A stretch of 64,000 nucleotides of DNA from Pyropia yezoensis (taxonomy: Eukaryota; Rhodophyta; Bangiophyceae; Bangiales; Bangiaceae). The stretch is from assembly GCA_009829735.1 (NCBI GenBank), contig CM020620.1, positions 29,275,777 through 29,339,776 of the forward strand, given 5' to 3'. A program made the position numbers and the translations under genes. This document shows, piece by piece, positions 1 through 64,000 of this stretch. The notes under the pieces were generated by a model. The model made no database searches. It worked only from the letters and a program-made list of their open reading frames with translations, and was not told where the DNA came from. Position 1 is the stretch's first letter. Every line of letters starts with the position of its first letter.

Positions 1-1864
1 CCTGGTAGGCTTTGGGTCCTTGGTTCAACCGGAACATGGACTCCCCCAACCGGTTGGGTCGGCCCGCAATCTGCGGAGGTGCCTCCGTACGCACCGCCCA
101 TGTTGGCAAGGGTTGGTGAGGGTTACCCGACACCGGGGAGTACCCCGTAGTCCGTACGTACGGGACGCGACGTCCCGTGCCCTCGCTGACCTGGAACTGG
201 GTCCCCGCCGGAGCGATGTATGCTACCGTACCGTGCTCATCAATGACCGGCGTCGCCGGTAGCAACAGGTGGCCCTGTTGGTCAACTAGAGGTTCATCCT
301 CACCCGTAGGGGGATGTTCGGTCGCCACCAGTACTGGTGCGGCCTTACGTTCCACCTTCTCTTGCCTCGGTACCGGGGTAAGACTGGGCTTGCCTCCCTC
401 ACCCGTGGGCTTCGGGGCCAAGACACATTCCGGGTGTAGCATCCGGTAGGCGTCCCCTAGGGACTTGCACATATGCATCAGTCGACTGAAGTTCGTCCGT
501 GCCGTGTTGGCGCCCCGTGCGGATATCCGCACGTAGTTGGGTACTCCTGCGAACAGGATGGCCCGTAGTTCCCCTTCTCCGAGGAGCTTCCCCAGCTCGT
601 AGTCGAGCTCTTGAATCCGTCGTCCGAACATCTCCTCATCGTCCCAGCTCTGGGCGGTGGCAGTGCGCAGGGCCCGGTAGTGGTCCTCGCACTTGTCCTC
701 ACTGAGGTAACTGCTCAGCAGCTCCATGAGAATCCCACGGTAATCCATGGGGGTGGCCGCAACCCTCATTCCCGGCATCGGGGATGCCTGGCGAAGGATG
801 CCTCGCATCCGTTCATCAACAAAGAACGGGAGGATCTTCAGGGCCAGCCCCTCGTTAGCGAGGGCCTTGTCCGCGGCTGCCTTGAAGCTAGTCAAGAAGC
901 CGATGACTGCCAACGGGCGTCCGTTCGGCCCCCCGAACATAGGGACTCCCTTCATAAGGGTCTGCATAGAGCGGATCGCCCGATGCGACGTATTACGCAT
1001 CGATTCCGATACGGTGGTAGAGCGGTCCTCCAAACGATAACGTTCCGGAGTAAGAACCGACCTGAAGACTTCGTTGACGATCTCCGTGTCAGCGTCCTGG
1101 ATATCCAGTCGCTTAGCCAGTTGATCAGCAAACTCATCGGACTCCATCCGCTTCAGTAGGCTCGCAGTTACCTGCGCGGTCATATCTTCCACCACTGAAG
1201 AGGGCACTTCAGGCGTCGGCACCTTGGGAACCCGAGTTGCCTGGCCTCCTTCGCCGTGGGGGTACTGTGAGAGGGTACCCCCTCCCCCAATAACCGACTC
1301 TCCACCGGCGTAAGTATCCGCCGGGTCGTGTCCGCGGAGTCCGCTTCGGGTGCTCCGAGCGTATTGCCCCGTGTGACTCCGTTCCAACTCTGCCGACGAG
1401 TCGGATCCATACCCCATTGTGTCCGGGGGTTGTCCCGGAGAAGCTGCGCCGGGGTCGACCCTGGTGGACTCCGAAAGTAGTCCGGCCGGTTCGAACCGTA
1501 CCGGTGTGGGAGGAACACGACGGGGTCCCGTCGTGTGGCGTGTTGACATCAACACTGCCATCGCGTCCTCCGTCCGCTCCTGGCGAGCGTCGAGTCCGGA
1601 AAACCGGGCCTCGATGCGGGCCAATGATGCCATCAGGGAATCCCCTGGTGAAGGAGGAGGCGGAGTGAGGTCGGTCGACGACAGTTGAGGCGGGCCCCCG
1701 CCTCCTGCCGTCCGAGCCGTGCCAAACGTCGATCCGGCACCGGAAAGCATTGGCGTCTCAATGTTGTCGATCGGGTTCCCGATCCCGGCTCCCGTAGTCA
1801 CCTCCGGAGTCGGCGTCGACGCCGATCCGTCATCTTGAACGTTCCCCGTCTCTTGGGTAGACAT
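1..1864 (-). CDS. gag: Gag-like protein of Ty3/gypsy family B, copy B1 (partial, runs off left edge)
   Basis: This is the N-terminal part of a retrotransposon Gag, read right to left from an ATG at 1864 and open to the window edge. It matches the gag of copy B2 base for base at a constant offset of 18008, with only scattered substitutions and no net indel. The first residues (Met-Ser-Thr-Gln-Glu-Thr) and an N-terminal Pro/Ser/Gly-rich stretch are shared. The middle part corresponds to the capsid-like region that binds genomic RNA and assembles the particle. The start is chosen because it is the first ATG after the LTR and primer site. The zinc knuckle and pol lie outside the window. Identification rests on B2, where gag leads into a clear pol. 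Confidence 0.8.
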   Translation of the reverse strand, partial: MSTQETGNVQDDGSASTPTPEVTTGAGIGNPIDNIETPMLSGAGSTFGTARTAGGGGPPQLSSTDLTPPPPSPGDSLMASLARIEARFSGLDARQERTEDAMAVLMSTRHTTGPRRVPPTPVRFEPAGLLSESTRVDPGAASPGQPPDTMGYGSDSSAELERSHTGQYARSTRSGLRGHDPADTYAGGESVIGGGGTLSQYPHGEGGQATRVPKVPTPEVPSSVVEDMTAQVTASLLKRMESDEFADQLAKRLDIQDADTEIVNEVFRSVLTPERYRLEDRSTTVSESMRNTSHRAIRSMQTLMKGVPMFGGPNGRPLAVIGFLTSFKAAADKALANEGLALKILPFFVDERMRGILRQASPMPGMRVAATPMDYRGILMELLSSYLSEDKCEDHYRALRTATAQSWDDEEMFGRRIQELDYELGKLLGEGELRAILFAGVPNYVRISARGANTARTNFSRLMHMCKSLGDAYRMLHPECVLAPKPTGEGGKPSLTPVPRQEKVERKAAPVLVATEHPPTGEDEPLVDQQGHLLLPATPVIDEHGTVAYIAPAGTQFQVSEGTGRRVPYVRTTGYSPVSGNPHQPLPTWAVRTEAPPQIAGRPNRLGESMFRLNQGPKAYQ

Positions 1865-2070
1865 CGTCACAATCAGTCAACCGACGTAACAATCACCACG
1901 AATAAGAGAGCGAGGGGGTAGATTGGGGAGAGTAACAGTAGATCACAGTCAGAGGTAAAAACTCAACACAATCGATCAGGTCGCAACACCACGAGTACAA
2001 GAAAAGGACTGGATCCCTATCCGTGTGCCAGGGCCGAAGACGGCGTCACCACAAGGGTGACGGAAACCCA

Positions 2071-2088
2071 TCCCCTGCTGCTCCACCA
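2071..2088 (-). promoter_or_regulatory. Primer binding site of element B1
   Basis: The minus-strand sequence TGGTGGAGCAGCAGGGGA begins one base inside the LTR edge and starts with TGG, the complement of a tRNA CCA end. The same site occurs in B2 and, almost identically, in the unrelated element A, so all three elements probably use the same tRNA primer. Confidence 0.7.
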
Positions 2089-2089
2089 A

Positions 2090-2452
2090 TGTAGCACAAT
2101 AGGAATCCGTCGCACGTCCACTCTCAGGGAACACTCACCAAGGGGGATCGGCACCAACGTCACCGGGAGGCCAAGGTTGCTGTCCTTAGAGCGCAAGCCA
2201 CGGGACCAAGATGGGAGCCCAAATGGGAGGGGTTTGTTGTTCTGCCTTGGCCGGCGGTGGATCCGCCGCCGGCCCCCACATTATAAACCCTCGGAGACAC
2301 TACTAACTACCCTCCACCACAAGATGCAAGTCCCTTTGGTCATACGTAACTTATAGGTACCGTGACCAGTCCGGACTATCAAATTGAAAGCCAAGGATTA
2401 GAAGTAGCCCCCCTAATATTAGGGTCACAATACGGACAACCATATTGCTACA
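2090..2452 (-). repeat. 5' LTR of family-B retrotransposon, copy B1
   Basis: This is a 363-bp block nearly identical to 20098-20460. On the minus strand it opens TGTAGCAATATGG and closes GTGCTACA, giving the expected TG...CA ends with a short terminal inverted repeat. Homology to B2 stops exactly at the TG end. A TATA-like TTTATAA lies at 2281-2287 on the minus strand, about 165 bases into the LTR, where a U3 promoter is expected. The primer site follows directly. No second LTR for this copy is inside the window. Confidence 0.8.
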
Positions 2453-2902
2453 AGAGTATCGAGGGGTGTAGGGGGTGCGTGTGTGTGGGGTGTGCGTGGG
2501 TGTGGTGTGCGCGCCGGCGTGGCCCCCGCCCGGTGTCTGCCTGTATGCCCCCCCCCCACCCCCTTGGGCGCAGCGCGTTAGGGGTGGGGGTGAGAGGCGG
2601 CACGCAGGGGGCCGCGCCAGCGAGAGGGGGGACAGACCGGGCCAGAATCGAGGGTGGTCACTACTTAACCGGCCCCCCTCTGGTCCAGCGTGGTCGTCTC
2701 TTCCCCTGGCCACCTCACCTGTCTCCTCGTGTCCACGCCGGCCCCGGCGGATCCACCTTTCCCTCGGGGTCCTCCTCCTCCTCGTACCCCTTCTCCTCCA
2801 CCCTGTCCACCTGATCCACCTGGTCCACCTCTTTCTCCTCCTCCCCTCCACATCGCGGTGCTGATCCTTGTTGGCCCTGACGGGCCCGTGTAGCGGGACA
2901 AG
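2453..2902. other. Low-complexity spacer between LTR B1 and antisense ORF of element A
   Basis: GT-rich tracts lie near 2466-2515, followed by C-rich and CT-rich sequence. No convincing gene is visible. The left end of element A should lie here, but I could not find a copy of its LTR, so element A may be truncated on its 3' side. Confidence 0.5.
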
Positions 2903-4542
2903 ATGGACGTCGACCGGGCCAGCGGGACCAGTTCGACTCAAGGGCCCACCGGGGGCCACGACGACCATGACGCGGGTCAAGAGGAAGAAGGCGCGGGCCA
3001 GTTGTACGTCGACGTGGTCGGTATGGTCCCGGAGAACTTCACGCCCGGGGCCCGCGAAGCTTGGGATCGAGAGCAGGCCCGTGGCTGGGTCACGACGACT
3101 TCGGCACACGCTTCTTTCCGGGCCATTGACGGGCCCATGGTGGGGAACTCCTTTCGTAAGCAGATGGCCAAGTTGCCCGAGGCGCGGGTCCCGATGAGGG
3201 CCGACCGGGCCAACTCGATCACGGTGGTCCGTCACTCCGGCGAGGTGGGCTACGTGACCCGGTACAAGGAGGTGCGGGCCAAGATGGAACAGTTGGGGTC
3301 TCCTATGCCGATGGAACCCATGGCCCAATACGTTCTCGCGGCCCCCCCGTTCCTGAACCACGACTGCTTCCAGGCGGACCCCAAGGACCTGGTTACGAAT
3401 CGTCACCACCGGGACAAGATGGGCTTCCTCGTGGACTACCACCAGCAAGAGATCCCTAGCTGTCCCGTCGGCGTCAGGGCCCTTCATTACGTGCGAGTCC
3501 CTTACTGGTTCAAGGGTGTCGACATTCCGTTTGGGTCCGTGTTTGCGCTTCCCGTGGTCCATTGCTACTTCCGGGACATGCTAAGGGCCAACGATTTGTT
3601 CACGTGGAACGTCTTCAAGTCCGAATGGGCCGTGACGGCCGGGGTCTTCCTGCTCAACGAGGCCCTGTGCGGGGCCAGGGCTTGGCTCTACTCTCGGACC
3701 TTGCGCACGTGGATCCGGCGCGTGACCCCGGAGTTCATCTGCCAGAACCGTGACGGGCCAGTCGCCGCGGCGGCGAGGGACCTGAAGGCCCTCCCCGACT
3801 TGCTGGACCAAGTAACCCCTGTCGCCGGTCTGGAGGCCCGTCTTCTCCGTGAGCGTGGCCCTGATCTGACCCGTTCGACATGGATCAAGGTCTCTTTCGA
3901 GTCGGTGGACGGGGTCTGGTCAGCAGTTGTCCATGAGGACTTGACCCCGCTGGCCCTTCCGTATTCTTCCGATGTTCTTGAGAGCCGTGCGATGCTGGCC
4001 GGGGACTGTGACGCGGGACCAGCGGATCATTCTGGCTCCCTAGACCCGGGCGTCCGCCATCTCGGGGTCTCGTCGGGGTCAACTGGCGGTCGCCGGACTC
4101 CCGTGTCGGGTCCTACTGTTCTTGTAGCCAACCTCCTGGGCCACGGTGATGTCCCGGATTCGGACCTGGCGGAGCTAGAGTGGCAGCTCCCCCCCCTGTC
4201 CGCGCTGGCCCTCCGAAGTCTTATCGGCGGATCCGTGGGGCAGTTGGAGTCGGCCCGGGTGGGCCCAGTGGTTGCCGCAAGCCTTCACGCTTTGGTCAAT
4301 GTTGGGTCACGTGTGGCCAAGTGACCCGAGCTCAAGCGACCCTGGACACCCCGGACTACAAGGCCCTCCTGGATATCGTGGACCGTAACGGGCTACGTAC
4401 GGACCTGGCCCATGAGCTGGGCGAGGCCACCAAGATGGCCCAGAACGAGTGGCGGGGCGAGGCTCCGGGGTCCCGTGTGCGTGGTCGGGACGAGATGGAC
4501 CCGGAAGAGGATCCGCGTGCGGAGACTCGTGGCCGTTACTAA
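2903..4542 (+). CDS. Long ORF antisense to element A, beyond pol (unknown protein, one apparent frameshift)
   Basis: A 473-codon ORF starts at ATG 2903 and stops at 4324. Just before that stop a second frame becomes strongly codon-like and runs to 4542 (about 70 residues with helical, charged character), which suggests a one-base frameshift near 4290-4320. I do not recognise the family. The N-terminus is rich in Asp/Gly/Gln. The centre (about residues 190-290) is rich in aromatic and aliphatic residues and basic Arg/Trp. No signal peptide is evident. It points toward pol of element A and shares that element's GGCC-rich composition, so it is probably part of element A. Element B has an ORF in the same position but without evident sequence similarity. 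It could be an extra retrotransposon protein or a captured host fragment. Confidence 0.55.
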
Positions 4543-4947
4543 GCAATCTTTGTAGTCTGGTGGGTCGTCATCTTGGCTGTCTCTTTTCTTCTTTTTCTTC
4601 TTGAGTGTGCTTGGCCCTCTCTCCATGATATTGTAATCCATAAAGGTCCGTCTTGCGTCTTATCCTCTTGTAGCAGTGGGGCCTAAGTGGTCCTGGAGCA
4701 CACCGGGTCTTTGGGGTTGAGAGGGGTTTGTGGGAGCCGGACTTGAAGGGGTTCCAAAAATAGGGTTCAACATGGATAATCTGGAGGTACTCCCCCCTTT
4801 CTCTTTTCCCATCCTCCTGTCAAGTACAGACCCCCTCGATTCATATATAAGGGGTCCTGATATCCATAGGGATTACCTTAATGGGGGGACAAAGGAGAGA
4901 GGTCAAGCTCTGGCCCATAGATCTGCACCAGGTTCCAGGCACCAGGG
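4543..4947. other. Region between pol and antisense ORF of element A; candidate polypurine tracts
   Basis: No gene is visible. Two polypyrimidine runs on the plus strand, 4581-4602 and about 4790-4820, read as polypurine on the strand of element A and are candidates for the plus-strand priming tract. A TATATAAGG on the plus strand near 4852 has no gene downstream in the right direction. No LTR boundary is identifiable. Confidence 0.35.
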
Positions 4948-7900
4948 CTACACGGAATAGATGGCCTTGAAGGGTTCCAGCAGGGCCAATGCCTGTTCCT
5001 CTTGCATAGGGGGCTCTGTCCCAACACGTAGGCAGTACTGAGTCACCTTGGCCCTGTCGAATTTGTGCCACGGTTCCCAAGTGTCCTCCTCAGATGTGTA
5101 GCCCCACCACCGGACCAGTAGCCAAAGGTTCCCATCCTGGTCCCGGTCGAGGCCCACAAAACGTTCCCACACGAACGAGAGACCAGTATCATCGTGGTCC
5201 AAAGGCACTACTGGCTCCTGCGGGCCATGTATCATAGTCGAGGAATCAAACTGGCCTGCAGGGGTCGGGGCGCGGGCCACGTGATCACTGCTAACACGGT
5301 CCGGGTAGCCCTTGGCTAGGACAGTGAACGTGTGACTGTCCCTCTTGAGGATCCGGTAGGGGCCTTCGACTTTCTGGTCCAGCTTCTTGCGGTCCTTGGC
5401 ATGAGTGTCCACGTAGACCCAGTCTCCGGCTCTTAGGGCCTGATTGACCGTATTGACCCGTCTATCATAACTCTTCTTGTACCTTCGCTGGGCCATCTCG
5501 AGGTTCTTGCGGACCGTGAAGGCCAAGTCACGTAAGTGGGCCCGTCTCTGTTCCCGGATCTCTCTCGCTGTGCCTTTGAACTTCTTGGGATATGGGGACT
5601 CGGGCAGCCGGTCTAGTGCAAACTTGCGGACCCTCTCTGGGGTCACAAACTCAAACGGGGCCACACCTGTGCTCTGCTGGGGCCTCGTGTTGTACGCCAC
5701 GGTCAAGACTGATACCAACTCGTCCCATCGGTCCTGGTGGTCCTCGATATAGGTCCGAAGCTGGGCCACAATGGTCCTGTTGTACCGTTCAACCTGGCCC
5801 TGCGTCTGGGGATGATAGGTGGTCGAGGTAATATGCCGGATTCCAAGCATCCCAACGACTCCACGGAAATGAACTGAGGTCAACTGGGGCCCGTTGTCGG
5901 TCAGTAAGGTGTCAGGTGGCCCATAAGATGCGACCCATGTATCCAGAAACGCCGAGACCACAGTCTCTGCGTCTTGGTTCGGGATCGGGACCACCCGGGT
6001 CAGCTTAGTGAACCTGTCAACGATGACCAAAAGATATTCGTTCCCGTTAGCTGTCTCAGGGAGGGGTCCAAGTAGGTCCAAACAGACGTCCGTAAAGGGA
6101 TCAGTGGCCGGAAACAGGCGCAACAAATTGGTCCTACGCCGGCCCTGAACCTTGCCCTTGGCACATGAGGGACAGTTGGAAACGAAAGAGGCCACGTCGG
6201 CCACCATAGTGTCCCAATAAAAGCTCCGCCTCATGGACGTGTACATCTTGTTGACCCCTGGATGGCCCGCGTGTCCCGGCTCGTGTTCCAGCGTAAGCAC
6301 TTCCTTCTGTAGGGCCTTGGGAACAATAATCTGGACTGCACGATCCAGAGGGGCCAGGCGGACCAGTAGACCGTCCGGCGTCTCTCCGAAGCGAGACTTG
6401 GGGTTCCGTTTCATCTCCACTCGGATCTCCTTGCACCACGGGTCCATTGCTTGGCCCTGGATGATCCTCTGGACCGAAAGGGGCGGGTACCTCTTGCTAG
6501 TCTTGAAGTTCGGTCGGGTCCAACCTGTCGCGAAGTTGGCCAGCGTGAGCAGGGACGGGATCTCATCCGGTATGGGCCTGTCGTCGGCCCCGGTCGTGGC
6601 CAAACGGGACATCACGTCTGCTGCGTGGTGGTGCTGGCCCGGCCTGGACTCCACGGTATAGTTGAACTCAGCGAGTCGTAGGCGCCAACGGGCCAAGCGT
6701 CCATGGGCCCCGTCCATATGGAGCATCCATTTCAGAGCCGTGTGGTCCGTCCGGACAATGAATCGGGTCCCTTGAAGGTACGGTCTCAAAAGAAAAAGGG
6801 CCCATACAACGGCCAAGCATTCCCGTTCAGTGGTACTGTAGTTCTGTTCCGCACTGGTCAGTACTCTACTCCAGAATCCAACGGGCCTGTAGGCTTGGTC
6901 CTCCTGTTCCTGTAGCAAGACGCATCCGATCTGGGCCGCGCTAGCATCGGTATCAACAATGTACTGGCCTGTGCGTCTCGGTAGGGCCAGGATGGGAGTG
7001 TGGGTCAGTCGGAACTTAAGCTCCTCAAACGAGTCTGTCTGGGCCGGAGTGAACGGAGGCAGAGGGTCAGGGACCTTACTACTCGTCATGGCCAGAAGAG
7101 GACGGGCCACCTTAGCGTAGTCCTTGACGAACCTGCGGTACACGTTGCACATGCCCAAGAAACTGCGCAGGTCCTTCTTGGTCCTTTGGGTCTTGGCTTG
7201 CCTCAGGCCCACAAGGTTCTTCTCGTTCACTCTCAGTTGGCCCTTGCCGACAATGTGGCCCAGATACTCGACCTCGTCGTGGAACAGAAAGCACTTGCTG
7301 GCCTTGAGGGACACGCCTGCCTTGGTCAGCAGCTGAAAGATCTCCTCTAGATGGGCCAAGTGTTCCTCAGGGGTCTTAGAGAAAACAATGATATCATCAA
7401 GGTACACGAGACAGGTCTTCCACTTGACCCCGGATAGGATCATATCAATGGCCCTTTGGAACGTAGCGGGAGCATTTGTCAAGCTAAAAGGGAGTCGTAC
7501 GTACTTGAAGGTCCCTTCGTGACAGGTAAACGTGGTCTTATCCTGGTCCTCAAGGGCCACAGGGATCTGCCAGTAGCCCGCGTTAGCGTCCAGCATAGAA
7601 AAAACAGTGGCCTCACGCAGGAAGTCGATGCAATCGTCCATCCTGGGCAGTGGGTACGTGTCCTTCACCGTGAAATCATTGAGCCGTCTGTAGTCCACGC
7701 AGAATCTTGGGGTCCCATCGGACTTCGGGACCAGTACGACGGGGAAGGACCACTCCGCCTGTGAGGGCTCAATGACTCCAAGGGCCGATTGTTTGGCCAC
7801 CTGTTCCTTGATCAATTCCCGGTGATGCAGGCCAGTGCGGTACGGTTGGGACCTTATAGGCTTGGCCCCTTCGGTCAACGTAATACGGTGTGGCGTGATA

Positions 7901-9159
7901 TCCATCTGGCTTAACTGACCATCCCAGAGTCCCTTGTATTGGTCCATCAGGTCCCGGACCGCTTCATGTAGGGCCGGGGGGATCAGCTCAAAGGCAACTC
8001 TAGGCATAGGGGTCTGGTCAGCAGCGACCGTACTGGTCCGGTCCGCGGGTCGGGAAGTGTTTCCAGGTGGACCCTCAGTATCCATCGATTCCGCTGGCTG
8101 CGCTGCACGCGACGTGGTCCGTTGGTCTTGACCCAGGGTGGCCACGGTGTTGGCCCCCTTACTGGTCAGAGACAAGTCCCCCAAGGGAACCTCGTGCGCA
8201 GGGCCATCGTACGGGATCGCTAGCCCAACAGCAAAGTTCTTAGGAAGATTGACTGGCCTCTTGGAGATGTTGGTCAGGTAGAGTCGCAAGTCCCGTCGGT
8301 TCTTGATAGTGTCCAAGGCATTATGTAGCCGCAAGCCCTTCCTGGCCAACTTGTGGGGCCTCTTGTACAGAAGGCACCGTCCATTGGTCCCGCAGCGAAC
8401 GTAAACCGCCTGGACCGACTGAGGGGCCAGCGTAACTCCCTTGGACAGATACAGAGCGCTTGGGTCAAAGCGGACCGGGTTCCCCTTAACGGGTAGGGCC
8501 TCCTGGTCCTTGCCTGACCAGGCACGCTTGGCGTACGACAGGGTCCCATTGTTCCAAAGGACCGACTCTGTCCCAGGATAAATGGCCTTGACGTGGGCCT
8601 TCTGGTAGTCCATCCCCAGGATCAGCGGGGCCGAAAGGGCCTTGACGACCAAAAACTCGAACGCCATGGCCTTGTCATTCACGATAACGGTAAGCTCCAC
8701 GATTCCACGGGCCTTGAGCAACTTGCCCGACGCATCACAAACGTGGGTACTCTTCGGGGCCCTGGACGACACCTCCCGCCATCCCTCCGGCAGGACGTCT
8801 TCGCGGACCACACTTGGCCCCGCCCCGGTGTCCAGGATCGCTGTCGTCTCTCTTGAGTCTTCCTGGTCCAACCGGATCCGAGTGTCCACGGCAAAGTTTC
8901 TCTTACGCAGGACGAGTAGTGTTCCCTTGAATCCATACGGTCTCCTCATGCCCAGGCGACGTTGTAGCCATGACTTGGCCCTTCGTGTCAGATGAGGGGA
9001 GCATGAAGAGGGTTCAATCGATTTCTTAGTAGGCAAAGTAGATACGGGTACAATAGGGCCCTGAAAGATCTTCGAGAAGCCCAAAGCAGAAGCAAACGAG
9101 CATGTACTGTCTGGCCGATGGCGGGGAGGGGACCGCTTGGATCCTCCCCCCCCTACTCT
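4948..9159 (-). CDS. pol: Pol polyprotein of Ty3/gypsy chromovirus family A
   Basis: About 1,400 residues, open without interruption. In order: a retropepsin-like protease with LDTGAG; reverse transcriptase with VYLDDIIVFS; RNase H (VDTDASAAQIGCVL and a later TDHTALK); integrase with a His/Cys zinc domain (HPGVNK...CPSCAKGK) and DDE core; and a C-terminal chromodomain (LLVRWWGYTSEEDTWEPW) that places it among the chromoviruses. There is no ATG near the start: the frame is open from the frameshift site at 9159, and the first usable initiator in frame is only a TTG at 9084. Expression therefore most likely depends on -1 frameshifting from gag. An apparently intact pol suggests a young copy, although gag has one stop. 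Confidence 0.93.
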   Translation of the reverse strand, partial: RVGGGGSKRSPPRHRPDSTCSFASALGFSKIFQGPIVPVSTLPTKKSIEPSSCSPHLTRRAKSWLQRRLGMRRPYGFKGTLLVLRKRNFAVDTRIRLDQEDSRETTAILDTGAGPSVVREDVLPEGWREVSSRAPKSTHVCDASGKLLKARGIVELTVIVNDKAMAFEFLVVKALSAPLILGMDYQKAHVKAIYPGTESVLWNNGTLSYAKRAWSGKDQEALPVKGNPVRFDPSALYLSKGVTLAPQSVQAVYVRCGTNGRCLLYKRPHKLARKGLRLHNALDTIKNRRDLRLYLTNISKRPVNLPKNFAVGLAIPYDGPAHEVPLGDLSLTSKGANTVATLGQDQRTTSRAAQPAESMDTEGPPGNTSRPADRTSTVAADQTPMPRVAFELIPPALHEAVRDLMDQYKGLWDGQLSQMDITPHRITLTEGAKPIRSQPYRTGLHHRELIKEQVAKQSALGVIEPSQAEWSFPVVLVPKSDGTPRFCVDYRRLNDFTVKDTYPLPRMDDCIDFLREATVFSMLDANAGYWQIPVALEDQDKTTFTCHEGTFKYVRLPFSLTNAPATFQRAIDMILSGVKWKTCLVYLDDIIVFSKTPEEHLAHLEEIFQLLTKAGVSLKASKCFLFHDEVEYLGHIVGKGQLRVNEKNLVGLRQAKTQRTKKDLRSFLGMCNVYRRFVKDYAKVARPLLAMTSSKVPDPLPPFTPAQTDSFEELKFRLTHTPILALPRRTGQYIVDTDASAAQIGCVLLQEQEDQAYRPVGFWSRVLTSAEQNYSTTERECLAVVWALFLLRPYLQGTRFIVRTDHTALKWMLHMDGAHGRLARWRLRLAEFNYTVESRPGQHHHAADVMSRLATTGADDRPIPDEIPSLLTLANFATGWTRPNFKTSKRYPPLSVQRIIQGQAMDPWCKEIRVEMKRNPKSRFGETPDGLLVRLAPLDRAVQIIVPKALQKEVLTLEHEPGHAGHPGVNKMYTSMRRSFYWDTMVADVASFVSNCPSCAKGKVQGRRRTNLLRLFPATDPFTDVCLDLLGPLPETANGNEYLLVIVDRFTKLTRVVPIPNQDAETVVSAFLDTWVASYGPPDTLLTDNGPQLTSVHFRGVVGMLGIRHITSTTYHPQTQGQVERYNRTIVAQLRTYIEDHQDRWDELVSVLTVAYNTRPQQSTGVAPFEFVTPERVRKFALDRLPESPYPKKFKGTAREIREQRRAHLRDLAFTVRKNLEMAQRRYKKSYDRRVNTVNQALRAGDWVYVDTHAKDRKKLDQKVEGPYRILKRDSHTFTVLAKGYPDRVSSDHVARAPTPAGQFDSSTMIHGPQEPVVPLDHDDTGLSFVWERFVGLDRDQDGNLWLLVRWWGYTSEEDTWEPWHKFDRAKVTQYCLRVGTEPPMQEEQALALLEPFKAIYSV

Positions 9160-9165
9160 TTTCCC
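9123..9165 (-). promoter_or_regulatory. -1 ribosomal frameshift signal, gag to pol, element A
   Basis: In the gag frame the minus strand reads G GGA AAA (9165-9159), then GAG and the TAG stop, a canonical X XXY YYZ slippery heptamer six bases before the gag terminator. Pol is in the -1 frame from exactly this site. Five bases downstream a run of eight G (about 9153-9146) can pair with CCCTCCCC at 9123-9131, one G-U pair included, giving a stable stem in the expected place. Family B has the same design with G GGA AAC. Confidence 0.75.
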
Positions 9166-10862
9166 GAAGGGCCAGAGCTCCCGGGTCTAGTCGTATCATG
9201 GTAACTCTGGTCCGGTTCATCATCTGACTTGTTGATCCCTTCACACAATGCTTGGACCATAGCGACCCGGACCTGGCGATGGAACCGTCTGTCCGCGTTA
9301 GCATCGGTCTCCGTGGTCTGGCTGCGACCCCGAGTGGCCGAGAGGAACATGTCTCGGGCCTGAGTAACCGCCTGTCGCTGGGCCTCAGAAAGAGTCTTGC
9401 ACTGATGGGCCATGTGGCCCGACTCCCAGCACAGGTAGCATCGATAGGGTCGGCGACTGTCCGTGGACCGGATCCCAACGAGTCGAGGGGTCTCCGAATG
9501 GAATCCTTGAGTTTGGCCCGCCTTGGTCTTCTCGATTTCCTTGTCGAGGGGCCCCTTGAGGATCGTTGGAGGGGCCATAGGATTCACGGTCAGCAAGGCC
9601 GGGGGGTCCAGCACCTTCTTCGGGTTCAGATCAGTGGGCCGTCGAACTGGGCCCGTCACGGGGGCCTTGCTAGAGAAACCCGCCGACTGGGCCATAATGA
9701 TCACGTCCCGGGCCGCCTTGTACTTCCCGGCCGTGAACGTGACCAGCTGTTGATAGGTTCTCTTGGGCCCGTTGTAGACAAAGGCGTCGGTTCGAAGGTA
9801 TTCCGGGAGTCCTTGGATCAACTGTTGCTTCATGGTTCCTTCCGTGTGGATGTTCCCACACATCTCAGTCAGGCCCCGGAGACGCAGAGCGAAGGCTTCA
9901 ATGGTTTCATCGAGTTCTTTCGTGGCCCTGCCAAGCTTATCCTGGGGCAGTGCAAGGGCATGGGGTTCCGCATAGGTCTCCAGGAACCAGTTGATGGCCT
10001 CAGGATAGCTCGTGATCGACGCCCCACCAGAGGCGCTCGACGAGTCAGGGAGGGCCCGTGTGTACCGAAGCTCAGCGTCGCCGGAAAGAAAGTGAGGGAT
10101 CGCTTATAGGGCCATACCTTCCGAGACCCAATTATCATTACAGGCCTTAACGAGCTTACGGAGCCAAGTGAACACCTTCAGGCCCTCTTTACCCGAGAAA
10201 TGTGGATACCCAGCGAACGAGTGCTTCATATTCCGGGCCACGCGACCCATCTTCCGTGCTTCTCGGGTCCCATAAGTGGCCTTCTTGTTCCTCAAGCGAT
10301 ACGTCCGGTAGTCCAGCACCAAGGAAAAGCGATCATCGGAACAGCTGATAACATCTGGCCCACGCGTCGTGTCCCCGAACGTGGTCAGGTCGTCCTCATC
10401 GAAAGCAGATGAAAGAGTGGTCTCAGAGGAAATAGAGGACGTGGAGGACCCATGCGAACGGTGACGACGGGACCGACGACGACGGGAACTCGAACGGGTC
10501 GAACGGCGCGGATCACGTGACCCATCCTGGCCAGCAGGGCTCTGACTCAGGGCCTGGGACACGGTGGCCAAAATCTCATCTCGGAACGTCTCAAGGGTCG
10601 TACGAATCTCTTCGGGTCCGGTTGAAGTGGTCACCGGTAGAACTTGGGTCCCCATCGCGGGACCCGTAACTTGACGCGAATCCTGGCCCATAGGGGCCCG
10701 AATCCCGCCCGGGGGCGCCGTACCCCGGCGAGGAATGCCACTATTCCCGCCTCCGCCGCGGCCACCGGGAACAGAGGTCCCACGCCCACGACCAGCGGGG
10801 GTCACCATTGACGTGTCCGAGGGCGCACCACGGCCCCGCCCACCAGGGGTGGGGTCCGTCAT
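9153..10862 (-). pseudogene. gag: Gag of family A with zinc knuckle, interrupted by one in-frame stop
   Basis: Gag begins at ATG 10862 (Met-Thr-Asp-Pro-Thr) with a Gly/Arg/Pro-rich N-terminus and an Arg/Ser-rich segment, then the capsid-like region. A TAA at 10104-10106 interrupts it. The same frame continues immediately with typical capsid sequence (HFLSGDAELRYTRAL) and ends at 9153. A canonical CX2CX4HX4C zinc knuckle (CYLCWESGHMAHQC) sits near 9400-9440. No frameshift is needed, so this is one gene with a single nonsense codon: either a disabled copy, a consensus error, or, less likely, readthrough. The gag stop is the frameshift point into pol. Confidence 0.85.
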
Positions 10863-10980
10863 GTTGGCCCGCGGCAATCGACCTAGCCCAATCGATCTCC
10901 GTCACAAGAGGATCCAAACGGGTCAAGCGCCACAGAAAATAGGGAAGGGCTGTCCCGATACGGGAGAAGCAGTAAAGCCC

Positions 10981-10998
10981 TTCCCTGCTGCTCCACCA
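10981..10998 (-). promoter_or_regulatory. Primer binding site of element A
   Basis: TGGTGGAGCAGCAGGGAA on the minus strand lies about 120 bases upstream of the gag ATG. It shares its first 16 bases with the site of family B. It is separated by ATTA from a candidate LTR edge ending ...GTTACA. Confidence 0.65.
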
Positions 10999-11002
10999 TA
11001 AT

Positions 11003-11176
11003 TGTAACGTTATGGCCCTATCGGACCCCACAACCACCACACACAGGAAACCACAGACTGACCAGGAAGGAACAGGTAAGAGCCCAAGCGTGGTCCACTC
11101 GCCCACCCCGTCAGAGGTAAAGGTAACAAGGACAAAAGCCCGAGGGAGCAAGAACCCAAAGCACTGTTGATTTTAC
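11003..11176 (-). repeat. Candidate 5' LTR of element A (boundaries uncertain)
   Basis: On the minus strand this block opens TGTAAAATC and closes CGTTACA, so the ends form a short inverted repeat with TG...CA, directly beyond the primer site of element A. No second copy was found in the window, so the outer boundary is a guess from the TG motif. Confidence 0.35.
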
Positions 11177-11689
11177 AAGATGGCCCCGGGGAGACCCCGG
11201 AGCTACCCTCAAGAACCTCCCCCCCCTGGCCCCTCCAGGGGCCCAGAGCGGGGCCCCCAGAGGGCGCCCCCAGCGGGCCAAGTGCCAGCAAGGCACCGGC
11301 CGCTCACCGGGCCAACACACAAAAAGCACGCGAAATCCCCCCACACACAATTGTCAATCCCCAGAAAAAACCCAGTGGGAAAAAAGGGGAAAGACACGAA
11401 ATCACGCAAGGAAAACAAATACGAAAATCAAGTATACCACAAAGGGGTCAGCAAGCCCACAACCCGGGCGAGTCCTCCAGTCGGGTGGGCCAATCAGGGC
11501 TCCGGGTGTGTCGCCACAACACCGGGCCACGTGGCCAAGGATCCCCGGCCAGCGTAGGGTTCCACGTACCACTGCCGGCCGGGTCCCAAGTCACCTCACC
11601 GAGGGCCCGCCTGTCCCCAAAGGCCAGAACGCCACAGTGAGGTCTACCTCGACCCCGCCTTCGGGGTATGCGACCTGATTGCCCCCGCG
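11177..11689. other. GC-rich spacer upstream of antisense ORF B
   Basis: No gene is seen up to about 11580. From there to 11689 the reading frame of the next ORF is open and codon-like (including DPAFGVCDLIAPAL), so the true start of that ORF may lie here. A 3' LTR of element B2 would be expected in this stretch, but I could not find one. Confidence 0.4.
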
Positions 11690-13033
11690 TTGCCGCGGGA
11701 AGTTGACTACCCGGCTACTGCTCGGGGGATTGCGGCGGCGGCGGAGCCGGTTGCATTTGGGGAGACGGTTGGCGATACCGGCCAGTATCCCGGCTTTGAG
11801 TATTACCCGGGGGTATCCCCGTATCTGTCGTTGACGGCCCCCTACCCGCCTATGGCGGGGTTGAAGTCGGCGTCGAGCTGGCGACGTAACCATGGTGTCA
11901 TGGCGGATGCGTTCCGCACCCATATAACGTGTGCGTTGCAGACCGGCAACGGTCGTGCGCCGGTATACACTCCCGTGCGCCCGCCTCTGTGGCAGGAGGG
12001 GTGGGAACCCGCCCCTGCTTTCCGGTTTGACACCGGCTCCTGTCTCCGATACTTCGGGAGTGTGTTGGCCTCCCGACCGGTCCACCCGTTGCAGGGTACC
12101 TTCACCCTTGAGGTTACCCTCGGGCAGGCTTCCTCCTTATTGCTGTCCGACCGCCGGCATGGGCGCCTGTTTCATCTTCCGACGGGTGTCCGTCGGCACA
12201 TCGCGCAGTTGGGCGTGGACCTGATAGCTGCCAAGACCGGGTTGGCCCGGGAGTTCGAGGCCCTGCTGGCTGTTCACGATGCCGTGAACTGGGCTGGGGT
12301 GTTGGCCCTTCCCCCGTACCGGGACCCGCAGGCTGGGGCTTCCCCCTTGCCTCGTCACTCGTTGCGTATCCGGCGTACTCAGCCGGGTGAGCCCAGTTGC
12401 CATGGGTGGGCATCCACCGAGGCTGTTGCTGACCTGGGTATTCCCATGGTTATCCATGACCCTCTTCAGGTCCTTGCCCCGTGGTTCGGTAACCCGATAC
12501 CGGCGGCGGTTGGCCGTCGTCCCCGAGAGTGGGGCTCTGCGGGTGGGGAGCGTGAGGTGTCCCGTCGTCGGGCCGAGTCCCGCCGGGTTTACGGTAGAGC
12601 CCCTTCGGTGGGGTCCTACCGGGCCTCATATCAGGCGCCACCGGCTCCGGTGGTGGCCGTGTCGGCTCCTGTGGTACCTCTGGCTGCGCTAGTGTCACCT
12701 CCCTCCCCTGTCATGCATGACGGGGGTCCCCTTCTCTGGTATGAGGGCGTTGACGCCCTTGTTGCCCGCGCAATGCGGGAGGGTCTCTCTGTTAGCTGGG
12801 GGGATATCCCCCCAGGTGCTGCGCTGGTTGGGTCAGCGCGTTGCTTCGGTGGCGTGCTTGACCGCCTCCAGAAAGCTCTGGAGGACGTGGAGGCTGGCCG
12901 CAGCACCCTCGTCCAGCTATGCACCGAGGTAACTCGGGTGATTGACCGTCGTGAGATTGCCGACCGGTGGAGCACGGAGGTATACGCGCTTACGCGTGAG
13001 TGGCCTCCCTCGGGCAGTGGGTCTACCCACTGA
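11690..13033 (+). CDS. Long ORF antisense to element B2, beyond pol (unknown protein)
   Basis: An open frame of 447 codons from a TTG; the frame is also open upstream to about 11582, and the first in-frame ATG lies further inside, so the start is unresolved. The protein is rich in Pro, Gly, Ala, Arg and Trp, with no motif I recognise. The middle holds an alternation of hydrophobic and basic residues; the C-terminal third includes a Pro/Val-rich linker and a final helical segment (about residues 385-430). It runs convergently toward pol of B2 and shares that element's base composition. The matching place of an ORF in element A suggests that both families carry an extra antisense gene, although the two proteins look unrelated. 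Confidence 0.5.
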   Translation: MPREVDYPATARGIAAAAEPVAFGETVGDTGQYPGFEYYPGVSPYLSLTAPYPPMAGLKSASSWRRNHGVMADAFRTHITCALQTGNGRAPVYTPVRPPLWQEGWEPAPAFRFDTGSCLRYFGSVLASRPVHPLQGTFTLEVTLGQASSLLLSDRRHGRLFHLPTGVRRHIAQLGVDLIAAKTGLAREFEALLAVHDAVNWAGVLALPPYRDPQAGASPLPRHSLRIRRTQPGEPSCHGWASTEAVADLGIPMVIHDPLQVLAPWFGNPIPAAVGRRPREWGSAGGEREVSRRRAESRRVYGRAPSVGSYRASYQAPPAPVVAVSAPVVPLAALVSPPSPVMHDGGPLLWYEGVDALVARAMREGLSVSWGDIPPGAALVGSARCFGGVLDRLQKALEDVEAGRSTLVQLCTEVTRVIDRREIADRWSTEVYALTREWPPSGSGSTH

Positions 13034-13511
13034 GGAGTGCTATTGTTCGTGAGGGAGAGGGCCCCGGTAACCCTTATGGTGGCCGGGTAGTAGTGGGTAT
13101 AAACTCATCCCCTTCGGGGGCATTGCTTGCCTCTATTTTTTGCCCTGGGGAGTACCCCGTCTGGCTCAGTAGTGCCTTGCCTCCCGTCCAACTTCTTCCG
13201 GTTGGTTCATGCTTGGGGAGGTCATCCTCCTTCACTTTGTGTATTGGCTTGGGGAGGTCATCCTCCCTTGTAAGCCCCCTAGTTACTTCAATATTATCGG
13301 AGTTACCCTTTACCTTTAAGTTAACTTATTAAGGTTCAGGTTTTACTTAGTTGCCTAAGCTTGGCTCTACTTAGTTGCCTAAGCTTGGTTCGACTTAGAA
13401 ACCTAAGTCTGATTTGACTTAGAAACCTAAGTCTGCCGTAACCATGTCACACCCTACTTAGGAGGTATAAGCCTCACCCCCCAACAGCCGAAGTCGGTGT
13501 CGGTTGGGTTG
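13034..13511. repeat. Spacer between antisense ORF B and pol B with short palindromic tandem repeats
   Basis: Four 24-bp units start at 13345, 13369, 13393 and 13417, each holding a small palindrome (ACTTAG, then ttgc or aaac, then CTAAG). A 20-bp motif GCTTGGGGAGGTCATCCTCC occurs at 13211 and again at 13247. No gene is visible. Confidence 0.7.
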
Positions 13512-16500
13512 TTACAGTAGGCGTCGTCGCCTCATGTAAGGCATGAGGAGTTGGCGGGGTATATTTGCCGCCTGTTCCCAGGTGGGTGAGTCGTATCCGA
13601 CCCACATAACCTTGACGTACCAGGGTCCTGGTAGGTCCGGGTCGGTGTGTCCGACCACGCACTCTACTTGGTATGGAATCCCATCCGGTCCCACCGGGTC
13701 ATCTGACCGGTGGGTTGTAAGAGCTTCATGTAGCAACCCAGCCGGTACCGGCTGAGGCTGTTCCGGCTTCGGAGCAGGTGTGACATCATTCACACTGATG
13801 CGTTGGATCTCCGTATCGGAGTGTAAGATAACAGAGTGGTCATCTCTGTGGAGAATCTGGTACGGTCTCTTGACCGGTTGCATGAGCTTGTTCCCCCGGA
13901 ACTTCTGGTGTCTGATGTAGACCCAGTCACCTGACATCAGGTTAGCGTTGCGCACCCGTAGCCGGGCGTCGAAGTTCTTCTTGTATCGAAGTTGTGTACG
14001 GTCAAGGGCGCCCTTGAGTTTCGGTATCATCCACGATAGATTGGCCAACCAAGCTAGGTGTATACGTTCCGCCGGTCGGCCCTTCGGTGTATCATACCGA
14101 GTGCACCTGCCGGGTGGCAGCGTCAGGTTACCGACGCCTAGTGGCATGACCCACTCCAGTGGGGCGATGTTTGTGCTCCGATGTGGCCTGGCATTGTATG
14201 CCAGGGTGAGTACGGACAGAAGCCTGTCCCAAGTGTTCGTGTGCTCTGCCACGTAGCACTGTAGCATCTTAACGATGGTGCGGTTAAACCGCTCCACCTG
14301 CCCGTTGGTTTGCGGGTGGTAGTCGGATGCCCGACGTGGTTCGATGCCGAACTTGCCCATGACCTTAGTGCAGAATGCAGACGTCAGGTTTGCTCCGTTG
14401 TCGGAGAGGAGTTGCTTCATGACTCCGTATGCACTGATCCAGTGGTCAACCACTGCGTTCATGATGGTATATGCCGTATCATTCGGGATGGCTGCCGCTC
14501 GTGACAGCTTAGTGAATCGGTCAGACATGACCAGGATGTACCTGTTCCCTTCTTCCGTTACCGGAAGTGGCCCGAGTATGTCGATAGCGACTTGCTCGTT
14601 GGGCCCATCAGGTGGGAACAGCTTCATGGCAGACGCCTGCCTATGTAGACTCATGCGGTTACGTGCACAGGGGTGGCATCCCCTTACGTGGTCGACCACG
14701 TCGACGGCCATTGCTGGCCAGTAGAAGAACCTTCGCATTGCTGCGAACATACGTGAACCCCCCGGGTGTCCGGCTGTGGGGTTCTCGTGTTCTCGTTCCA
14801 TGACGGCTTGCCGTACGGACACAAGAACCACGACTTGATGTCGTCCACCGGCGGGTGCCCACCGGTATATGAGTCCGTCTTCGTTCTCGGAGAAGATGCC
14901 GGCCGTACCGGCCAGGAGGTTAGCGCGATGGCGTCTACAGTCGTCGTCATTGGCTTGTGCCTCGCAGAAGTCCGCGAGAGTCAGTGGGCATGCTCGGTGT
15001 GCCATGGTATGGTCAACCATACCTTGGGTAGCGTTACCCACCATGCAGACCGGTACCACCGGGATGTCCTCGTCCACCGGGCGGGTATCCCCGCTCGGAG
15101 TGTCGTGTCGAGACAACGCGTCTCCGAGGTGGTGGGTTGACCCAGCCTTATACACGGTGCGGTAGTCGTGCTCGGCCATCTTCAGCCTCCATCGGGCTAG
15201 CCTCCCATGGCTATCGGAATCCTTGTCACCAAGGTTGAGGAGCCATCGTAGGGGTTCGTGGTCGGACCTCACGATGAACCTGGAGCCCTCCAGGTATGGA
15301 CGGAGCAGTTGCACTGCCCATATAACCCCGAGGCACTCACGCTCGGTGGCACTATAGTTACGCTCAGCCGGGTTGAGTGTCCGGCTGAAGTACCCTACCG
15401 GACGTAGGTCCGGGATAACGTTATCGGTACCGATCAACGTCTCTCCCTGTAACAGGGTGCATCCCACTTGTGTATCGCACGCATTGACATCGATGACGAA
15501 GGTACCCCGTCTGTGCGGTAACGCAAGGACGGGTGGGGATAGTAGGGCTCGCTTCAGCGACTCGAATGCCTCCTCTTCGCTAGGTGAAGGGGGTTGGAGT
15601 ACCTTGGGCAAGGTACTGCTCGTAAGAACCGTTAACGGTTTAGCTATCCGAGCGAAGTCCATGACGAACCTTCGGTATACGTTGCACATTCCCAGGAATC
15701 TCTTGAGCTGCGTCTGGGTGTTAGGGAACCGGGCATCCCGGAGTGCCCGGGTATTGGCTTCGAGTACCCCTAGTTTACCAGGGGTTATCTGGTGGCCCAG
15801 ATACTCGACCGTCTGTTGGAAGAAGGCGCACTTCTTCAGACGCAGGGTTACCCCGGCGTTCCGCAAGAGGGTGAGTACCTCGTCGACATGTTGCACATGG
15901 TCATCCATGTTACGCGAGAAGACGATGACGTCATCGAGGTACACTAGGCAGTTACGCCACTTCACTCCCGACAGTATAATGTCGATAGCCCGCTGGAATG
16001 TAGCGGAGGCGTTGGACAATCCGAAGGGCATCCTTAGGAACTCGTACACTCCACTGTGACAGACGAATGCCGTCTTGGGGATATCCTCGTCCGCCACTGG
16101 GATCTGCCAGTATCCGGCATTGCAGTCGATGGTGGTAAACACCGTAGCTTCCCCCAGGGAGTCGATGCATTCATCCATCCTTGGTAAAGGGTATGAGTCT
16201 TTCTTGGTAACCAAGTTGAGGCGTCGATAATCGATGCAAAACCGAGGGGTTTGATCCTTCTTCGGTACGATAACGACTGGGGCACCCCACTCCGACATCG
16301 AAGGTCGTATCACCTTCGCTTCGCTCATCCTCTTCACTTCTCCATCAACGATCTCTCGTTGCATAGGTCCCGCTCGGTACGGTTGTGACCGGGCGGGTCG
16401 TGCGCCTGGTACCAGGTCTATACGATGTTGGGTTGCCCCAATGGTACCCAAGGCCCCGCCTGTCCACATGACGTCATGCTTTCTTAGCATCCGTCGTACT

Positions 16501-17693
16501 TCTTCGGCTACCGAAGGGGGAAGGTGGTCGAGGTCAGCCTCGGCCAGGGCCTTCAGTGCATCTTGGTCCTTTGGCGGCCTGTCCGCCGGGGCCGCCGATG
16601 GGTTAGGCTTCCCGTCCTCGGGTTGCTGTCGCTCGGTGGTCTCGGCGACCGCCAGCACCTCAAGTGGTTCCACTTGACCTTCCTGGTCAGGGGTAAGGAT
16701 ATCTCCTTCGTAGAGCTCGGAAATCCCGAGGATAGTTCCCTTCGGGAGGGTGACTGCCTTACGGCGATAGTTCGCCATCACTAGGAAGGACGACCCTCCT
16801 GCTGGGAGGTTTATGAGACCGTTGGCCATGGTTAACCCATGGCGCTTGTACGTCCGCAGGTTGGACCGGACTCTGCAGATGCCTGCGAGGTCGCAGTTAA
16901 CCGGGAGGACTGTCTCCGACAACGGCTCAAAGCGAGTTCGCTTGGCCAACCGAAGTGTCTTCGGCTCTACGCTTGCGTATACCTCAGCCACGTTAACGTG
17001 GCTCCCTTGTAGCGTCAGGTCCCTGACGATCGCTGTCTGTCCTCTCTTCGTCCCGTCGGCCTCTTGCAGCTCAACGGTCCTCCGGCCCGGCCGGATTGCA
17101 TCAACGTGAAAGTTGATGAAGGTGCACCCCAGTATGCAGGGCACCGATAGGGTCTCACACACCAGGAAGTCAACTTCCGTAGTGAGCTCCCCGATGGTGA
17201 CCTGCAGCGACATCGCTGCGGTTGTACGAATGAGACGACCATTCGCATCCTTGATCGTGGGTCCCCGAGCAACTCGGACTCGCGGGAGCCACTTGTCCGG
17301 GAGGGTATCCTTCCGGATCAAGTTAGGTCCAGCCCCTGTATCCAGTACAGGGTAATATGATCGGGTCGACTGGGGGTCAATCCCAAGTGTGGCTGATACC
17401 TTGAAGTTCTCCAAGGTGAACAGTACGTGGCCTACACCGATATCCGGTGTAGCTCGGGCATCCTGAACAGGGCCCTTGTCTGGTTCCATGTGACGGGGCT
17501 TCCCGTCCTCTCCTCCCAACCTTGGAGGTTGGTCATCAATCCCCTGACGCCGTGTCGTCGGGGCCGGAAGGTGTACCCGGGGGCTGATGCGGCGTCGGCT
17601 CAACCGCGCTCTCCGTGGGGCTTTCCCCGCGGCAGTCCGGGGTGGCTTGCTCGGGTTACCCCAGCGACCCCGTGTCGTCCTTCCTCTTACTCG
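13512..17693 (-). CDS. pol: Pol polyprotein of Ty3/gypsy chromovirus family B
   Basis: About 1,390 residues and intact. In order: protease (VLDTGAGPNLIRKD), reverse transcriptase (VYLDDVIVFS), RNase H (FVIDVNACDTQVGCTLL), integrase with zinc domain (HPGGSRMF...CHPCARNR) and DDE core (AIDILGPL, LLSDNGANLTS, NGQVERFNRT), and a C-terminal chromodomain-like end (YVKVMWVGYDSPTWEQAANIP) before an Arg-rich tail. The frame opens at the slippery site 17699-17693; the first in-frame initiator is only a TTG at 17603, so translation by frameshift from gag is favoured. It differs clearly from family A along its length, so the two families are not recent relatives. Confidence 0.93.
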   Translation of the reverse strand, partial: RVRGRTTRGRWGNPSKPPRTAAGKAPRRARLSRRRISPRVHLPAPTTRRQGIDDQPPRLGGEDGKPRHMEPDKGPVQDARATPDIGVGHVLFTLENFKVSATLGIDPQSTRSYYPVLDTGAGPNLIRKDTLPDKWLPRVRVARGPTIKDANGRLIRTTAAMSLQVTIGELTTEVDFLVCETLSVPCILGCTFINFHVDAIRPGRRTVELQEADGTKRGQTAIVRDLTLQGSHVNVAEVYASVEPKTLRLAKRTRFEPLSETVLPVNCDLAGICRVRSNLRTYKRHGLTMANGLINLPAGGSSFLVMANYRRKAVTLPKGTILGISELYEGDILTPDQEGQVEPLEVLAVAETTERQQPEDGKPNPSAAPADRPPKDQDALKALAEADLDHLPPSVAEEVRRMLRKHDVMWTGGALGTIGATQHRIDLVPGARPARSQPYRAGPMQREIVDGEVKRMSEAKVIRPSMSEWGAPVVIVPKKDQTPRFCIDYRRLNLVTKKDSYPLPRMDECIDSLGEATVFTTIDCNAGYWQIPVADEDIPKTAFVCHSGVYEFLRMPFGLSNASATFQRAIDIILSGVKWRNCLVYLDDVIVFSRNMDDHVQHVDEVLTLLRNAGVTLRLKKCAFFQQTVEYLGHQITPGKLGVLEANTRALRDARFPNTQTQLKRFLGMCNVYRRFVMDFARIAKPLTVLTSSTLPKVLQPPSPSEEEAFESLKRALLSPPVLALPHRRGTFVIDVNACDTQVGCTLLQGETLIGTDNVIPDLRPVGYFSRTLNPAERNYSATERECLGVIWAVQLLRPYLEGSRFIVRSDHEPLRWLLNLGDKDSDSHGRLARWRLKMAEHDYRTVYKAGSTHHLGDALSRHDTPSGDTRPVDEDIPVVPVCMVGNATQGMVDHTMAHRACPLTLADFCEAQANDDDCRRHRANLLAGTAGIFSENEDGLIYRWAPAGGRHQVVVLVSVRQAVMEREHENPTAGHPGGSRMFAAMRRFFYWPAMAVDVVDHVRGCHPCARNRMSLHRQASAMKLFPPDGPNEQVAIDILGPLPVTEEGNRYILVMSDRFTKLSRAAAIPNDTAYTIMNAVVDHWISAYGVMKQLLSDNGANLTSAFCTKVMGKFGIEPRRASDYHPQTNGQVERFNRTIVKMLQCYVAEHTNTWDRLLSVLTLAYNARPHRSTNIAPLEWVMPLGVGNLTLPPGRCTRYDTPKGRPAERIHLAWLANLSWMIPKLKGALDRTQLRYKKNFDARLRVRNANLMSGDWVYIRHQKFRGNKLMQPVKRPYQILHRDDHSVILHSDTEIQRISVNDVTPAPKPEQPQPVPAGLLHEALTTHRSDDPVGPDGIPYQVECVVGHTDPDLPGPWYVKVMWVGYDSPTWEQAANIPRQLLMPYMRRRRLL

Positions 17694-19872
17694 TTTCCCG
17701 TGCTCGGCCGGGTACTGTCCTCCGGGGCATCCGAGGGAGGGGGTGCCTCCTCGACTGCCAGTACTCCTCCTGGAGCTTGCTGCCTACCCCGTGCCGGGCC
17801 GGGTGCTCTGGCGGGATACCCCCCGGTGGATGCCTTGCGTTGCGCCGCTGCCCGCCGAGACTCCTCGGGTATGAGTGGGCAGGACGACACCCAGTGCTGG
17901 GGATCCCCACACAACATACATCCGGACGTGCCGGTCCCCCCTTGAGCTCGCATCGGGGTAGCCCCGTAGCTGCGGTTGCCTCCCTCGGGCGCCCCCGCGT
18001 GCCTGCTCCCTGGTAGGCCTTGGGTCCTTGGGTCAACTGGAACATGGACTCCCCCAACCGGTTGGGTCGGCCCGCAATCTGCGGGGGTGCCTCCGTGCGC
18101 ACCGCCCATGTTGGCAAGGGTTGGTGAGGGTTACCCGTCACCGGGGAGTACCCCGTAGTCCGCACATACGGGACGCGACGTCCCGTGCCCTCGCTGACCT
18201 GGAGCTGGGTCCCCGCCGGAGCGATGTACGCTACCGTACCGTGCTCATCAATGACCGGCGTCGCCGGTAGCAACAGGTGGCCCTGTTGGTCAACTAGAGG
18301 TTCATCCTCACCCGTAGGGGGATGTTCGGTCGCCACCAGTACTGGTGCGGCCTTACGTTCCACCTTCTCTTGCCTCGGTACCGGGGTAAGACTGGGCTTG
18401 CCTCCCTCACCCGTGGGCTTCGGGGCCAAGACACATTCCGGGTGTAGCATCCGGTAGGCGTCCCCTAGGGACTTGCACATATGCATCAGTCGACTGAAGT
18501 TCGTCCGTGCCGTGTTGGCGCCCCGTGCGGATATCCGCACGTAGTTGGATACTCCTGCGAACAGGATGGCCCGTAGTTCCCCTTCTCCGAGGAGCTTCCC
18601 CAGCTCGTAGTCGAGCTCTTGAATCCGTCGTCCGAACATCTCCTCATCGTCCCAGCTCTGGGCGGTGGCAGTGCGCAGGGCCCGGTAGTGGTCCTCGCAC
18701 TTGTCCTCACTGAGGTAACTGCTCAGCAGCTCCATGAGAATCCCACGGTAATCCATGGGGGTGGCCGCACCCCTCATTCCCGGCATCGGGGATGCCTGGC
18801 GAAGGATGCCTCGCATCCGTTCATCAACAAAGAACGGGAGGATCTTCAGGGCCAGCCCCTCGTTAGCGAGGGCCTTGTCCGCGGCTGCCTTGAAGCTAGT
18901 CAAGAAGCCGATGACTGCCAACGGGCGTCCGTTCGGCCCCCCGAACATAGGGACTCCCTTCATAAGGGTCTGCATAGAGCGAATCGCTCGGTGCGAGGTC
19001 GTACGCATCGATTCCGATACGGTGGTAGAGCGGTCCTCCAAACGATAACGTTCGGGAGTCAGTACCGACCTGAAGACTTCGTTGACAATCTCCGTGTCCG
19101 CGTCCTGGATATCCAGTCGCTTCGCCAGTTGATAAGTGAACTCATCGGACTCCAACCGCTTCAGTAAGCTCGCAGTAACCTGCGCTGTCATCGCGTGCAT
19201 CAGTGACGCTGGAACTTCCTGCGTCGGCGCCTTGGGTACCCGAGTTGCCTGGCTTCCGTCGTCGAGGGGGTAAGGCGAGGCGGTACCGCCTCCCCCCATC
19301 GCCGATTCTGTTCCGGCGTAAGTATCCGCCGGACCATGTCCGCGGAGCCCGCTCTGGATACTCCGAGCGTAGCGCTCCGTATGGCTACGTTCCAGCTCAG
19401 CCGACGAGTCGGATCCATAACCCACCGTGTCCGGGGGTTGTCCAGGAGTAGCAACACCGGGGTTGACCCTGGTGGCCTCCGAAAGTAGTCCGGCCGGTTC
19501 GAATCGTACTGGGGTGGGAGGGATACGACGAGGTACCGTCGTATGGCGTGCTGACATCAGCACCGCCATCGCGTCCTCCGTCCGATCCTGGCGAGCGTCG
19601 AGTCCGGAAAACCGGGCCTCGATGCGGGCCAATGATGCCATCAGGGAATCCCCTGGTGAAGGGGGCGGCGGAGTGAGGTCGGTCGATGACAGTTGAGGCG
19701 GGCCCCCGCCTCTTGCCGTCCGAGCCGTGCCAAACGTCGAGCCGGCACCGGAAAGCATTGGCGTCTCAATGTTGTCGATCGGGTTCCCGATCCCGGTTCC
19801 CGTAATCACCTCCGGAGTCGGCGTCGACGCCGATCCGTCATCTTGAACGTTCCCCGTCTCTTGGGTAGACAT
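17656..19872 (-). CDS. gag: Gag of family B, copy B2
   Basis: The ATG at 19872 starts a 738-codon frame. The N-terminal third is Gly/Pro/Ser/Thr-rich; the middle (about residues 240-480) is the capsid-like region with many Leu, Arg and Tyr. The frame continues to a stop at 17656, but the zinc knuckle is not in it: from about 17941 the -1 frame carries the knuckle. The last part of this frame is therefore probably not the main product. B1 is almost identical over the shared part. Gag should coat the RNA and form the particle. Confidence 0.85.
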   Translation of the reverse strand: MSTQETGNVQDDGSASTPTPEVITGTGIGNPIDNIETPMLSGAGSTFGTARTARGGGPPQLSSTDLTPPPPSPGDSLMASLARIEARFSGLDARQDRTEDAMAVLMSARHTTVPRRIPPTPVRFEPAGLLSEATRVNPGVATPGQPPDTVGYGSDSSAELERSHTERYARSIQSGLRGHGPADTYAGTESAMGGGGTASPYPLDDGSQATRVPKAPTQEVPASLMHAMTAQVTASLLKRLESDEFTYQLAKRLDIQDADTEIVNEVFRSVLTPERYRLEDRSTTVSESMRTTSHRAIRSMQTLMKGVPMFGGPNGRPLAVIGFLTSFKAAADKALANEGLALKILPFFVDERMRGILRQASPMPGMRGAATPMDYRGILMELLSSYLSEDKCEDHYRALRTATAQSWDDEEMFGRRIQELDYELGKLLGEGELRAILFAGVSNYVRISARGANTARTNFSRLMHMCKSLGDAYRMLHPECVLAPKPTGEGGKPSLTPVPRQEKVERKAAPVLVATEHPPTGEDEPLVDQQGHLLLPATPVIDEHGTVAYIAPAGTQLQVSEGTGRRVPYVRTTGYSPVTGNPHQPLPTWAVRTEAPPQIAGRPNRLGESMFQLTQGPKAYQGAGTRGRPREATAATGLPRCELKGGPARPDVCCVGIPSTGCRPAHSYPRSLGGQRRNARHPPGGIPPEHPARHGVGSKLQEEYWQSRRHPLPRMPRRTVPGRARETSKRKDDTGSLG
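17687..17941 (-). CDS. Nucleocapsid (zinc knuckle) segment of family B in the -1 frame of gag
   Basis: Relative to gag this segment is in the -1 frame. It contains a canonical CX2CX4HX4C knuckle (CMLCGDPQHWVSSC) near 17880-17920 and a Pro/Ala-rich tail, and stops with TAA at 17687. The frame is open upstream at least to an ATG at 18109, but it probably becomes coding at the G-run 17935-17941. Its own end is the slippery site that leads into pol. It could be a genuine gag-NC-pol arrangement with two frameshifts, or a one-base indel in the G-run of this copy. Confidence 0.7.
   Translation of the reverse strand, partial: GGTGTSGCMLCGDPQHWVSSCPLIPEESRRAAAQRKASTGGYPARAPGPARGRQQAPGGVLAVEEAPPPSDAPEDSTRPSTGNE
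17693..17699 (-). promoter_or_regulatory. -1 ribosomal frameshift site into pol, element B
   Basis: The zinc-knuckle frame reads ACG GGA AAC GAG TAA, so G GGA AAC is an in-frame X XXY YYZ heptamer six bases from the stop. The pol frame is -1 to it and open from this point. Downstream, CGGGGT and ACCCCG (roughly 17670 and 17635) can form a stem. Confidence 0.75.
17935..17941 (-). promoter_or_regulatory. Possible first -1 frameshift site, gag to zinc knuckle, element B
   Basis: In the gag frame the codons are AAG GGG GGA, giving the heptamer G GGG GGA. A -1 slip here joins the capsid frame to the zinc-knuckle frame a few codons before its first Cys. A homopolymer indel would produce the same picture. 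Confidence 0.45.
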
Positions 19873-20078
19873 AGTCACAATCAGTCAACCGACGTAACAA
19901 TCACCACGAATAAGAGAGCGAGGGGGTAGATTGGGGAGAGTAACAGTAGATCACAGTCAGAGGTAAAAACTCAACACAATCGATCAGGTCGCAACACCAC
20001 GAGTACAAGAAAAGGACCGGATCCCTATCCGTGTGCCAGGGCCGAAGACGGCGTCACCACAAGGGTGACGGAAACCCG

Positions 20079-20096
20079 TCCCCTGCTGCTCCACCA
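20079..20096 (-). promoter_or_regulatory. Primer binding site of element B2
   Basis: The minus strand reads TGGTGGAGCAGCAGGGGA one base after the LTR end, identical to B1. Confidence 0.7.
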
Positions 20097-20097
20097 A

Positions 20098-20460
20098 TGT
20101 AGCACAATAGGGTATCCGCTGCACGTCCACTCTCAGGGAACACTCGCCAGGGGGGATCGGCACGAACGTCACCAGGAGGCCAAGGTTGCTGTCCTTGGAG
20201 CGCAAGCCACGGGACCAAGATGGGAGCCCAAATGGGAGGGGTTTGTTGTTCTGCTTGGCCGGCGGTGGATTCGCCGCCGGCCCCCTCGTTATAAACCCTC
20301 GGAGACACTACTAACTACCCTCCACCCCTAGATGCAAGTCCCTCTGGACATACGTAACTTATAGATACCGTGACCAGTATGGACTATCAAATTGAAAGCC
20401 AAGGATTAGAAGTAGCCCCCCTAATATTAGGGTCACAATACGGCCGACCATATTGCTACA
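20098..20460 (-). repeat. 5' LTR of family-B retrotransposon, copy B2
   Basis: This 363-bp block matches 2090-2452 with few substitutions and has the same TGTAGC...GCTACA ends and a TATA-like TTTATAA near 20289-20295. It is followed by the leader, primer site and gag. No matching 3' LTR was found to the left of pol B. Confidence 0.82.
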
Positions 20461-22369
20461 GAGAGGCAGGCTAGAGGTGGCCCTCAACTGGTGACGCCCT
20501 GTGCGGGGACCGGTTGCCCCTCGTCTGCCTCTTCCCGCCCGCCCACCGCTCTTTCCAACTCCTTCCCCCCATCTCCCACCCGGCTCCTCCGCCTTTCCTC
20601 CCTCCACGCTCCGAGGGGTTTCACGCACCCCTCGGACTAGGAGCATCCCCCTTCACGGGGAGGCGGATCGCGGCGACCCCTGCGCCTGACCAATCGGGGG
20701 CAGGTGGGGGTCGCTCCTCCCTCGGGAGGGGCACGCCACGTCATCCTCGCTGGATCCCTCCATGAATGGGGGGGGGAGATACGATAATATCGGGTTGAGC
20801 GATTACGCCCGCTCGATTGGAATTGGCCTTCTTGCCAGTGAAGGGAAGACATCTAGGGCGGGCTACTTCCGCCCGAATCTGGCCGAGATTTATTGAGATC
20901 CATCCACTGAGCGTGTTTTGCGTAGAGAGAATTGTTGGAGGGATCTGAGTGTTTCGATTGGGTGTTGAGTGTAGGGAGTGTTGGCCCGCACTCCGGGGTC
21001 CCACAGCGGGCCCTGGACCGGCGGGCCAAGGAGGGATATCTGCGCGTGGGGCTCTGCCCGTTGCTTCCCCCTCACAAAAAAAATCAACTTTGCGTTACCC
21101 TCGTGTTCCCCGTCCTGGACGCTTCCACCTTCGCGTGGAGCTTCACGTTCCGGCGGTTCTGACTCCAGGGTTTATACCCCGGGTTCCCCACCATGTCCTT
21201 CAGGAGGATAAGGTACCCCGTTGGTGTGGGCTTACGCCCAGAGAACCACCACAGCCTCCTCAAGAAGCGGCCTCTCCCCCCTCTGCCTGTCCTGGTCCCT
21301 TCTCCTGGACCGGGCACCTCGAGGAGGGAAAGCCCCCCAGCCCTGCACCCTCCGCGACGGTCCCTCATGCGGTAACTTGGTCGTGTCCACCTTCGGCGGA
21401 CGGAGCGCTGTGCGGGCGGGTGTGCCCAGATTGAGTCGGTTCTCCGCAGACACAAACAGTGCGCGGCCCCAGGGAGCAAGGGGGAAGGCGTCCCGCGTAC
21501 GTGGGGCTTCGGGGTAAGTCATGGCGCGCGTGAGAAGAGGAGCAAGTGCATCAAGTGCCTTTATGCTTTTTAGCCTGTTGGTCAGACCACTCCCTTTCCA
21601 AGGTCCCCCCCAAAATTGGCCTCCACGAAGCCCTGCCCGGGCAGGGCATCGCCCCATCCCATCACGACATCCCTCCCCGTCCTGCTGCACCACAAGCGCC
21701 CCGCCCAGCCCCACAAATCTCTCCCGCCCAGCGGAGCCGCCGCACCCGCCCCCCTGCGCCCGTAGCTGACAGAAAAACGCCAAAGCTTGTTCGAGCACCA
21801 GCGCAGGCGGCGCAAACAGCACCGCCACTATTGTCGCCGCCGCCCACTCCACTCCAAGTGCAACAGTGACTTTACCCCGCCCGTCGTCCCCTGGAGCCGA
21901 CGAACCCTCCCCCTGTTCCCCCGTCCAGCTATCAATCCCCCAGCCATGGCCAAAAACCCCATGGCCCTCCCCAAACAGCAACCCCGCCGCCGCGCGTGAC
22001 CGGACCTGCCCCAGCGGAGGAAGTCATTGCTATCCCCTCTCCGCCCCTCGCCAAAAAAACATCACCACCATTAGTACCCTCTCCCCCCGCCCCTTAACGC
22101 CGCCGACGCCACCACACCCCTCTGCCCAAATGCCGACCCCGCGGTCCCCACCGACCCGCCTGCCCCCCTCTCAAGGCGTCACCAACATCCCCCCACCCTC
22201 CCCCTGTACACCGTCCCCGCAACGTACAGCCCCTCTCCCGGCCCTTCCCCACATACCGGCGCCGCTACCGCTCCCCCAGAAAAACCTAGCCACAGCCGCC
22301 TGAGCCGTACCCTCCACAGACAAAATCGTCCACGCCGCCACCTGACACCGCCCCCCCCCCACCCAGTCC
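20461..22369. other. Intergenic, increasingly C-rich; no gene supported
   Basis: From the end of LTR B2 there are mixed GC-rich sequences and, after about 21600, a strong C-over-G bias. Several long frames exist, but they are Pro/Gly/Arg-rich translations of biased DNA without motifs. Confidence 0.5.
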
Positions 22370-22622
22370 AGCGCCGGCGGCGGCGGCCGGCGCGGCGGCC
22401 GCCCGCCCCCCCAAACCGGTCACCCTCCCCCCCACCGACGCGGTCGGCGCGTCCGTCGCGGCAGTGTCGGCGAGCGCCGCCGCCGACGCGGCGGCGAGGG
22501 GTATGGAGCCTAGCGGCGGCGGCGCCGCCGCCGCCGCCACCGACGGCGCCACCGCCGCGGCGGCGGCGAGCGACACGGGCGCCCGGGGCAGGTTCGCCAG
22601 CACCACGAGGGCCGTTTCGGGC

Positions 22623-22667
<45 letters not shown>

Positions 22668-22765
22668 GTGACGGTGACGAGCAGTGCGGCCGCGCCCTCC
22701 CCCGCGTCCCCGTTGGCGGCGGCGGCCGCCGCCGCCGCCGCCGCCATCATCGCCTCGGTCACCAT
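22370..22765. repeat. Extremely GC-rich block with CCG trinucleotide microsatellite
   Basis: Almost pure G+C, with a (CCG)n run of about 13 units at 22624-22662 and several shorter GCC/GGC runs. It translates to polyalanine or polyproline and is not credible as a gene. Confidence 0.8.
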
Positions 22766-24430
22766 GGCCTATGTATATTCTACAAAAAATCGATGGGCGG
22801 GCGGCCGTTTTGACCCATTCCGGCCAGTGTTTCAATTTGATGGACACCTCGATTCCAGCCAATCCTGGGGGGGTGCTCTGAATGGCCTGTCCGGGCGTCC
22901 ATCGATTCCGAGCTGTGTGCATCGATTCGCCCTTCGATTTTTCCCCCGAAACAGTACGATAAACGCCCCTGTAAGCCTCCCCCTCACCCCGTCCCCTCCT
23001 CTCCGCCCAGACCCCGTCCCCTCCTCTCCGCCCAGACCCCTCCTCTCCGCCCCGGTCCCCCTCCTCCGCCCTGTCCCCCCTCCACGCCCCGTGCCCCTCC
23101 GTCCGCCCTGTCTCAACCCGACCCCGCCCCGCCCCCCCCCCTCCTCCCCGTCACTCCCCCGTCCCTCCCCGTCACACCCCCGCCCCTCGTTAATCCCCCC
23201 GACCCCCAACTCCCAGCGCCCCCCATCTCCCCCTATCCCCACGGACTCCCCCGCTCACCCCCAGCGACCCCGTCTTTGCACATAGTCCTTTTACGCCCCA
23301 GCCGCCCCACCCCGCCCCCCTCCCACCCCTCAGAGCCCTCTCTCTCTCCCCTGCCCTCCCCCTTCCCCCTGTATCCTCTCCGGCCCTTGGTCTCCCCCCG
23401 GGCCTCAGTCCGCGCCTTCCCCCGCTCTCCACACCGTTCCCCCTCCTCCGCCCGGTCCCGCCCCCTAAGCCCTGTCCCCCCCCCTCCGCCAAGTCACCCC
23501 CCCGCCCTTTGTCTTCGTCCCGTCCACCCGATTCCCCCCGCTCCACCCCAGCTGCCCCCATTCCCGCGGACTCCCCCGCTCACGGCCAGCGACCCCGTGT
23601 TTGTACAAAGTCCCTTCACACCCCTGCCGCCCTCCACAGCCCCCCCCGCCCAAAGTCCTTTGACGCCCCTGCCGCCCCCACCCACCCCCCCGGCCCCCCC
23701 GTCTCCCAGCCGTCCCTCTTTTTTCTTCCCTTCTACCGCGTCACCTCCCACCCCCGCCCACTCGCCCCCCTTCTCCCCGTCCTCCCCCGCCCTTGCGCAT
23801 AGTCATTCTTTGCTGAGGTCGCCTCCCTCGGACCCCTTCGATTCGATCCTTTCCAGCGTCCCCTTTCCTCGCCGCGTTCGTACACGTCCTTTCTTTTCCC
23901 CGTTGCCCCCCCTTGTCCCACGAAATCGTCCCCCGTGCCTCACCCACCGCCCCGCTTGTGTGGCACCCCCGCTGCCCCGCTCCCCCCCCCACTCCCGCGA
24001 GAACCTGACTTCCCTTCCTCCACATGCACCCCTCCAGTCCTCTACCACTATCTTCCCCCCCCCTTTACAGACGCCTCTACCCAAACTCTAGCAGACCCTG
24101 GCCTTTTCCGACCCCCAACTTGTCCCCCCGACCTCCCTTCCTCCCGCTCGCCTCACGCACTCATCGATAGTACATGATTCAGTCGCCCCTCTCGCACTTT
24201 CGCGGCACTCCCCTACCACCGATCCCCAGTCCGACCACCTCATCCTGATTCTCCACCCCGTCCCACATTCACCTCCTCATTCCCCTCCCCCCCCTCTCCA
24301 CCCTGCCCTTGCCACCCACAACTGCCAGACCCCCTCGTGAGGGCGGCCCCCGCGCGGCCCCACACTTTACCGCACTGTAACGTCCCTCCGTCGGAGCTCC
24401 TTTTCCCCCGCCCGCCCATCTGCAGTTGGT
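22766..24430. repeat. C-rich, strand-asymmetric low-complexity region with local duplications
   Basis: The plus strand is dominated by C and T, with dozens of runs of four or more C. A CCCCGTCCCCTCCTCTCCGC-type unit is repeated near 22990-23050. A block of about 90 bp at 23216-23300 recurs, diverged, at about 23551-23640. No gene is supported. Confidence 0.7.
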
Positions 24431-25028
24431 CCCGCACCGCATGGCTTATTTACAGTACGACAAGTAGACCCCTGTTCATCCTTTTCAACGATGGACGCCC
24501 GCCGCGCCCATCCTTTTCAACGATGAACGCTGCGATTCAAGACATCTGATTGGCTGCCCGGTGGCGTTCATCCTCGGAAAGAGTGAACGCCTCCCGCGCG
24601 GGGCCCCCATTCGACCCTCCAAGAAAAACGGCTCTCTCGTGCACGGGCGAGCTCGACAAGACCAACGGGATCAACTCGCCTCCGAAGCACCGCTGCCGTT
24701 ATCGGTGACAGAACGGCTCAGTTTCGCGCCACGAAACGGAAGCTGCGATGTGCCCGCCTACAGGTCAGTCGCGCACCGCCGTTGACCGTTACATGGCGGC
24801 CCAGTTTCGCGCCGAAAAACGGAACCTGCCGCCCACCCCACCACCCACTCCACCACAGCCCAGTCTCTCACACGTCTTCCTCTCGGCGCTTGCCTAATCT
24901 CCTGCTGTGCGTATCGCCCTCTGTATCTTTCTCCTCCGGTGAAGCACCCTCCGCGACAGTGGCCTTGACGACCCCTTTAACCGGCATCGGTCCCCCCGCC
25001 CTGGAGCTTTCATCACAACCAACCCACC
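24431..25028. other. Upstream region of helicase copy 1, shared with copy 2
   Basis: From about 24590 this matches 40291-40817 upstream of the intact copy, except that copy 2 holds about 110 extra bases near 40400-40505. A short motif CATCCTTTTCAACGATG occurs twice near 24478-24530. It is probably a promoter and 5' leader, although no TATA box stands out. Confidence 0.5.
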
Positions 25029-28000
25029 ATGTCTACAGCCGTCCCGAACTCCACCGACCCTGAGGAAGGCAGCTCGCCTGTCGCTTCTCTGGCTGCCCCT
25101 GCGGCGGCCCCCTCTTCTGTTGCTGTACTTCGTTCCGCTCCTCCGCCTGTCTCACCGCGCGCTGTGCCTGTCTCAGCCCAGGCTGTCGCCCTTTCTCTTG
25201 CGCGTCCTCTGGGTGCCACCTCTGTCGGCGCTCTGGCCACTGTCCGTGCCCCTGCCTCAGCTGCAGCCGATGTGGTCGCCACTGACCCTGTCCCTGTCTC
25301 CGCGCTGACCGCCGACGGTGGTGGCCCTGCCACGGCGGCCGCCCCTATTCGTGCTCCCGTTGATGCTGAGGAGGATGGCTCGACGCGTGTTCCTACGTCC
25401 ACTGCGTACGACGCCCCCTACAACCTCGCGGACACGGAAAATTTTTTTTTACATTTGGTCTGATGCCCACAGTGTGGTGTGCATCCCGTGTGACACTACG
25501 TTTTTGGACGGCGCCCTGCTTGGTCACCATGTCCGCGGTGGGCCGCACAAGGCAGCTGTGGAAAAGATGGGCTGCGCCGACGCCCAGGCGACTGGTTCTG
25601 AGGACAGCGGCGTGGCCGCCCGCCTGGCCAGTGTTCAGACGGTGGGCATTGCCGCCGCGCGTGCAGCCCTGGCTGTCGAGCCGACTGGCGGCCAAGTTGG
25701 GCTCAGAGAGCGCTACTCCCTCCGTGCCTGGCCCGCTGGCTCCGCCGCCGCTCACCTACCAGCGGTTCCTGCCCTTTCCATTTGTACGGGGCTCCACGCG
25801 TGCTACACCTGCCGCTCGATGGCGCCGAGCGCACAGGGCGTGCACAAGACGGTTACCCGCAGGGCGTCGGGAACTCCGCGGCCGTCCTCTGCGTCGCCTG
25901 CATCCGCGAGTGACCCTACCGACGCGTGCGGCAACAAGCGCTTTTACATTGTGTCTGGTCAGACGCTCAAGCGGGGCAACAAAACGTGCTTCTTCCCTGT
26001 CTCTTGCGGGGTGCCATCCCAAGCGGCCTCAGGTGCGGTGCACGTCCGAGTCGCGGCAGGTGCTCTGCTCCCCACCGCCCTTGGCGCTCCCGTGCCCCCT
26101 GCTCCCCACGCCGCCGCCGACGCCGCCGCCGCTGCCGCTGCCGCCTCTGGAGTCGACGACACACCGCAGGTGCCGCCCCCTCAAGTCAACCAGCGTGTGT
26201 GTTTGGATGCATTTCTTGGCGCGTCATCGACTCTCGGCTCGCCCCTGGAACGGCTGCCCTCATCCGAGGCAACCAATGACACCGAGGCGGGGGGCCTCCT
26301 GCACATGGAGCGGTACGACGTCTCTCTCAAGGACCTTGGCTGGACCGCCGCTGCCGTGGCGGACCACTTTTCGCTGCTCGATGTGGAAGGCCCAGAGGGT
26401 CGTCAACATTGCGACCGTCCCGTGTACGTCGCGCTCCGCGCCGGCATCCAGCGGGTGACGGACGCTGCCATTGCGTTTCTTCGTAGCCGCAGCGCCTCTG
26501 TGCTGTCGCGTAAAATGCGTCTGTCGTCGGCCGGCGACGACAGCGGCCGAGCCTTCCACGTCAACCTCCGGCCCGGCACTGTTCAGCGGTACGTGCGGGA
26601 CACATCCATCCTGCTCTTGGTCGTCATGGACATTGTGCGCCTCGGCCACCGCTGCGCCGCGGACATTGTCGCAGACGACCGGCGTGTCCCCACATTATCG
26701 GCCTCATCTATCTCGGCCGCTGACGCTCTCACCGTGGCGCTCGACGCTCAAGAGGTGGCCTCCGCTGGCGGCGGTAACAGAGGTCAAGGTGCCCAAGGGC
26801 CTTTGCTGGGTTCCCCTTTGGCCTCCCCCGCCGCGGACACGGAGCCTCTCTTTCAGGCCCTTTTGCTCGCCCTCTTTCACGAGGAGTACGACCCCCGTGC
26901 CCGGCGGGGCGACCCAGCCTGCAAAGGCCAGTCGGACGTCGAGCTGGTGATGCCTTTTCTCGCGGTGGTGTACGGCTCCCTCGGTCTTGGCCGCACCGAC
27001 CCCGCCCGGTACGCCGACGCCGGCAACGCGCAGCGCCTGACTGCTGCGTTGCTCTTCTCCATCAAGATCACCAACACCCTCTACTACATGGCACATAGCG
27101 AGGCGTCGTCTGACGAATTGTTTGCCGCGATTGCGCGCAAGTCTGACCCCTCCCGGGTCACGGCGGCCGCCTACGTTGTCCACCTGTCGGGCATGGCCGA
27201 GGCCATTGGGCGGAGCGAAACAATGGCGCCCGTCTTTCTCCCGTGTGACGACCCGTCGCATGCGCCGCCTGTCACGGTGGGGTCACCGGCTCAAGGGCGC
27301 CCCGTTTGCGGCACCCTGTTGGGAGCGCAGCTGCACATGAGCACCCGGGAGCTCGGCCGCCGCCTAGAGAGCCTTCACGCCGATATCTTTTCCCTCTTCC
27401 GGGAGCTCACTGGCGGGTACGACCCTGCGGGGAGTGGCTTTTGGGCGGACGCCATCCGCCTGGTGGACCGCCCATCGGCGCACGCGCCGGGCGTAGGCTT
27501 TCTTCAGCTGCCCCAAAACCGGCAGCTTGTACGGCGGTGGCTGTCGCACTTTGTGGCATCTGGCGCTCTCGAGTCGGCTGCCTGCCCGGTGCGGCCCGTG
27601 CAGGGTCCTGCAGCCAGCTCCGGCGCCACCGCGCCGCCGCCCGCAGAGGTGGCGCGCGGCGCCATTGCGCGCTGGGAAGCAAAGGCTGAGCGGCTGCGCG
27701 CCCTATTGTGGGCTGCCATGCACGTCGCCGGCGGCTCGCCGGGCCGTCAAACCGAGGACGCGGCGCTCAAGGTGGTCGCCTCTACCGCGCGTGCCCGTAG
27801 AAGCCTTTTTGTCCACGCTGGGAGCGTATTCACGGTGCTGACGTACAGCAAGGGTCAGGCCCGTGCTGAAGGCAGGGGCCGCCCCGTACTTCGCTGGATG
27901 GCCGCCAAGACTTCCTCCCTTATTTTGCTGGTCGTCGTGTTTCTGGACCCCCTGCAAGCCTACGTGTCTCGCGCCACCGAGTCTCTAACAACGGCGACAG

Positions 28001-28193
28001 CCTGGGCGGGCTTGGCGGCGCATCCGCCGCGCCGTCAGGGGCGTCGTGAGCAGTGCCTGCGGTCACGCGGAGGAGGTGGACCGGGCTCTCCTCTTTCGTG
28101 ACGCCCGTGGTGTGCAGCTGTCCCCCTATGTGCTGAACAAGGCGCTAGAGTCGGGCTTGCTGCACGGTCTTCGGAGCAGTCGGGCTCGTATGT
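25029..28193 (+). pseudogene. Composite zinc-finger/recombinase/RecQ-like helicase gene, copy 1 (frameshifted and cut by gap)
   Basis: This is the 5' half of a gene nearly identical to the intact one at 40818. It starts at the same ATG (Met-Ser-Thr-Ala-Val-Pro-Asn-Ser). An expanded T-run near 25440-25450 shifts the frame; translation then continues in a new frame to 28101. Three further one-base losses occur near 27978, 28030 and 28172 (CCC to CC, CC to C, GGG to GG), close to the assembly gap at 28194. The C2H2-like finger and the second Cys/His region are visible; the recombinase end and helicase would lie in or beyond the gap and are not seen after it. It may be a decayed or unfinished copy, but the pattern of homopolymer losses beside a gap also fits consensus error. 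Confidence 0.8.
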
Positions 28194-28693
28194 NNNNNNN
28201 NNNNNNNNNNNNNNNNNNNNNNNNNNNNNNNNNNNNNNNNNNNNNNNNNNNNNNNNNNNNNNNNNNNNNNNNNNNNNNNNNNNNNNNNNNNNNNNNNNNN
28301 NNNNNNNNNNNNNNNNNNNNNNNNNNNNNNNNNNNNNNNNNNNNNNNNNNNNNNNNNNNNNNNNNNNNNNNNNNNNNNNNNNNNNNNNNNNNNNNNNNNN
28401 NNNNNNNNNNNNNNNNNNNNNNNNNNNNNNNNNNNNNNNNNNNNNNNNNNNNNNNNNNNNNNNNNNNNNNNNNNNNNNNNNNNNNNNNNNNNNNNNNNNN
28501 NNNNNNNNNNNNNNNNNNNNNNNNNNNNNNNNNNNNNNNNNNNNNNNNNNNNNNNNNNNNNNNNNNNNNNNNNNNNNNNNNNNNNNNNNNNNNNNNNNNN
28601 NNNNNNNNNNNNNNNNNNNNNNNNNNNNNNNNNNNNNNNNNNNNNNNNNNNNNNNNNNNNNNNNNNNNNNNNNNNNNNNNNNNNNNNNNNNNN
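28194..28693. other. Assembly gap (500 N)
   Basis: A run of N of exactly 500, so the true size is unknown. It separates helicase copy 1 from the 5' end of the first ParB-like gene. Confidence 1.
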
Positions 28694-30164
28694 TGTTCAG
28701 GCTTTCAAGCGTTCCTCTGGCGATGTTGGGTCGGGCAGCCTTAGGCAGGCCCGCCTGCTGGTCGCGCCGTCGAAGGGCGCACGGCTGCCGGTCGCGGGCT
28801 CTTCATCGCCTGCTCGGCGAGGTCGGGTCGCCACACCACGGCGGCCACCGGCGTCTTCGGCTGCGGCATCTCGTCGGGGCCCGCAACTGAACAAGAACGT
28901 TTCCGTCTCCGTACGCGGGATCGAGTTCACCCCTGCGTTCGGGTCCGTCGTTCAAACGCCGGGGTCATCTGTCTCGGCGGCGGAGCGTTTCGCCCGGATT
29001 TACAAGGTGACCATGATCATCGGTCGGGTGCGAAACGTTCGTGTTTTGGTGCGATCTGTGCGCGACACGGAGATCGCCGACGTCAAGAGGTACATCAAAT
29101 CTTTTACCACGACGGGCTACGACTGGGCGCACGGTATGATCAAGGTGACCGAGGACTTCACACAAGACAATGACCGTGAGTTTGAACCGCTAGTGGTGGG
29201 CGAGGATGGCGTTTTGGAGGACAAGAGCGACCGCATTACGTCACAGTCGACGGGCACCACCGACAGACGGCGTTGGTGACTGTGTTGGAGCGGGATCTTC
29301 CGAATGCTTCGGAAACCTGTCGGTACGCCCTCGTACAGCGTCGCGACGGCAAGCCAATGACAGAGACGGAAGTGCTGTCGTTGGGCTTGGACTCGAACGA
29401 GTCGACGGTGCAGAGCAAGCTTATGGACACTGCCGACGTCGTCGTCTTCCTGACGCACTGGGTGCGAGGCAAGCACAACGAGAGGCGTCTCAAGCATTTG
29501 GCTGGCCTAAAGTTGGGCGTCACCAAGACAGGAGATCTCTTGAATGAGCTGCTCAAGGAAAAGATTGGCGGCTTGTGTAAGGACGACGGGACGATGGCGT
29601 ACGGCGTCGCATCCATGCGCCGAATGCTCAACATTGGCTTGTTGGGGTTGGAGGACAGCGCTTCTACAAGGTACATGGTCGAGAAGCTGAAGGCGTCCAA
29701 GGTCAAGGATGGCTCGGACGGCTCGTTCGCTCTTGACACGCTTATCTCGCCCATCATGCTCTACGCCGAGTCAATTTACACGGACAAGGAAGCCGTGCGT
29801 CTTCGACTTCTCAAGATGGCGTGGGAGTATACGTGCCATCGCACGCCCGACAAGAAGGTTCGTCGGCTTGTCGCAGGCAGTGACGGCTCGTTTCTACGCA
29901 AGCGCTGTGCTCTTCATCAAGTACGTCCAAGATGCAACCCTGAAAGTTGTCAAGCAAAAAGGCGGCACGCCCAGCGGAGTGCGGTCCCTGTGGTCGGGCA
30001 AGGGTAAGCAGCCAGCCGGATCTCCCGCTCGGCCAAGCGCTGTCCCTGATGTCCCTGCAGAGCAGACTGCACCCGCTTCCGACGAGGCGTCTGCCCAGGC
30101 CGCGACGATTCACGCGTCCACAGGGTCACTGGACTTGCTGCAGCAGACCCGTCCGGGTGCGACC
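28694..30164 (+). CDS. ParB/sulfiredoxin-fold protein, cassette 1 (5' end in gap, two frame changes)
   Basis: The frame is open from the gap edge. After an Arg/Ser/Pro-rich region it reaches VKRYIKSFTTTGYDWAHGMI, then after a frame change near 29160-29225 VDGHHRQTALVTVLERDL, the Gly-His-x-Arg signature of ParB N-terminal domains (the paralogue in cassette 2 has VDGAHRLTAL). A second frame change near 29860 leads to RFYASAVLFIKYVQDATLKV, which aligns with FFTVLLVFLNHLRVAVRV of cassette 2. ParB-fold proteins bind DNA, and some hydrolyse CTP or cut DNA; the function here is unknown. There is no stop before the oxygenase region that follows, so the two may be one reading unit. The frame changes may be errors, decay or introns. 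Confidence 0.7.
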
Positions 30165-32680
30165 ATGACGTTGGGCGACGAGCTGACAGACTTGTTTGTG
30201 AAGCACTACACCGAGGCGGGTAACGAGGCACCCAAGGCGGGGCAATCCGTGAGCAAGCTGGTGCTGGCGATGCAGTATCCGTTTGTGCTCAAGTACTTGC
30301 CGTCCTGGAAGAAGATGGTGGACGAGTTTATCGCGCCTCCTCCGCCGCCGCCGCCGCCGCCGGCCAAGAAGAAGCCGTCGAAGAAGAAGCAGTCCAAGAA
30401 AGGCGGCGGGAAGTCCAAGTCCAAGAAAGGCAAGAAGAGCACGACTGGAGGAGATGCAGGTGCTTCCACCGGTGACGCGCCATGTCACCCTGACGCGGGC
30501 GCTCCACCATCGGGTGGTGTCTCGCCAGGAACCGGCCTCGAAGCACAGCCTGGAGCCGCCGGCGCTGCCGGTGCTCATGGCGGTGGCGACGCGCAGACAG
30601 TGAAAGACGCGTCGGGCGGCGGCGAAGGCGATGGCGTCAAGGACAAGGAAGCTGGTGAAGCCGGGACCGCGGACAGCGTCGGTGATGGCGGCAAAGGCGA
30701 CGACGACGGGACGGGGAAGGACCCGCGTAAGCGAAAGCGGCACAGTGGTGTGGGCGGGGAAAAGCGGCGCAGCAAGCGATCCCGTCATCCTCCTCCGGAG
30801 CTTGGTGAGCTGGTAGCTGTTCCGACTGACCAGCAGCTTCGTGCGCAGCTGGTTCGCGGCATGTCGGTCCGCGCCAAGTCCCCGTTTGCTCGGGCGGTAC
30901 GTCGAGTGTTCGTCAACGGTCGTCGTCAAGGCCGTCATGACATCCGCAACCAGGTAGCTGAGAAGCCGTACGACGACACTGTTCCTCCGATCGTCGAGAG
31001 TCTTCACGAGCGAGCTGCGGCGAACCGGCGCAAGCTACTTGAGCCCCACTTCGGGGCTCCTGGAGTGCCCCGCCCCCGGATCCCCCACTGCACGTCCGAC
31101 TTCCTCGCTTTGCGGCTCTGCAGCCGACGGAGCACCAGGGCCGCGACGTTCTACCTGGGGACGCTTGGAAAGACATCGACAAGTGCGTGTCTTTGTTCAT
31201 GGCGCAGCAGGGGGTCAAGCTGCTGACGGGCATGCCTGGTGTCCCGACGTCGCTGCCGGACGACGATTCGGGTGTTCACTCTCTTCTTGGAGGCGCTGCG
31301 TGCCTGGCATTTGCCAAGACCCTCGTGGAGTGCGGCTGGGTGATCATTGAGAATGCCGTGCAGGACGGCATGCCACGTCTTCTCCAAGGTGGACCTTCGA
31401 GCGTGGACGCCGTGCTGGACCATTATGTGCACTTGTTCCCAGGTGAAGCCGAGGTTGCAAAGGCAGCGGCTAGCCCGGGGACGAGAACAACACCTTCAGT
31501 ATGGGCTCCCATTCACAACGTCGACACGGATTTGGACAAGGTGCATCTTGCGGACGGGCAAGGGCGATTTTCGGTGCCAGTCAAGATGGTGGCTTCCTCC
31601 GACGACGCTACGCAGTCATTCGTCTTCATCCGCAAACTTCACGCTGACGCCTGCATGGCCGCCATCGCCAACCAGATCTTAGAAGCCGTTCCTGCCGCCG
31701 AAGGTCGCTCAAGTGCCCCCCCGGTTGTAAGGACGCCCAAGACTGGGGCTCGCCTGCTGCTGACAACTGAGAACGCTGTGCGGCAGCGTCCTCACATCGA
31801 CTCTGGGCTGCTTGAGGACAAGCTGCAGCAGGAGGAGATCAAGTCAGTCGAAGACGCTGGCGCCTCATTCACAGGGGCGGACAAGATCGAGCCAACCGAG
31901 GACAATGAAGTTCAGTTCGTTTCCGCCAAGAAGTACAAGATGCCGCTGTCCAAGAGCTTCTTTATCATGGCGTCCGGGAGGGACTCCTTCGTGTTGGCAG
32001 TGTGGCCAGGAAGCGTGCTTGCTCTACGGCGGATCGAGGACGGACACGTTGTGGACCGCACGCTTGTGAGCGAAGTCATTGAGGTCCCCAAGAACTCAAT
32101 ACTTCTCTGCCGGAGCGACTTGGTGCACGCTGGGTGTGGAGCCGATGAAGACACCACGCGGCTGAACAAGGCGCCTGTTGAGCTTGCCTACGCGCGCTCC
32201 ATCCGTTTGCACATGTACCTGCAGCACCCGCATCAAGCCCTCAAGGACGCCATCTTTCCCGTCAGCAGAGTGACGTTTGCGAGCAACGCCTCCCCGTCGT
32301 TGAGCGCCGTTCCCGCGGTCGATGGTGCAGACGCGCCCACTTCACGTGACGGAAAAGCTGGTGCTGCTGCGGACAAGCCCAGTTCTTTGCCGGATGAAAA
32401 CGAGGACGTCGACATGTCCGACGTCGTCGGGGGCGAGGTGGAAAGCTCCGAAGAATCGTCATCCAGCTACGAGGTCTCTGAGGATGAGACCGATGTCAAG
32501 GCGGCTGACGACAAGGGTCAAGATGCCAAGGAGTCCGATGCCATGGAAGAAGATGGCGGAGATGACAATGATGACGTCGGCTCTGCCAAGGATACAAGTG
32601 TCAACGGAGAAGACGAAGAAGATGACGGGGGGAGCAACGTAGGTGGGGACGGTGAAGATTCTGAAGGCAAGGATGCCTAG
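30165..32680 (+). CDS. 2-oxoglutarate/Fe(II) oxygenase-like protein, cassette 1 (one frame change)
   Basis: An ATG at 30165 is a possible start, but the frame is open upstream into the ParB-like gene. The N-terminal part has a helical segment (LTDLFVKHYTEAGN), a Pro-run, then Lys-rich and Gly/Ala-rich linkers with basic nuclear-type clusters (RKRKRHSG). A frame change near 31070-31100 is needed to reach LPRFAALQPTEHQGRDVLPG, which matches cassette 2. The catalytic core shows GWVII near its start, the metal motif His-Ile-Asp (RQRPHIDSG, about 31795), and a distal His in RSDLVHAGC (about 32130) with a nearby Arg (SIRLHMY). The tail is about 95 very acidic residues. The substrate is unknown: DNA base, RNA or protein. 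Confidence 0.75.
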
Positions 32681-33115
32681 GGTGATGGCGCTCAGTGAGA
32701 GCATGTACGCGCGAGTGTTTGTTGTGGGCATGATTTCGTGAGAGAATAGCAAGCGATAATGATTAGTTTTGCCGTCACCTGCATTCACATGTACTTTCCC
32801 ACGTGAAGTGATGACAGCTTGGAACAGAATTCAGGAGGTCTGATTCATTACAAAACGTTAATCATCTCTCTTGACCCAGACGACGATCATCGATGCAAGT
32901 CGAGGTCATGCCAGTCCACGACCAAGTCGGACAGCATGTGCAATGTCATCTTAAGCAGTGAGCTCTCGGCATCTCGACATGGTAACTGGGCAACAAATCA
33001 GTCTGAGCAGAGCATCAGAACTTGTACCATCCGCGCACTTCACTGAACTTTGATATATCAACAGCTTTGGTGCTCTAAGATTGGATCAGTCTTGAATGGT
33101 CAATGTCATGCTGAT
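32681..33115. other. Spacer downstream of oxygenase gene, cassette 1
   Basis: AT content is higher than in the neighbours. No gene or repeat is recognised before the palindrome array begins. Confidence 0.5.
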
Positions 33116-34206
33116 GAGTAGTGCTACTCGTGGAAGTCCATGATGAGTAGCAGTACTCGTCGCGTCGTTCTACCCGATTGCTTTTGGTATTTCGAGATTT
33201 TGTGATTTCGAAACCCGTCAACGGACGAGTAGCACTACTCGTCGAGAGGGAATGGCAAGAAAAGGAGCAGTGCTGCTTGTCAACAGAGAAGGTCTCATAT
33301 CGAGAAGAGCGTCTCGGTGACGTCATTCGACGAGTAGTACTACTCGCCAAGTGGGACGGTCGAGTAGCACTCTTCGTCGACAGGGAATGGCAAGAAAAGG
33401 AGCAGTGCTGCTCGTCAACAGAGAAGGTCTCATATCGAGAAGAGCGTCTCGGTGACGTCATTCGACGAGTAGCACTACTCGCCAAGTGGGACGGTCGAGA
33501 AAATGAGTAGTACTACTCGTCAACTCAGAATTCTTCATATCGAGAACTGCTTCTTGCTGATTTCACCCGACGAGTAGCACTACTCGTTCACAGAGAATGA
33601 CAAGAAGGACAGTTGTGCTACTCGTCCAGAGAGAATGTCTCGGATCGAGAAGAGATGCTGTGTGATGTCACCCGACGAGTAGTGCTACTCGGCCAGAAGG
33701 GATCATGCAAGCACGCGTCGTGCTTCTGGTCGATAGCGAGTGTTGGATTGGGGGAATATACAAGTCGGTCACCTCTGTTGACGAGTAGTGCCACTCGTTA
33801 ACATGGAAGCACTCTAACAGTTGTGCTACTCTCAGATAGCGAAGTTCATAACGGGAGTGCAGTGCAATTTTGTTATGTCACTCCACAAGTGGTGCTGCTG
33901 ATCATGAGTCAGCGTTTCCAGGACGTCGAGGTCCCTTTTTGGACGACGAGTGCCATTCGTGAGCAGTGCCGTTTGGCCTTGTTCTTCCTCTTCTTTCTTG
34001 CAAGTCGCCATCATCCTCCCCACATATCCTGGAGCGGCGATGAGTAGTGCTACTCGCCTGGTACCGTTCGCGGCATTGTACGGCAAATTTTCTGCAAAAG
34101 GTTCTCTCGCGACGAGTTGTGCTACTCGTTTGTCGGTTCCGAGAAACTGTTCTACTTTGTGGTTCACTTCCTTGAGAGTTTTTCTATGTCCGACGAGCAG
34201 GGCTAC
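33116..34206. repeat. Array of about 12 palindromes with core GAGTAGYRCTACTC, upstream of methyltransferase-SET gene 1
   Basis: Cores start at 33116, 33145, 33227, 33332, 33362, 33467, 33505, 33572, 33677, 33783, 34042 and 34114, and further decayed ones occur near 33617, 33820, 33945 and 34190. The best (33332) reads GAGTAGTACTACTC, a perfect palindrome, and many extend to CGACGAGTAG...CTACTCGTCG. Several sit on a tandem unit of about 135 bp (33248 and 33383 are near-identical). Spacing is irregular, 17-250 bp. The array fills the promoter side of the next gene, so the palindromes may be binding or modification sites. Confidence 0.85.
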
Positions 34207-34322
34207 CTGTCATATGGCATGATTTGTTCCAGTCTTGCTGTCGGTTTTCCGCCATAATTAAGTATTTAGTCGGCACTTACTTGTTTTTGAAGGCCAATTA
34301 CTTTCTGATTTATGATTTGATT

Positions 34323-34330
34323 TATATAAT
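34323..34330 (+). promoter_or_regulatory. TATA box of methyltransferase-SET gene 1
   Basis: TATATAAT lies 53 bases before the ATG at 34383 within an unusually AT-rich stretch (34255-34345). It supports initiation at that ATG rather than at upstream non-ATG codons. Confidence 0.5.
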
Positions 34331-34382
34331 CTTTTACACAGCTCTTTGGTGTCCTGTCTGTGGTCCACATTTGTGCGTAAAT

Positions 34383-37300
34383 ATGGTCGATCAGGTTGTC
34401 GATGTTGGCTTGGCGGTCTGTTACGCCAGTCGGCCACCTTTTGGCCATCGTTCCTCGCCTGATTTTTTCCTTTCCGTCCCTCCGTCGTCCCCGTTTGCCC
34501 TTGACCGTGTCACTGTCGTGTCGCAATATTTGTCGTCTTCCGACATCACTATCGTCATGGGAGGGCCGTCAACTGCTGTTGTTGTTGATGTTGTCACCTC
34601 ATTGGCTGAGCGTGGTTTTCGCGCATTTCTGGACATGCGGTCGTCTGATGTCGGGGTCTTCCCTACGTCTTGTGTACTCCTGTGTCTCAGTGAGTTACGC
34701 GACGTGTACTTCCACTGCAATGCCATCGCGGATGCTGTTGATCGCGAAGGTTCCGATTTTTCGGTTCTGCGTCTTGAAGACGCGTCATGGGAAGCTGTTC
34801 GGTTTTGGATTGTATCGCATGTCCGTCGTGTCCCTGGGACTGAGGTCGGGACTTCTTTGTCGCGGGAGCAAGAGTTTGGACCTGGGCTATCGCGGAGCGT
34901 CATCGTCAAGATTTCTCGTCGGACGGAGTGGCTTGTCGATAATCGTATCGAACGCGTGTATACCTCCCTTTGGCAGTTGAAGCGGTTTATCGCAGTGCCG
35001 AGTGCCCCTAGGGGGCTTGATGGCATTTTTTTGCTGCGTTCAGGGTGTGCTGGCTTTGCGGATGGACCCGGCAGCGTGTCGGGCGTCGGTGTCGATGTTG
35101 ACGACGTGCTGCATGATGACGACGTTTCAAGGGTCGTGAATGTGTTGGCGGTGTCAGCGGATTCACGACTCGCTTCTCTGGACGGACGGGCGTGGCAGGT
35201 TGTATTGGCGTTGTCAGGCCAGCAGGCAGCGCTTGAAGACCTCATTGTCTTTGCGCGCTCGCACTTCCCCGCTTTGTCGTCTTCAGCCGAGCAGGAGGCT
35301 TCCTTGGTGCGTGGTTTCCCTGCTGGCCCGGCAGCGGTTGGAGAGCTTCGTCGGTTTGCAGCTGATGACCTGGGGAACATGATCGCTTCCTCAGCTGGAC
35401 AGGGTTCTCCTGCGCCCACACACCCGGTCAAGCTCCACCATGAGCTCCCGGCGGACGTTCTCCTCCGTGGGGTCCTTGAGGCCTGGCCTGATGATGACGG
35501 CTATCGCGCTCACTGCGCGAGGCACGGCGTGCCGTCAATTGCGGCGTTGACGCCGTTTCAAGTCGTTGTTTGGCTGTCCGCTGTGTGTGGTCTTGGCCGG
35601 CAGCCCGCGTCCGGCAGCAAGGCCGATCTCTGGCGGCACGCTGTGTTGCTGAGGGGTGTCGTATACGACGTGATATCTGGCTTCGACGTGGTCGCTCGCA
35701 GTGTTGGCTTTTCTTCGATCGAGTCCATGGTGGCACCCTATCTCTTGTGGCATGCCAAGGAGTGCGAGTTCTTGTCGCTTGCGCGCCCTGAGGACGACGA
35801 TCTGTTCGCGCCTGTGAGCCAAGGCGGGAATCTGTGGCATGCTGCTGGACCTGTCAGGCGCTCCTCTGCGGCTGTAGCTGCAGACGTGCTGTCTCGGACG
35901 CCGGCGGCCAACAAGCAATTGCGTGTTGTTGCACACCTGCTACACCTGCACCTCTACTGGTGTACGCGCGTCGACCGTCTTGATGGGGAGCCCGCGCTGG
36001 TGGATCTTCTCACTGTTGCCCGCAAGCGGCCCTCGCGGGCTTCGACGACGACGACTGATGAGGATGGTGACGCGTCGTCCGATGTTGTCGTACGGGTGCC
36101 CAGCGACCCTGGCAGATCGTCGCAGTCCCGCAAAGGGAAGGAGCCGGTCCGCGTTGACCGCCGGAGGAAGCCTCTTTCCGGTCGTATGTCTGTCGCGGAT
36201 TATCGACCTCCGCGTTGGTCTGGCGACTTGACTGAGGTTCCGCACGTTCTGAAGTCCGTCCTGGCCGGTCTTTCGGCTTTTAAGCGGGTACCTGTGACGT
36301 CTGGGGGAGCCTTGAAGGTCGGGATCGGACCCAGCGGTAGCCTGCGGTCGAGGCTGTGCGCCCGCGGCGCGATGCGGGCTTCTGGTGTTGACGCAGAGCT
36401 TGCCGCGGGTTCCCGGCGTGGTATGTCTCCTGCCTCGCCTGACCAGGCGGCTGTGCCTGATATGGGAACCGCTTGGTCAACGGTTACTCGCGCGATGCAA
36501 CATGTCGCGCAGGTGCACGTTTGTCCATTTCAAGACCTCATGACCGTCCACGACGAGCTTTTGCAGCAGCAAGAGCAGGCGTTGATCGAGTCCCGCGGCG
36601 ATGGTCGGTTCGGGCGAGCGGTGGCGCAGGGTCAGGCGGCGACTTCTGTTCCGTCGCAGTCCATCCCGCGCTTTCTCACCGGCCAAGTGCAGCTGATCTT
36701 GACCGATCCGCCGTATAACATCCGTCGGGACGCCAACCTGCCGCAGTCTGCGCACGACATTTTGACTGAAAGTCAGATGCTGAGGTGCGCTAACCTGTTT
36801 ATGTTGCTGCTTCGCCCTGGTGGTCACCTTTTGGTGTTTTGCTCCTCGGCCCAGCATCCTGAATGGGTACGAGTCCTTCGAGGCCTGCGGGATCGTGCTA
36901 AGCGTGGCGCAAGGGACGGGACGAGCGCCTTCGCGGTCGACGGCGCCGCACTCGTGACGATCAAGGACCCCCACGCTATTGCCACTGCGCGGCGGAGCTC
37001 AACGAACCTGACCAACAAGACCGAAATGGTCGTGCATGCCACTCGGTGTGGCGCATCCGCGCAGGAGGCGTACGAGATGGTGAACTACCGCACGTTTAAC
37101 CGTGTACCGTCGCACTTCCTGGCCCACGACAACGTCATTGACAATGTCCGTCCGCCCGGTGCGTCGGAAGTGGTGTACCGCGTCGAGGCGGGCTCCCGCC
37201 AATGGATACGCCCGGAGCAGAAGGCTATCTCGTTGGGACAGGAGTTGATTGAGCGGTTCTCCCAGTGCGGGGACCTTGTTGTGGACTGTTTCGCTGGCAC

Positions 37301-38513
37301 CTGCTTCGTAGCGGCGGCATGTCTGCGCCTGCCACTCGGGCAGTACCGGCGAGTCGTATGCTGCGACTCTGATGCTGACGTCATCCGCGCGGCTCTTCCA
37401 CGTCTTCGCCGCGAATTCATCGAGCAGGTGATCGCTGGTGGATACGCGAACTTCCCTAGTGTGGGGGACGACCCGTCCGTGGTCGCGGCGGCGCATATGG
37501 TGCGGAAGCTTGCACCGGTCGTTGTGAACGTCGGGCGTGGAGAGGAAGATGTCCCTCGTCTCGCCCCTCCCCTTCCCCCATTTGACGCTGACTGGACTCC
37601 CCCTGCCGGACGGCCGTGTCACTCTGCTCTACCTCTGTCCGTCATTCAGCTGCTGGCGAGCAGATGGGCGCGTGCTGCGGACGAGGAGCGTGTTGGGCGT
37701 GAGAGTTTTCCCTCTGCCCCACCGCCCGGCCGAGATATTGCTGCTGCGGTGCTGGCCCTGGCAAACAGCGCGGTTGGCGCTTGGCCGCGCAAGTACCAAT
37801 GCGCTTTATCTACCGAGGATGGGACGGCACTGCGAGAGCATGCGGCGGCAGAGTTGGGTCTTTTCTTGGCCACCTCAGGGCTCGCCGGTGGAAGTGCTGG
37901 GACGGGGGTCTTTGCGGCGCGGCGATTTCCTGCCGGTGTCGTTGTGGCTCCCTTTTTCGGCGCCATTATCTACACGGATCTGGGTGTCAAGCTGAACCGC
38001 ACCGTTCGGTACGCGTCGTCTGTTCTTGGTTCATATGGGCCCACGGCGCAAGAGTGCTCCGAGCGAGCACTGGCGGTTTCTGTGCGGAAGTCGAGCGCGA
38101 GTGAAGGGCGACGTGTGCATGTTACCGAAACCGACAATTGTTCGGAAGACTTTACGGTGTGGATTGTGCCCTCAGTCTGCTGCGTGGCGGGGTACGTCAA
38201 CGACTGCACGGCCGTTTCCAAGGTCGACCAAGCTGCCGCCGCGTCGTCGTCGCATGCCATCCCGCGTGCTCACGCCAACGTGGTCATCCAAGTGTCGCCC
38301 AAGGTGAGTGGTGACGATCTTACCATTGACGACTTGCTAGCGGTGGACGCCGTTCAGCTCGTTGCCTGTCGGGATATATCCCCTGGCGAGGAGTTGGTAG
38401 CATGGTATGGGACCGAATACGACTTTCTACACGATGAGGAGGTGCGGGGTGGGCGCGCTTCTGGTGGGCGGTTGGTGAGTCGGAGCACTCCGCACACTTT
38501 CGCTGGGGTGTAG
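34383..38513 (+). CDS. DNA amino-methyltransferase (DPPY type) fused to SET domain, cassette 1
   Basis: 1376 residues from ATG 34383 (Met-Val-Asp-Gln-Val-Val). The first 750 residues are unique to this family and are shared, diverged, with the gene at 57130 (LTPFQVVVWLS here, LTPFEQVLWLS there). The methylase core follows: TDPPYN (residue about 775), LLRPGGHLLVFCS, then later RPEQKAISLGQELIERF and VVDCFAGTC (about 968). This catalytic-before-SAM-binding order is that of beta-class enzymes making N6-methyladenine or N4-methylcytosine. The C-terminus (about 1170-1360) is a SET domain: GTGVFAARRFPAG, FFGAIIY, AGYVNDC and ELVAWYGTEYDF. It lacks the usual Asn-His-Ser. A single uninterrupted frame suggests selection for function. 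Likely nuclear; the methylated sites and the protein target are unknown. Confidence 0.87.
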   Translation: MVDQVVDVGLAVCYASRPPFGHRSSPDFFLSVPPSSPFALDRVTVVSQYLSSSDITIVMGGPSTAVVVDVVTSLAERGFRAFLDMRSSDVGVFPTSCVLLCLSELRDVYFHCNAIADAVDREGSDFSVLRLEDASWEAVRFWIVSHVRRVPGTEVGTSLSREQEFGPGLSRSVIVKISRRTEWLVDNRIERVYTSLWQLKRFIAVPSAPRGLDGIFLLRSGCAGFADGPGSVSGVGVDVDDVLHDDDVSRVVNVLAVSADSRLASLDGRAWQVVLALSGQQAALEDLIVFARSHFPALSSSAEQEASLVRGFPAGPAAVGELRRFAADDLGNMIASSAGQGSPAPTHPVKLHHELPADVLLRGVLEAWPDDDGYRAHCARHGVPSIAALTPFQVVVWLSAVCGLGRQPASGSKADLWRHAVLLRGVVYDVISGFDVVARSVGFSSIESMVAPYLLWHAKECEFLSLARPEDDDLFAPVSQGGNLWHAAGPVRRSSAAVAADVLSRTPAANKQLRVVAHLLHLHLYWCTRVDRLDGEPALVDLLTVARKRPSRASTTTTDEDGDASSDVVVRVPSDPGRSSQSRKGKEPVRVDRRRKPLSGRMSVADYRPPRWSGDLTEVPHVLKSVLAGLSAFKRVPVTSGGALKVGIGPSGSLRSRLCARGAMRASGVDAELAAGSRRGMSPASPDQAAVPDMGTAWSTVTRAMQHVAQVHVCPFQDLMTVHDELLQQQEQALIESRGDGRFGRAVAQGQAATSVPSQSIPRFLTGQVQLILTDPPYNIRRDANLPQSAHDILTESQMLRCANLFMLLLRPGGHLLVFCSSAQHPEWVRVLRGLRDRAKRGARDGTSAFAVDGAALVTIKDPHAIATARRSSTNLTNKTEMVVHATRCGASAQEAYEMVNYRTFNRVPSHFLAHDNVIDNVRPPGASEVVYRVEAGSRQWIRPEQKAISLGQELIERFSQCGDLVVDCFAGTCFVAAACLRLPLGQYRRVVCCDSDADVIRAALPRLRREFIEQVIAGGYANFPSVGDDPSVVAAAHMVRKLAPVVVNVGRGEEDVPRLAPPLPPFDADWTPPAGRPCHSALPLSVIQLLASRWARAADEERVGRESFPSAPPPGRDIAAAVLALANSAVGAWPRKYQCALSTEDGTALREHAAAELGLFLATSGLAGGSAGTGVFAARRFPAGVVVAPFFGAIIYTDLGVKLNRTVRYASSVLGSYGPTAQECSERALAVSVRKSSASEGRRVHVTETDNCSEDFTVWIVPSVCCVAGYVNDCTAVSKVDQAAAASSSHAIPRAHANVVIQVSPKVSGDDLTIDDLLAVDAVQLVACRDISPGEELVAWYGTEYDFLHDEEVRGGRASGGRLVSRSTPHTFAGV

Positions 38514-38936
38514 TAGGGTTTGGGCCGTGATCAGAGACATAGTGTATTTGACCATAAACGGAGGAAGGGGCGGAAGAACGGAAATGTATGTCGCGCACAA
38601 AGGAAGCAACCTGCAAGGATTGTGTACGAACGGGCACATTGCGATCAGTCAGACGTAGGACTCGTCACGGTTGGCGCGGATACTGAGATTGCCAGTGCGG
38701 AGCAACATGGTCTCTGGCGAAGGCCAAGTGTCAACGGATTTCGTCAGTAGCATACTTGGTAGAATTATGGTGATAAGCGTGAGGCTCGTGATGGTGGTGG
38801 CAGGTGATGGTTGTCAGTTCAAGTGAGACGTTATGTGTATGAAAGGGAAATTCTGTCTCTCCACACGTGTCCGATTTACTAGACTTCCAGCTGAGGTGAG
38901 CAGGTTGACAACAAGAAGTTACGGCATCGTAGTTTA
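38514..38936. other. Spacer after methyltransferase-SET gene 1
   Basis: No gene, repeat or terminator is recognised. It runs to the start of the inverted repeat. Confidence 0.5.
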
Positions 38937-39998
38937 CCTAACATACGAATCTACAAAATCGACGAACCACCCCCCCTCAGTTCGTCAATTTCGCATGGTT
39001 CGTCAATCGACGAACCGCCCCATATGGCCCGGAATCGCCACACCCCCCCCAGTTCGTCAATTTGGCCGGTTCGTCCTCTCAGATCCGGAATCGACGAACC
39101 GCCCGTGACGCCCCCCAGGCGCGCATTCGACGAACCCCCCCCAGTTCGTCGATTTGGCCGGTTCTTCCTTTCCGCCCCCACTGCCCCCCAGGCGCGCATT
39201 CGACGAACCCCCCCAGTTCGCCAAAATCGCCGGTTCTTCCTTTTCGCCCCCACGCCCCCCCAGGCGCGCATTCGACGAACCCCCCTCAGTTCGTCAATTT
39301 CGCCGGTTCTTCCTTTTGCCACCCGTCGTGCCTGTCCCCCCGCCTCCATTTATGCCACACCGCTTGTACCCCCGCCCCCACTTCTTCTCCCCTGCTCCTC
39401 CTGTCCGCGTCCCTACCTTGCCCGCTCACCCATGCCTTCCCCCATCCTCTGCGCGCTTCCCCCCTCCCCTCCCAGTACTTCCCCTCCTCCCTTCACCCCT
39501 CCTCTTCATCCTGTGCACCCCTACCCGCCTCCTCGCCAAACTTCAGTGCCCAACCCCCCCCCTCCTCCCTGGCCCCCCCCCCCTTCCCACCCTTCCCCAG
39601 CCCCCCTTCCCCCTCCCGCCCCACCCCCTCCTCCCCTCCCATGCACTAAGGTAGAAATTACAGCCCCCTTGTGGGCGCCTGTATCCACGCCCTTTTGCCT
39701 CCCCGATAGCCTGTCCTACTCGCCCCGCCCCCCCCCTCCTCCGTCCATCCTCATCCAGCGTATCCACCTAGCCCTCAGCCTGTAACGACCGTCCCGCCCC
39801 ACTGTCCCCTCCTCCAAAACTCCATCACGGGCCTCTAGCCGTGGCCCTCCCCACTCGCACGCCCCCTCGCCCACAGACGCTTGCCACTTGACTCGCACGC
39901 CCCCCCGACCACGGACGCTTGGCCATAGCCCTCTCTCTCTCCGCTGCGCCCACCACCACCTGAGAGGTACCCAATCACACGCCCCCCATTGCCAGGCG
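38937..39998 (+). repeat. Left arm of a 1.1-1.2-kb inverted repeat, C-rich, with 73-bp tandem units
   Basis: Near-identical in reverse to 51082-52289. The outer part carries three tandem units of about 73-77 bp (about 39110-39335), each with GGCGCGCATTCGACGAAC, a C-run and AGTTCGTC. The inner part is C/T-rich low complexity and ends at an assembly gap. The right arm is 146 bp longer, exactly two extra 73-bp units. Confidence 0.88.
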
Positions 39999-40290
39999 NN
40001 NNNNNNNNNNNNNNNNNNNNNNNNNNNNNNNNNNNNNNNNNNNNNNNNNNNNNNNNNNNNNNNNNNNNNNNNNNNNNNNNNNNNNNNNNNNNNNNNNNNN
40101 NNNNNNNNNNNNNNNNNNNNNNNNNNNNNNNNNNNNNNNNNNNNNNNNNNNNNNNNNNNNNNNNNNNNNNNNNNNNNNNNNNNNNNNNNNNNNNNNNNNN
40201 NNNNNNNNNNNNNNNNNNNNNNNNNNNNNNNNNNNNNNNNNNNNNNNNNNNNNNNNNNNNNNNNNNNNNNNNNNNNNNNNNNNNNNNNNN
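39999..40290. other. Assembly gap (292 N)
   Basis: A run of N of estimated, not round, length, between the inverted repeat and the upstream region of helicase copy 2. Confidence 1.
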
Positions 40291-40817
40291 GGACGCCTCC
40301 CGCGTGGGGCCCCAATCGATCCTCCAAGAAAAAGGGCCCTCTAGCGCGCGCGCGAGCTCCACAAGACCAATGGGATTAACTGGCTTCCGGAGCACCGCTC
40401 GCACTGCTCAGAGAATCTGCGCGCCAGACCCCTCCCGAGCGTCCTCGCAGTCGAATGCTCTGGCGAGCAGTACACTGCGGACCGCAGGCAGTGTCAGCTG
40501 CCGTTAACGGTGACATACCGGCTCATTTTCGCGCCACGAAACGGAAGCTGCGATGTGCCCGCCTACAGGCCAGTCGCGCACCGCCGTTAACCGTTACATA
40601 GCGGCCCAGTTTCGCGCCGAAAAACGGAACCTGCCACCCACCCCACCACAGCCCAGTCACTCGCACGTCTCCCTCTCAGCCCTTGCCCAATCTCCTGGTG
40701 TGCGTATCGCCCTCTGTATCTTTCTCCCCCTGTGAAGCACCTCCCGCAACAGTGGCCTTGACGACCCTTTCATCCGGCATCGGTACCTCCGCCCTCGAGC
40801 TTCTCTCCCATCCCACC
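40291..40817. other. Upstream region of helicase copy 2
   Basis: Homologous to about 24590-25028. It contains two similar stretches with CGCGCCACGAAACGGAA and CGCGCCGAAAAACGGAA (about 40533 and 40612), both preceded by a TTAACCG/GTTAACGG-type element. It probably contains the promoter. Confidence 0.5.
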
Positions 40818-43800
40818 ATGTCTACAGCCGTCCCGAACTCCCCCGACGCTGAGGAAGGCAGCGCACCTGTCGCTTCTCTGGCTGCCACTGGGGCGGCCAC
40901 CACCTCTGTTGCTGTACTTCGCTCCGCTCCTCCTCCTGTCGCGCCCCGCGCTGTGCCTGTCTCAGCCCAGGCTGTCGCCCTGTCTCTTGCGCGTCCTCTG
41001 GGTGCCACCTCTGTCGGCGCTCTGGCCACTGTCCGTGCCCCTGCCTCAGCTGCAGCCGATGTGGTCGCCACTGACCTTGTCCCTGTCTCCGCGCTGACCG
41101 CCGACGGTGGTGGCCCTGCCACGGCGGCCGCCCCTGTTCATGCTCCCGTTGATGCTGAGGAGGATGGCTCGACGTGTGTTCCTACGTCCACTGCGTACGA
41201 CGCCCCCGACAACCTCGCGGACACGGGAAACATTTTTTACATTTGGTCTGAAGCCCACGGTGTGGTGTGCATCCCGTGTGATACCACGTTTTTGGACGGC
41301 GCCCTGCTTGGTCACCATGTCCGCGGTGGACCGCACAAGGCAGCTGTGGAAAAGATGGGCTGCGCCGACGCCCAGGCGACTGGTTCTGAGGACAGCGGCG
41401 TGGCTGCCCGCCTGGCCAGTGTCCAGACGGTGGGCGTTGCCGCAGCGCGTGCAGCCCTGGCTGTCGAGCCGACTGGCGGCCAAGTTGGGCTCAGAGAGCG
41501 CTACTCCCTCCGTGCCTGGCCCGCTGGCCCCGCCGCCGCTCACCTACCAGCGGTCCCTGCCCTTTCCATTTCTGCGGGGCTCCACGCGTGCTACACCTGC
41601 CGCTCGATGGCGCCGAGCGCACAGGGCGTGCACAAGACGGTTATCCGCAGGGCGTCGGGAACTCCGCGGCCGTCCTCTGCGTCGCCTGCATCCGCGAGTG
41701 ACCCTACCGACGCGTGCGGCAACAAGCGTTTTTACATTGTGTCTGGTCAGACGCTCAAGCGGGGCAACAAAACGTGCTTCTTCCCTATCTCTTGCGGGGT
41801 GCCAACCCCAACCGAAGCGGCCTCAGCTGCGGTGCACGTCCGAGTCGCGGCAGGTGCTCTGCTCCCCACCGCCCTTGGCGCTCCCGTGCCCCCTGCTCCC
41901 GACGCCGCCGCCGACGCCGCCGCCGCTGCCGCTGCCGCCTCTGGAGTCGACGACACACCGCAGGTGCCGCCCCCTCACGTCAACCAGCCTGTGGCTTTGG
42001 ATGCTTTTCTTGGCGCGTCTTCGACTCTCGGCTCCCCGCTGGAACGGCTGCCCTCATCCGAGGCAACCAATGACACCGAGGCGGGGGGCCTCCTGCACAT
42101 GGAGCGGTACGACGTCTCTCTCAAGGACCTTGGCTGGACCGCCGCTGCCGTGGCGGACCACTTTTCGCTGCTCGATGTGGAAGGCCCAGAGGGTCGTCAA
42201 CATTGCGACCGTCCCATGTACGTGGCGCTCCGCGCCGGCATCCAGCGTGCGACGGACGCTGCCATTGCGTTTCTTCGTAGCCGCAGCGCCTCGGTGCTGT
42301 CGCGTAAAATGCGTCTGTCGTCGGCCGGCGACGACAGCGGCCGAGCCTTCCACGTCAACCTCCGGCCCGGCACTGTTCAGCGGTACGTTCGGGACACGTC
42401 CATCCTGCTCTTGGTGGTCATGGACATTGTGCGCCTCGGCCACCGCTGCGCCGCAGACATTGTCGCAGACGACCGGCGTCTCCCCACGTTATCGGCCTCA
42501 TCTATCTCGGCCGCTGACGCTCTCACCGTGGCGCTCGACGCTCAAGAGGTGGCCTCCGCTGGCGGCGGTAACAGAGGTCAAGGTGCCCAAGGGCCTTTGC
42601 TGGGTTCCCCTTTGGCCTCCCCCGCCGCGGACACGGAGCCTCTCTTTCAGGCCCTTTTGCTCGCCCTCTTTCACGAGGAGTACGACCCCCGTGCCCGGCG
42701 GGGCGACCCAGCCTGCAAAGGCCAGTCGGACGTCGAGCTGGTGATGCCTTTTCTCGCGGTGGTGTACGGCTCCCTCGGTCTTGGCCGCACCGACCCCGCC
42801 CGGTACGCCGACGCCGGCAACGCGCAGCGCCTGACTGCTGCGTTGCACTTCTCCATCAAGATCACCAACACCCTCTACTACATGGCACATAGCGAGGCGT
42901 CGTCTGACGAATTGTTTGCCGCGATTGCGCGCAAGTCTGACCCCTCCCGGGTCACGGCGGCCGCCTACGTTGTCCACCTGTCGGGCATGGCCGAGGCCAT
43001 TGGGCGGAGCGAAACAATGGCGCCCGTCTTTCTCCCGTGTGACGACCCGTCGCATGCGCCGCCTGTCACGGTGGGGTCACCGGCTCAAGGGCGCCCCGTT
43101 TGCGGCACCCTGTTGGGAGCGCAGCTGCACATGAGCACCCGGGAGCTCGGCCGCCGCCTAGAGAGCCTTCACGCCGATATCTTTTCCCTCTTCCGGGAGC
43201 TCACTGGCGGGTACGACCCTGCGGGGAGTGGCTTTTGGGCGGACGCCATCCGCCTGGTGGACCGCCCATCGGCGCACGCGCCGGGCGTAGGCTTTCTTCA
43301 GCTGCCCCAAAACCGGCAGCTTGTACGGCGGTGGCTGTCGCACTTTGTGGCATCTGGCGCTCTCGAGTCGGCTGCCTGCCCGGTGCGGCCCGTGCAGGGG
43401 CCTGCAGCCAGCTCCGGCGCCACCGCGCCGCCGCCCGCAGAGGTGGCGCGCGGCGCCATTGCGCGCTGGGAAGCAAAGGCTGAGCGGCTGCGCGCCCTAT
43501 TGTGGGCTGCCATGCACGTCGCCGGCGGCTCGCCGGGCCGTCAAACCGAGGACGCGGCGCTCAAGGTGGTCGCCTCTACCGCGCGTGCCCGTAGAAGCCT
43601 TTTTGTCCACGCTGGGAGCGTATTCACGGTGCTGACGTACAGCAAGGGTCAGGCCCGTGCTGAAGGCAGGGGCCGCCCCGTACTTCGCTGGATGGCCGCC
43701 AAGACGTCCTCCCTTATTTTGCTGGTCGTCGTGTTTCTGGACCCCCTGCAAGCCTACGTGTCTCGCGCCACCCGAGTCTCTAACAACGGCGACAGCCTGG

Positions 43801-46800
43801 GCGGGCTTGGCGGCGCATCCGCCGCCGCCGTCAGGGGCGTCGTGAGCAGTGCCTGCGGTCACGCGGAGGAGGTGGACCGGGCTCTCCTCTTTCGTGACGC
43901 CCGTGGTGTGCAGCTGTCCCCCTATGTGCTGAACAAGGCGCTAGAGTCGGGCTTGCTGCACGGTCTTCGGGAGCAGTCGGGCTCGTATGTGGGCGTCCGA
44001 GTCTTGCGACAGTTTCTCGCAGGCATAACCAAGATGGCAACCGGCTACGACATCCTGAGCCACGACATTGGTGCGGACGGGCCAGGAGGCGGCACGGATG
44101 GCGTTGTCGCCGACATTGGGAGAGTGCTCGACGCTCAGGCAGGCCACACATCCACAACCGCCACGCAGCGGTATGCTGGCCTGGAGGACCTGGCGGTCAA
44201 TGAGCTGACGGCGGCAAGCGTTTTCTGGTTTCGTCGAGCTAGCTCGTGGTGGCACACCTCTATGGGCGTCGAGTCACGCCATTATCAGGACGGTCTGCGA
44301 CACCCGCTTCATCCGTCAAAGGATTCTGGACTGTCGCCGGTATTCAGGCCACCGCCCCCACCATTGGGCCGCGCAGCCCAACACGCCTCCGCCGCCGCCG
44401 CCACTGACAATGGCCATCTCCCGTCATCCCTTGGTGGAGCATCTGGCACAGCAGACGGGGGTGGTGCCGTCCCAGCAGGTGGCGTTGGCGGCGCAGTATC
44501 GAGTGCCGCCACACTGGCCGTCGCACCCGCCTGTGCTGTGGCTTCGGCCCCTACGTTGGGCTGCCGCGCATTCCGTATGTCCTTGTCGGTAGCCGAGGCT
44601 GCCGTGGATGCTGCAGCCAGGCAGGTATACGGGCCTGGTGGCTTCAAGTCCCCCACGCAGCGCCTAGCGACAGTTCGTACATTGTGCGCCCGTGACGCTG
44701 TGACGCAGCTGACGGTTCTTCCGACGGGGGGCGGCAAGAGTGCCACCTTTCTGCTCGTCGCGTACATTGAGGCCGCAGCGGCAGCAAACGCTGCTGTACA
44801 AGCCGAGCACCAGCACGAAGCCGCCAAGGAGCAGTACAACATGTACGAGCACGAGCAGCACCGGCGGTCGGTAGGGGCAGCAGACCATTTCAACGGCGGA
44901 AGCTCTGACTTTTGCGGTCGTGCAGGAGCTGGTGCTGGTGGTGCCACCGCGTCCTCGATTGGTAGCCGCGGGGCGGCAGCCGCAGTTGCCTTTTCCCGAC
45001 GGGCTTCCTTGTGGTGTCCCACCGTGACGATTGTCTTGACAACCACGCGAGCGGTCAGCGCCACAATACTCGACGCTGCCGCCCGCATGCCCGTCCGCGC
45101 CGGGTCATGGGCGCAGCGCTTGGCGCCAGACGTGGCGGTCGTGGTGGCCGATGCCGCCGTCATTGTGCGTAACCGAGCACAGTTTGTGGCTCTCATCCGC
45201 GGGCTCGACGCGCAAGGTCGGTTGGGGCGAGTGGTGATTGATGAGGTGCACCTTCTCGGTCTGTGGGGCTCGTTTCGGCACCTTTTGGTGTTTGTCAAGG
45301 ACGTATTGGCCACCCTGCCGTGTCCTCTCATACTCCTGACCGCCACCGCTCCTGTGCGGTGGGTTCAGCCGCTGCTTGCCGCCACCGGTTGGAACCCCAC
45401 CCGCCCTGCGGCAATTCTACGACCTCCGTCAACGCGGCGGGCCAACCTGCGCTACTGTGTTGAGCCGGCTCCGGTGCCCTTTAGAAAGCGTGGCGGAGGG
45501 ACGTCTTCGACGCCCTATGAGGTATCGCCCCTCCACATGGCCGTTGCTGACCGCGTCCTCGAGCAGATAAGCACCATGCGTGCGCCCAGCGGGGACCTGC
45601 ACAGCCGGTGTGCTGTTGTGGGCGTATTTCTCGAGACTGTCTTGGATGTGGAGGGCATCTCTGACGCGCTCTCCATTGCACTTGAAATGGCCGATGGTCC
45701 CGAGTTGCAGGATGTGGACGTGTTGCGCTTTCATTCTCGAGTGGACGGCGCCCAGTTGGTGGTTGGTGGCGCGCCTGGATCAAGTGCGGAGGCACGCATC
45801 GCGGAGAACGACGTTGGCTCCGTCGCGGCAGCGACAGCTCGTGGAGCAGCCCACGAGTCCCTTGAGCGGCAAGCGCCTGCACGTCCTGAGATTGTCAATG
45901 GCGACATTTCTACTGTCCACGTTGTCCAAGCCGCGTCGTCCGTGTCGACTTTCAGAGGTGGGAGGGACAGTCGCCGAGCCGAGGCCGGTTCCTTGGGGCC
46001 TGGCGATGCGGCAGGCAGTGGGTCACCGCCGTGGATTGTGGCTGAGCTTCAACGCAAGCGCGGCGGTGTCGGCGTCATTGTCGTTGTCGGTTCCCCTGGT
46101 ATTTCAACGGGCACTGACTTTACCAACATGAGTTGGGGCTTCTTCCTTGGGGCTCGAAACCTCATGACGGTGGTACAAGCGTCAGGGCGTCTCTCGCGGA
46201 GCCCCCGCGAAGGGGGCACTGCCGTTGTGTGGAACCCCGACGGGTACTCTGACATGCTGCACGAGCACGACGCCCGAGAGGCCGTCATTGGGCTGGATCA
46301 GCTGGGTGACTTTGACCGCTGGGCGGCCCTGGAGGTGGATAGCGGCCCGTTGCCATGTCGCCGCGTGTACCTCGACGAGGTGATGGACGGTGTGCAAGCA
46401 GCGGACGCCGTGTCTTGCATTCAAGGCGGCTTTGCGCTCTGTGACGTGTGTACACACGCCTGCAACAGGCCTCTGGCCGGCTTGGCTACTGCGACCGTAG
46501 CGAAAGTCGTACAACGCTCCCGAAACTCGCACGCGTCTCCTCCGGGAGCTGCGGCTTATCGGACCGTTCCACCATCTCATGTCACTTCTTCCCCCCTTTC
46601 ACCTGCTGCCGACGCTGCCGGAAGTCTGCCAGACTCCTCTTTGTGGCGCGCAAAAGAGGCAGCCCCAACCCCAGAGAAGCGGGGGCTAACGTACTCGGGA
46701 CAGCTTCAAACCCCTCCCCGCCAAGTGCGTCAACGAATGGGTGCTGCGTCATGGTCGGCGACGACCGGGCGTGGGCAGGCGCCTGCGCCTGAGTCGGGCG

Positions 46801-47807
46801 GTGGTCGGCAGGCTGTGACACTGGCGGACAGCAGTGGGCGAGCCACGTCGGCAGGCGGAACGATGGCTGGGCCGGAGCATAGTGCGTTGGTGCAGACTCA
46901 ACTGGTGCAGGGGCGCCTCGTCGTTGAACGACCACCCGTCGTAGGCATAGGTGCCCGCCACAGCGACGGGCCCCGCCCCAGTCTTGGTGCACCGGCTTTG
47001 GCGACTAGGCCGTCCGTGGCGGCTGTTGCTCCGGGCACCCTGGGCACACTGCATGTTGCCAATTTGCAAGTACGGGATGCTACCGTGCAAGCGTTGGAGT
47101 TTGGTAGGAGGGCCGCTACGGCGATTATGGACAGCCGCCAGGCGGATCGTGTTCGGCCTTGTGCAGCATGCTGCGCTCTTCGCGTTCCTTCGGTTCCTGC
47201 CCGGCGGCATACGCCCGCCGCCTGTTTGAAGAACATTTGCTGCTCGTGCTTGCGGACGTCTCGGTACGTGTCGGCGGCATCGGCGGAGCGGCCATTGGAA
47301 AACGTGTGCTCTACGCCCAGTGCCGAGTGCAGGAACGTGCCACCACCGTGGATTCCTGTGTACCCGGAGGAAGGCGAGCCTGAAGGATCGTGTACGGGTT
47401 GTGGGCTCCCACCGAGTGTGGTCATCCCATCTGTTGGGGTTTTTGGTCTGCACGCTCAAGGACAACGCGGCAATCTCAAGTGCCCATGGGCGTTCACCAT
47501 CCGCGTGGCAATGCTTCAAATGGCGCGTGCTCGTACGGGCATGGCAATGCAACGGCCGCTCTTTTCTGTTGCTCTTCAGCAGCGATGCCACATTGCTTGG
47601 ACGTGGCCAGAGGAGGCGCTGGGGGCAGAAGACGCGGTCAGGCGCTGCGTACGTCTCCCTCCACGGAACATCCTCGACTGGGGCGACTCTCTTGACGGTG
47701 TGTCTTCAAGATCCTTTGCTCAATGGTTGACGTCTGGCACGACGTTGCCAAATGTTGTGTTCTTCGCGCCAGTGCTTGCAAAGGCTTTGGGCGTGTTGCC
47801 TCTCTAG
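40818..47807 (+). CDS. Composite zinc-finger / tyrosine-recombinase-like / RecQ-like helicase, intact copy
   Basis: About 2329 residues from ATG 40818 (context CCCACCATGT). After an Ala/Pro/Val-rich leader comes a C2H2-like finger (VCIPCDTTFLDGALLGHHVRGGPH, shortened here to its ligands Cys, Cys, His, His; about residues 143-165), then a second Cys/His segment (CYTCRSM). About residues 980-1120 resemble a tyrosine-recombinase end: LRQFLAGITK and GHTSTTATQRYAG, with His1110 and Tyr1119 nine apart, as in XerD and Cre. The helicase follows: PTGGGKSA (about 1305), DEVHLLGLWG (about 1474), LTATAP (about 1507) and QASGRLSR (about 1785), a DExH RecQ-like set. Cys-rich fingers close the protein (CAACCAL, CSCL, CTGCGLP). 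Similar composites with an OrsD-type finger are known from fungi, often beside telomeres. A role in recombination or mobility is inferred. Confidence 0.85.
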   Translation: MSTAVPNSPDAEEGSAPVASLAATGAATTSVAVLRSAPPPVAPRAVPVSAQAVALSLARPLGATSVGALATVRAPASAAADVVATDLVPVSALTADGGGPATAAAPVHAPVDAEEDGSTCVPTSTAYDAPDNLADTGNIFYIWSEAHGVVCIPCDTTFLDGALLGHHVRGGPHKAAVEKMGCADAQATGSEDSGVAARLASVQTVGVAAARAALAVEPTGGQVGLRERYSLRAWPAGPAAAHLPAVPALSISAGLHACYTCRSMAPSAQGVHKTVIRRASGTPRPSSASPASASDPTDACGNKRFYIVSGQTLKRGNKTCFFPISCGVPTPTEAASAAVHVRVAAGALLPTALGAPVPPAPDAAADAAAAAAAASGVDDTPQVPPPHVNQPVALDAFLGASSTLGSPLERLPSSEATNDTEAGGLLHMERYDVSLKDLGWTAAAVADHFSLLDVEGPEGRQHCDRPMYVALRAGIQRATDAAIAFLRSRSASVLSRKMRLSSAGDDSGRAFHVNLRPGTVQRYVRDTSILLLVVMDIVRLGHRCAADIVADDRRLPTLSASSISAADALTVALDAQEVASAGGGNRGQGAQGPLLGSPLASPAADTEPLFQALLLALFHEEYDPRARRGDPACKGQSDVELVMPFLAVVYGSLGLGRTDPARYADAGNAQRLTAALHFSIKITNTLYYMAHSEASSDELFAAIARKSDPSRVTAAAYVVHLSGMAEAIGRSETMAPVFLPCDDPSHAPPVTVGSPAQGRPVCGTLLGAQLHMSTRELGRRLESLHADIFSLFRELTGGYDPAGSGFWADAIRLVDRPSAHAPGVGFLQLPQNRQLVRRWLSHFVASGALESAACPVRPVQGPAASSGATAPPPAEVARGAIARWEAKAERLRALLWAAMHVAGGSPGRQTEDAALKVVASTARARRSLFVHAGSVFTVLTYSKGQARAEGRGRPVLRWMAAKTSSLILLVVVFLDPLQAYVSRATRVSNNGDSLGGLGGASAAAVRGVVSSACGHAEEVDRALLFRDARGVQLSPYVLNKALESGLLHGLREQSGSYVGVRVLRQFLAGITKMATGYDILSHDIGADGPGGGTDGVVADIGRVLDAQAGHTSTTATQRYAGLEDLAVNELTAASVFWFRRASSWWHTSMGVESRHYQDGLRHPLHPSKDSGLSPVFRPPPPPLGRAAQHASAAAATDNGHLPSSLGGASGTADGGGAVPAGGVGGAVSSAATLAVAPACAVASAPTLGCRAFRMSLSVAEAAVDAAARQVYGPGGFKSPTQRLATVRTLCARDAVTQLTVLPTGGGKSATFLLVAYIEAAAAANAAVQAEHQHEAAKEQYNMYEHEQHRRSVGAADHFNGGSSDFCGRAGAGAGGATASSIGSRGAAAAVAFSRRASLWCPTVTIVLTTTRAVSATILDAAARMPVRAGSWAQRLAPDVAVVVADAAVIVRNRAQFVALIRGLDAQGRLGRVVIDEVHLLGLWGSFRHLLVFVKDVLATLPCPLILLTATAPVRWVQPLLAATGWNPTRPAAILRPPSTRRANLRYCVEPAPVPFRKRGGGTSSTPYEVSPLHMAVADRVLEQISTMRAPSGDLHSRCAVVGVFLETVLDVEGISDALSIALEMADGPELQDVDVLRFHSRVDGAQLVVGGAPGSSAEARIAENDVGSVAAATARGAAHESLERQAPARPEIVNGDISTVHVVQAASSVSTFRGGRDSRRAEAGSLGPGDAAGSGSPPWIVAELQRKRGGVGVIVVVGSPGISTGTDFTNMSWGFFLGARNLMTVVQASGRLSRSPREGGTAVVWNPDGYSDMLHEHDAREAVIGLDQLGDFDRWAALEVDSGPLPCRRVYLDEVMDGVQAADAVSCIQGGFALCDVCTHACNRPLAGLATATVAKVVQRSRNSHASPPGAAAYRTVPPSHVTSSPLSPAADAAGSLPDSSLWRAKEAAPTPEKRGLTYSGQLQTPPRQVRQRMGAASWSATTGRGQAPAPESGGGRQAVTLADSSGRATSAGGTMAGPEHSALVQTQLVQGRLVVERPPVVGIGARHSDGPRPSLGAPALATRPSVAAVAPGTLGTLHVANLQVRDATVQALEFGRRAATAIMDSRQADRVRPCAACCALRVPSVPARRHTPAACLKNICCSCLRTSRYVSAASAERPLENVCSTPSAECRNVPPPWIPVYPEEGEPEGSCTGCGLPPSVVIPSVGVFGLHAQGQRGNLKCPWAFTIRVAMLQMARARTGMAMQRPLFSVALQQRCHIAWTWPEEALGAEDAVRRCVRLPPRNILDWGDSLDGVSSRSFAQWLTSGTTLPNVVFFAPVLAKALGVLPL

Positions 47808-47892
47808 TGTTCGTACACGTTAAAGAATGTCGCCGCAATGTATCATCGGTACCTGGGGCATGCACACAGGTGGACCCAGGATGGGCATCCCA

Positions 47893-47924
47893 AGTGAGTG
47901 TTTATAGTACTATAAACACTCACT
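47893..47924. repeat. Perfect 32-bp palindrome, single copy
   Basis: The half-site AGTGAGTGTTTATAGT is followed directly by its reverse complement. It is the same palindrome as in the array at 58172-58531, here 86 bases after the helicase stop and 1.25 kb before a ParB-like gene. Confidence 0.9.
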
Positions 47925-48470
47925 CGGGTCGGCCTCCGAGTCCTGACAGTCGATTCAGTTCGAAAATATATTTAATCGTACTTGTTGTACCATGATTTCG
48001 AATTGGTAGTATTCAGGTCTCAAGTGTCAAATGCGCAGCAAATTTCCAGACTTTGGTCAGCGGAACGCTCCTTTTTCTGCCCAGGGCATACTCGTGACGA
48101 CATTGAGGCGGCCTCTCTGAGCTGCGATTATGCAGAGCCGCGTGAGGAGGGGTGTGGCTTGTGGCTTTACGCGCCATTTGGTATGCTGTGTCGTCCATTT
48201 GTTCCTTGTGAATGGTTTCGATTGTATGAAATTACGAGTAAATCTTCTTGGGGGGGGTCAGTCGCCGACGGAACGTTTACAGTACTGGAAACTGCCTTGA
48301 CTCTTTTTCCTTCGGCGATGACGCGCGTGGTGCCCCCGTACTCTGCCGTCTTGGAGTCTGCGTTGCATGCTGTCGTGCATGCGTTTGTCCCCTCTGCAGC
48401 TGTTTCACCCCGCGATCTCTGTGCGGCTGGCGTGTGCGCTTCTGTGTGTTCGCTCGCGGCGCGGGCGTGA
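47925..48470. other. Spacer, no gene recognised
   Basis: Mixed-composition DNA between the palindrome and the minisatellite. Short frames only. Confidence 0.5.
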
Positions 48471-48474
48471 GTGG

Positions 48475-48990
48475 TGCTGCTGTGCGGTGCCTGGGGGCAT
48501 CGCTGGCAGCCGTGTGTCGGTTGTGTGTGTGGGTGAGAGGTGTGTGTTTGGGCGTAGGTGGCTCTGACGCCCGCCAGGTGGCGGTGGGTCCGTGCTTGCG
48601 TCTGCGGCCTGAGGGTGGTGCTTGGCCGTCTGCCTAGCGGGGCCGAGTGCAGCGGTGCAGCTCGGCGGGGGCCTGTGTGGTGCTGCTGTGCGGTGCCTGG
48701 GGGCATCGCTGGCAGCCGTGTGTCTGTTGTGCGTGTGGGTGAGAGGTGTGTGTTTGGGCGTAGGTGGCTCTGACGCCCGCCAGGTGGCGGTGGGTCCGTG
48801 CTTGCGTCTGCGGCCTGAGGGTGGTGCTTGGCCGTCTGCCTCGCGGGGCCGAGTGCAGCGGTGCAGCTCGGCGGGGGCGTGTGTGGTACAGCTGTGGGGT
48901 TGGAGGTGGCATCGCGGGCAGCCGTGTGTGTCCGCCGGGCGTGTGGGTGGTGGGTGTGTTTGGGCGTACTTTGCGGTGACGAGGCCCGCT
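48475..48990. repeat. 206-bp minisatellite, about 2.5 units
   Basis: TGCTGCTGTGCGGTGCCTGG occurs at 48475 and again at 48681, with near-identity through the 206-bp unit. A third, diverged partial unit begins about 48887. It lies just upstream of the ParB-like copy. The part from 48959 is also in the inverted copy at the right window edge. Confidence 0.8.
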
Positions 48991-49177
48991 GTAGTTGGGC
49001 GTGGAGGTGGCTGGCGTCCGCGATAGGGCGCAGCGCCCGAGTGGTTGTGCGCTCTTTTGCGCGAGGCAGGCTGGCTGCAGGGTGGGCGGCGAACGCTGGG
49101 GAGCCGGTTTGGTGGGAGATCGCGGCTGCTCTTGCCGAATTCTTGCCGCGCGCGCGCGGCAGACTCTCTCTGCGCCG

Positions 49178-50561
49178 ATGGCGCGCAAGCGTTCGACCGG
49201 ATCCGGTCGTGGAACGCGCGGTCGTGGCGGTCGTGGGCGTGGTCAGGGTCGCGGGGCGGCGGTCGCAGCGGAAGTGGGCGCGGGTGAAAGCTCCGGGGAT
49301 ATTGTTGCCGCCCGTGCTTCGTCTCCTAGTGACAAGGATCGCGGCCATGGCGGCAACGCCCCTTCAGCTGTTGGTGAGGCTGCCGTGGGCGGTGGCGGTG
49401 GCGCTGCCGAGGCAGTAATGCTGGGTGTCGGCCTGACCTCTGCGGGTTCTAAAGGCCGCGGCGGAGACCGTGGCGGCGGCGGGGTTTCAAGCGGTGGTGA
49501 GGACCAAGCTGCTGGGGCTGTGGACGGTAGCCAGCGCCCTGGACGTGGCGGTCGTGGCGGTGGTGGTGGCCGTGGCGGCGGCCGCGTGGGAGGCGGCCGC
49601 GGAGGCGATCGTGGCGGTGAGGCGTCAAGCGCTGGTGCTGTTGGACCTGTGCGGGGCCCCTCCGGCACGGGCGGAGGCTCCCCATCTTCTGCTGACCGGG
49701 AGCCGCGCCGCAGTGTCGCCGGTTCTGCTCACGGTCGAGCGGACCGTGCCAACGAGAGTTCTTCGGCATCATCCGGTGACCTCGACGAGGTGACGCGTCG
49801 TACTCACACTCGGGCTGCCCGACCCGGCGGTGGCCCAACGGAGGACCAACATGCCCAGCGCCGGGCGGTACGTCTTGCGGAATCGGAACCGTCGGCCGAG
49901 GCGGGTCGCTTAGCGTCGGACAATGACGACGCGGAAGAGGAAGGCGATGTTTTGAGGCAGCGCTCGGGCGGCGATAACGTCGACACCGTCGACGACACGT
50001 TTGTTAACGACATTGATGAAGGCAACGTGGACGCTGGCAGCGACGCGTTTCGAGAGCTCCCGAACGATGACAAGATCGTCCCCAAGATGACGCTGAAGCC
50101 CAAGTCACAGCTGTACAAGGTTCGCTCCGAGGTCATCCAGCTGGACAAGGTCGACTTCCTCGAGAAACACGGCGCGCGAGATCTCCGACAAGTGGGTCAA
50201 CAACTTCATTCGAAAGTTTACCAGCTTTGGCTACATCCCTACGAATGGCGTCATTCAAGTGACGCCCAACCCAAAGAAGCCTGGGCGGTACATCCTTGTC
50301 GACGGGGCCCACCGGCTGACGGCGCTGTGCATCATCCTTGAGCGTAGCTCAAAGACCAGTTTGGCAGCGCGCCGGCTTCCGCTGTGGAAATGGCAGTCAA
50401 GGAGCTTAAGGACGGCAAGCCCATGACAGACGTGGAGATTCTCCTCGAGGCAGGAGCCGCCAATGCGGGGGCCCTCACGCCTCTGCCTATGTCCACCGGC
50501 CATCAGCTGCAGTGGTCCACCCACATCATGGGGGCCATGGCGAGGACGCAGAACTTGCAGC
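49178..50561 (+). pseudogene. ParB/sulfiredoxin-fold gene, third copy (two one-base breaks, cut by gap)
   Basis: ATG 49178 (Met-Ala-Arg-Lys-Arg-Ser) begins an Arg/Gly-rich region of the RGG type, followed by an acidic segment and the ParB-like domain. Compared with the inverted copy at 62401-63778, an A is gained near 50165 (in GAGAAACACG) and an A lost near 50345 (in GCGTAGCTC), so the frame breaks within the ParB domain. It ends at the gap at 50562. Conversely, this copy has the better N-terminal frame. Identity to the inverted copy is very high, so duplication is recent or the two are arms of one large palindromic structure. Confidence 0.75.
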
Positions 50562-51061
50562 NNNNNNNNNNNNNNNNNNNNNNNNNNNNNNNNNNNNNNN
50601 NNNNNNNNNNNNNNNNNNNNNNNNNNNNNNNNNNNNNNNNNNNNNNNNNNNNNNNNNNNNNNNNNNNNNNNNNNNNNNNNNNNNNNNNNNNNNNNNNNNN
50701 NNNNNNNNNNNNNNNNNNNNNNNNNNNNNNNNNNNNNNNNNNNNNNNNNNNNNNNNNNNNNNNNNNNNNNNNNNNNNNNNNNNNNNNNNNNNNNNNNNNN
50801 NNNNNNNNNNNNNNNNNNNNNNNNNNNNNNNNNNNNNNNNNNNNNNNNNNNNNNNNNNNNNNNNNNNNNNNNNNNNNNNNNNNNNNNNNNNNNNNNNNNN
50901 NNNNNNNNNNNNNNNNNNNNNNNNNNNNNNNNNNNNNNNNNNNNNNNNNNNNNNNNNNNNNNNNNNNNNNNNNNNNNNNNNNNNNNNNNNNNNNNNNNNN
51001 NNNNNNNNNNNNNNNNNNNNNNNNNNNNNNNNNNNNNNNNNNNNNNNNNNNNNNNNNNNNN
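50562..51061. other. Assembly gap (500 N)
   Basis: Exactly 500 N. It separates the ParB-like copy from the right arm of the inverted repeat. Confidence 1.
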
Positions 51062-51081
51062 TTTGTGGTGGATCAGACGTG

Positions 51082-52289
51082 CGCCTGGCAATGGGGGGCG
51101 TGTGATTGGGTACCTCTCAGGTGGTGGTGGGCGCAGCGGAGAGAGAGAGGGCTATGGCCAAGCGTCCGTGGTCGGGGGGGCGTGCGAGTCAAGTGGCAAG
51201 CGTCTGTGGGCGAGGGGGCGTGCGAGTGGGGAGGGCCACGGCTAGAGGCCCGTGAGGGAGTTTTGGAGGAGGGGACAGTGGGGCGGGACGGTCGTTACAG
51301 GCTGAGGGCTAGGTGGATACGCTGGATGAGGATGGACGGAGGAAGGGGGGGGCGGGGCGAGTAGGACAGGCTATCGGGGAGGCAAAAGGGCGTGGATACA
51401 GGCGCCCACAAGGGGGCTGTAATTTCTACCTTAGTGCATGGGAGGGGAGGAGGGGGTGGGGCGGGAGGGGGAAGGGGGGGTGGGGAAGGGTGGGAAGGGG
51501 GGGGGGGGCAGGGAGGAGGGGGTGGGGTTGGGCACTGAAATTTGGCGAGGAGGCGAGTAGGGGTGCACAGCATGAAGAGGAGGGGTGGAGGGAGGAGGGG
51601 AAGTACTGGGAGGGAGGGGGGAAGCGCGCAGAGGATGGGGGAGGGCATGGGCGAGCGGGCAAGGTAGGGACGCGGACAGGAGGAGCAGGGGAGGAGAAGT
51701 GGGGGCGGGGGTACAAGCGGTGTGGCATAAATGGAGGCGGGGGGACAGGCACGACGGGTGGCAAAAGGAAGAACCGGCGAAATTGACGAACTGAGGGGGG
51801 TTCGTCGAATGCGCGCCTGGGGGGGCGTGGGGGCGAAAAGGAAGAACCGGCGATTTTGACGAACTGGGGGGGGTTCGTCGAATGCGCGCCTGACGGGCCG
51901 TGGGGGCGGAAAGGAAGAACCGGCGATTTTGACGAACTGGGGGGGGTTCGTCGAATGCGCGCCTGAGGGGCCGTGGGGGCGGAAAGGAAGAACCGGCGAT
52001 ATTGACGAACTGGGGGGGGTTCGTCGAATGCGCGCCTGGGGGGCGTGGGGGCGGAAAGGAAGAACCGGCCAAATCGACGAACTGGGGGGGGTTCGTCGAA
52101 TGCGCGCCTGGGGGGCGTCACGGGCGGTTCGTCGATTCCGGATCTGAGAGGACGAACCGGCCAAATTGACGAACAGAGGGGGGTGTGGCGATTCCGGGCC
52201 ATATGGGGCGGTTCGTCGATTGACGAACCATGCGAAATTGACGAACTGAGGGGGGGTGGTTCGTCGATTTTGTAGATTCGTATGTTAGG
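51082..52289 (-). repeat. Right arm of the 1.1-1.2-kb inverted repeat, with five 73-bp units
   Basis: The reverse of 38937-39998. Tandem units start with GAACCGGC at 51771, 51844, 51917, 51990 and 52062, a period of 73 (once 72). Each contains GACGAACTG, a G-run and TTCGTCGAATGCGCGCCTG. It is G-rich on the plus strand throughout. Confidence 0.88.
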
Positions 52290-52738
52290 CTCAGCAATGG
52301 AGCGTGAACACGTACCAGACCGTAAACTTTGCGACCCGCAAGTGCACCAACAAAGCATGGCAAAGACCGACACAAGCAGTCGTGATAGAAGAACGTTGCG
52401 CCGTTTTGAGTAATGCTCCGAAGAATGGATGTCGCCACGCAAACGTAGTGGCTGCTCCGTAAGCCTACAATGACATGCCAAGTACGCAGAACTCATCCAA
52501 CGAAGGGTCTGGCGAAACAGGGAACGAACGGGACAAAGGAACAGCGCCACATTAACCAAGTTGCAGACCTCCACACACTCGCGATGGAAAAAGTCGTTCG
52601 CGACCGCTTGACGCACGTGTCACAAAAGAAGGAAGGAGATTTGACAAAATGAAAATACATCCGTGCTGGGCCCCCCCCGCGCCCCCCTCGACCGACAATG
52701 ATAAAGGTAAATGCATTCCCCATGTGAGAGGCACTCCC
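52290..52738. other. Spacer, no gene recognised
   Basis: Ordinary composition between the inverted repeat and the 3' end of methyltransferase-SET gene 2. No feature is seen. Confidence 0.5.
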
Positions 52739-55479
52739 CTAGGCGAACGTGTGAGGCGTCGTCGCCGTCTGACCGCCAGTCGCCATACGCATTCGGTACT
52801 TGGTGCACATTTGCACATCGTAGGCCGACCCATAGTCAACAAGCACTTCGTCCCCAGCCTTGATCTCTCGCGTCGCTTGAATCAGGAATGCACAAGGTGA
52901 GACAAGCTCTTCAGGCCGTGTCACCGTGTCTGCAACTTGGCACAGGCAGGCGTTGGCACTCCGTTCTTGCGGCAGCGGGGGGAGACACGACGACGTTGCA
53001 ACGCTCGTCGTCGGCTCAGCGCCCGACACCGCCGCGCTCATACGCACAGCGCTGTCGACGCCTGCAGACACAACGGCACGACCACCGTGCGTGCCAATAC
53101 TCCCGTCCGCAGAGACGATGGCCGCCTCCACTGGCGACAGGCCCCTGTGGTCGTTAACATACCCAGCGACACAGGTTGGCGCCGGCTTCAACCACACACC
53201 CGACTGGCGGTGGGTACGCCAATCACCAGCGCCTCCGCGGACGGGCGCTGCTGTCGTGGCCCACTTGGTCGCGTCCACGCGGACCTTCAGCGCACGCGAA
53301 TGGAAATCGGCTTGTGTTGTACCCAGCACACCCAAGACGTCCCCGGCGTATCGGCAGCTCAAACTGTCCCGCATCCTGGACAGGTCGCGGTAGATAATGG
53401 CGCCATAAAACGGGGCCACCATTGCCCCAGCGGAAATATCTCTCAGGGCAAAAATGCCGAGACCACCTGCGCCCCCGTTTACAGAGGAGGGGGCGACGGC
53501 AACGCCGAGGCTGGCAGCTTCGGCACACCTCATCGCGTCAAGGTCCTCCACCATGAGACGGCACCGCAGCTCCAGCGGCCAGCGGTCGACGGCAACACCT
53601 CGGAGAGCCAAAATCTGAGGCATTGACACGCGCTCGCCGTCCGACACCATGCCGGCGTGCGGCACTGCCCACCTGGAGGCGAGCCAGGAAATGAGAACGT
53701 CGGGCAGAGCACAGTGTGCAGGCTGGCCGGCCGGGACCTGCATGTCGAGTTGGTACGCCACCGGCCGGGGGAGACTGGGAAACGGCGCCGTGTAGGACGA
53801 CCCATACGCGTACGCCGACTGAGACAGGTATTGAATGCCTGACGCAATGTCCTCCCGCAAGGAAGCCTCCGCCAGAACCCGACAAGCCCGAACGATCCGG
53901 CCGTCGACATGCTCCGCCAGACCACCTTGCAGCACGGCGCTGACAAATGCGCGGAGGAGCCGTCCTCGAGAGGCAGCAATGCACGCCGCGTCAGAGTCAC
54001 CCACAAGGGCCCGTCGATATTGGCCCGCGCGCATGGTCAGGGCCGCGACTGCAACGGATAGAGTACCACAAAAGGGGTCCGCCACCAAGTCCAGCGGGTG
54101 GGAGAAGCGAGCGATCAACTCTTGCAGCAGCGCCAACCCCTTTTGCTCGGGTCTCAGGAAGCCGCCGGACCGGGCCGAAGGATTTCGCAGCACCACTTCT
54201 GCTCGGGGAAGACTGCGAACATTGTTGACGATGTTGGTCGAGGCGGCGTAGTCGGACGCAACGTAGCCAAATCCCCGGTAAGACACCCGCGCATGCGCTT
54301 CACTGGGGGAGAGCCCACGGCGGGTGGCGTGCACAACAATCTCTGCCTTGCTCGTCAGCACCACAGAGCTGAACGTCTGACCAAAAGAAAAGGAATGAGG
54401 ATCCTTGATCACGAGCAGGGGCACGCCGTCCACAATGAAAGCGGGCGACTGAGACTTGGGCGCGCCGGCAGCGGAACCCCCCCCATCCCTTGACCGCTTC
54501 GAGCCCCGCCGGGCGCCGTGTTCGCCTGCATCTTGCCAATCATCTTGGCATGCCCGCAGCGCATCCACCCACAAAGACCATTGCTGGAAGGAGCAAAAGA
54601 TGAGGACATGGCCGCCTGGGCGAACAAGGTCGCGAAAGAGCCGCACAGAGAAAGTGTAGTCCTCTGCTCCCATGACATCGTACTCAGAGTGCTTGGCGTT
54701 CTGCTCCCGGCGTGTGTTGTACGGAGGGTCGGTCAGTACAAGCTGCACCTGTCCCACGATGCCCTTGTGCTCAGCTTCAGATGCACTGCCGCCCCGATGC
54801 GCCTCATGCGCTTTCAGGAAGTCTTTGTAGTCCCCGCTGTGCGTCCACACCACCTTGCTGAGAGCAGCGCTGACGACACCTTGCGCCTCCGCCACTGACA
54901 GGCCTTCCTGAGCAGAACGCACCAAAGAAGACGACGCAGCAGCCTTCTTAGACGATGGGGTAGGAGAGGTAGACCGAGCCAGAGGAGAACCGACAGGGGC
55001 AGCCCCGCCCGCTGCGGCCGTGCGACGACCGACACTCCCGCCGCTGCCGCCAGCTGCAGACAGCATAACACCGCCCAGAGCAGGAAGGAAGCCCCGACGA
55101 CGGGCGGGGATCAGAGGGTGCACCGATGCCAAAGGCACAACAGGACCTGCAGCAGCAAGCACGCTCCCTGCGTACGCAGTGTCAATGCCACTCCCCGGTT
55201 GCCGCCTATATCCAACCCCTTCCGCTGACGAACACGACGCATACAGATCCGATATGACCGCCGATAATGAGATTCTTCGAAGCGGCGAGTCGGGCACAAC
55301 CTGACCCGCCGGGGAGGTACCGCCGCTACTCCACGTGCGGTCGCTCCTGCTGCCGCCGCCACTCGACGAACTGCTGCCGCTGCCGCTGCTGCGCGTCCCG
55401 CTGCTGTCACCGAGAACGCTTTGCCAGTCCTCTACTGTTTCCCCTTGGCTTGAACGAGTGCCGCCCCCCCCAGAGCTCC

Positions 55480-55518
<39 letters not shown>

Positions 55519-57130
55519 TGCTGCGGTCGTCACTTTTGCTGCTGTCGCTTCCATCGCTGACCTCGCTGCTGCTGCTGCTGTCCCAAAACGGGAGCTTCCC
55601 CCCGTCCTCAGCAGCGTCCTCGGGCGGAGCGAGGGCATTCAGGCCAGCAGAAATAGCCGCCAGAATCGGGGGAACTCCATCTGCACAGCACAAAGAGCGC
55701 GGCAAGCGGTAGTGCGCCAAAGACAGACACGCAGCTTGCGGATGTGCTGGGAGCGCACTTCCGCTACTGCTTCCAGCAACTCGACCGCGCCGCCGCGTGT
55801 TGGCGTGCAGAGACTTCAACCGGTACCGCGGCTCTGTCGAAGGGTGCAAGGCAAAGCCCAAGATGTCGACACGAGATGTGACAGTCTCCAAGCGGGATAG
55901 AAAAAGCTTGGACGCCAGACGAAGCTGCTCATCCGCAACTGGCGAACGCCCCAGCGCTTCTGGATCCACACTGCCGCGAACAGCACTCGGAACAAGGCCG
56001 TGAAAAAGATCTCGACTCTGAGCAAGGGGCGCCAGCCGCCCAATACCCCCCTCCACGAGCGCCTCGTACTTGAGACGCGAAGGAGACCACAGAATGTACG
56101 GACCCAGCATCTCCTCCGCAGACGAGAAGCGCGCGCGACGCGCAAGCGCGTCCCAAGCCCGCACTAGACTCCGAACAGCACGTGCAACAACCTCCGAGAT
56201 GGCGTGCGCACGTACGAGCGCCGAAGAAGTACCCCCCGACGTGTCCTGGACTCCTTGATGGCGCGGTGGCTGCCTACTTTGTCGACCATGCAGCTCCCGC
56301 AGCTGCTCTTGGCGCGCCGTCGTGTGCTGCATCGGCGTCCCGCCGGTCAGCTCAATCACGCGAGATAGCCAAAGCACCTGCTCAAAGGGCGTGAGGGAAG
56401 AAGCACGATGCCGCCTTGCCCCGACGCGCCGACGCGCCGAACGATGCACGGGAGGTAGAGCGGGTGCCAGCACGTCGCCAAGCCATGATTGCCCGACATC
56501 AGCGTCGAACCGCATGCCAGACATGGACTCCATGGCACAGATCACAGCGGTCGCACCCGGAGAGCGCCCGGTCAGCGGTAAGCAGCCACGGCTACGGCTG
56601 ACGGCATCTTCGAGATCCGCAAGTTGTTGCCACCGACCGGTCCAAGCGAGCAGCAGCTGCCAAACGCGATAGTCGGCCGCCGGCGGAGGCCACGAGAGGT
56701 ACGCATAGCCTGCATCTACCACATCGGTTGATAAAACGCCAGCAACGCGCTTTGCAACCTCTTCCACGTCTCGCGAACGGTAGTGCATGAGCGCGCAGAC
56801 GGCTGCCGATAAATCGGCCACGAAGGGGAGCTCCAGCAACGCGACGTCATCATCGGGTTCGCCGCCAGAGGCAGCCGCATCGCGAGCCCAAGCGCACACC
56901 GCATCCCAAGAGCAACGCACAGCCCCAGCACGCTGACCGACCGAACCCACTGCACGACCCGTCTGCAGCAAAGTCGACAGGTACGCGTCACGTACGTCAC
57001 CAACAGCGAACAACAAGGAAACCTGCAGCTCGACCCCAGACTCCACATCGTTCGGAGACAAGCTGAACCGCCTCGCGCACGCTGCCACTGCCTGCACGGC
57101 CCGAGACGTGCGATCCGACGGAGAAGCCAT
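52739..57130 (-). CDS. DNA amino-methyltransferase (DPPY type) fused to SET domain, cassette 2
   Basis: 1463 residues from ATG 57130 (Met-Ala-Ser-Pro-Ser-Asp-Arg). Same plan as the gene at 34383 and similar along its length, though strongly diverged. A Ser-rich linker (about residues 560-690) contains long serine runs read from CTG/CAG-type repeats near 55480-55515. Methylase motifs: TDPPYNTRR (about 800), LVRPGGHVLIFCS, RPEQKGLALLQELIARF and LVADPFCGTL (about 1015). SET region (about 1230-1450): GGLGIFALRDISAG, PFYGAIIY, CVAGYVNDH and EVLVDYGSAYD, again with Asn-Asp instead of Asn-His. The frame is intact. It lies downstream of the oxygenase gene on the same strand with palindromes between, as in cassette 1. 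Confidence 0.88.
55440..55600. repeat. CTG trinucleotide microsatellite inside methyltransferase-SET gene 2
   Basis: CTG units dominate about 55480-55515 and recur near 55560-55580. On the coding strand they read as serine-type CAG/AGC codons, giving the Ser-run linker between the N-terminal region and the methylase. Confidence 0.75.
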
Positions 57131-57554
57131 GATGGATGTACAAAGCGACAGGAACAGACAACACCACAAGAAGCACCGGGAATCAAAGATCCACTGCAGC
57201 CGCCGCGGGCACATACAACGCGGCAGAAAAAGCCAGAGCGCGCACAAACAACACTGTAAACATCCGACCGCGGTGAGCGATACACCACGACCGATTTCAC
57301 GTCATAAAAACAAGCCAGTTCAACGCCCAAAGTACTTGCAACTATGAACCTACCATTACGGAACTCAATATGCGTTCTAAAATGGAATGCAACTTGTGAG
57401 TCGACAAAAAAGTCCAAAAACGAAGTGGTGGAGTGAACAGATAAGACAACCAGGCTTCCTCGGCTGAGAAACCAACACAATAAGGCATCCACTCCGGGGA
57501 TGACAGGGACTCTTTGCATCGCAGGTCAGGCAGATGGCGCAAATCACTGAGAAG
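57131..57554. other. Upstream region of methyltransferase-SET gene 2
   Basis: AT-richer than the gene. No clear TATA box. The first decayed palindrome follows at 57555. Confidence 0.45.
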
Positions 57555-57583
57555 TAGGTGATTATAGTACTATAAACACTCAC
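57555..57583. repeat. Decayed copy of the 32-bp palindrome
   Basis: The core TTATAGTACTATAA (57562-57575) and the right arm are intact; the left arm is degraded (AGTAGGTGA). Confidence 0.8.
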
Positions 57584-58171
57584 ATTCAAGGAATTGACAA
57601 GCGTGATAAATACAAAACACAAATTCGAAACACTTTACAAGGTCCATATGGAGTCTGACTGTCTGTTCCCCGCCAATCCTAGCCGACCAATCGCTTTTGG
57701 TACTGCAAGCACTCACTGGGTCAGCCAAGGGGACATCCGGACATTTGACATGATGGCGATGGTGCGGTCAGAGGTAAACGATTGCTGTGAGGGAACGAAG
57801 GTGCGTGTGTTGGTTGTCCTGTAGACCTTCATCCGCTCGCAGGCAGACTAAACGTAGGCTGATGAAACCGCGCGATGTGTGCACACAACGCCAAGTACAC
57901 TCACGCAGCCAACCGCCAAACCAAACAAGAATCATGTCAAGCAAATCGAAAGCAAAGATCACAAATACCAGAAAACCAAGTACACTCATAGCGTTGTGAG
58001 CTACAAGATTTTGCACAAGAGGCGTATGGGTAACATAACCACCTTAAGAAACACGCGTGTAGGCGTCGTCGTGGGTTTGATCCCCAGTGGATTCTCTTTC
58101 GCCCGTCCCGTGCCTTGATCCGCGTGGCTCACATGGATCTGAGCACCTTGGTCGTCTACAGGCCTGACCCA
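57584..58171. other. Spacer between single palindrome and palindrome array
   Basis: No gene is recognised. It contains CACGTG-free sequence with short direct repeats of CAAGTACACTCA (about 57890 and 57978). Confidence 0.4.
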
Positions 58172-58531
58172 AGTGAGTGTTTATAGTACTATAAACACTC
58201 ACTCAAGATTGCCACGTGTTGCCTTGATCCACGTGGCTCACGTGGATCTCAGCACCTTGGTCGTTTACAGGCCTGACCCAAGTGAGTGTTTATAGTACTA
58301 TAAACACTCACTCAAGATTGCCACGTGTTGCCTTGATCCACGTGGCTCACGTGGATCTCAGCACCTTGGTCGTCTACAGGCCTGACCCAGGTGAGTGTTT
58401 ATAGTACTATAAACACTCACTCAAGACTGCCACGTGTTGCCTTGATCCACGTGGCTCACGTGGATCTGAGCACCTCGGTCGTCTACAGGCCTTACCCAAG
58501 TGAGTGTTTATAGTACTATAAACACTGACTT
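58172..58531. repeat. Tandem array of 109-110-bp units, each with a 30-32-bp palindrome, upstream of methyltransferase-SET gene 2
   Basis: Palindromes start at 58172, 58282, 58391 and 58499; the last has a mutated right arm. Each has the half-site AGTGAGTGTTTATAGT plus its reverse complement. Between them every unit carries ATCCACGTG, a 3-base spacer and CACGTGGAT, and a further CACGTG nearby. A partial unit precedes the first palindrome from about 58107. The array lies between the oxygenase and methyltransferase-SET genes, the same place as the array of cassette 1. Confidence 0.92.
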
Positions 58532-58722
58532 GGTCGACCTGGGTGATGTCGTTCCATTTGGTATGTCTGACTCGCTACGTCCAAGTGCATTTTGGTCAAT
58601 GCAACAGTCACCGACAGAGCGCTCGAGAATCCTGCAACAATGCCATCATCATGCAAAGCAGATACGCATACATGCCCAAGGCTCATTGTGCCCCACAATC
58701 TCTTACTCGCGCATCTTCCTCT

Positions 58723-61479
58723 TCACTCTTCGATCACCATTCCTCCAGAATTCACTCTAGTTGACCCGGCAGCCTCCGTGGCTTCGCCACCACCCCGCGC
58801 CGGCGGAAGAAAGGTAAAGACGTCGGGCGCCGGATAGATGGCGTCCTGAATGGTGTCACCAACTTTCCGCACGTACATGTGTGCACGGATGTTGCGCCGG
58901 TAGTAACTACGAACCTTCTTGACGCCGCAGAGACCATGCCGGTAGTGATCGTCGACATCAGCAGCACCAGCGTGCACCAGGTCACCACGGACAATCAGGA
59001 CCGAGTAGGGAGGAATTTGCAGCAGACGAGCCGGAGGCGGAACCGACTTGCCCGCCATGCCATCACGAAGTCGACAAGCATGGTTATGGCTGTCCGGCCA
59101 CACCCAAAGTGGAAACCCGTCTTCCGCCGACGCCATGACAAAGTACGACGGTGCCGCATGAGATCCTGCATCCCGGCTGGACGAAGCAGGTGATTGGTTT
59201 TCAAACGACGCCGCAAGATGCTGCGCCGCCAAGTGCTCAGGAACTTGTGTCAGCGGAGGAGTACCTGCCCCAACTTCAACAGGACGAAGCTCTTCCGCCA
59301 CATCAGGTCCGTACGCGCCGTCAGGAATAGGAGTGTCGGTGTGCGGCCGCTGACGTTCAGCGCCCTTGGTCGTCACAAGAAGACGGGACCCGGTGCGAGG
59401 GATGCACATAGGACCAATGCGCCGGTTGTTGCGCTGGATCCCGCCATGAAGAGTCCTCCAAACAATCGCAGCAAGGAAGAGGTCGACGTTCTGCTTACTC
59501 ATGTATACCTCGCGACTGGCGCGTTGCAGCTCGCTGGCGAGGTACTGCGCCGTTGTCATCAGCCGCCCTTCGCCACGGCTTGCAATCGCGGGATCGTCGA
59601 CGGCCACCCTGTTGTGGATGAAGCAAAACTCCGTGGCGTCGAGGACGTCGGCCTCATGACGTTCCCGCAAGGTGGCCTCGTCTGGTAAAGCCTGGTGGAA
59701 GTGACGCAGGTATGAACGAAGGTGAAACCGAGTCCGCGATGGTGTCCCCGTCCGCAGCGCGTTCGTGTAGATCGTGTAGCCCCGCTCGTGAAGTTCCTCG
59801 TGCCCTACCGTGTACAGCAGCCGCGCGTGGACCTCCGCCGCCGTCACGTGGCGCTCAATCTCGGACGGGGCGTCGTTAATATTCCACATGTAGGGCTGCT
59901 CCGAAGCGATGCCGTGAGTGACCTCCCAGCGCCCATAAAGCGTGACGTGCTGGTCAATGGCAATGAAGTCCTCGGTGTCGACAACGCCACGAGCCGGGTG
60001 GTCATCTGGTAGAAGCTCGGCAAAGCGAGGCAGGTCTGACGTCTTCCGGGTCGCCATTCTCTGCCGGTCGGCTCGCGACATCTGCGCGGGCGTGTCTGGC
60101 ATGTCGGGCGGCGGTTGCGGGAACGCATCGGCACCCGTGGAACCACCGTCCCCTTCCACTCCACGTGAGGATGGTGCATTCTCCGCAGAGCCCGCTGCTT
60201 TGTCACCGCCACCGCCGTCGGATGACCCTACCGCCCGCGACCGTTTGCTCGCCCCATCTGGACAATCCGAGCCGCCATCAGGTGCCGGCCGCTGTGTGCC
60301 ACCACCTTCCGTCGTGGGCGTCGTTTCCGCCCGACCCGTGTCGACGCGGGCGACCGCAGCAGCTGCTGGCATCGCCGACGGATGCCCCCCCCCAGGCGTT
60401 GTAGGCGCGGTGCCCGCCCGACACGGCTCTACAGGGGCGACGGCAGCAGCCGCTGTTGCGGGAGCCGGCGGCTTTCCTCCACCGGGCGTTGAGGGCGCCG
60501 TGGCCGCCCGACCTGGCTCGATAGAGCCGACGGCGGCGGCGGGTGTAGGCGTTGGCGGTTGTTCATGACCAGGCGTCATGCCCGCCGCCTCGCTCGTGGC
60601 GGGCTCGGGGGGCCGCTCTGCAGATGGCTGAGGACCTCCAGGAGCACCGCCAGTCGCCGAGTTCGTACTGGTTGGCGGGCGCAAAGGAGAAATCTCGTCT
60701 CGAGCGTCACCGCTGACTCCACCTGGGCCTTCCTCTCCGCCACCACCCACCGAGGGTCCGGCGGGCACGATTACGGCGTCATGTTCTTTCTGGACCGCCG
60801 CGGGATCGACGTTGTCGGAAGGCCCTCTTGGACCGGCTTGCTCGGCTGCCGGGACAGCAGAAGAAGGCGGGCCGCCATCACTCCCAGCTTGGCCCGACGG
60901 TGAAGACACCTTTCCAGGGCCGCCCGCCCCATCGTCGGCACCCTTTTTGCCACCGCTACCACCGTCGGCGTCGACAGCGTCACCTCCGCTTCGGGTTGCG
61001 GCACCACCAGTTCCGGCGTCAACTTGATTGGGTGCCGCAGCGTCGCCTTCAGTGTTGCCGCCTGTGCCACTCACATTGACGCCGCCACCGCCGGCGAGGG
61101 CACGACGTGCGGGCAACGGCGTCGGTGGGGTGGGATCTTGCGGCATCGTCGGCCGCACCCATTCCGCGATCAAGGCACACCAGTCACCCCAGTGCTTCTG
61201 GAAAAATCCATGGGCGCGGGCCGCCTCGACGCCAACAGACTCGGTGGCGCCGCGCTTCACGCCGAGGGCCTTGGCTTTCTTGCCCTTGCGCTGGCCTTTG
61301 CCCTTGCCTGCAGGCCGACCCGATGACTGGCGCTTGCCCTTGCTCTTACGCCCGCCCGGGTCCGCCTCCTCCTCGTCTTCATCCAGCTCCTCTTGTTCGT
61401 CGTCGTCCGAGGCCTCTACGTCGGATGCGGACTCGACCTGAGTGCCCCCACCTTCTACGTCGTTCACGTCGTACTCCAT
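58723..61479 (-). CDS. 2-oxoglutarate/Fe(II) oxygenase-like protein, cassette 2
   Basis: About 918 residues from ATG 61479 (Met-Glu-Tyr-Asp-Val). Begins with an acidic run, then a Lys/Gly-rich basic segment (about residues 45-75), a short helical region (HGFFQKHWGDWCALIAEWV), a 350-residue Gly/Pro/Ala-rich disordered linker, and the catalytic part. Core motifs: RGYTIYTNAL, then RQRPHTDTP (His-x-Asp, about 712), SYFVMASAEDGFPLWVWPDSH, and RGDLVHAGA (distal His, about 834) with NIRAHMY (Arg). These match a double-stranded beta-helix oxygenase. The frame is intact. The ATG overlaps the end of the ParB-like frame by about 16 bases. It resembles the gene of cassette 1 mainly in the core. Substrate unknown. 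Confidence 0.82.
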   Translation of the reverse strand: MEYDVNDVEGGGTQVESASDVEASDDDEQEELDEDEEEADPGGRKSKGKRQSSGRPAGKGKGQRKGKKAKALGVKRGATESVGVEAARAHGFFQKHWGDWCALIAEWVRPTMPQDPTPPTPLPARRALAGGGGVNVSGTGGNTEGDAAAPNQVDAGTGGAATRSGGDAVDADGGSGGKKGADDGAGGPGKVSSPSGQAGSDGGPPSSAVPAAEQAGPRGPSDNVDPAAVQKEHDAVIVPAGPSVGGGGEEGPGGVSGDARDEISPLRPPTSTNSATGGAPGGPQPSAERPPEPATSEAAGMTPGHEQPPTPTPAAAVGSIEPGRAATAPSTPGGGKPPAPATAAAAVAPVEPCRAGTAPTTPGGGHPSAMPAAAAVARVDTGRAETTPTTEGGGTQRPAPDGGSDCPDGASKRSRAVGSSDGGGGDKAAGSAENAPSSRGVEGDGGSTGADAFPQPPPDMPDTPAQMSRADRQRMATRKTSDLPRFAELLPDDHPARGVVDTEDFIAIDQHVTLYGRWEVTHGIASEQPYMWNINDAPSEIERHVTAAEVHARLLYTVGHEELHERGYTIYTNALRTGTPSRTRFHLRSYLRHFHQALPDEATLRERHEADVLDATEFCFIHNRVAVDDPAIASRGEGRLMTTAQYLASELQRASREVYMSKQNVDLFLAAIVWRTLHGGIQRNNRRIGPMCIPRTGSRLLVTTKGAERQRPHTDTPIPDGAYGPDVAEELRPVEVGAGTPPLTQVPEHLAAQHLAASFENQSPASSSRDAGSHAAPSYFVMASAEDGFPLWVWPDSHNHACRLRDGMAGKSVPPPARLLQIPPYSVLIVRGDLVHAGAADVDDHYRHGLCGVKKVRSYYRRNIRAHMYVRKVGDTIQDAIYPAPDVFTFLPPARGGGEATEAAGSTRVNSGGMVIEE

Positions 61480-63778
61480 AAGAGGGCAGTCAGGTGCGCT
61501 GTCATTGTCTCGCCGCCAAGGAAGGGGTGCACAAGGCCCCACATGTTGGCCACATCAAAGTCCGGGCCAACCTCGTAGGAGCCATGGACAAGAAAGTCAC
61601 GAGCACCTTCATCCTCCTGCGACGACTCAGAGTCGCTGGCTATGCTGCCCGTCTCCTTGTTCATAGCGCTCATGAGCCGCAGGATCTTGGCTTGATACCC
61701 CGCCGGCTGCTTCTGCTGCAACTTGTCAATCCTCTTCTGCCGGGGGGCGTTGCGCGCTGTGATGCGCCGCTCACGACGACGTGCGTCCCGCTCGGCCGGG
61801 GACTCGATGTTGTCAATGGCGCGCTTGCGCTCAATCACTTTTCAACGTACTGCTTGCGCGCCGCCAGAGTGCTCGCCACCTGCTGCGCCGACGCGCCTTC
61901 CAGCTGACGCTTGGCCACCCGCACTGCGACACGCAGGTGGTTGAGGAAGACCAAGAGGACAGTAAAGAACATACTGTCGCACCCTTGCTTGAGCCGGTTC
62001 GGCGGCACACCAGCAGGCTTGGCCACCCCCGTCCACAACCACGCAATCTCGAGCATCTTGTCGCGCACAATGTCTGCATCCTCACGGGGCGTTCCAGGAC
62101 AAAAGATGAACGCCGGGGAGACCAGCCCCTCGCAGGCCAGGGAGCTTTCCCCCGCTTGAGGCGCAGGCCGGTCCTTTTTCTTCTTGATCGCCCGCACCAT
62201 CATTCGGTCGGCTTCCAGGATGGTCAGGTAGCGCATCAGGCGCTTCTGGGTGAGCGGACTCACCGCCAGCATGATACCGATCGTCACGAACCGCTTGAGG
62301 GACTGCAGCTGCACAGGGACACCCTTGTTGGAGCTCGGCACGTTGCCGCTCTTGAGCAGCTGCTCTGCCGTTTTTCCCACGTTCACATTGCCCGGCGCCA
62401 GCTGCAAGTTCTGCGTCCTCGCCATGGCCCCCATGATGTGGGTGGACCACTGCAGCTGATGGCCGGTGGACATAGGCAGAGGCGTGAGGGCCCCCGCATT
62501 GGCGGCTCCTGCCTCGAGGAGAATCTCCACGTCTGTCATGGGCTTGCCGTCCTTAAGCTCCTTGACTGCCATTTCCACAGCGGAAGCCGGCGCGCTGCCA
62601 AACTGGTCTTTGAGCTTACGCTCAAGGATGATGCACAGCGCCGTCAGCCGGTGGGCCCCGTCGACAAGGATGTACCGCCCAGGCTTCTTTGGGTTGGGCG
62701 TCACTTGAATGACGCCATTCGTAGGGATGTAGCCAAAGCTGGTAAACTTTCGAATGAAGTTGTTGACCCACTTGTCGGAGATCTCGCGCGCCGTGTTCTC
62801 GAGGAAGTCGACCTTGTCCAGCTGGATGACCTCGGAGCGAACCTTGTACAGCTGTGACTTGGGCTTCAGCGTCATCTTGGGGACGATCTTGTCATCGTTC
62901 GGGAGCTCTCGAAACGCGTCGCTGCCAGCGTCCACGTTGCCTTCATCAATGTCGTTAACAAACGTGTCGTCGACGGTGTCGACGTTATCGCCGCCCGAGC
63001 GCTGCCTCAAAACATCGCCTTCCTCTTCCGCGTCGTCATTGTCCGACGCTAAGCGACCCGCCTCGGCCGACGGTTCCGATTCCGCAAGACGTACCGCCCG
63101 GCGCTGGGCATGTTGGTCCTCCGTTGGGCCACCGCCGGGTCGGGCAGCCCGAGTGTGAGTACGACGCGTCACCTCGTCGAGGTCACCGGATGATGCCGAA
63201 GAACTCTCGTTGGCACGGTCCGCTCGACCGTGAGCAGAACCGGCGACACTGCGGCGCGGCTCCCGGTCAGCAGAAGATGGGAGCCTCCGCCCGTGCCGGA
63301 GGGGCCCCGCACAGGTCCAACAGCACCAGCGCTTGACGCCTCACCGCCACGATCGCCTCCGCGGCCGCCTCCCACGCGGCCGCCGCCACGGCCACCACCA
63401 CCGCCACGACCGCCACGTCCAGGGCGCTGGCTACCGTCCACAGCCCCAGCAGCTTGGTCCTCACCCACCGCTTGAAACCCCGCCGCCGCCACGGTCTCCG
63501 CCGCGGCCTTTAGAACCCGCAGAGGTCAGGCCGACACCCAGCATTACTGCCTCGGCAGCGCCACCGCCACCCCACGGCAGCCTCACCAACAGCTGAAGGG
63601 GCGTTGCCGCCATGGCCGCGATCCTTGTCACCAGGAGACGAGCACGGGCGGCAACAATATCCCCGGAGCTTCACCCGCGCCCACTTCCGCTGCGACCGCC
63701 GCCCGCGACCTGACCACGCCCACGACCGCCGCGACCGCGCGTTCCACGACCGGATCCGGTCGAACGCTTGCGCGCCAT
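61464..63778 (-). CDS. ParB/sulfiredoxin-fold protein, cassette 2 (frame changes at N-terminus and near C-terminus)
   Basis: ATG 63778 matches that of the copy at 49178. The RGG-like N-terminus (63778-63180) is broken by several one-base losses in G- and C-runs. From 63172 a 445-codon frame runs to a TGA at 61835: acidic segment, then WVNNFIRKFTSFGYIPTNG, GRYILVDGAHRLTAL (ParB signature, about 62650), and a helical C-terminal region with FFTVLLVFLNHLRV. Immediately at the stop the -1 frame continues as coherent Lys/Arg/Glu-rich helix (IERKRAIDNIESPAERDARR) to 61464. Either the protein is longer with a one-base error, or a frameshift yields the extension. ParB folds act in DNA partition or as nucleases; the eukaryotic role is unknown. 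Confidence 0.75.
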
Positions 63779-64000
63779 CGGCGCAGAGAGAGTCTGCCGC
63801 GCGCGCGCGCGCAAGAATTCGGCAAGAGCAGCCGCGATCTCCCACCAAACCGGCTCCCCAGCGTTCGCCGCCCACCCTGCAGCCAGCCTGCCTCGCGCGC
63901 AAAAGAGCGCACAACCACTCGGGCGCTGCGCCCTATCGCGGACGCCAGCCACCTCCACGCCCAACTACAGCGGGCCTCGTCACCGCAAAGTACGCCCAAA
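62401..64000 (-). repeat. Inverted copy of 48959-50561
   Basis: About 1.6 kb, near-identical in reverse to the plus-strand ParB-like copy and its upstream DNA, with a net length difference of three bases. It extends past the window edge on the right and meets an assembly gap on the left copy. Confidence 0.88.

Follow-up and report, generated by a model that had tools for sequence, protein, structure and literature searches.

Proteins that join a ParB-like domain to a DNA methylase are known from algal mobile elements: the available text of one report describes such a protein of 1104 aa encoded by the Ectocarpus element Sola1-1_Ec32, lists similar ParB-like/methylase proteins in green and red algal transposons, proposes that these may bind and mark their own element, and also mentions EnSpm giant elements of red algae (PMC12477816). 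In Arabidopsis, VANDAL elements encode VANC, whose targets, according to the part of the source available, are often tandem repeats in the non-coding parts of the element and vary among related families, and for which both binding and loss of methylation have been demonstrated (PMC5735166). Furthermore, TET/JBP dioxygenases are carried by fungal DNA transposons and SET genes are cited for HarbingerS and MuDR of Phytophthora (both in the accessible sections of PMC12730594), and cytosine methylases are carried by retrotransposons (accessible sections of PMC5890265).

The stretch of DNA analysed here (the window; 64,000 nucleotides) corresponds to C3:29275777-29339776 of the 107.5-Mb assembly of the red alga Pyropia. 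The end of C3 is about 45 kb away, and both cassettes of the window (A and B, Table 1) are subtelomeric. As the earlier note had described from the letters alone, the two cassettes contain the same parts in the same order and orientation, namely a ParB-like part (P), an oxygenase-like part (O) and a methyltransferase-SET part (MS). The order P-O-MS was retained in our analysis, whereas the count of three genes was not: intact copies have P and O in one open frame, which rules out three separate genes and leaves two, PO and MS. One frame is common to P and O in 34 of 48 P-O pairs (1/3 expected by chance). A single open frame spans P into O at C3:29.375 Mb (L045) and covers P and the first half of O in two further copies (L042, L043), and in many others the open-frame lengths reported for the two parts coincide. 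Both PO genes are interrupted within the window, and stops or frameshifts occur in many copies. Frameshifts break the frames of the window copy of cassette A, the 5' end of which lies within an N gap (28194-28693); a near-twin of PO-A at C1:43553620-43557357 (99.5% over 2772 bases) is a single frame.

Table 1. Features of the two cassettes and of the DNA between them, in window positions.
Feature	Position	Strand	Remarks
PO-A gene: ParB-like part 28694-30007, oxygenase-like part 31187-32680	28694..32680	+	frames interrupted
A-type palindrome array, 9 sites, PO-A/MS-A gap	33114..34129		ACGAGTAGTACTACTCGT, at most 2 mismatches
MS-A gene: putative N6_N4 (beta-class) DNA methylase fused to SET	34224..38513	+	profile matches
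Repeat with 73-bp satellite, 3' of MS-A	38937..39998		98% to inverted repeat 51082-52289, 3' of MS-B
Large ORF between cassettes: RecQ-like DEAD helicase	40683..47807	+	candidate element member only
Single B-type palindrome, 1.88 kb 5' of ParB-like match in second PO-B copy	47898..47919
Second PO-B copy, 5' part, abuts N gap	48290..50561	+	99.6% to C1:43536743-43539014
MS-B gene: architecture of MS-A	52739..57247	-	profile matches; about 33% identical to MS-A
B-type palindromes (AGTGAGTGTTTATAGTACTATAAACACTCACT), PO-B/MS-B gap	57558..58525		four on 109-bp tandem repeat and one outlier
PO-B gene: oxygenase-like part 58723-61542, ParB-like part 61835-63172	58723..63172	-	two frames; one in other copies

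Three queries were searched against the genome: MS-A (best 33 of 435 candidates), B's ParB-like part (79 of 79) and A's oxygenase-like part (83 of 83). They yielded at least 67, 91 and 78 matches, respectively. Gene pieces were merged by hand into 33 MS, 57 P and 57 O places, counts that are lower bounds, and these form at least 64 clusters, including 23 complete P-O-MS triplets. The adjacency scoring that the earlier note had called for found O within 12 kb of 50 of the 57 P places, in 49 of them 3' and on the same strand, and within 12 kb of 28 of the 33 MS places, in 27 of them 5' and on the same strand. When O was placed randomly (200 trials), the mean number of MS places with O within 12 kb was 0.49 and the largest 3, versus the 28 observed. 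The genes are not scattered independently, as P-O-MS order is kept across the 64 clusters, and copy number and dispersion rule out one old segmental duplication. The observation that prompted this analysis is confirmed and extends beyond what was reported. The lone P place with a different arrangement is a gap-cut copy in the window, and the lone such MS place, at C1:8.11 Mb, is rearranged.

The ParB-like assignment of P is supported by a PHROG profile and by the predicted fold, whereas the Pfam profile ParB_N (PF02195) had no match in the whole genome. The PHROG profile of a ParB-like partition protein matches five of the eight rows of alignment A5 (best 6.5e-5), and there is a weak match to the GmrSD_N profile (0.0089). 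An AlphaFold model of a T-family relative (L042; 8 sequences, pLDDT 73, pTM 0.72) aligns best with Noc, ParB, PadC, pNOB8 ParB and KorB (KorB at ranks 12-13) over the N-domain and the helix-turn-helix domain, in a list of fold matches from which a family may be missing and still be possible. Several rows of high Z have an rmsd of 11-13 A, probably reflecting a swing of the domains in the model; tighter matches are 7bm8_A (97 residues, 2.4 A) and 5k5d_B (221 residues, 4.6 A). P is thus predicted to have a ParB/Noc/KorB-like fold. The CTP motif of ParB is GERR, within the nucleotide motif GERRxRA, and in P this GERR-type motif is replaced by DG[AGHS]HR, with D, G, H and R of DGxHR invariant in 8 of 8 rows, a form that we take to match the fold's serine kinase and sulfiredoxin relatives.

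O had been named a 2OG/Fe(II) oxygenase, and the motif behind this name is present: HxD...H...R is the motif of 2OG-Fe(II) dioxygenases, and HxD..H..R is the sole conserved feature of O, found in four of five rows, with HxE in P0037. The profile (Pfam) and PDB matches of O are at chance level and its AlphaFold model (pLDDT 36.5) is unusable for a fold call. O is called a probable 2OG-Fe(II) oxygenase, a name that its motif alone does not prove.

MS has N6_N4_Mtase and SET profile matches in both cassettes, as the earlier note had anticipated, with E-values of 5e-10 and 3e-4 in MS-A and of 2e-10 and 4e-4 in MS-B. The SET scores of these two genes are slightly below the Pfam cut-off, and that of an interior copy (L080) is above it (27.7 vs 22.4 bits). 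By profile, the methylase part matches DpnA (3e-13), MboIIA, CcrM and RsrI, and the SET part SETD8, KMT2C, EZH2 and the PBCV-1 vSET (1n3j). In beta-class N6-adenine methylases DPPY precedes the FxGxG-type motif, and MS has this order in addition to its profile match. The MS gene may occur more widely than in Pyropia, because 15 of the proteins P0018-P0035 carry both Pfam domains.

In families A, B and I (the interior copies), long palindromes form arrays in the gap between PO and MS, and their sequence differs in each family. Six palindromes were counted in the A gap versus 0.4 in shuffled sequence (largest 2), nine in the B gap versus 0.36 (largest 2), of which five are B-type, and three or four in the 12 interior gaps fetched versus 0.24-0.5, although the shuffle maximum equalled the observed count in two of the 12 (L064, L066). 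A common set of three sites recurs in all 12 interior copies, with one or two mismatches in some. The A-type array lies partly on a 105/135-bp tandem repeat (33221-33700). The palindrome centre is GTAC in families B and I; a GTAC centre for all palindromes is ruled out by family A, whose 46 sites have GTAC in 10, GTGC or GCAC in 35 and another centre in one, and GCAC/GTGC is also commoner than GTAC in the array of the window. A fourth sequence, ACATTTTGTACAAAATGT, has two occurrences at C1:11.5 Mb, each with one mismatch. Family T lacks a long palindrome in its gap and has 14 imperfect-dyad iterons instead, mostly 44-46 bp apart. Neither palindromes nor iterons were found in the gap of the family at C1:40.06 Mb, no palindromes in three stretches of family J, outside which its true gap may fall, and none in the 1.5 kb 5' of P in copies of T, C7 and C1:40.06.

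Genome-wide, the majority of the placeable sites fall within the elements. Eighteen of the 27 B sites are in the gap and seven lie 1.7-1.9 kb 5' of P (two unplaced), and the 46 A sites form six clusters, five of which adjoin A cassettes. Family I has 219 sites; among the 50 perfect ones listed, 16 are in the gap, 27 lie 4.0-4.9 kb 3' of a further gene (gene X), four lie 13.7-13.9 kb 3' of it and three are unplaced, as are the remaining 169. With the patterns reversed as a control, 0 (B), 2 (A) and 0 (I) matches were obtained. Candidate palindromic sites near the protein's own gene, as in ParB, Noc and KorB, are therefore present in A, B and I. Since the family-I palindromes (conservation 0.975-0.990) are hardly better conserved than their flanks (0.966-0.974), the interior copies count as one event, and what serves as independent evidence is how many families there are, not how many copies.

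The cassettes are parts of something larger. A stretch of 5.6 kb upstream of an interior cassette (C2:12.17 Mb), which includes a RING-H2 ORF, recurs at a minimum of 26 places including itself, on all three chromosomes (best 26 of 348 candidates scored). Together with the conserved order of the clusters, this recurrence bears out the claim of a unit whose parts stay together and which has multiplied. Among the copies scored, 24 of the 25 others have 90-97% identity, six of the 26 places have no PO within 20 kb, and 20 of the 26 extend to the first or second base of the stretch, so the element should start further upstream. Among 19 family-I copies, selected out of the 33 MS places, gene X was located 5.4-7.3 kb 3' of MS in 13 and 14.9-16.5 kb 3' of it in three; it was not found in the remaining three. 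At C2:21342104-21369819, the distance from the 5' stretch through the last palindromes is 27.7 kb. The large ORF between the window cassettes also has what we take to be a tyrosine-recombinase-like motif. Gene X is not this helicase, as its two ORF pieces are without similarity to the ORF at 40683-47807, and neither did a 1.2-kb stretch 3' of gene X show similarity to it. Cassette ends at window positions 38737 and 52384, where copies stop matching, were dismissed, as other copies enter N runs there. Where copies do not meet N gaps they continue past the DNA fetched, and neither element ends nor target-site duplications were found. An EnSpm transposase was not seen close to the cassettes: an exon-by-exon search gave 48 Transposase_21 matches in the genome, and of the 57 O places 47 were examined, only one of which had such a match within 60 kb, 58 kb away. 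Copies of A, B or T occur no further than 0.25 Mb from each end of C1 and C2 and from the right end of C3, and are 96-99.9% alike over compared stretches of at least 1.9 kb. Neighbouring same-strand copies were found at C1:5.95-6.00 Mb and C3:20.29-20.32 Mb.

Several explanations could account for parts of this pattern. PO might be a KorB-like repressor in a purely autoregulatory circuit, with the palindromes as operators before PO and MS and the enzymes acting elsewhere or on the host. The sites of families A and B, which lie upstream of both PO and MS, are operator-like, and the fold matches include the plasmid repressor KorB; however, autoregulation gives no reason for the fusion of a DNA-binding domain to an oxygenase-like part or for the joining of a DNA methylase to SET, and 27 of the 50 family-I sites listed fall 3' of gene X. 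We consider it unlikely. The same fold prediction, the regular spacing of the T iterons and the same-strand neighbours on C1 and C3 would suit a partition or replication system: PO would be a partition or copy-control protein, and the palindromes would serve as parS or iteron sites during an extrachromosomal stage that is circular and plasmid-like. This appears highly improbable, as the 23 ORFs scanned contain no ParA-like or replication gene and there is no evidence of an episome.

The A, B and T copies might instead be chromatin genes that the host maintains for a role at telomeres or in mating and that subtelomeric recombination has spread, which would fit their near-identity, their positions near chromosome ends and the RecQ-like ORF with an OrsD-type relative between the cassettes. 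Family I, which has the same two genes, is nevertheless interspersed along all three chromosomes with high identity of its 5' region, and that region occurs without PO at six of 26 scored places; a host origin of this kind seems quite improbable to us. SET genes and DNA methylase genes are found in algal viruses, and the match of MS to the PBCV-1 vSET would be in line with a large DNA virus that integrated and left remnants. When IMG/VR (2.9 million contigs) was scanned by pattern, only five distant methylase matches appeared (21-36% identity), none extending into SET, and no capsid or DNA-polymerase profile was found in the 23 ORFs scanned, among which there is no complete element. A viral origin is, in our view, extremely improbable.

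We propose instead that PO and MS may constitute an anti-silencing module, for self-recognition and marking, in large mobile-like elements that are multicopy and comprise several families, a reading on which our confidence is evenly divided and which is the simplest account using all parts. Self-marking had been suggested by the earlier note, and it possibly gains a recognition step, because family-specific palindromes adjoin the genes and P has a predicted ParB-type fold. What the computation shows is the gene content and order, the copy number, a predicted ParB-type fold, signatures of a methylase and of SET, and the site arrays with their locations. We infer that the ParB/KorB-like domain of PO would recognise the palindromes or iterons particular to its family, in the regions that control the element's genes, that the fused O domain, if an active oxygenase, would bring oxidation to element chromatin, and that MS would add methyl marks to element DNA and to a histone. 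The element would consequently stay expressed and distinguishable from other families. A more specific form of this proposal, possible though doubtful, is a eukaryotic ParB-parS-like system, in which PO would load at its own palindromes and perhaps spread, its partner MS would write DNA and histone marks, and protein and palindrome would diverge together in each family, with each marking only itself. If true, one module would name its own DNA by sequence and mark both DNA and chromatin in a selfish element of a plant-like lineage. Whether adenine methylation can be targeted by sequence in a eukaryote, and exploited by an element to resist silencing, thereby becomes directly testable, and the families with different palindromes supply natural pairs of protein and site as candidates for tests of specificity and for chromatin tools directed at single loci.

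In comparison with bacterial ParB, Noc and KorB, the Pyropia protein shares a predicted N-domain and helix-turn-helix fold and palindromic sites near its gene, but P is fused to an oxygenase-like domain, has DGxHR in place of GERR and resides in a eukaryotic genome; the ParA ATPase partner of ParABS systems was not found among the 23 ORFs scanned. Like the EnSpm giants mentioned in the available text of PMC12477816, these are large red-algal elements with accessory genes, yet Transposase_21 lies within 60 kb of a single one of the 47 O places examined, and the stretches scanned contained no transposase of a named superfamily. The fungal, Phytophthora and retrotransposon elements similarly are mobile elements with epigenetic enzymes; these enzymes accompany a named transposase or reverse transcriptase, and a ParB-type recogniser with cognate palindromes is not described in the accessible sections of PMC12730594 and PMC5890265. 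Kinship of O with TET/JBP is not established by its HxD..H..R motif. A term search of the available text of PMC12695648 gave no mention of red algae. Titles and abstract openings contained no report naming ParB, oxygenase, methylase and SET together, nor one describing the palindromic arrays or the fusions to an oxygenase and to SET; this scope did not extend to Petroll 2025 (Current Biology), where such a report would be most likely.

VANC is the best functional parallel, as an element-encoded protein with repeat-borne, family-varying targets, whereas the Pyropia system is known from sequence alone; VANC is a different protein (DUF1985/DUF287) and, in the part of PMC5735166 available, is not described with the enzymatic domains of the Pyropia cassette. 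The ParB-methylase proteins of algal transposons embody the same idea of binding and marking own DNA. Sola1-1_Ec32, as far as described in the available text of PMC12477816, has both domains in one protein, whereas Pyropia has ParB-oxygenase-like and methylase-SET proteins encoded by two adjacent genes, with palindromic arrays between them in three families. The idea of self-binding and marking and the ParB-like methylases of algal transposons are already known; new here are the family-specific palindrome arrays in the PO-MS gap of families A, B and I.

Cassettes of the A, B and T families, each a PO gene (ParB-like and oxygenase-like parts) followed by an MS gene (N6_N4 DNA methylase fused to SET), lie at most 0.25 Mb from five of the six chromosome ends. 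These chromosome-end cassettes are 96-99.9% alike across compared stretches of at least 1.9 kb, which points to exchange between subtelomeres. A GC-rich stretch of the window (22768-24260) shows 98.9% identity to DNA that lies 3' of the family-T MS gene near which chromosome 2 begins on its left (L023), and it is therefore possible, judging from this match, that a further cassette once stood there. While the MS proteins of cassettes A and B are only ~33% identical, the repeats 3' of both genes, which start with CCTAACATACGAATC about 0.4-0.45 kb beyond MS-A and MS-B, share 98% identity. Scaffolding may account in part for the order of the blocks around both cassettes and for the fact that B is inverted.

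Features of the window and of related stretches of the genome (C1-C3, chromosomes; L079 and L080, stretches of the interior element)
Feature	Location	Strand	Remarks
N run	window 28194-28693		500 bases
N run	window 39999-40290		292 bases
N run	window 50562-51061		500 bases
Repeat with 73-bp satellite	window 38937-39998 and 51082-52289		about 1.1-1.2 kb; two copies, inverted
RecQ-like DEAD helicase ORF	window 40683-47807	+	2374 aa; RECQ5 match about 1e-5
Partial copy of helicase ORF	window 24692-28174
Two Gypsy-type pol ORFs and gag-like ORF	window 4948-9084, 13512-17603, 17656-19878	- (all)
A, B or T cassettes	C1:43.53-43.58 Mb; C1:0.23-1.74 Mb; C2:0-27 kb; C2:34.19 Mb; C3:29.30-29.384 Mb
RING-H2 finger ORF	L079:2927-3703	+	above Pfam cut-off
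G-rich tandem array, interior element	L079:5649-7725		in front of PO
G-rich tandem array, interior element	L080:3646-4867		in front of gene X, a gene that lies 3' of MS

In the interior element (family I copies), the RING-H2 finger ORF sits inside the repeated 5' stretch, and both G-rich arrays consist of units of about 320-354 bp that are roughly 83-89% alike. Among 18 related environmental proteins (P0018-P0035), 15 contain a methylase domain as well as a SET domain; these are 790-1167 aa long, with 25-32% identity to MS-A.

The second of the two Gypsy-type pol ORFs in the window is adjoined by a gag-like ORF for which Pfam gave no match. The helicase ORF between the cassettes encodes a tyrosine-recombinase-like motif, GHTSTTATQRY, and its relative P0039 carries an OrsD zinc finger (PF12013), which is reminiscent of fungal telomere-linked helicases.
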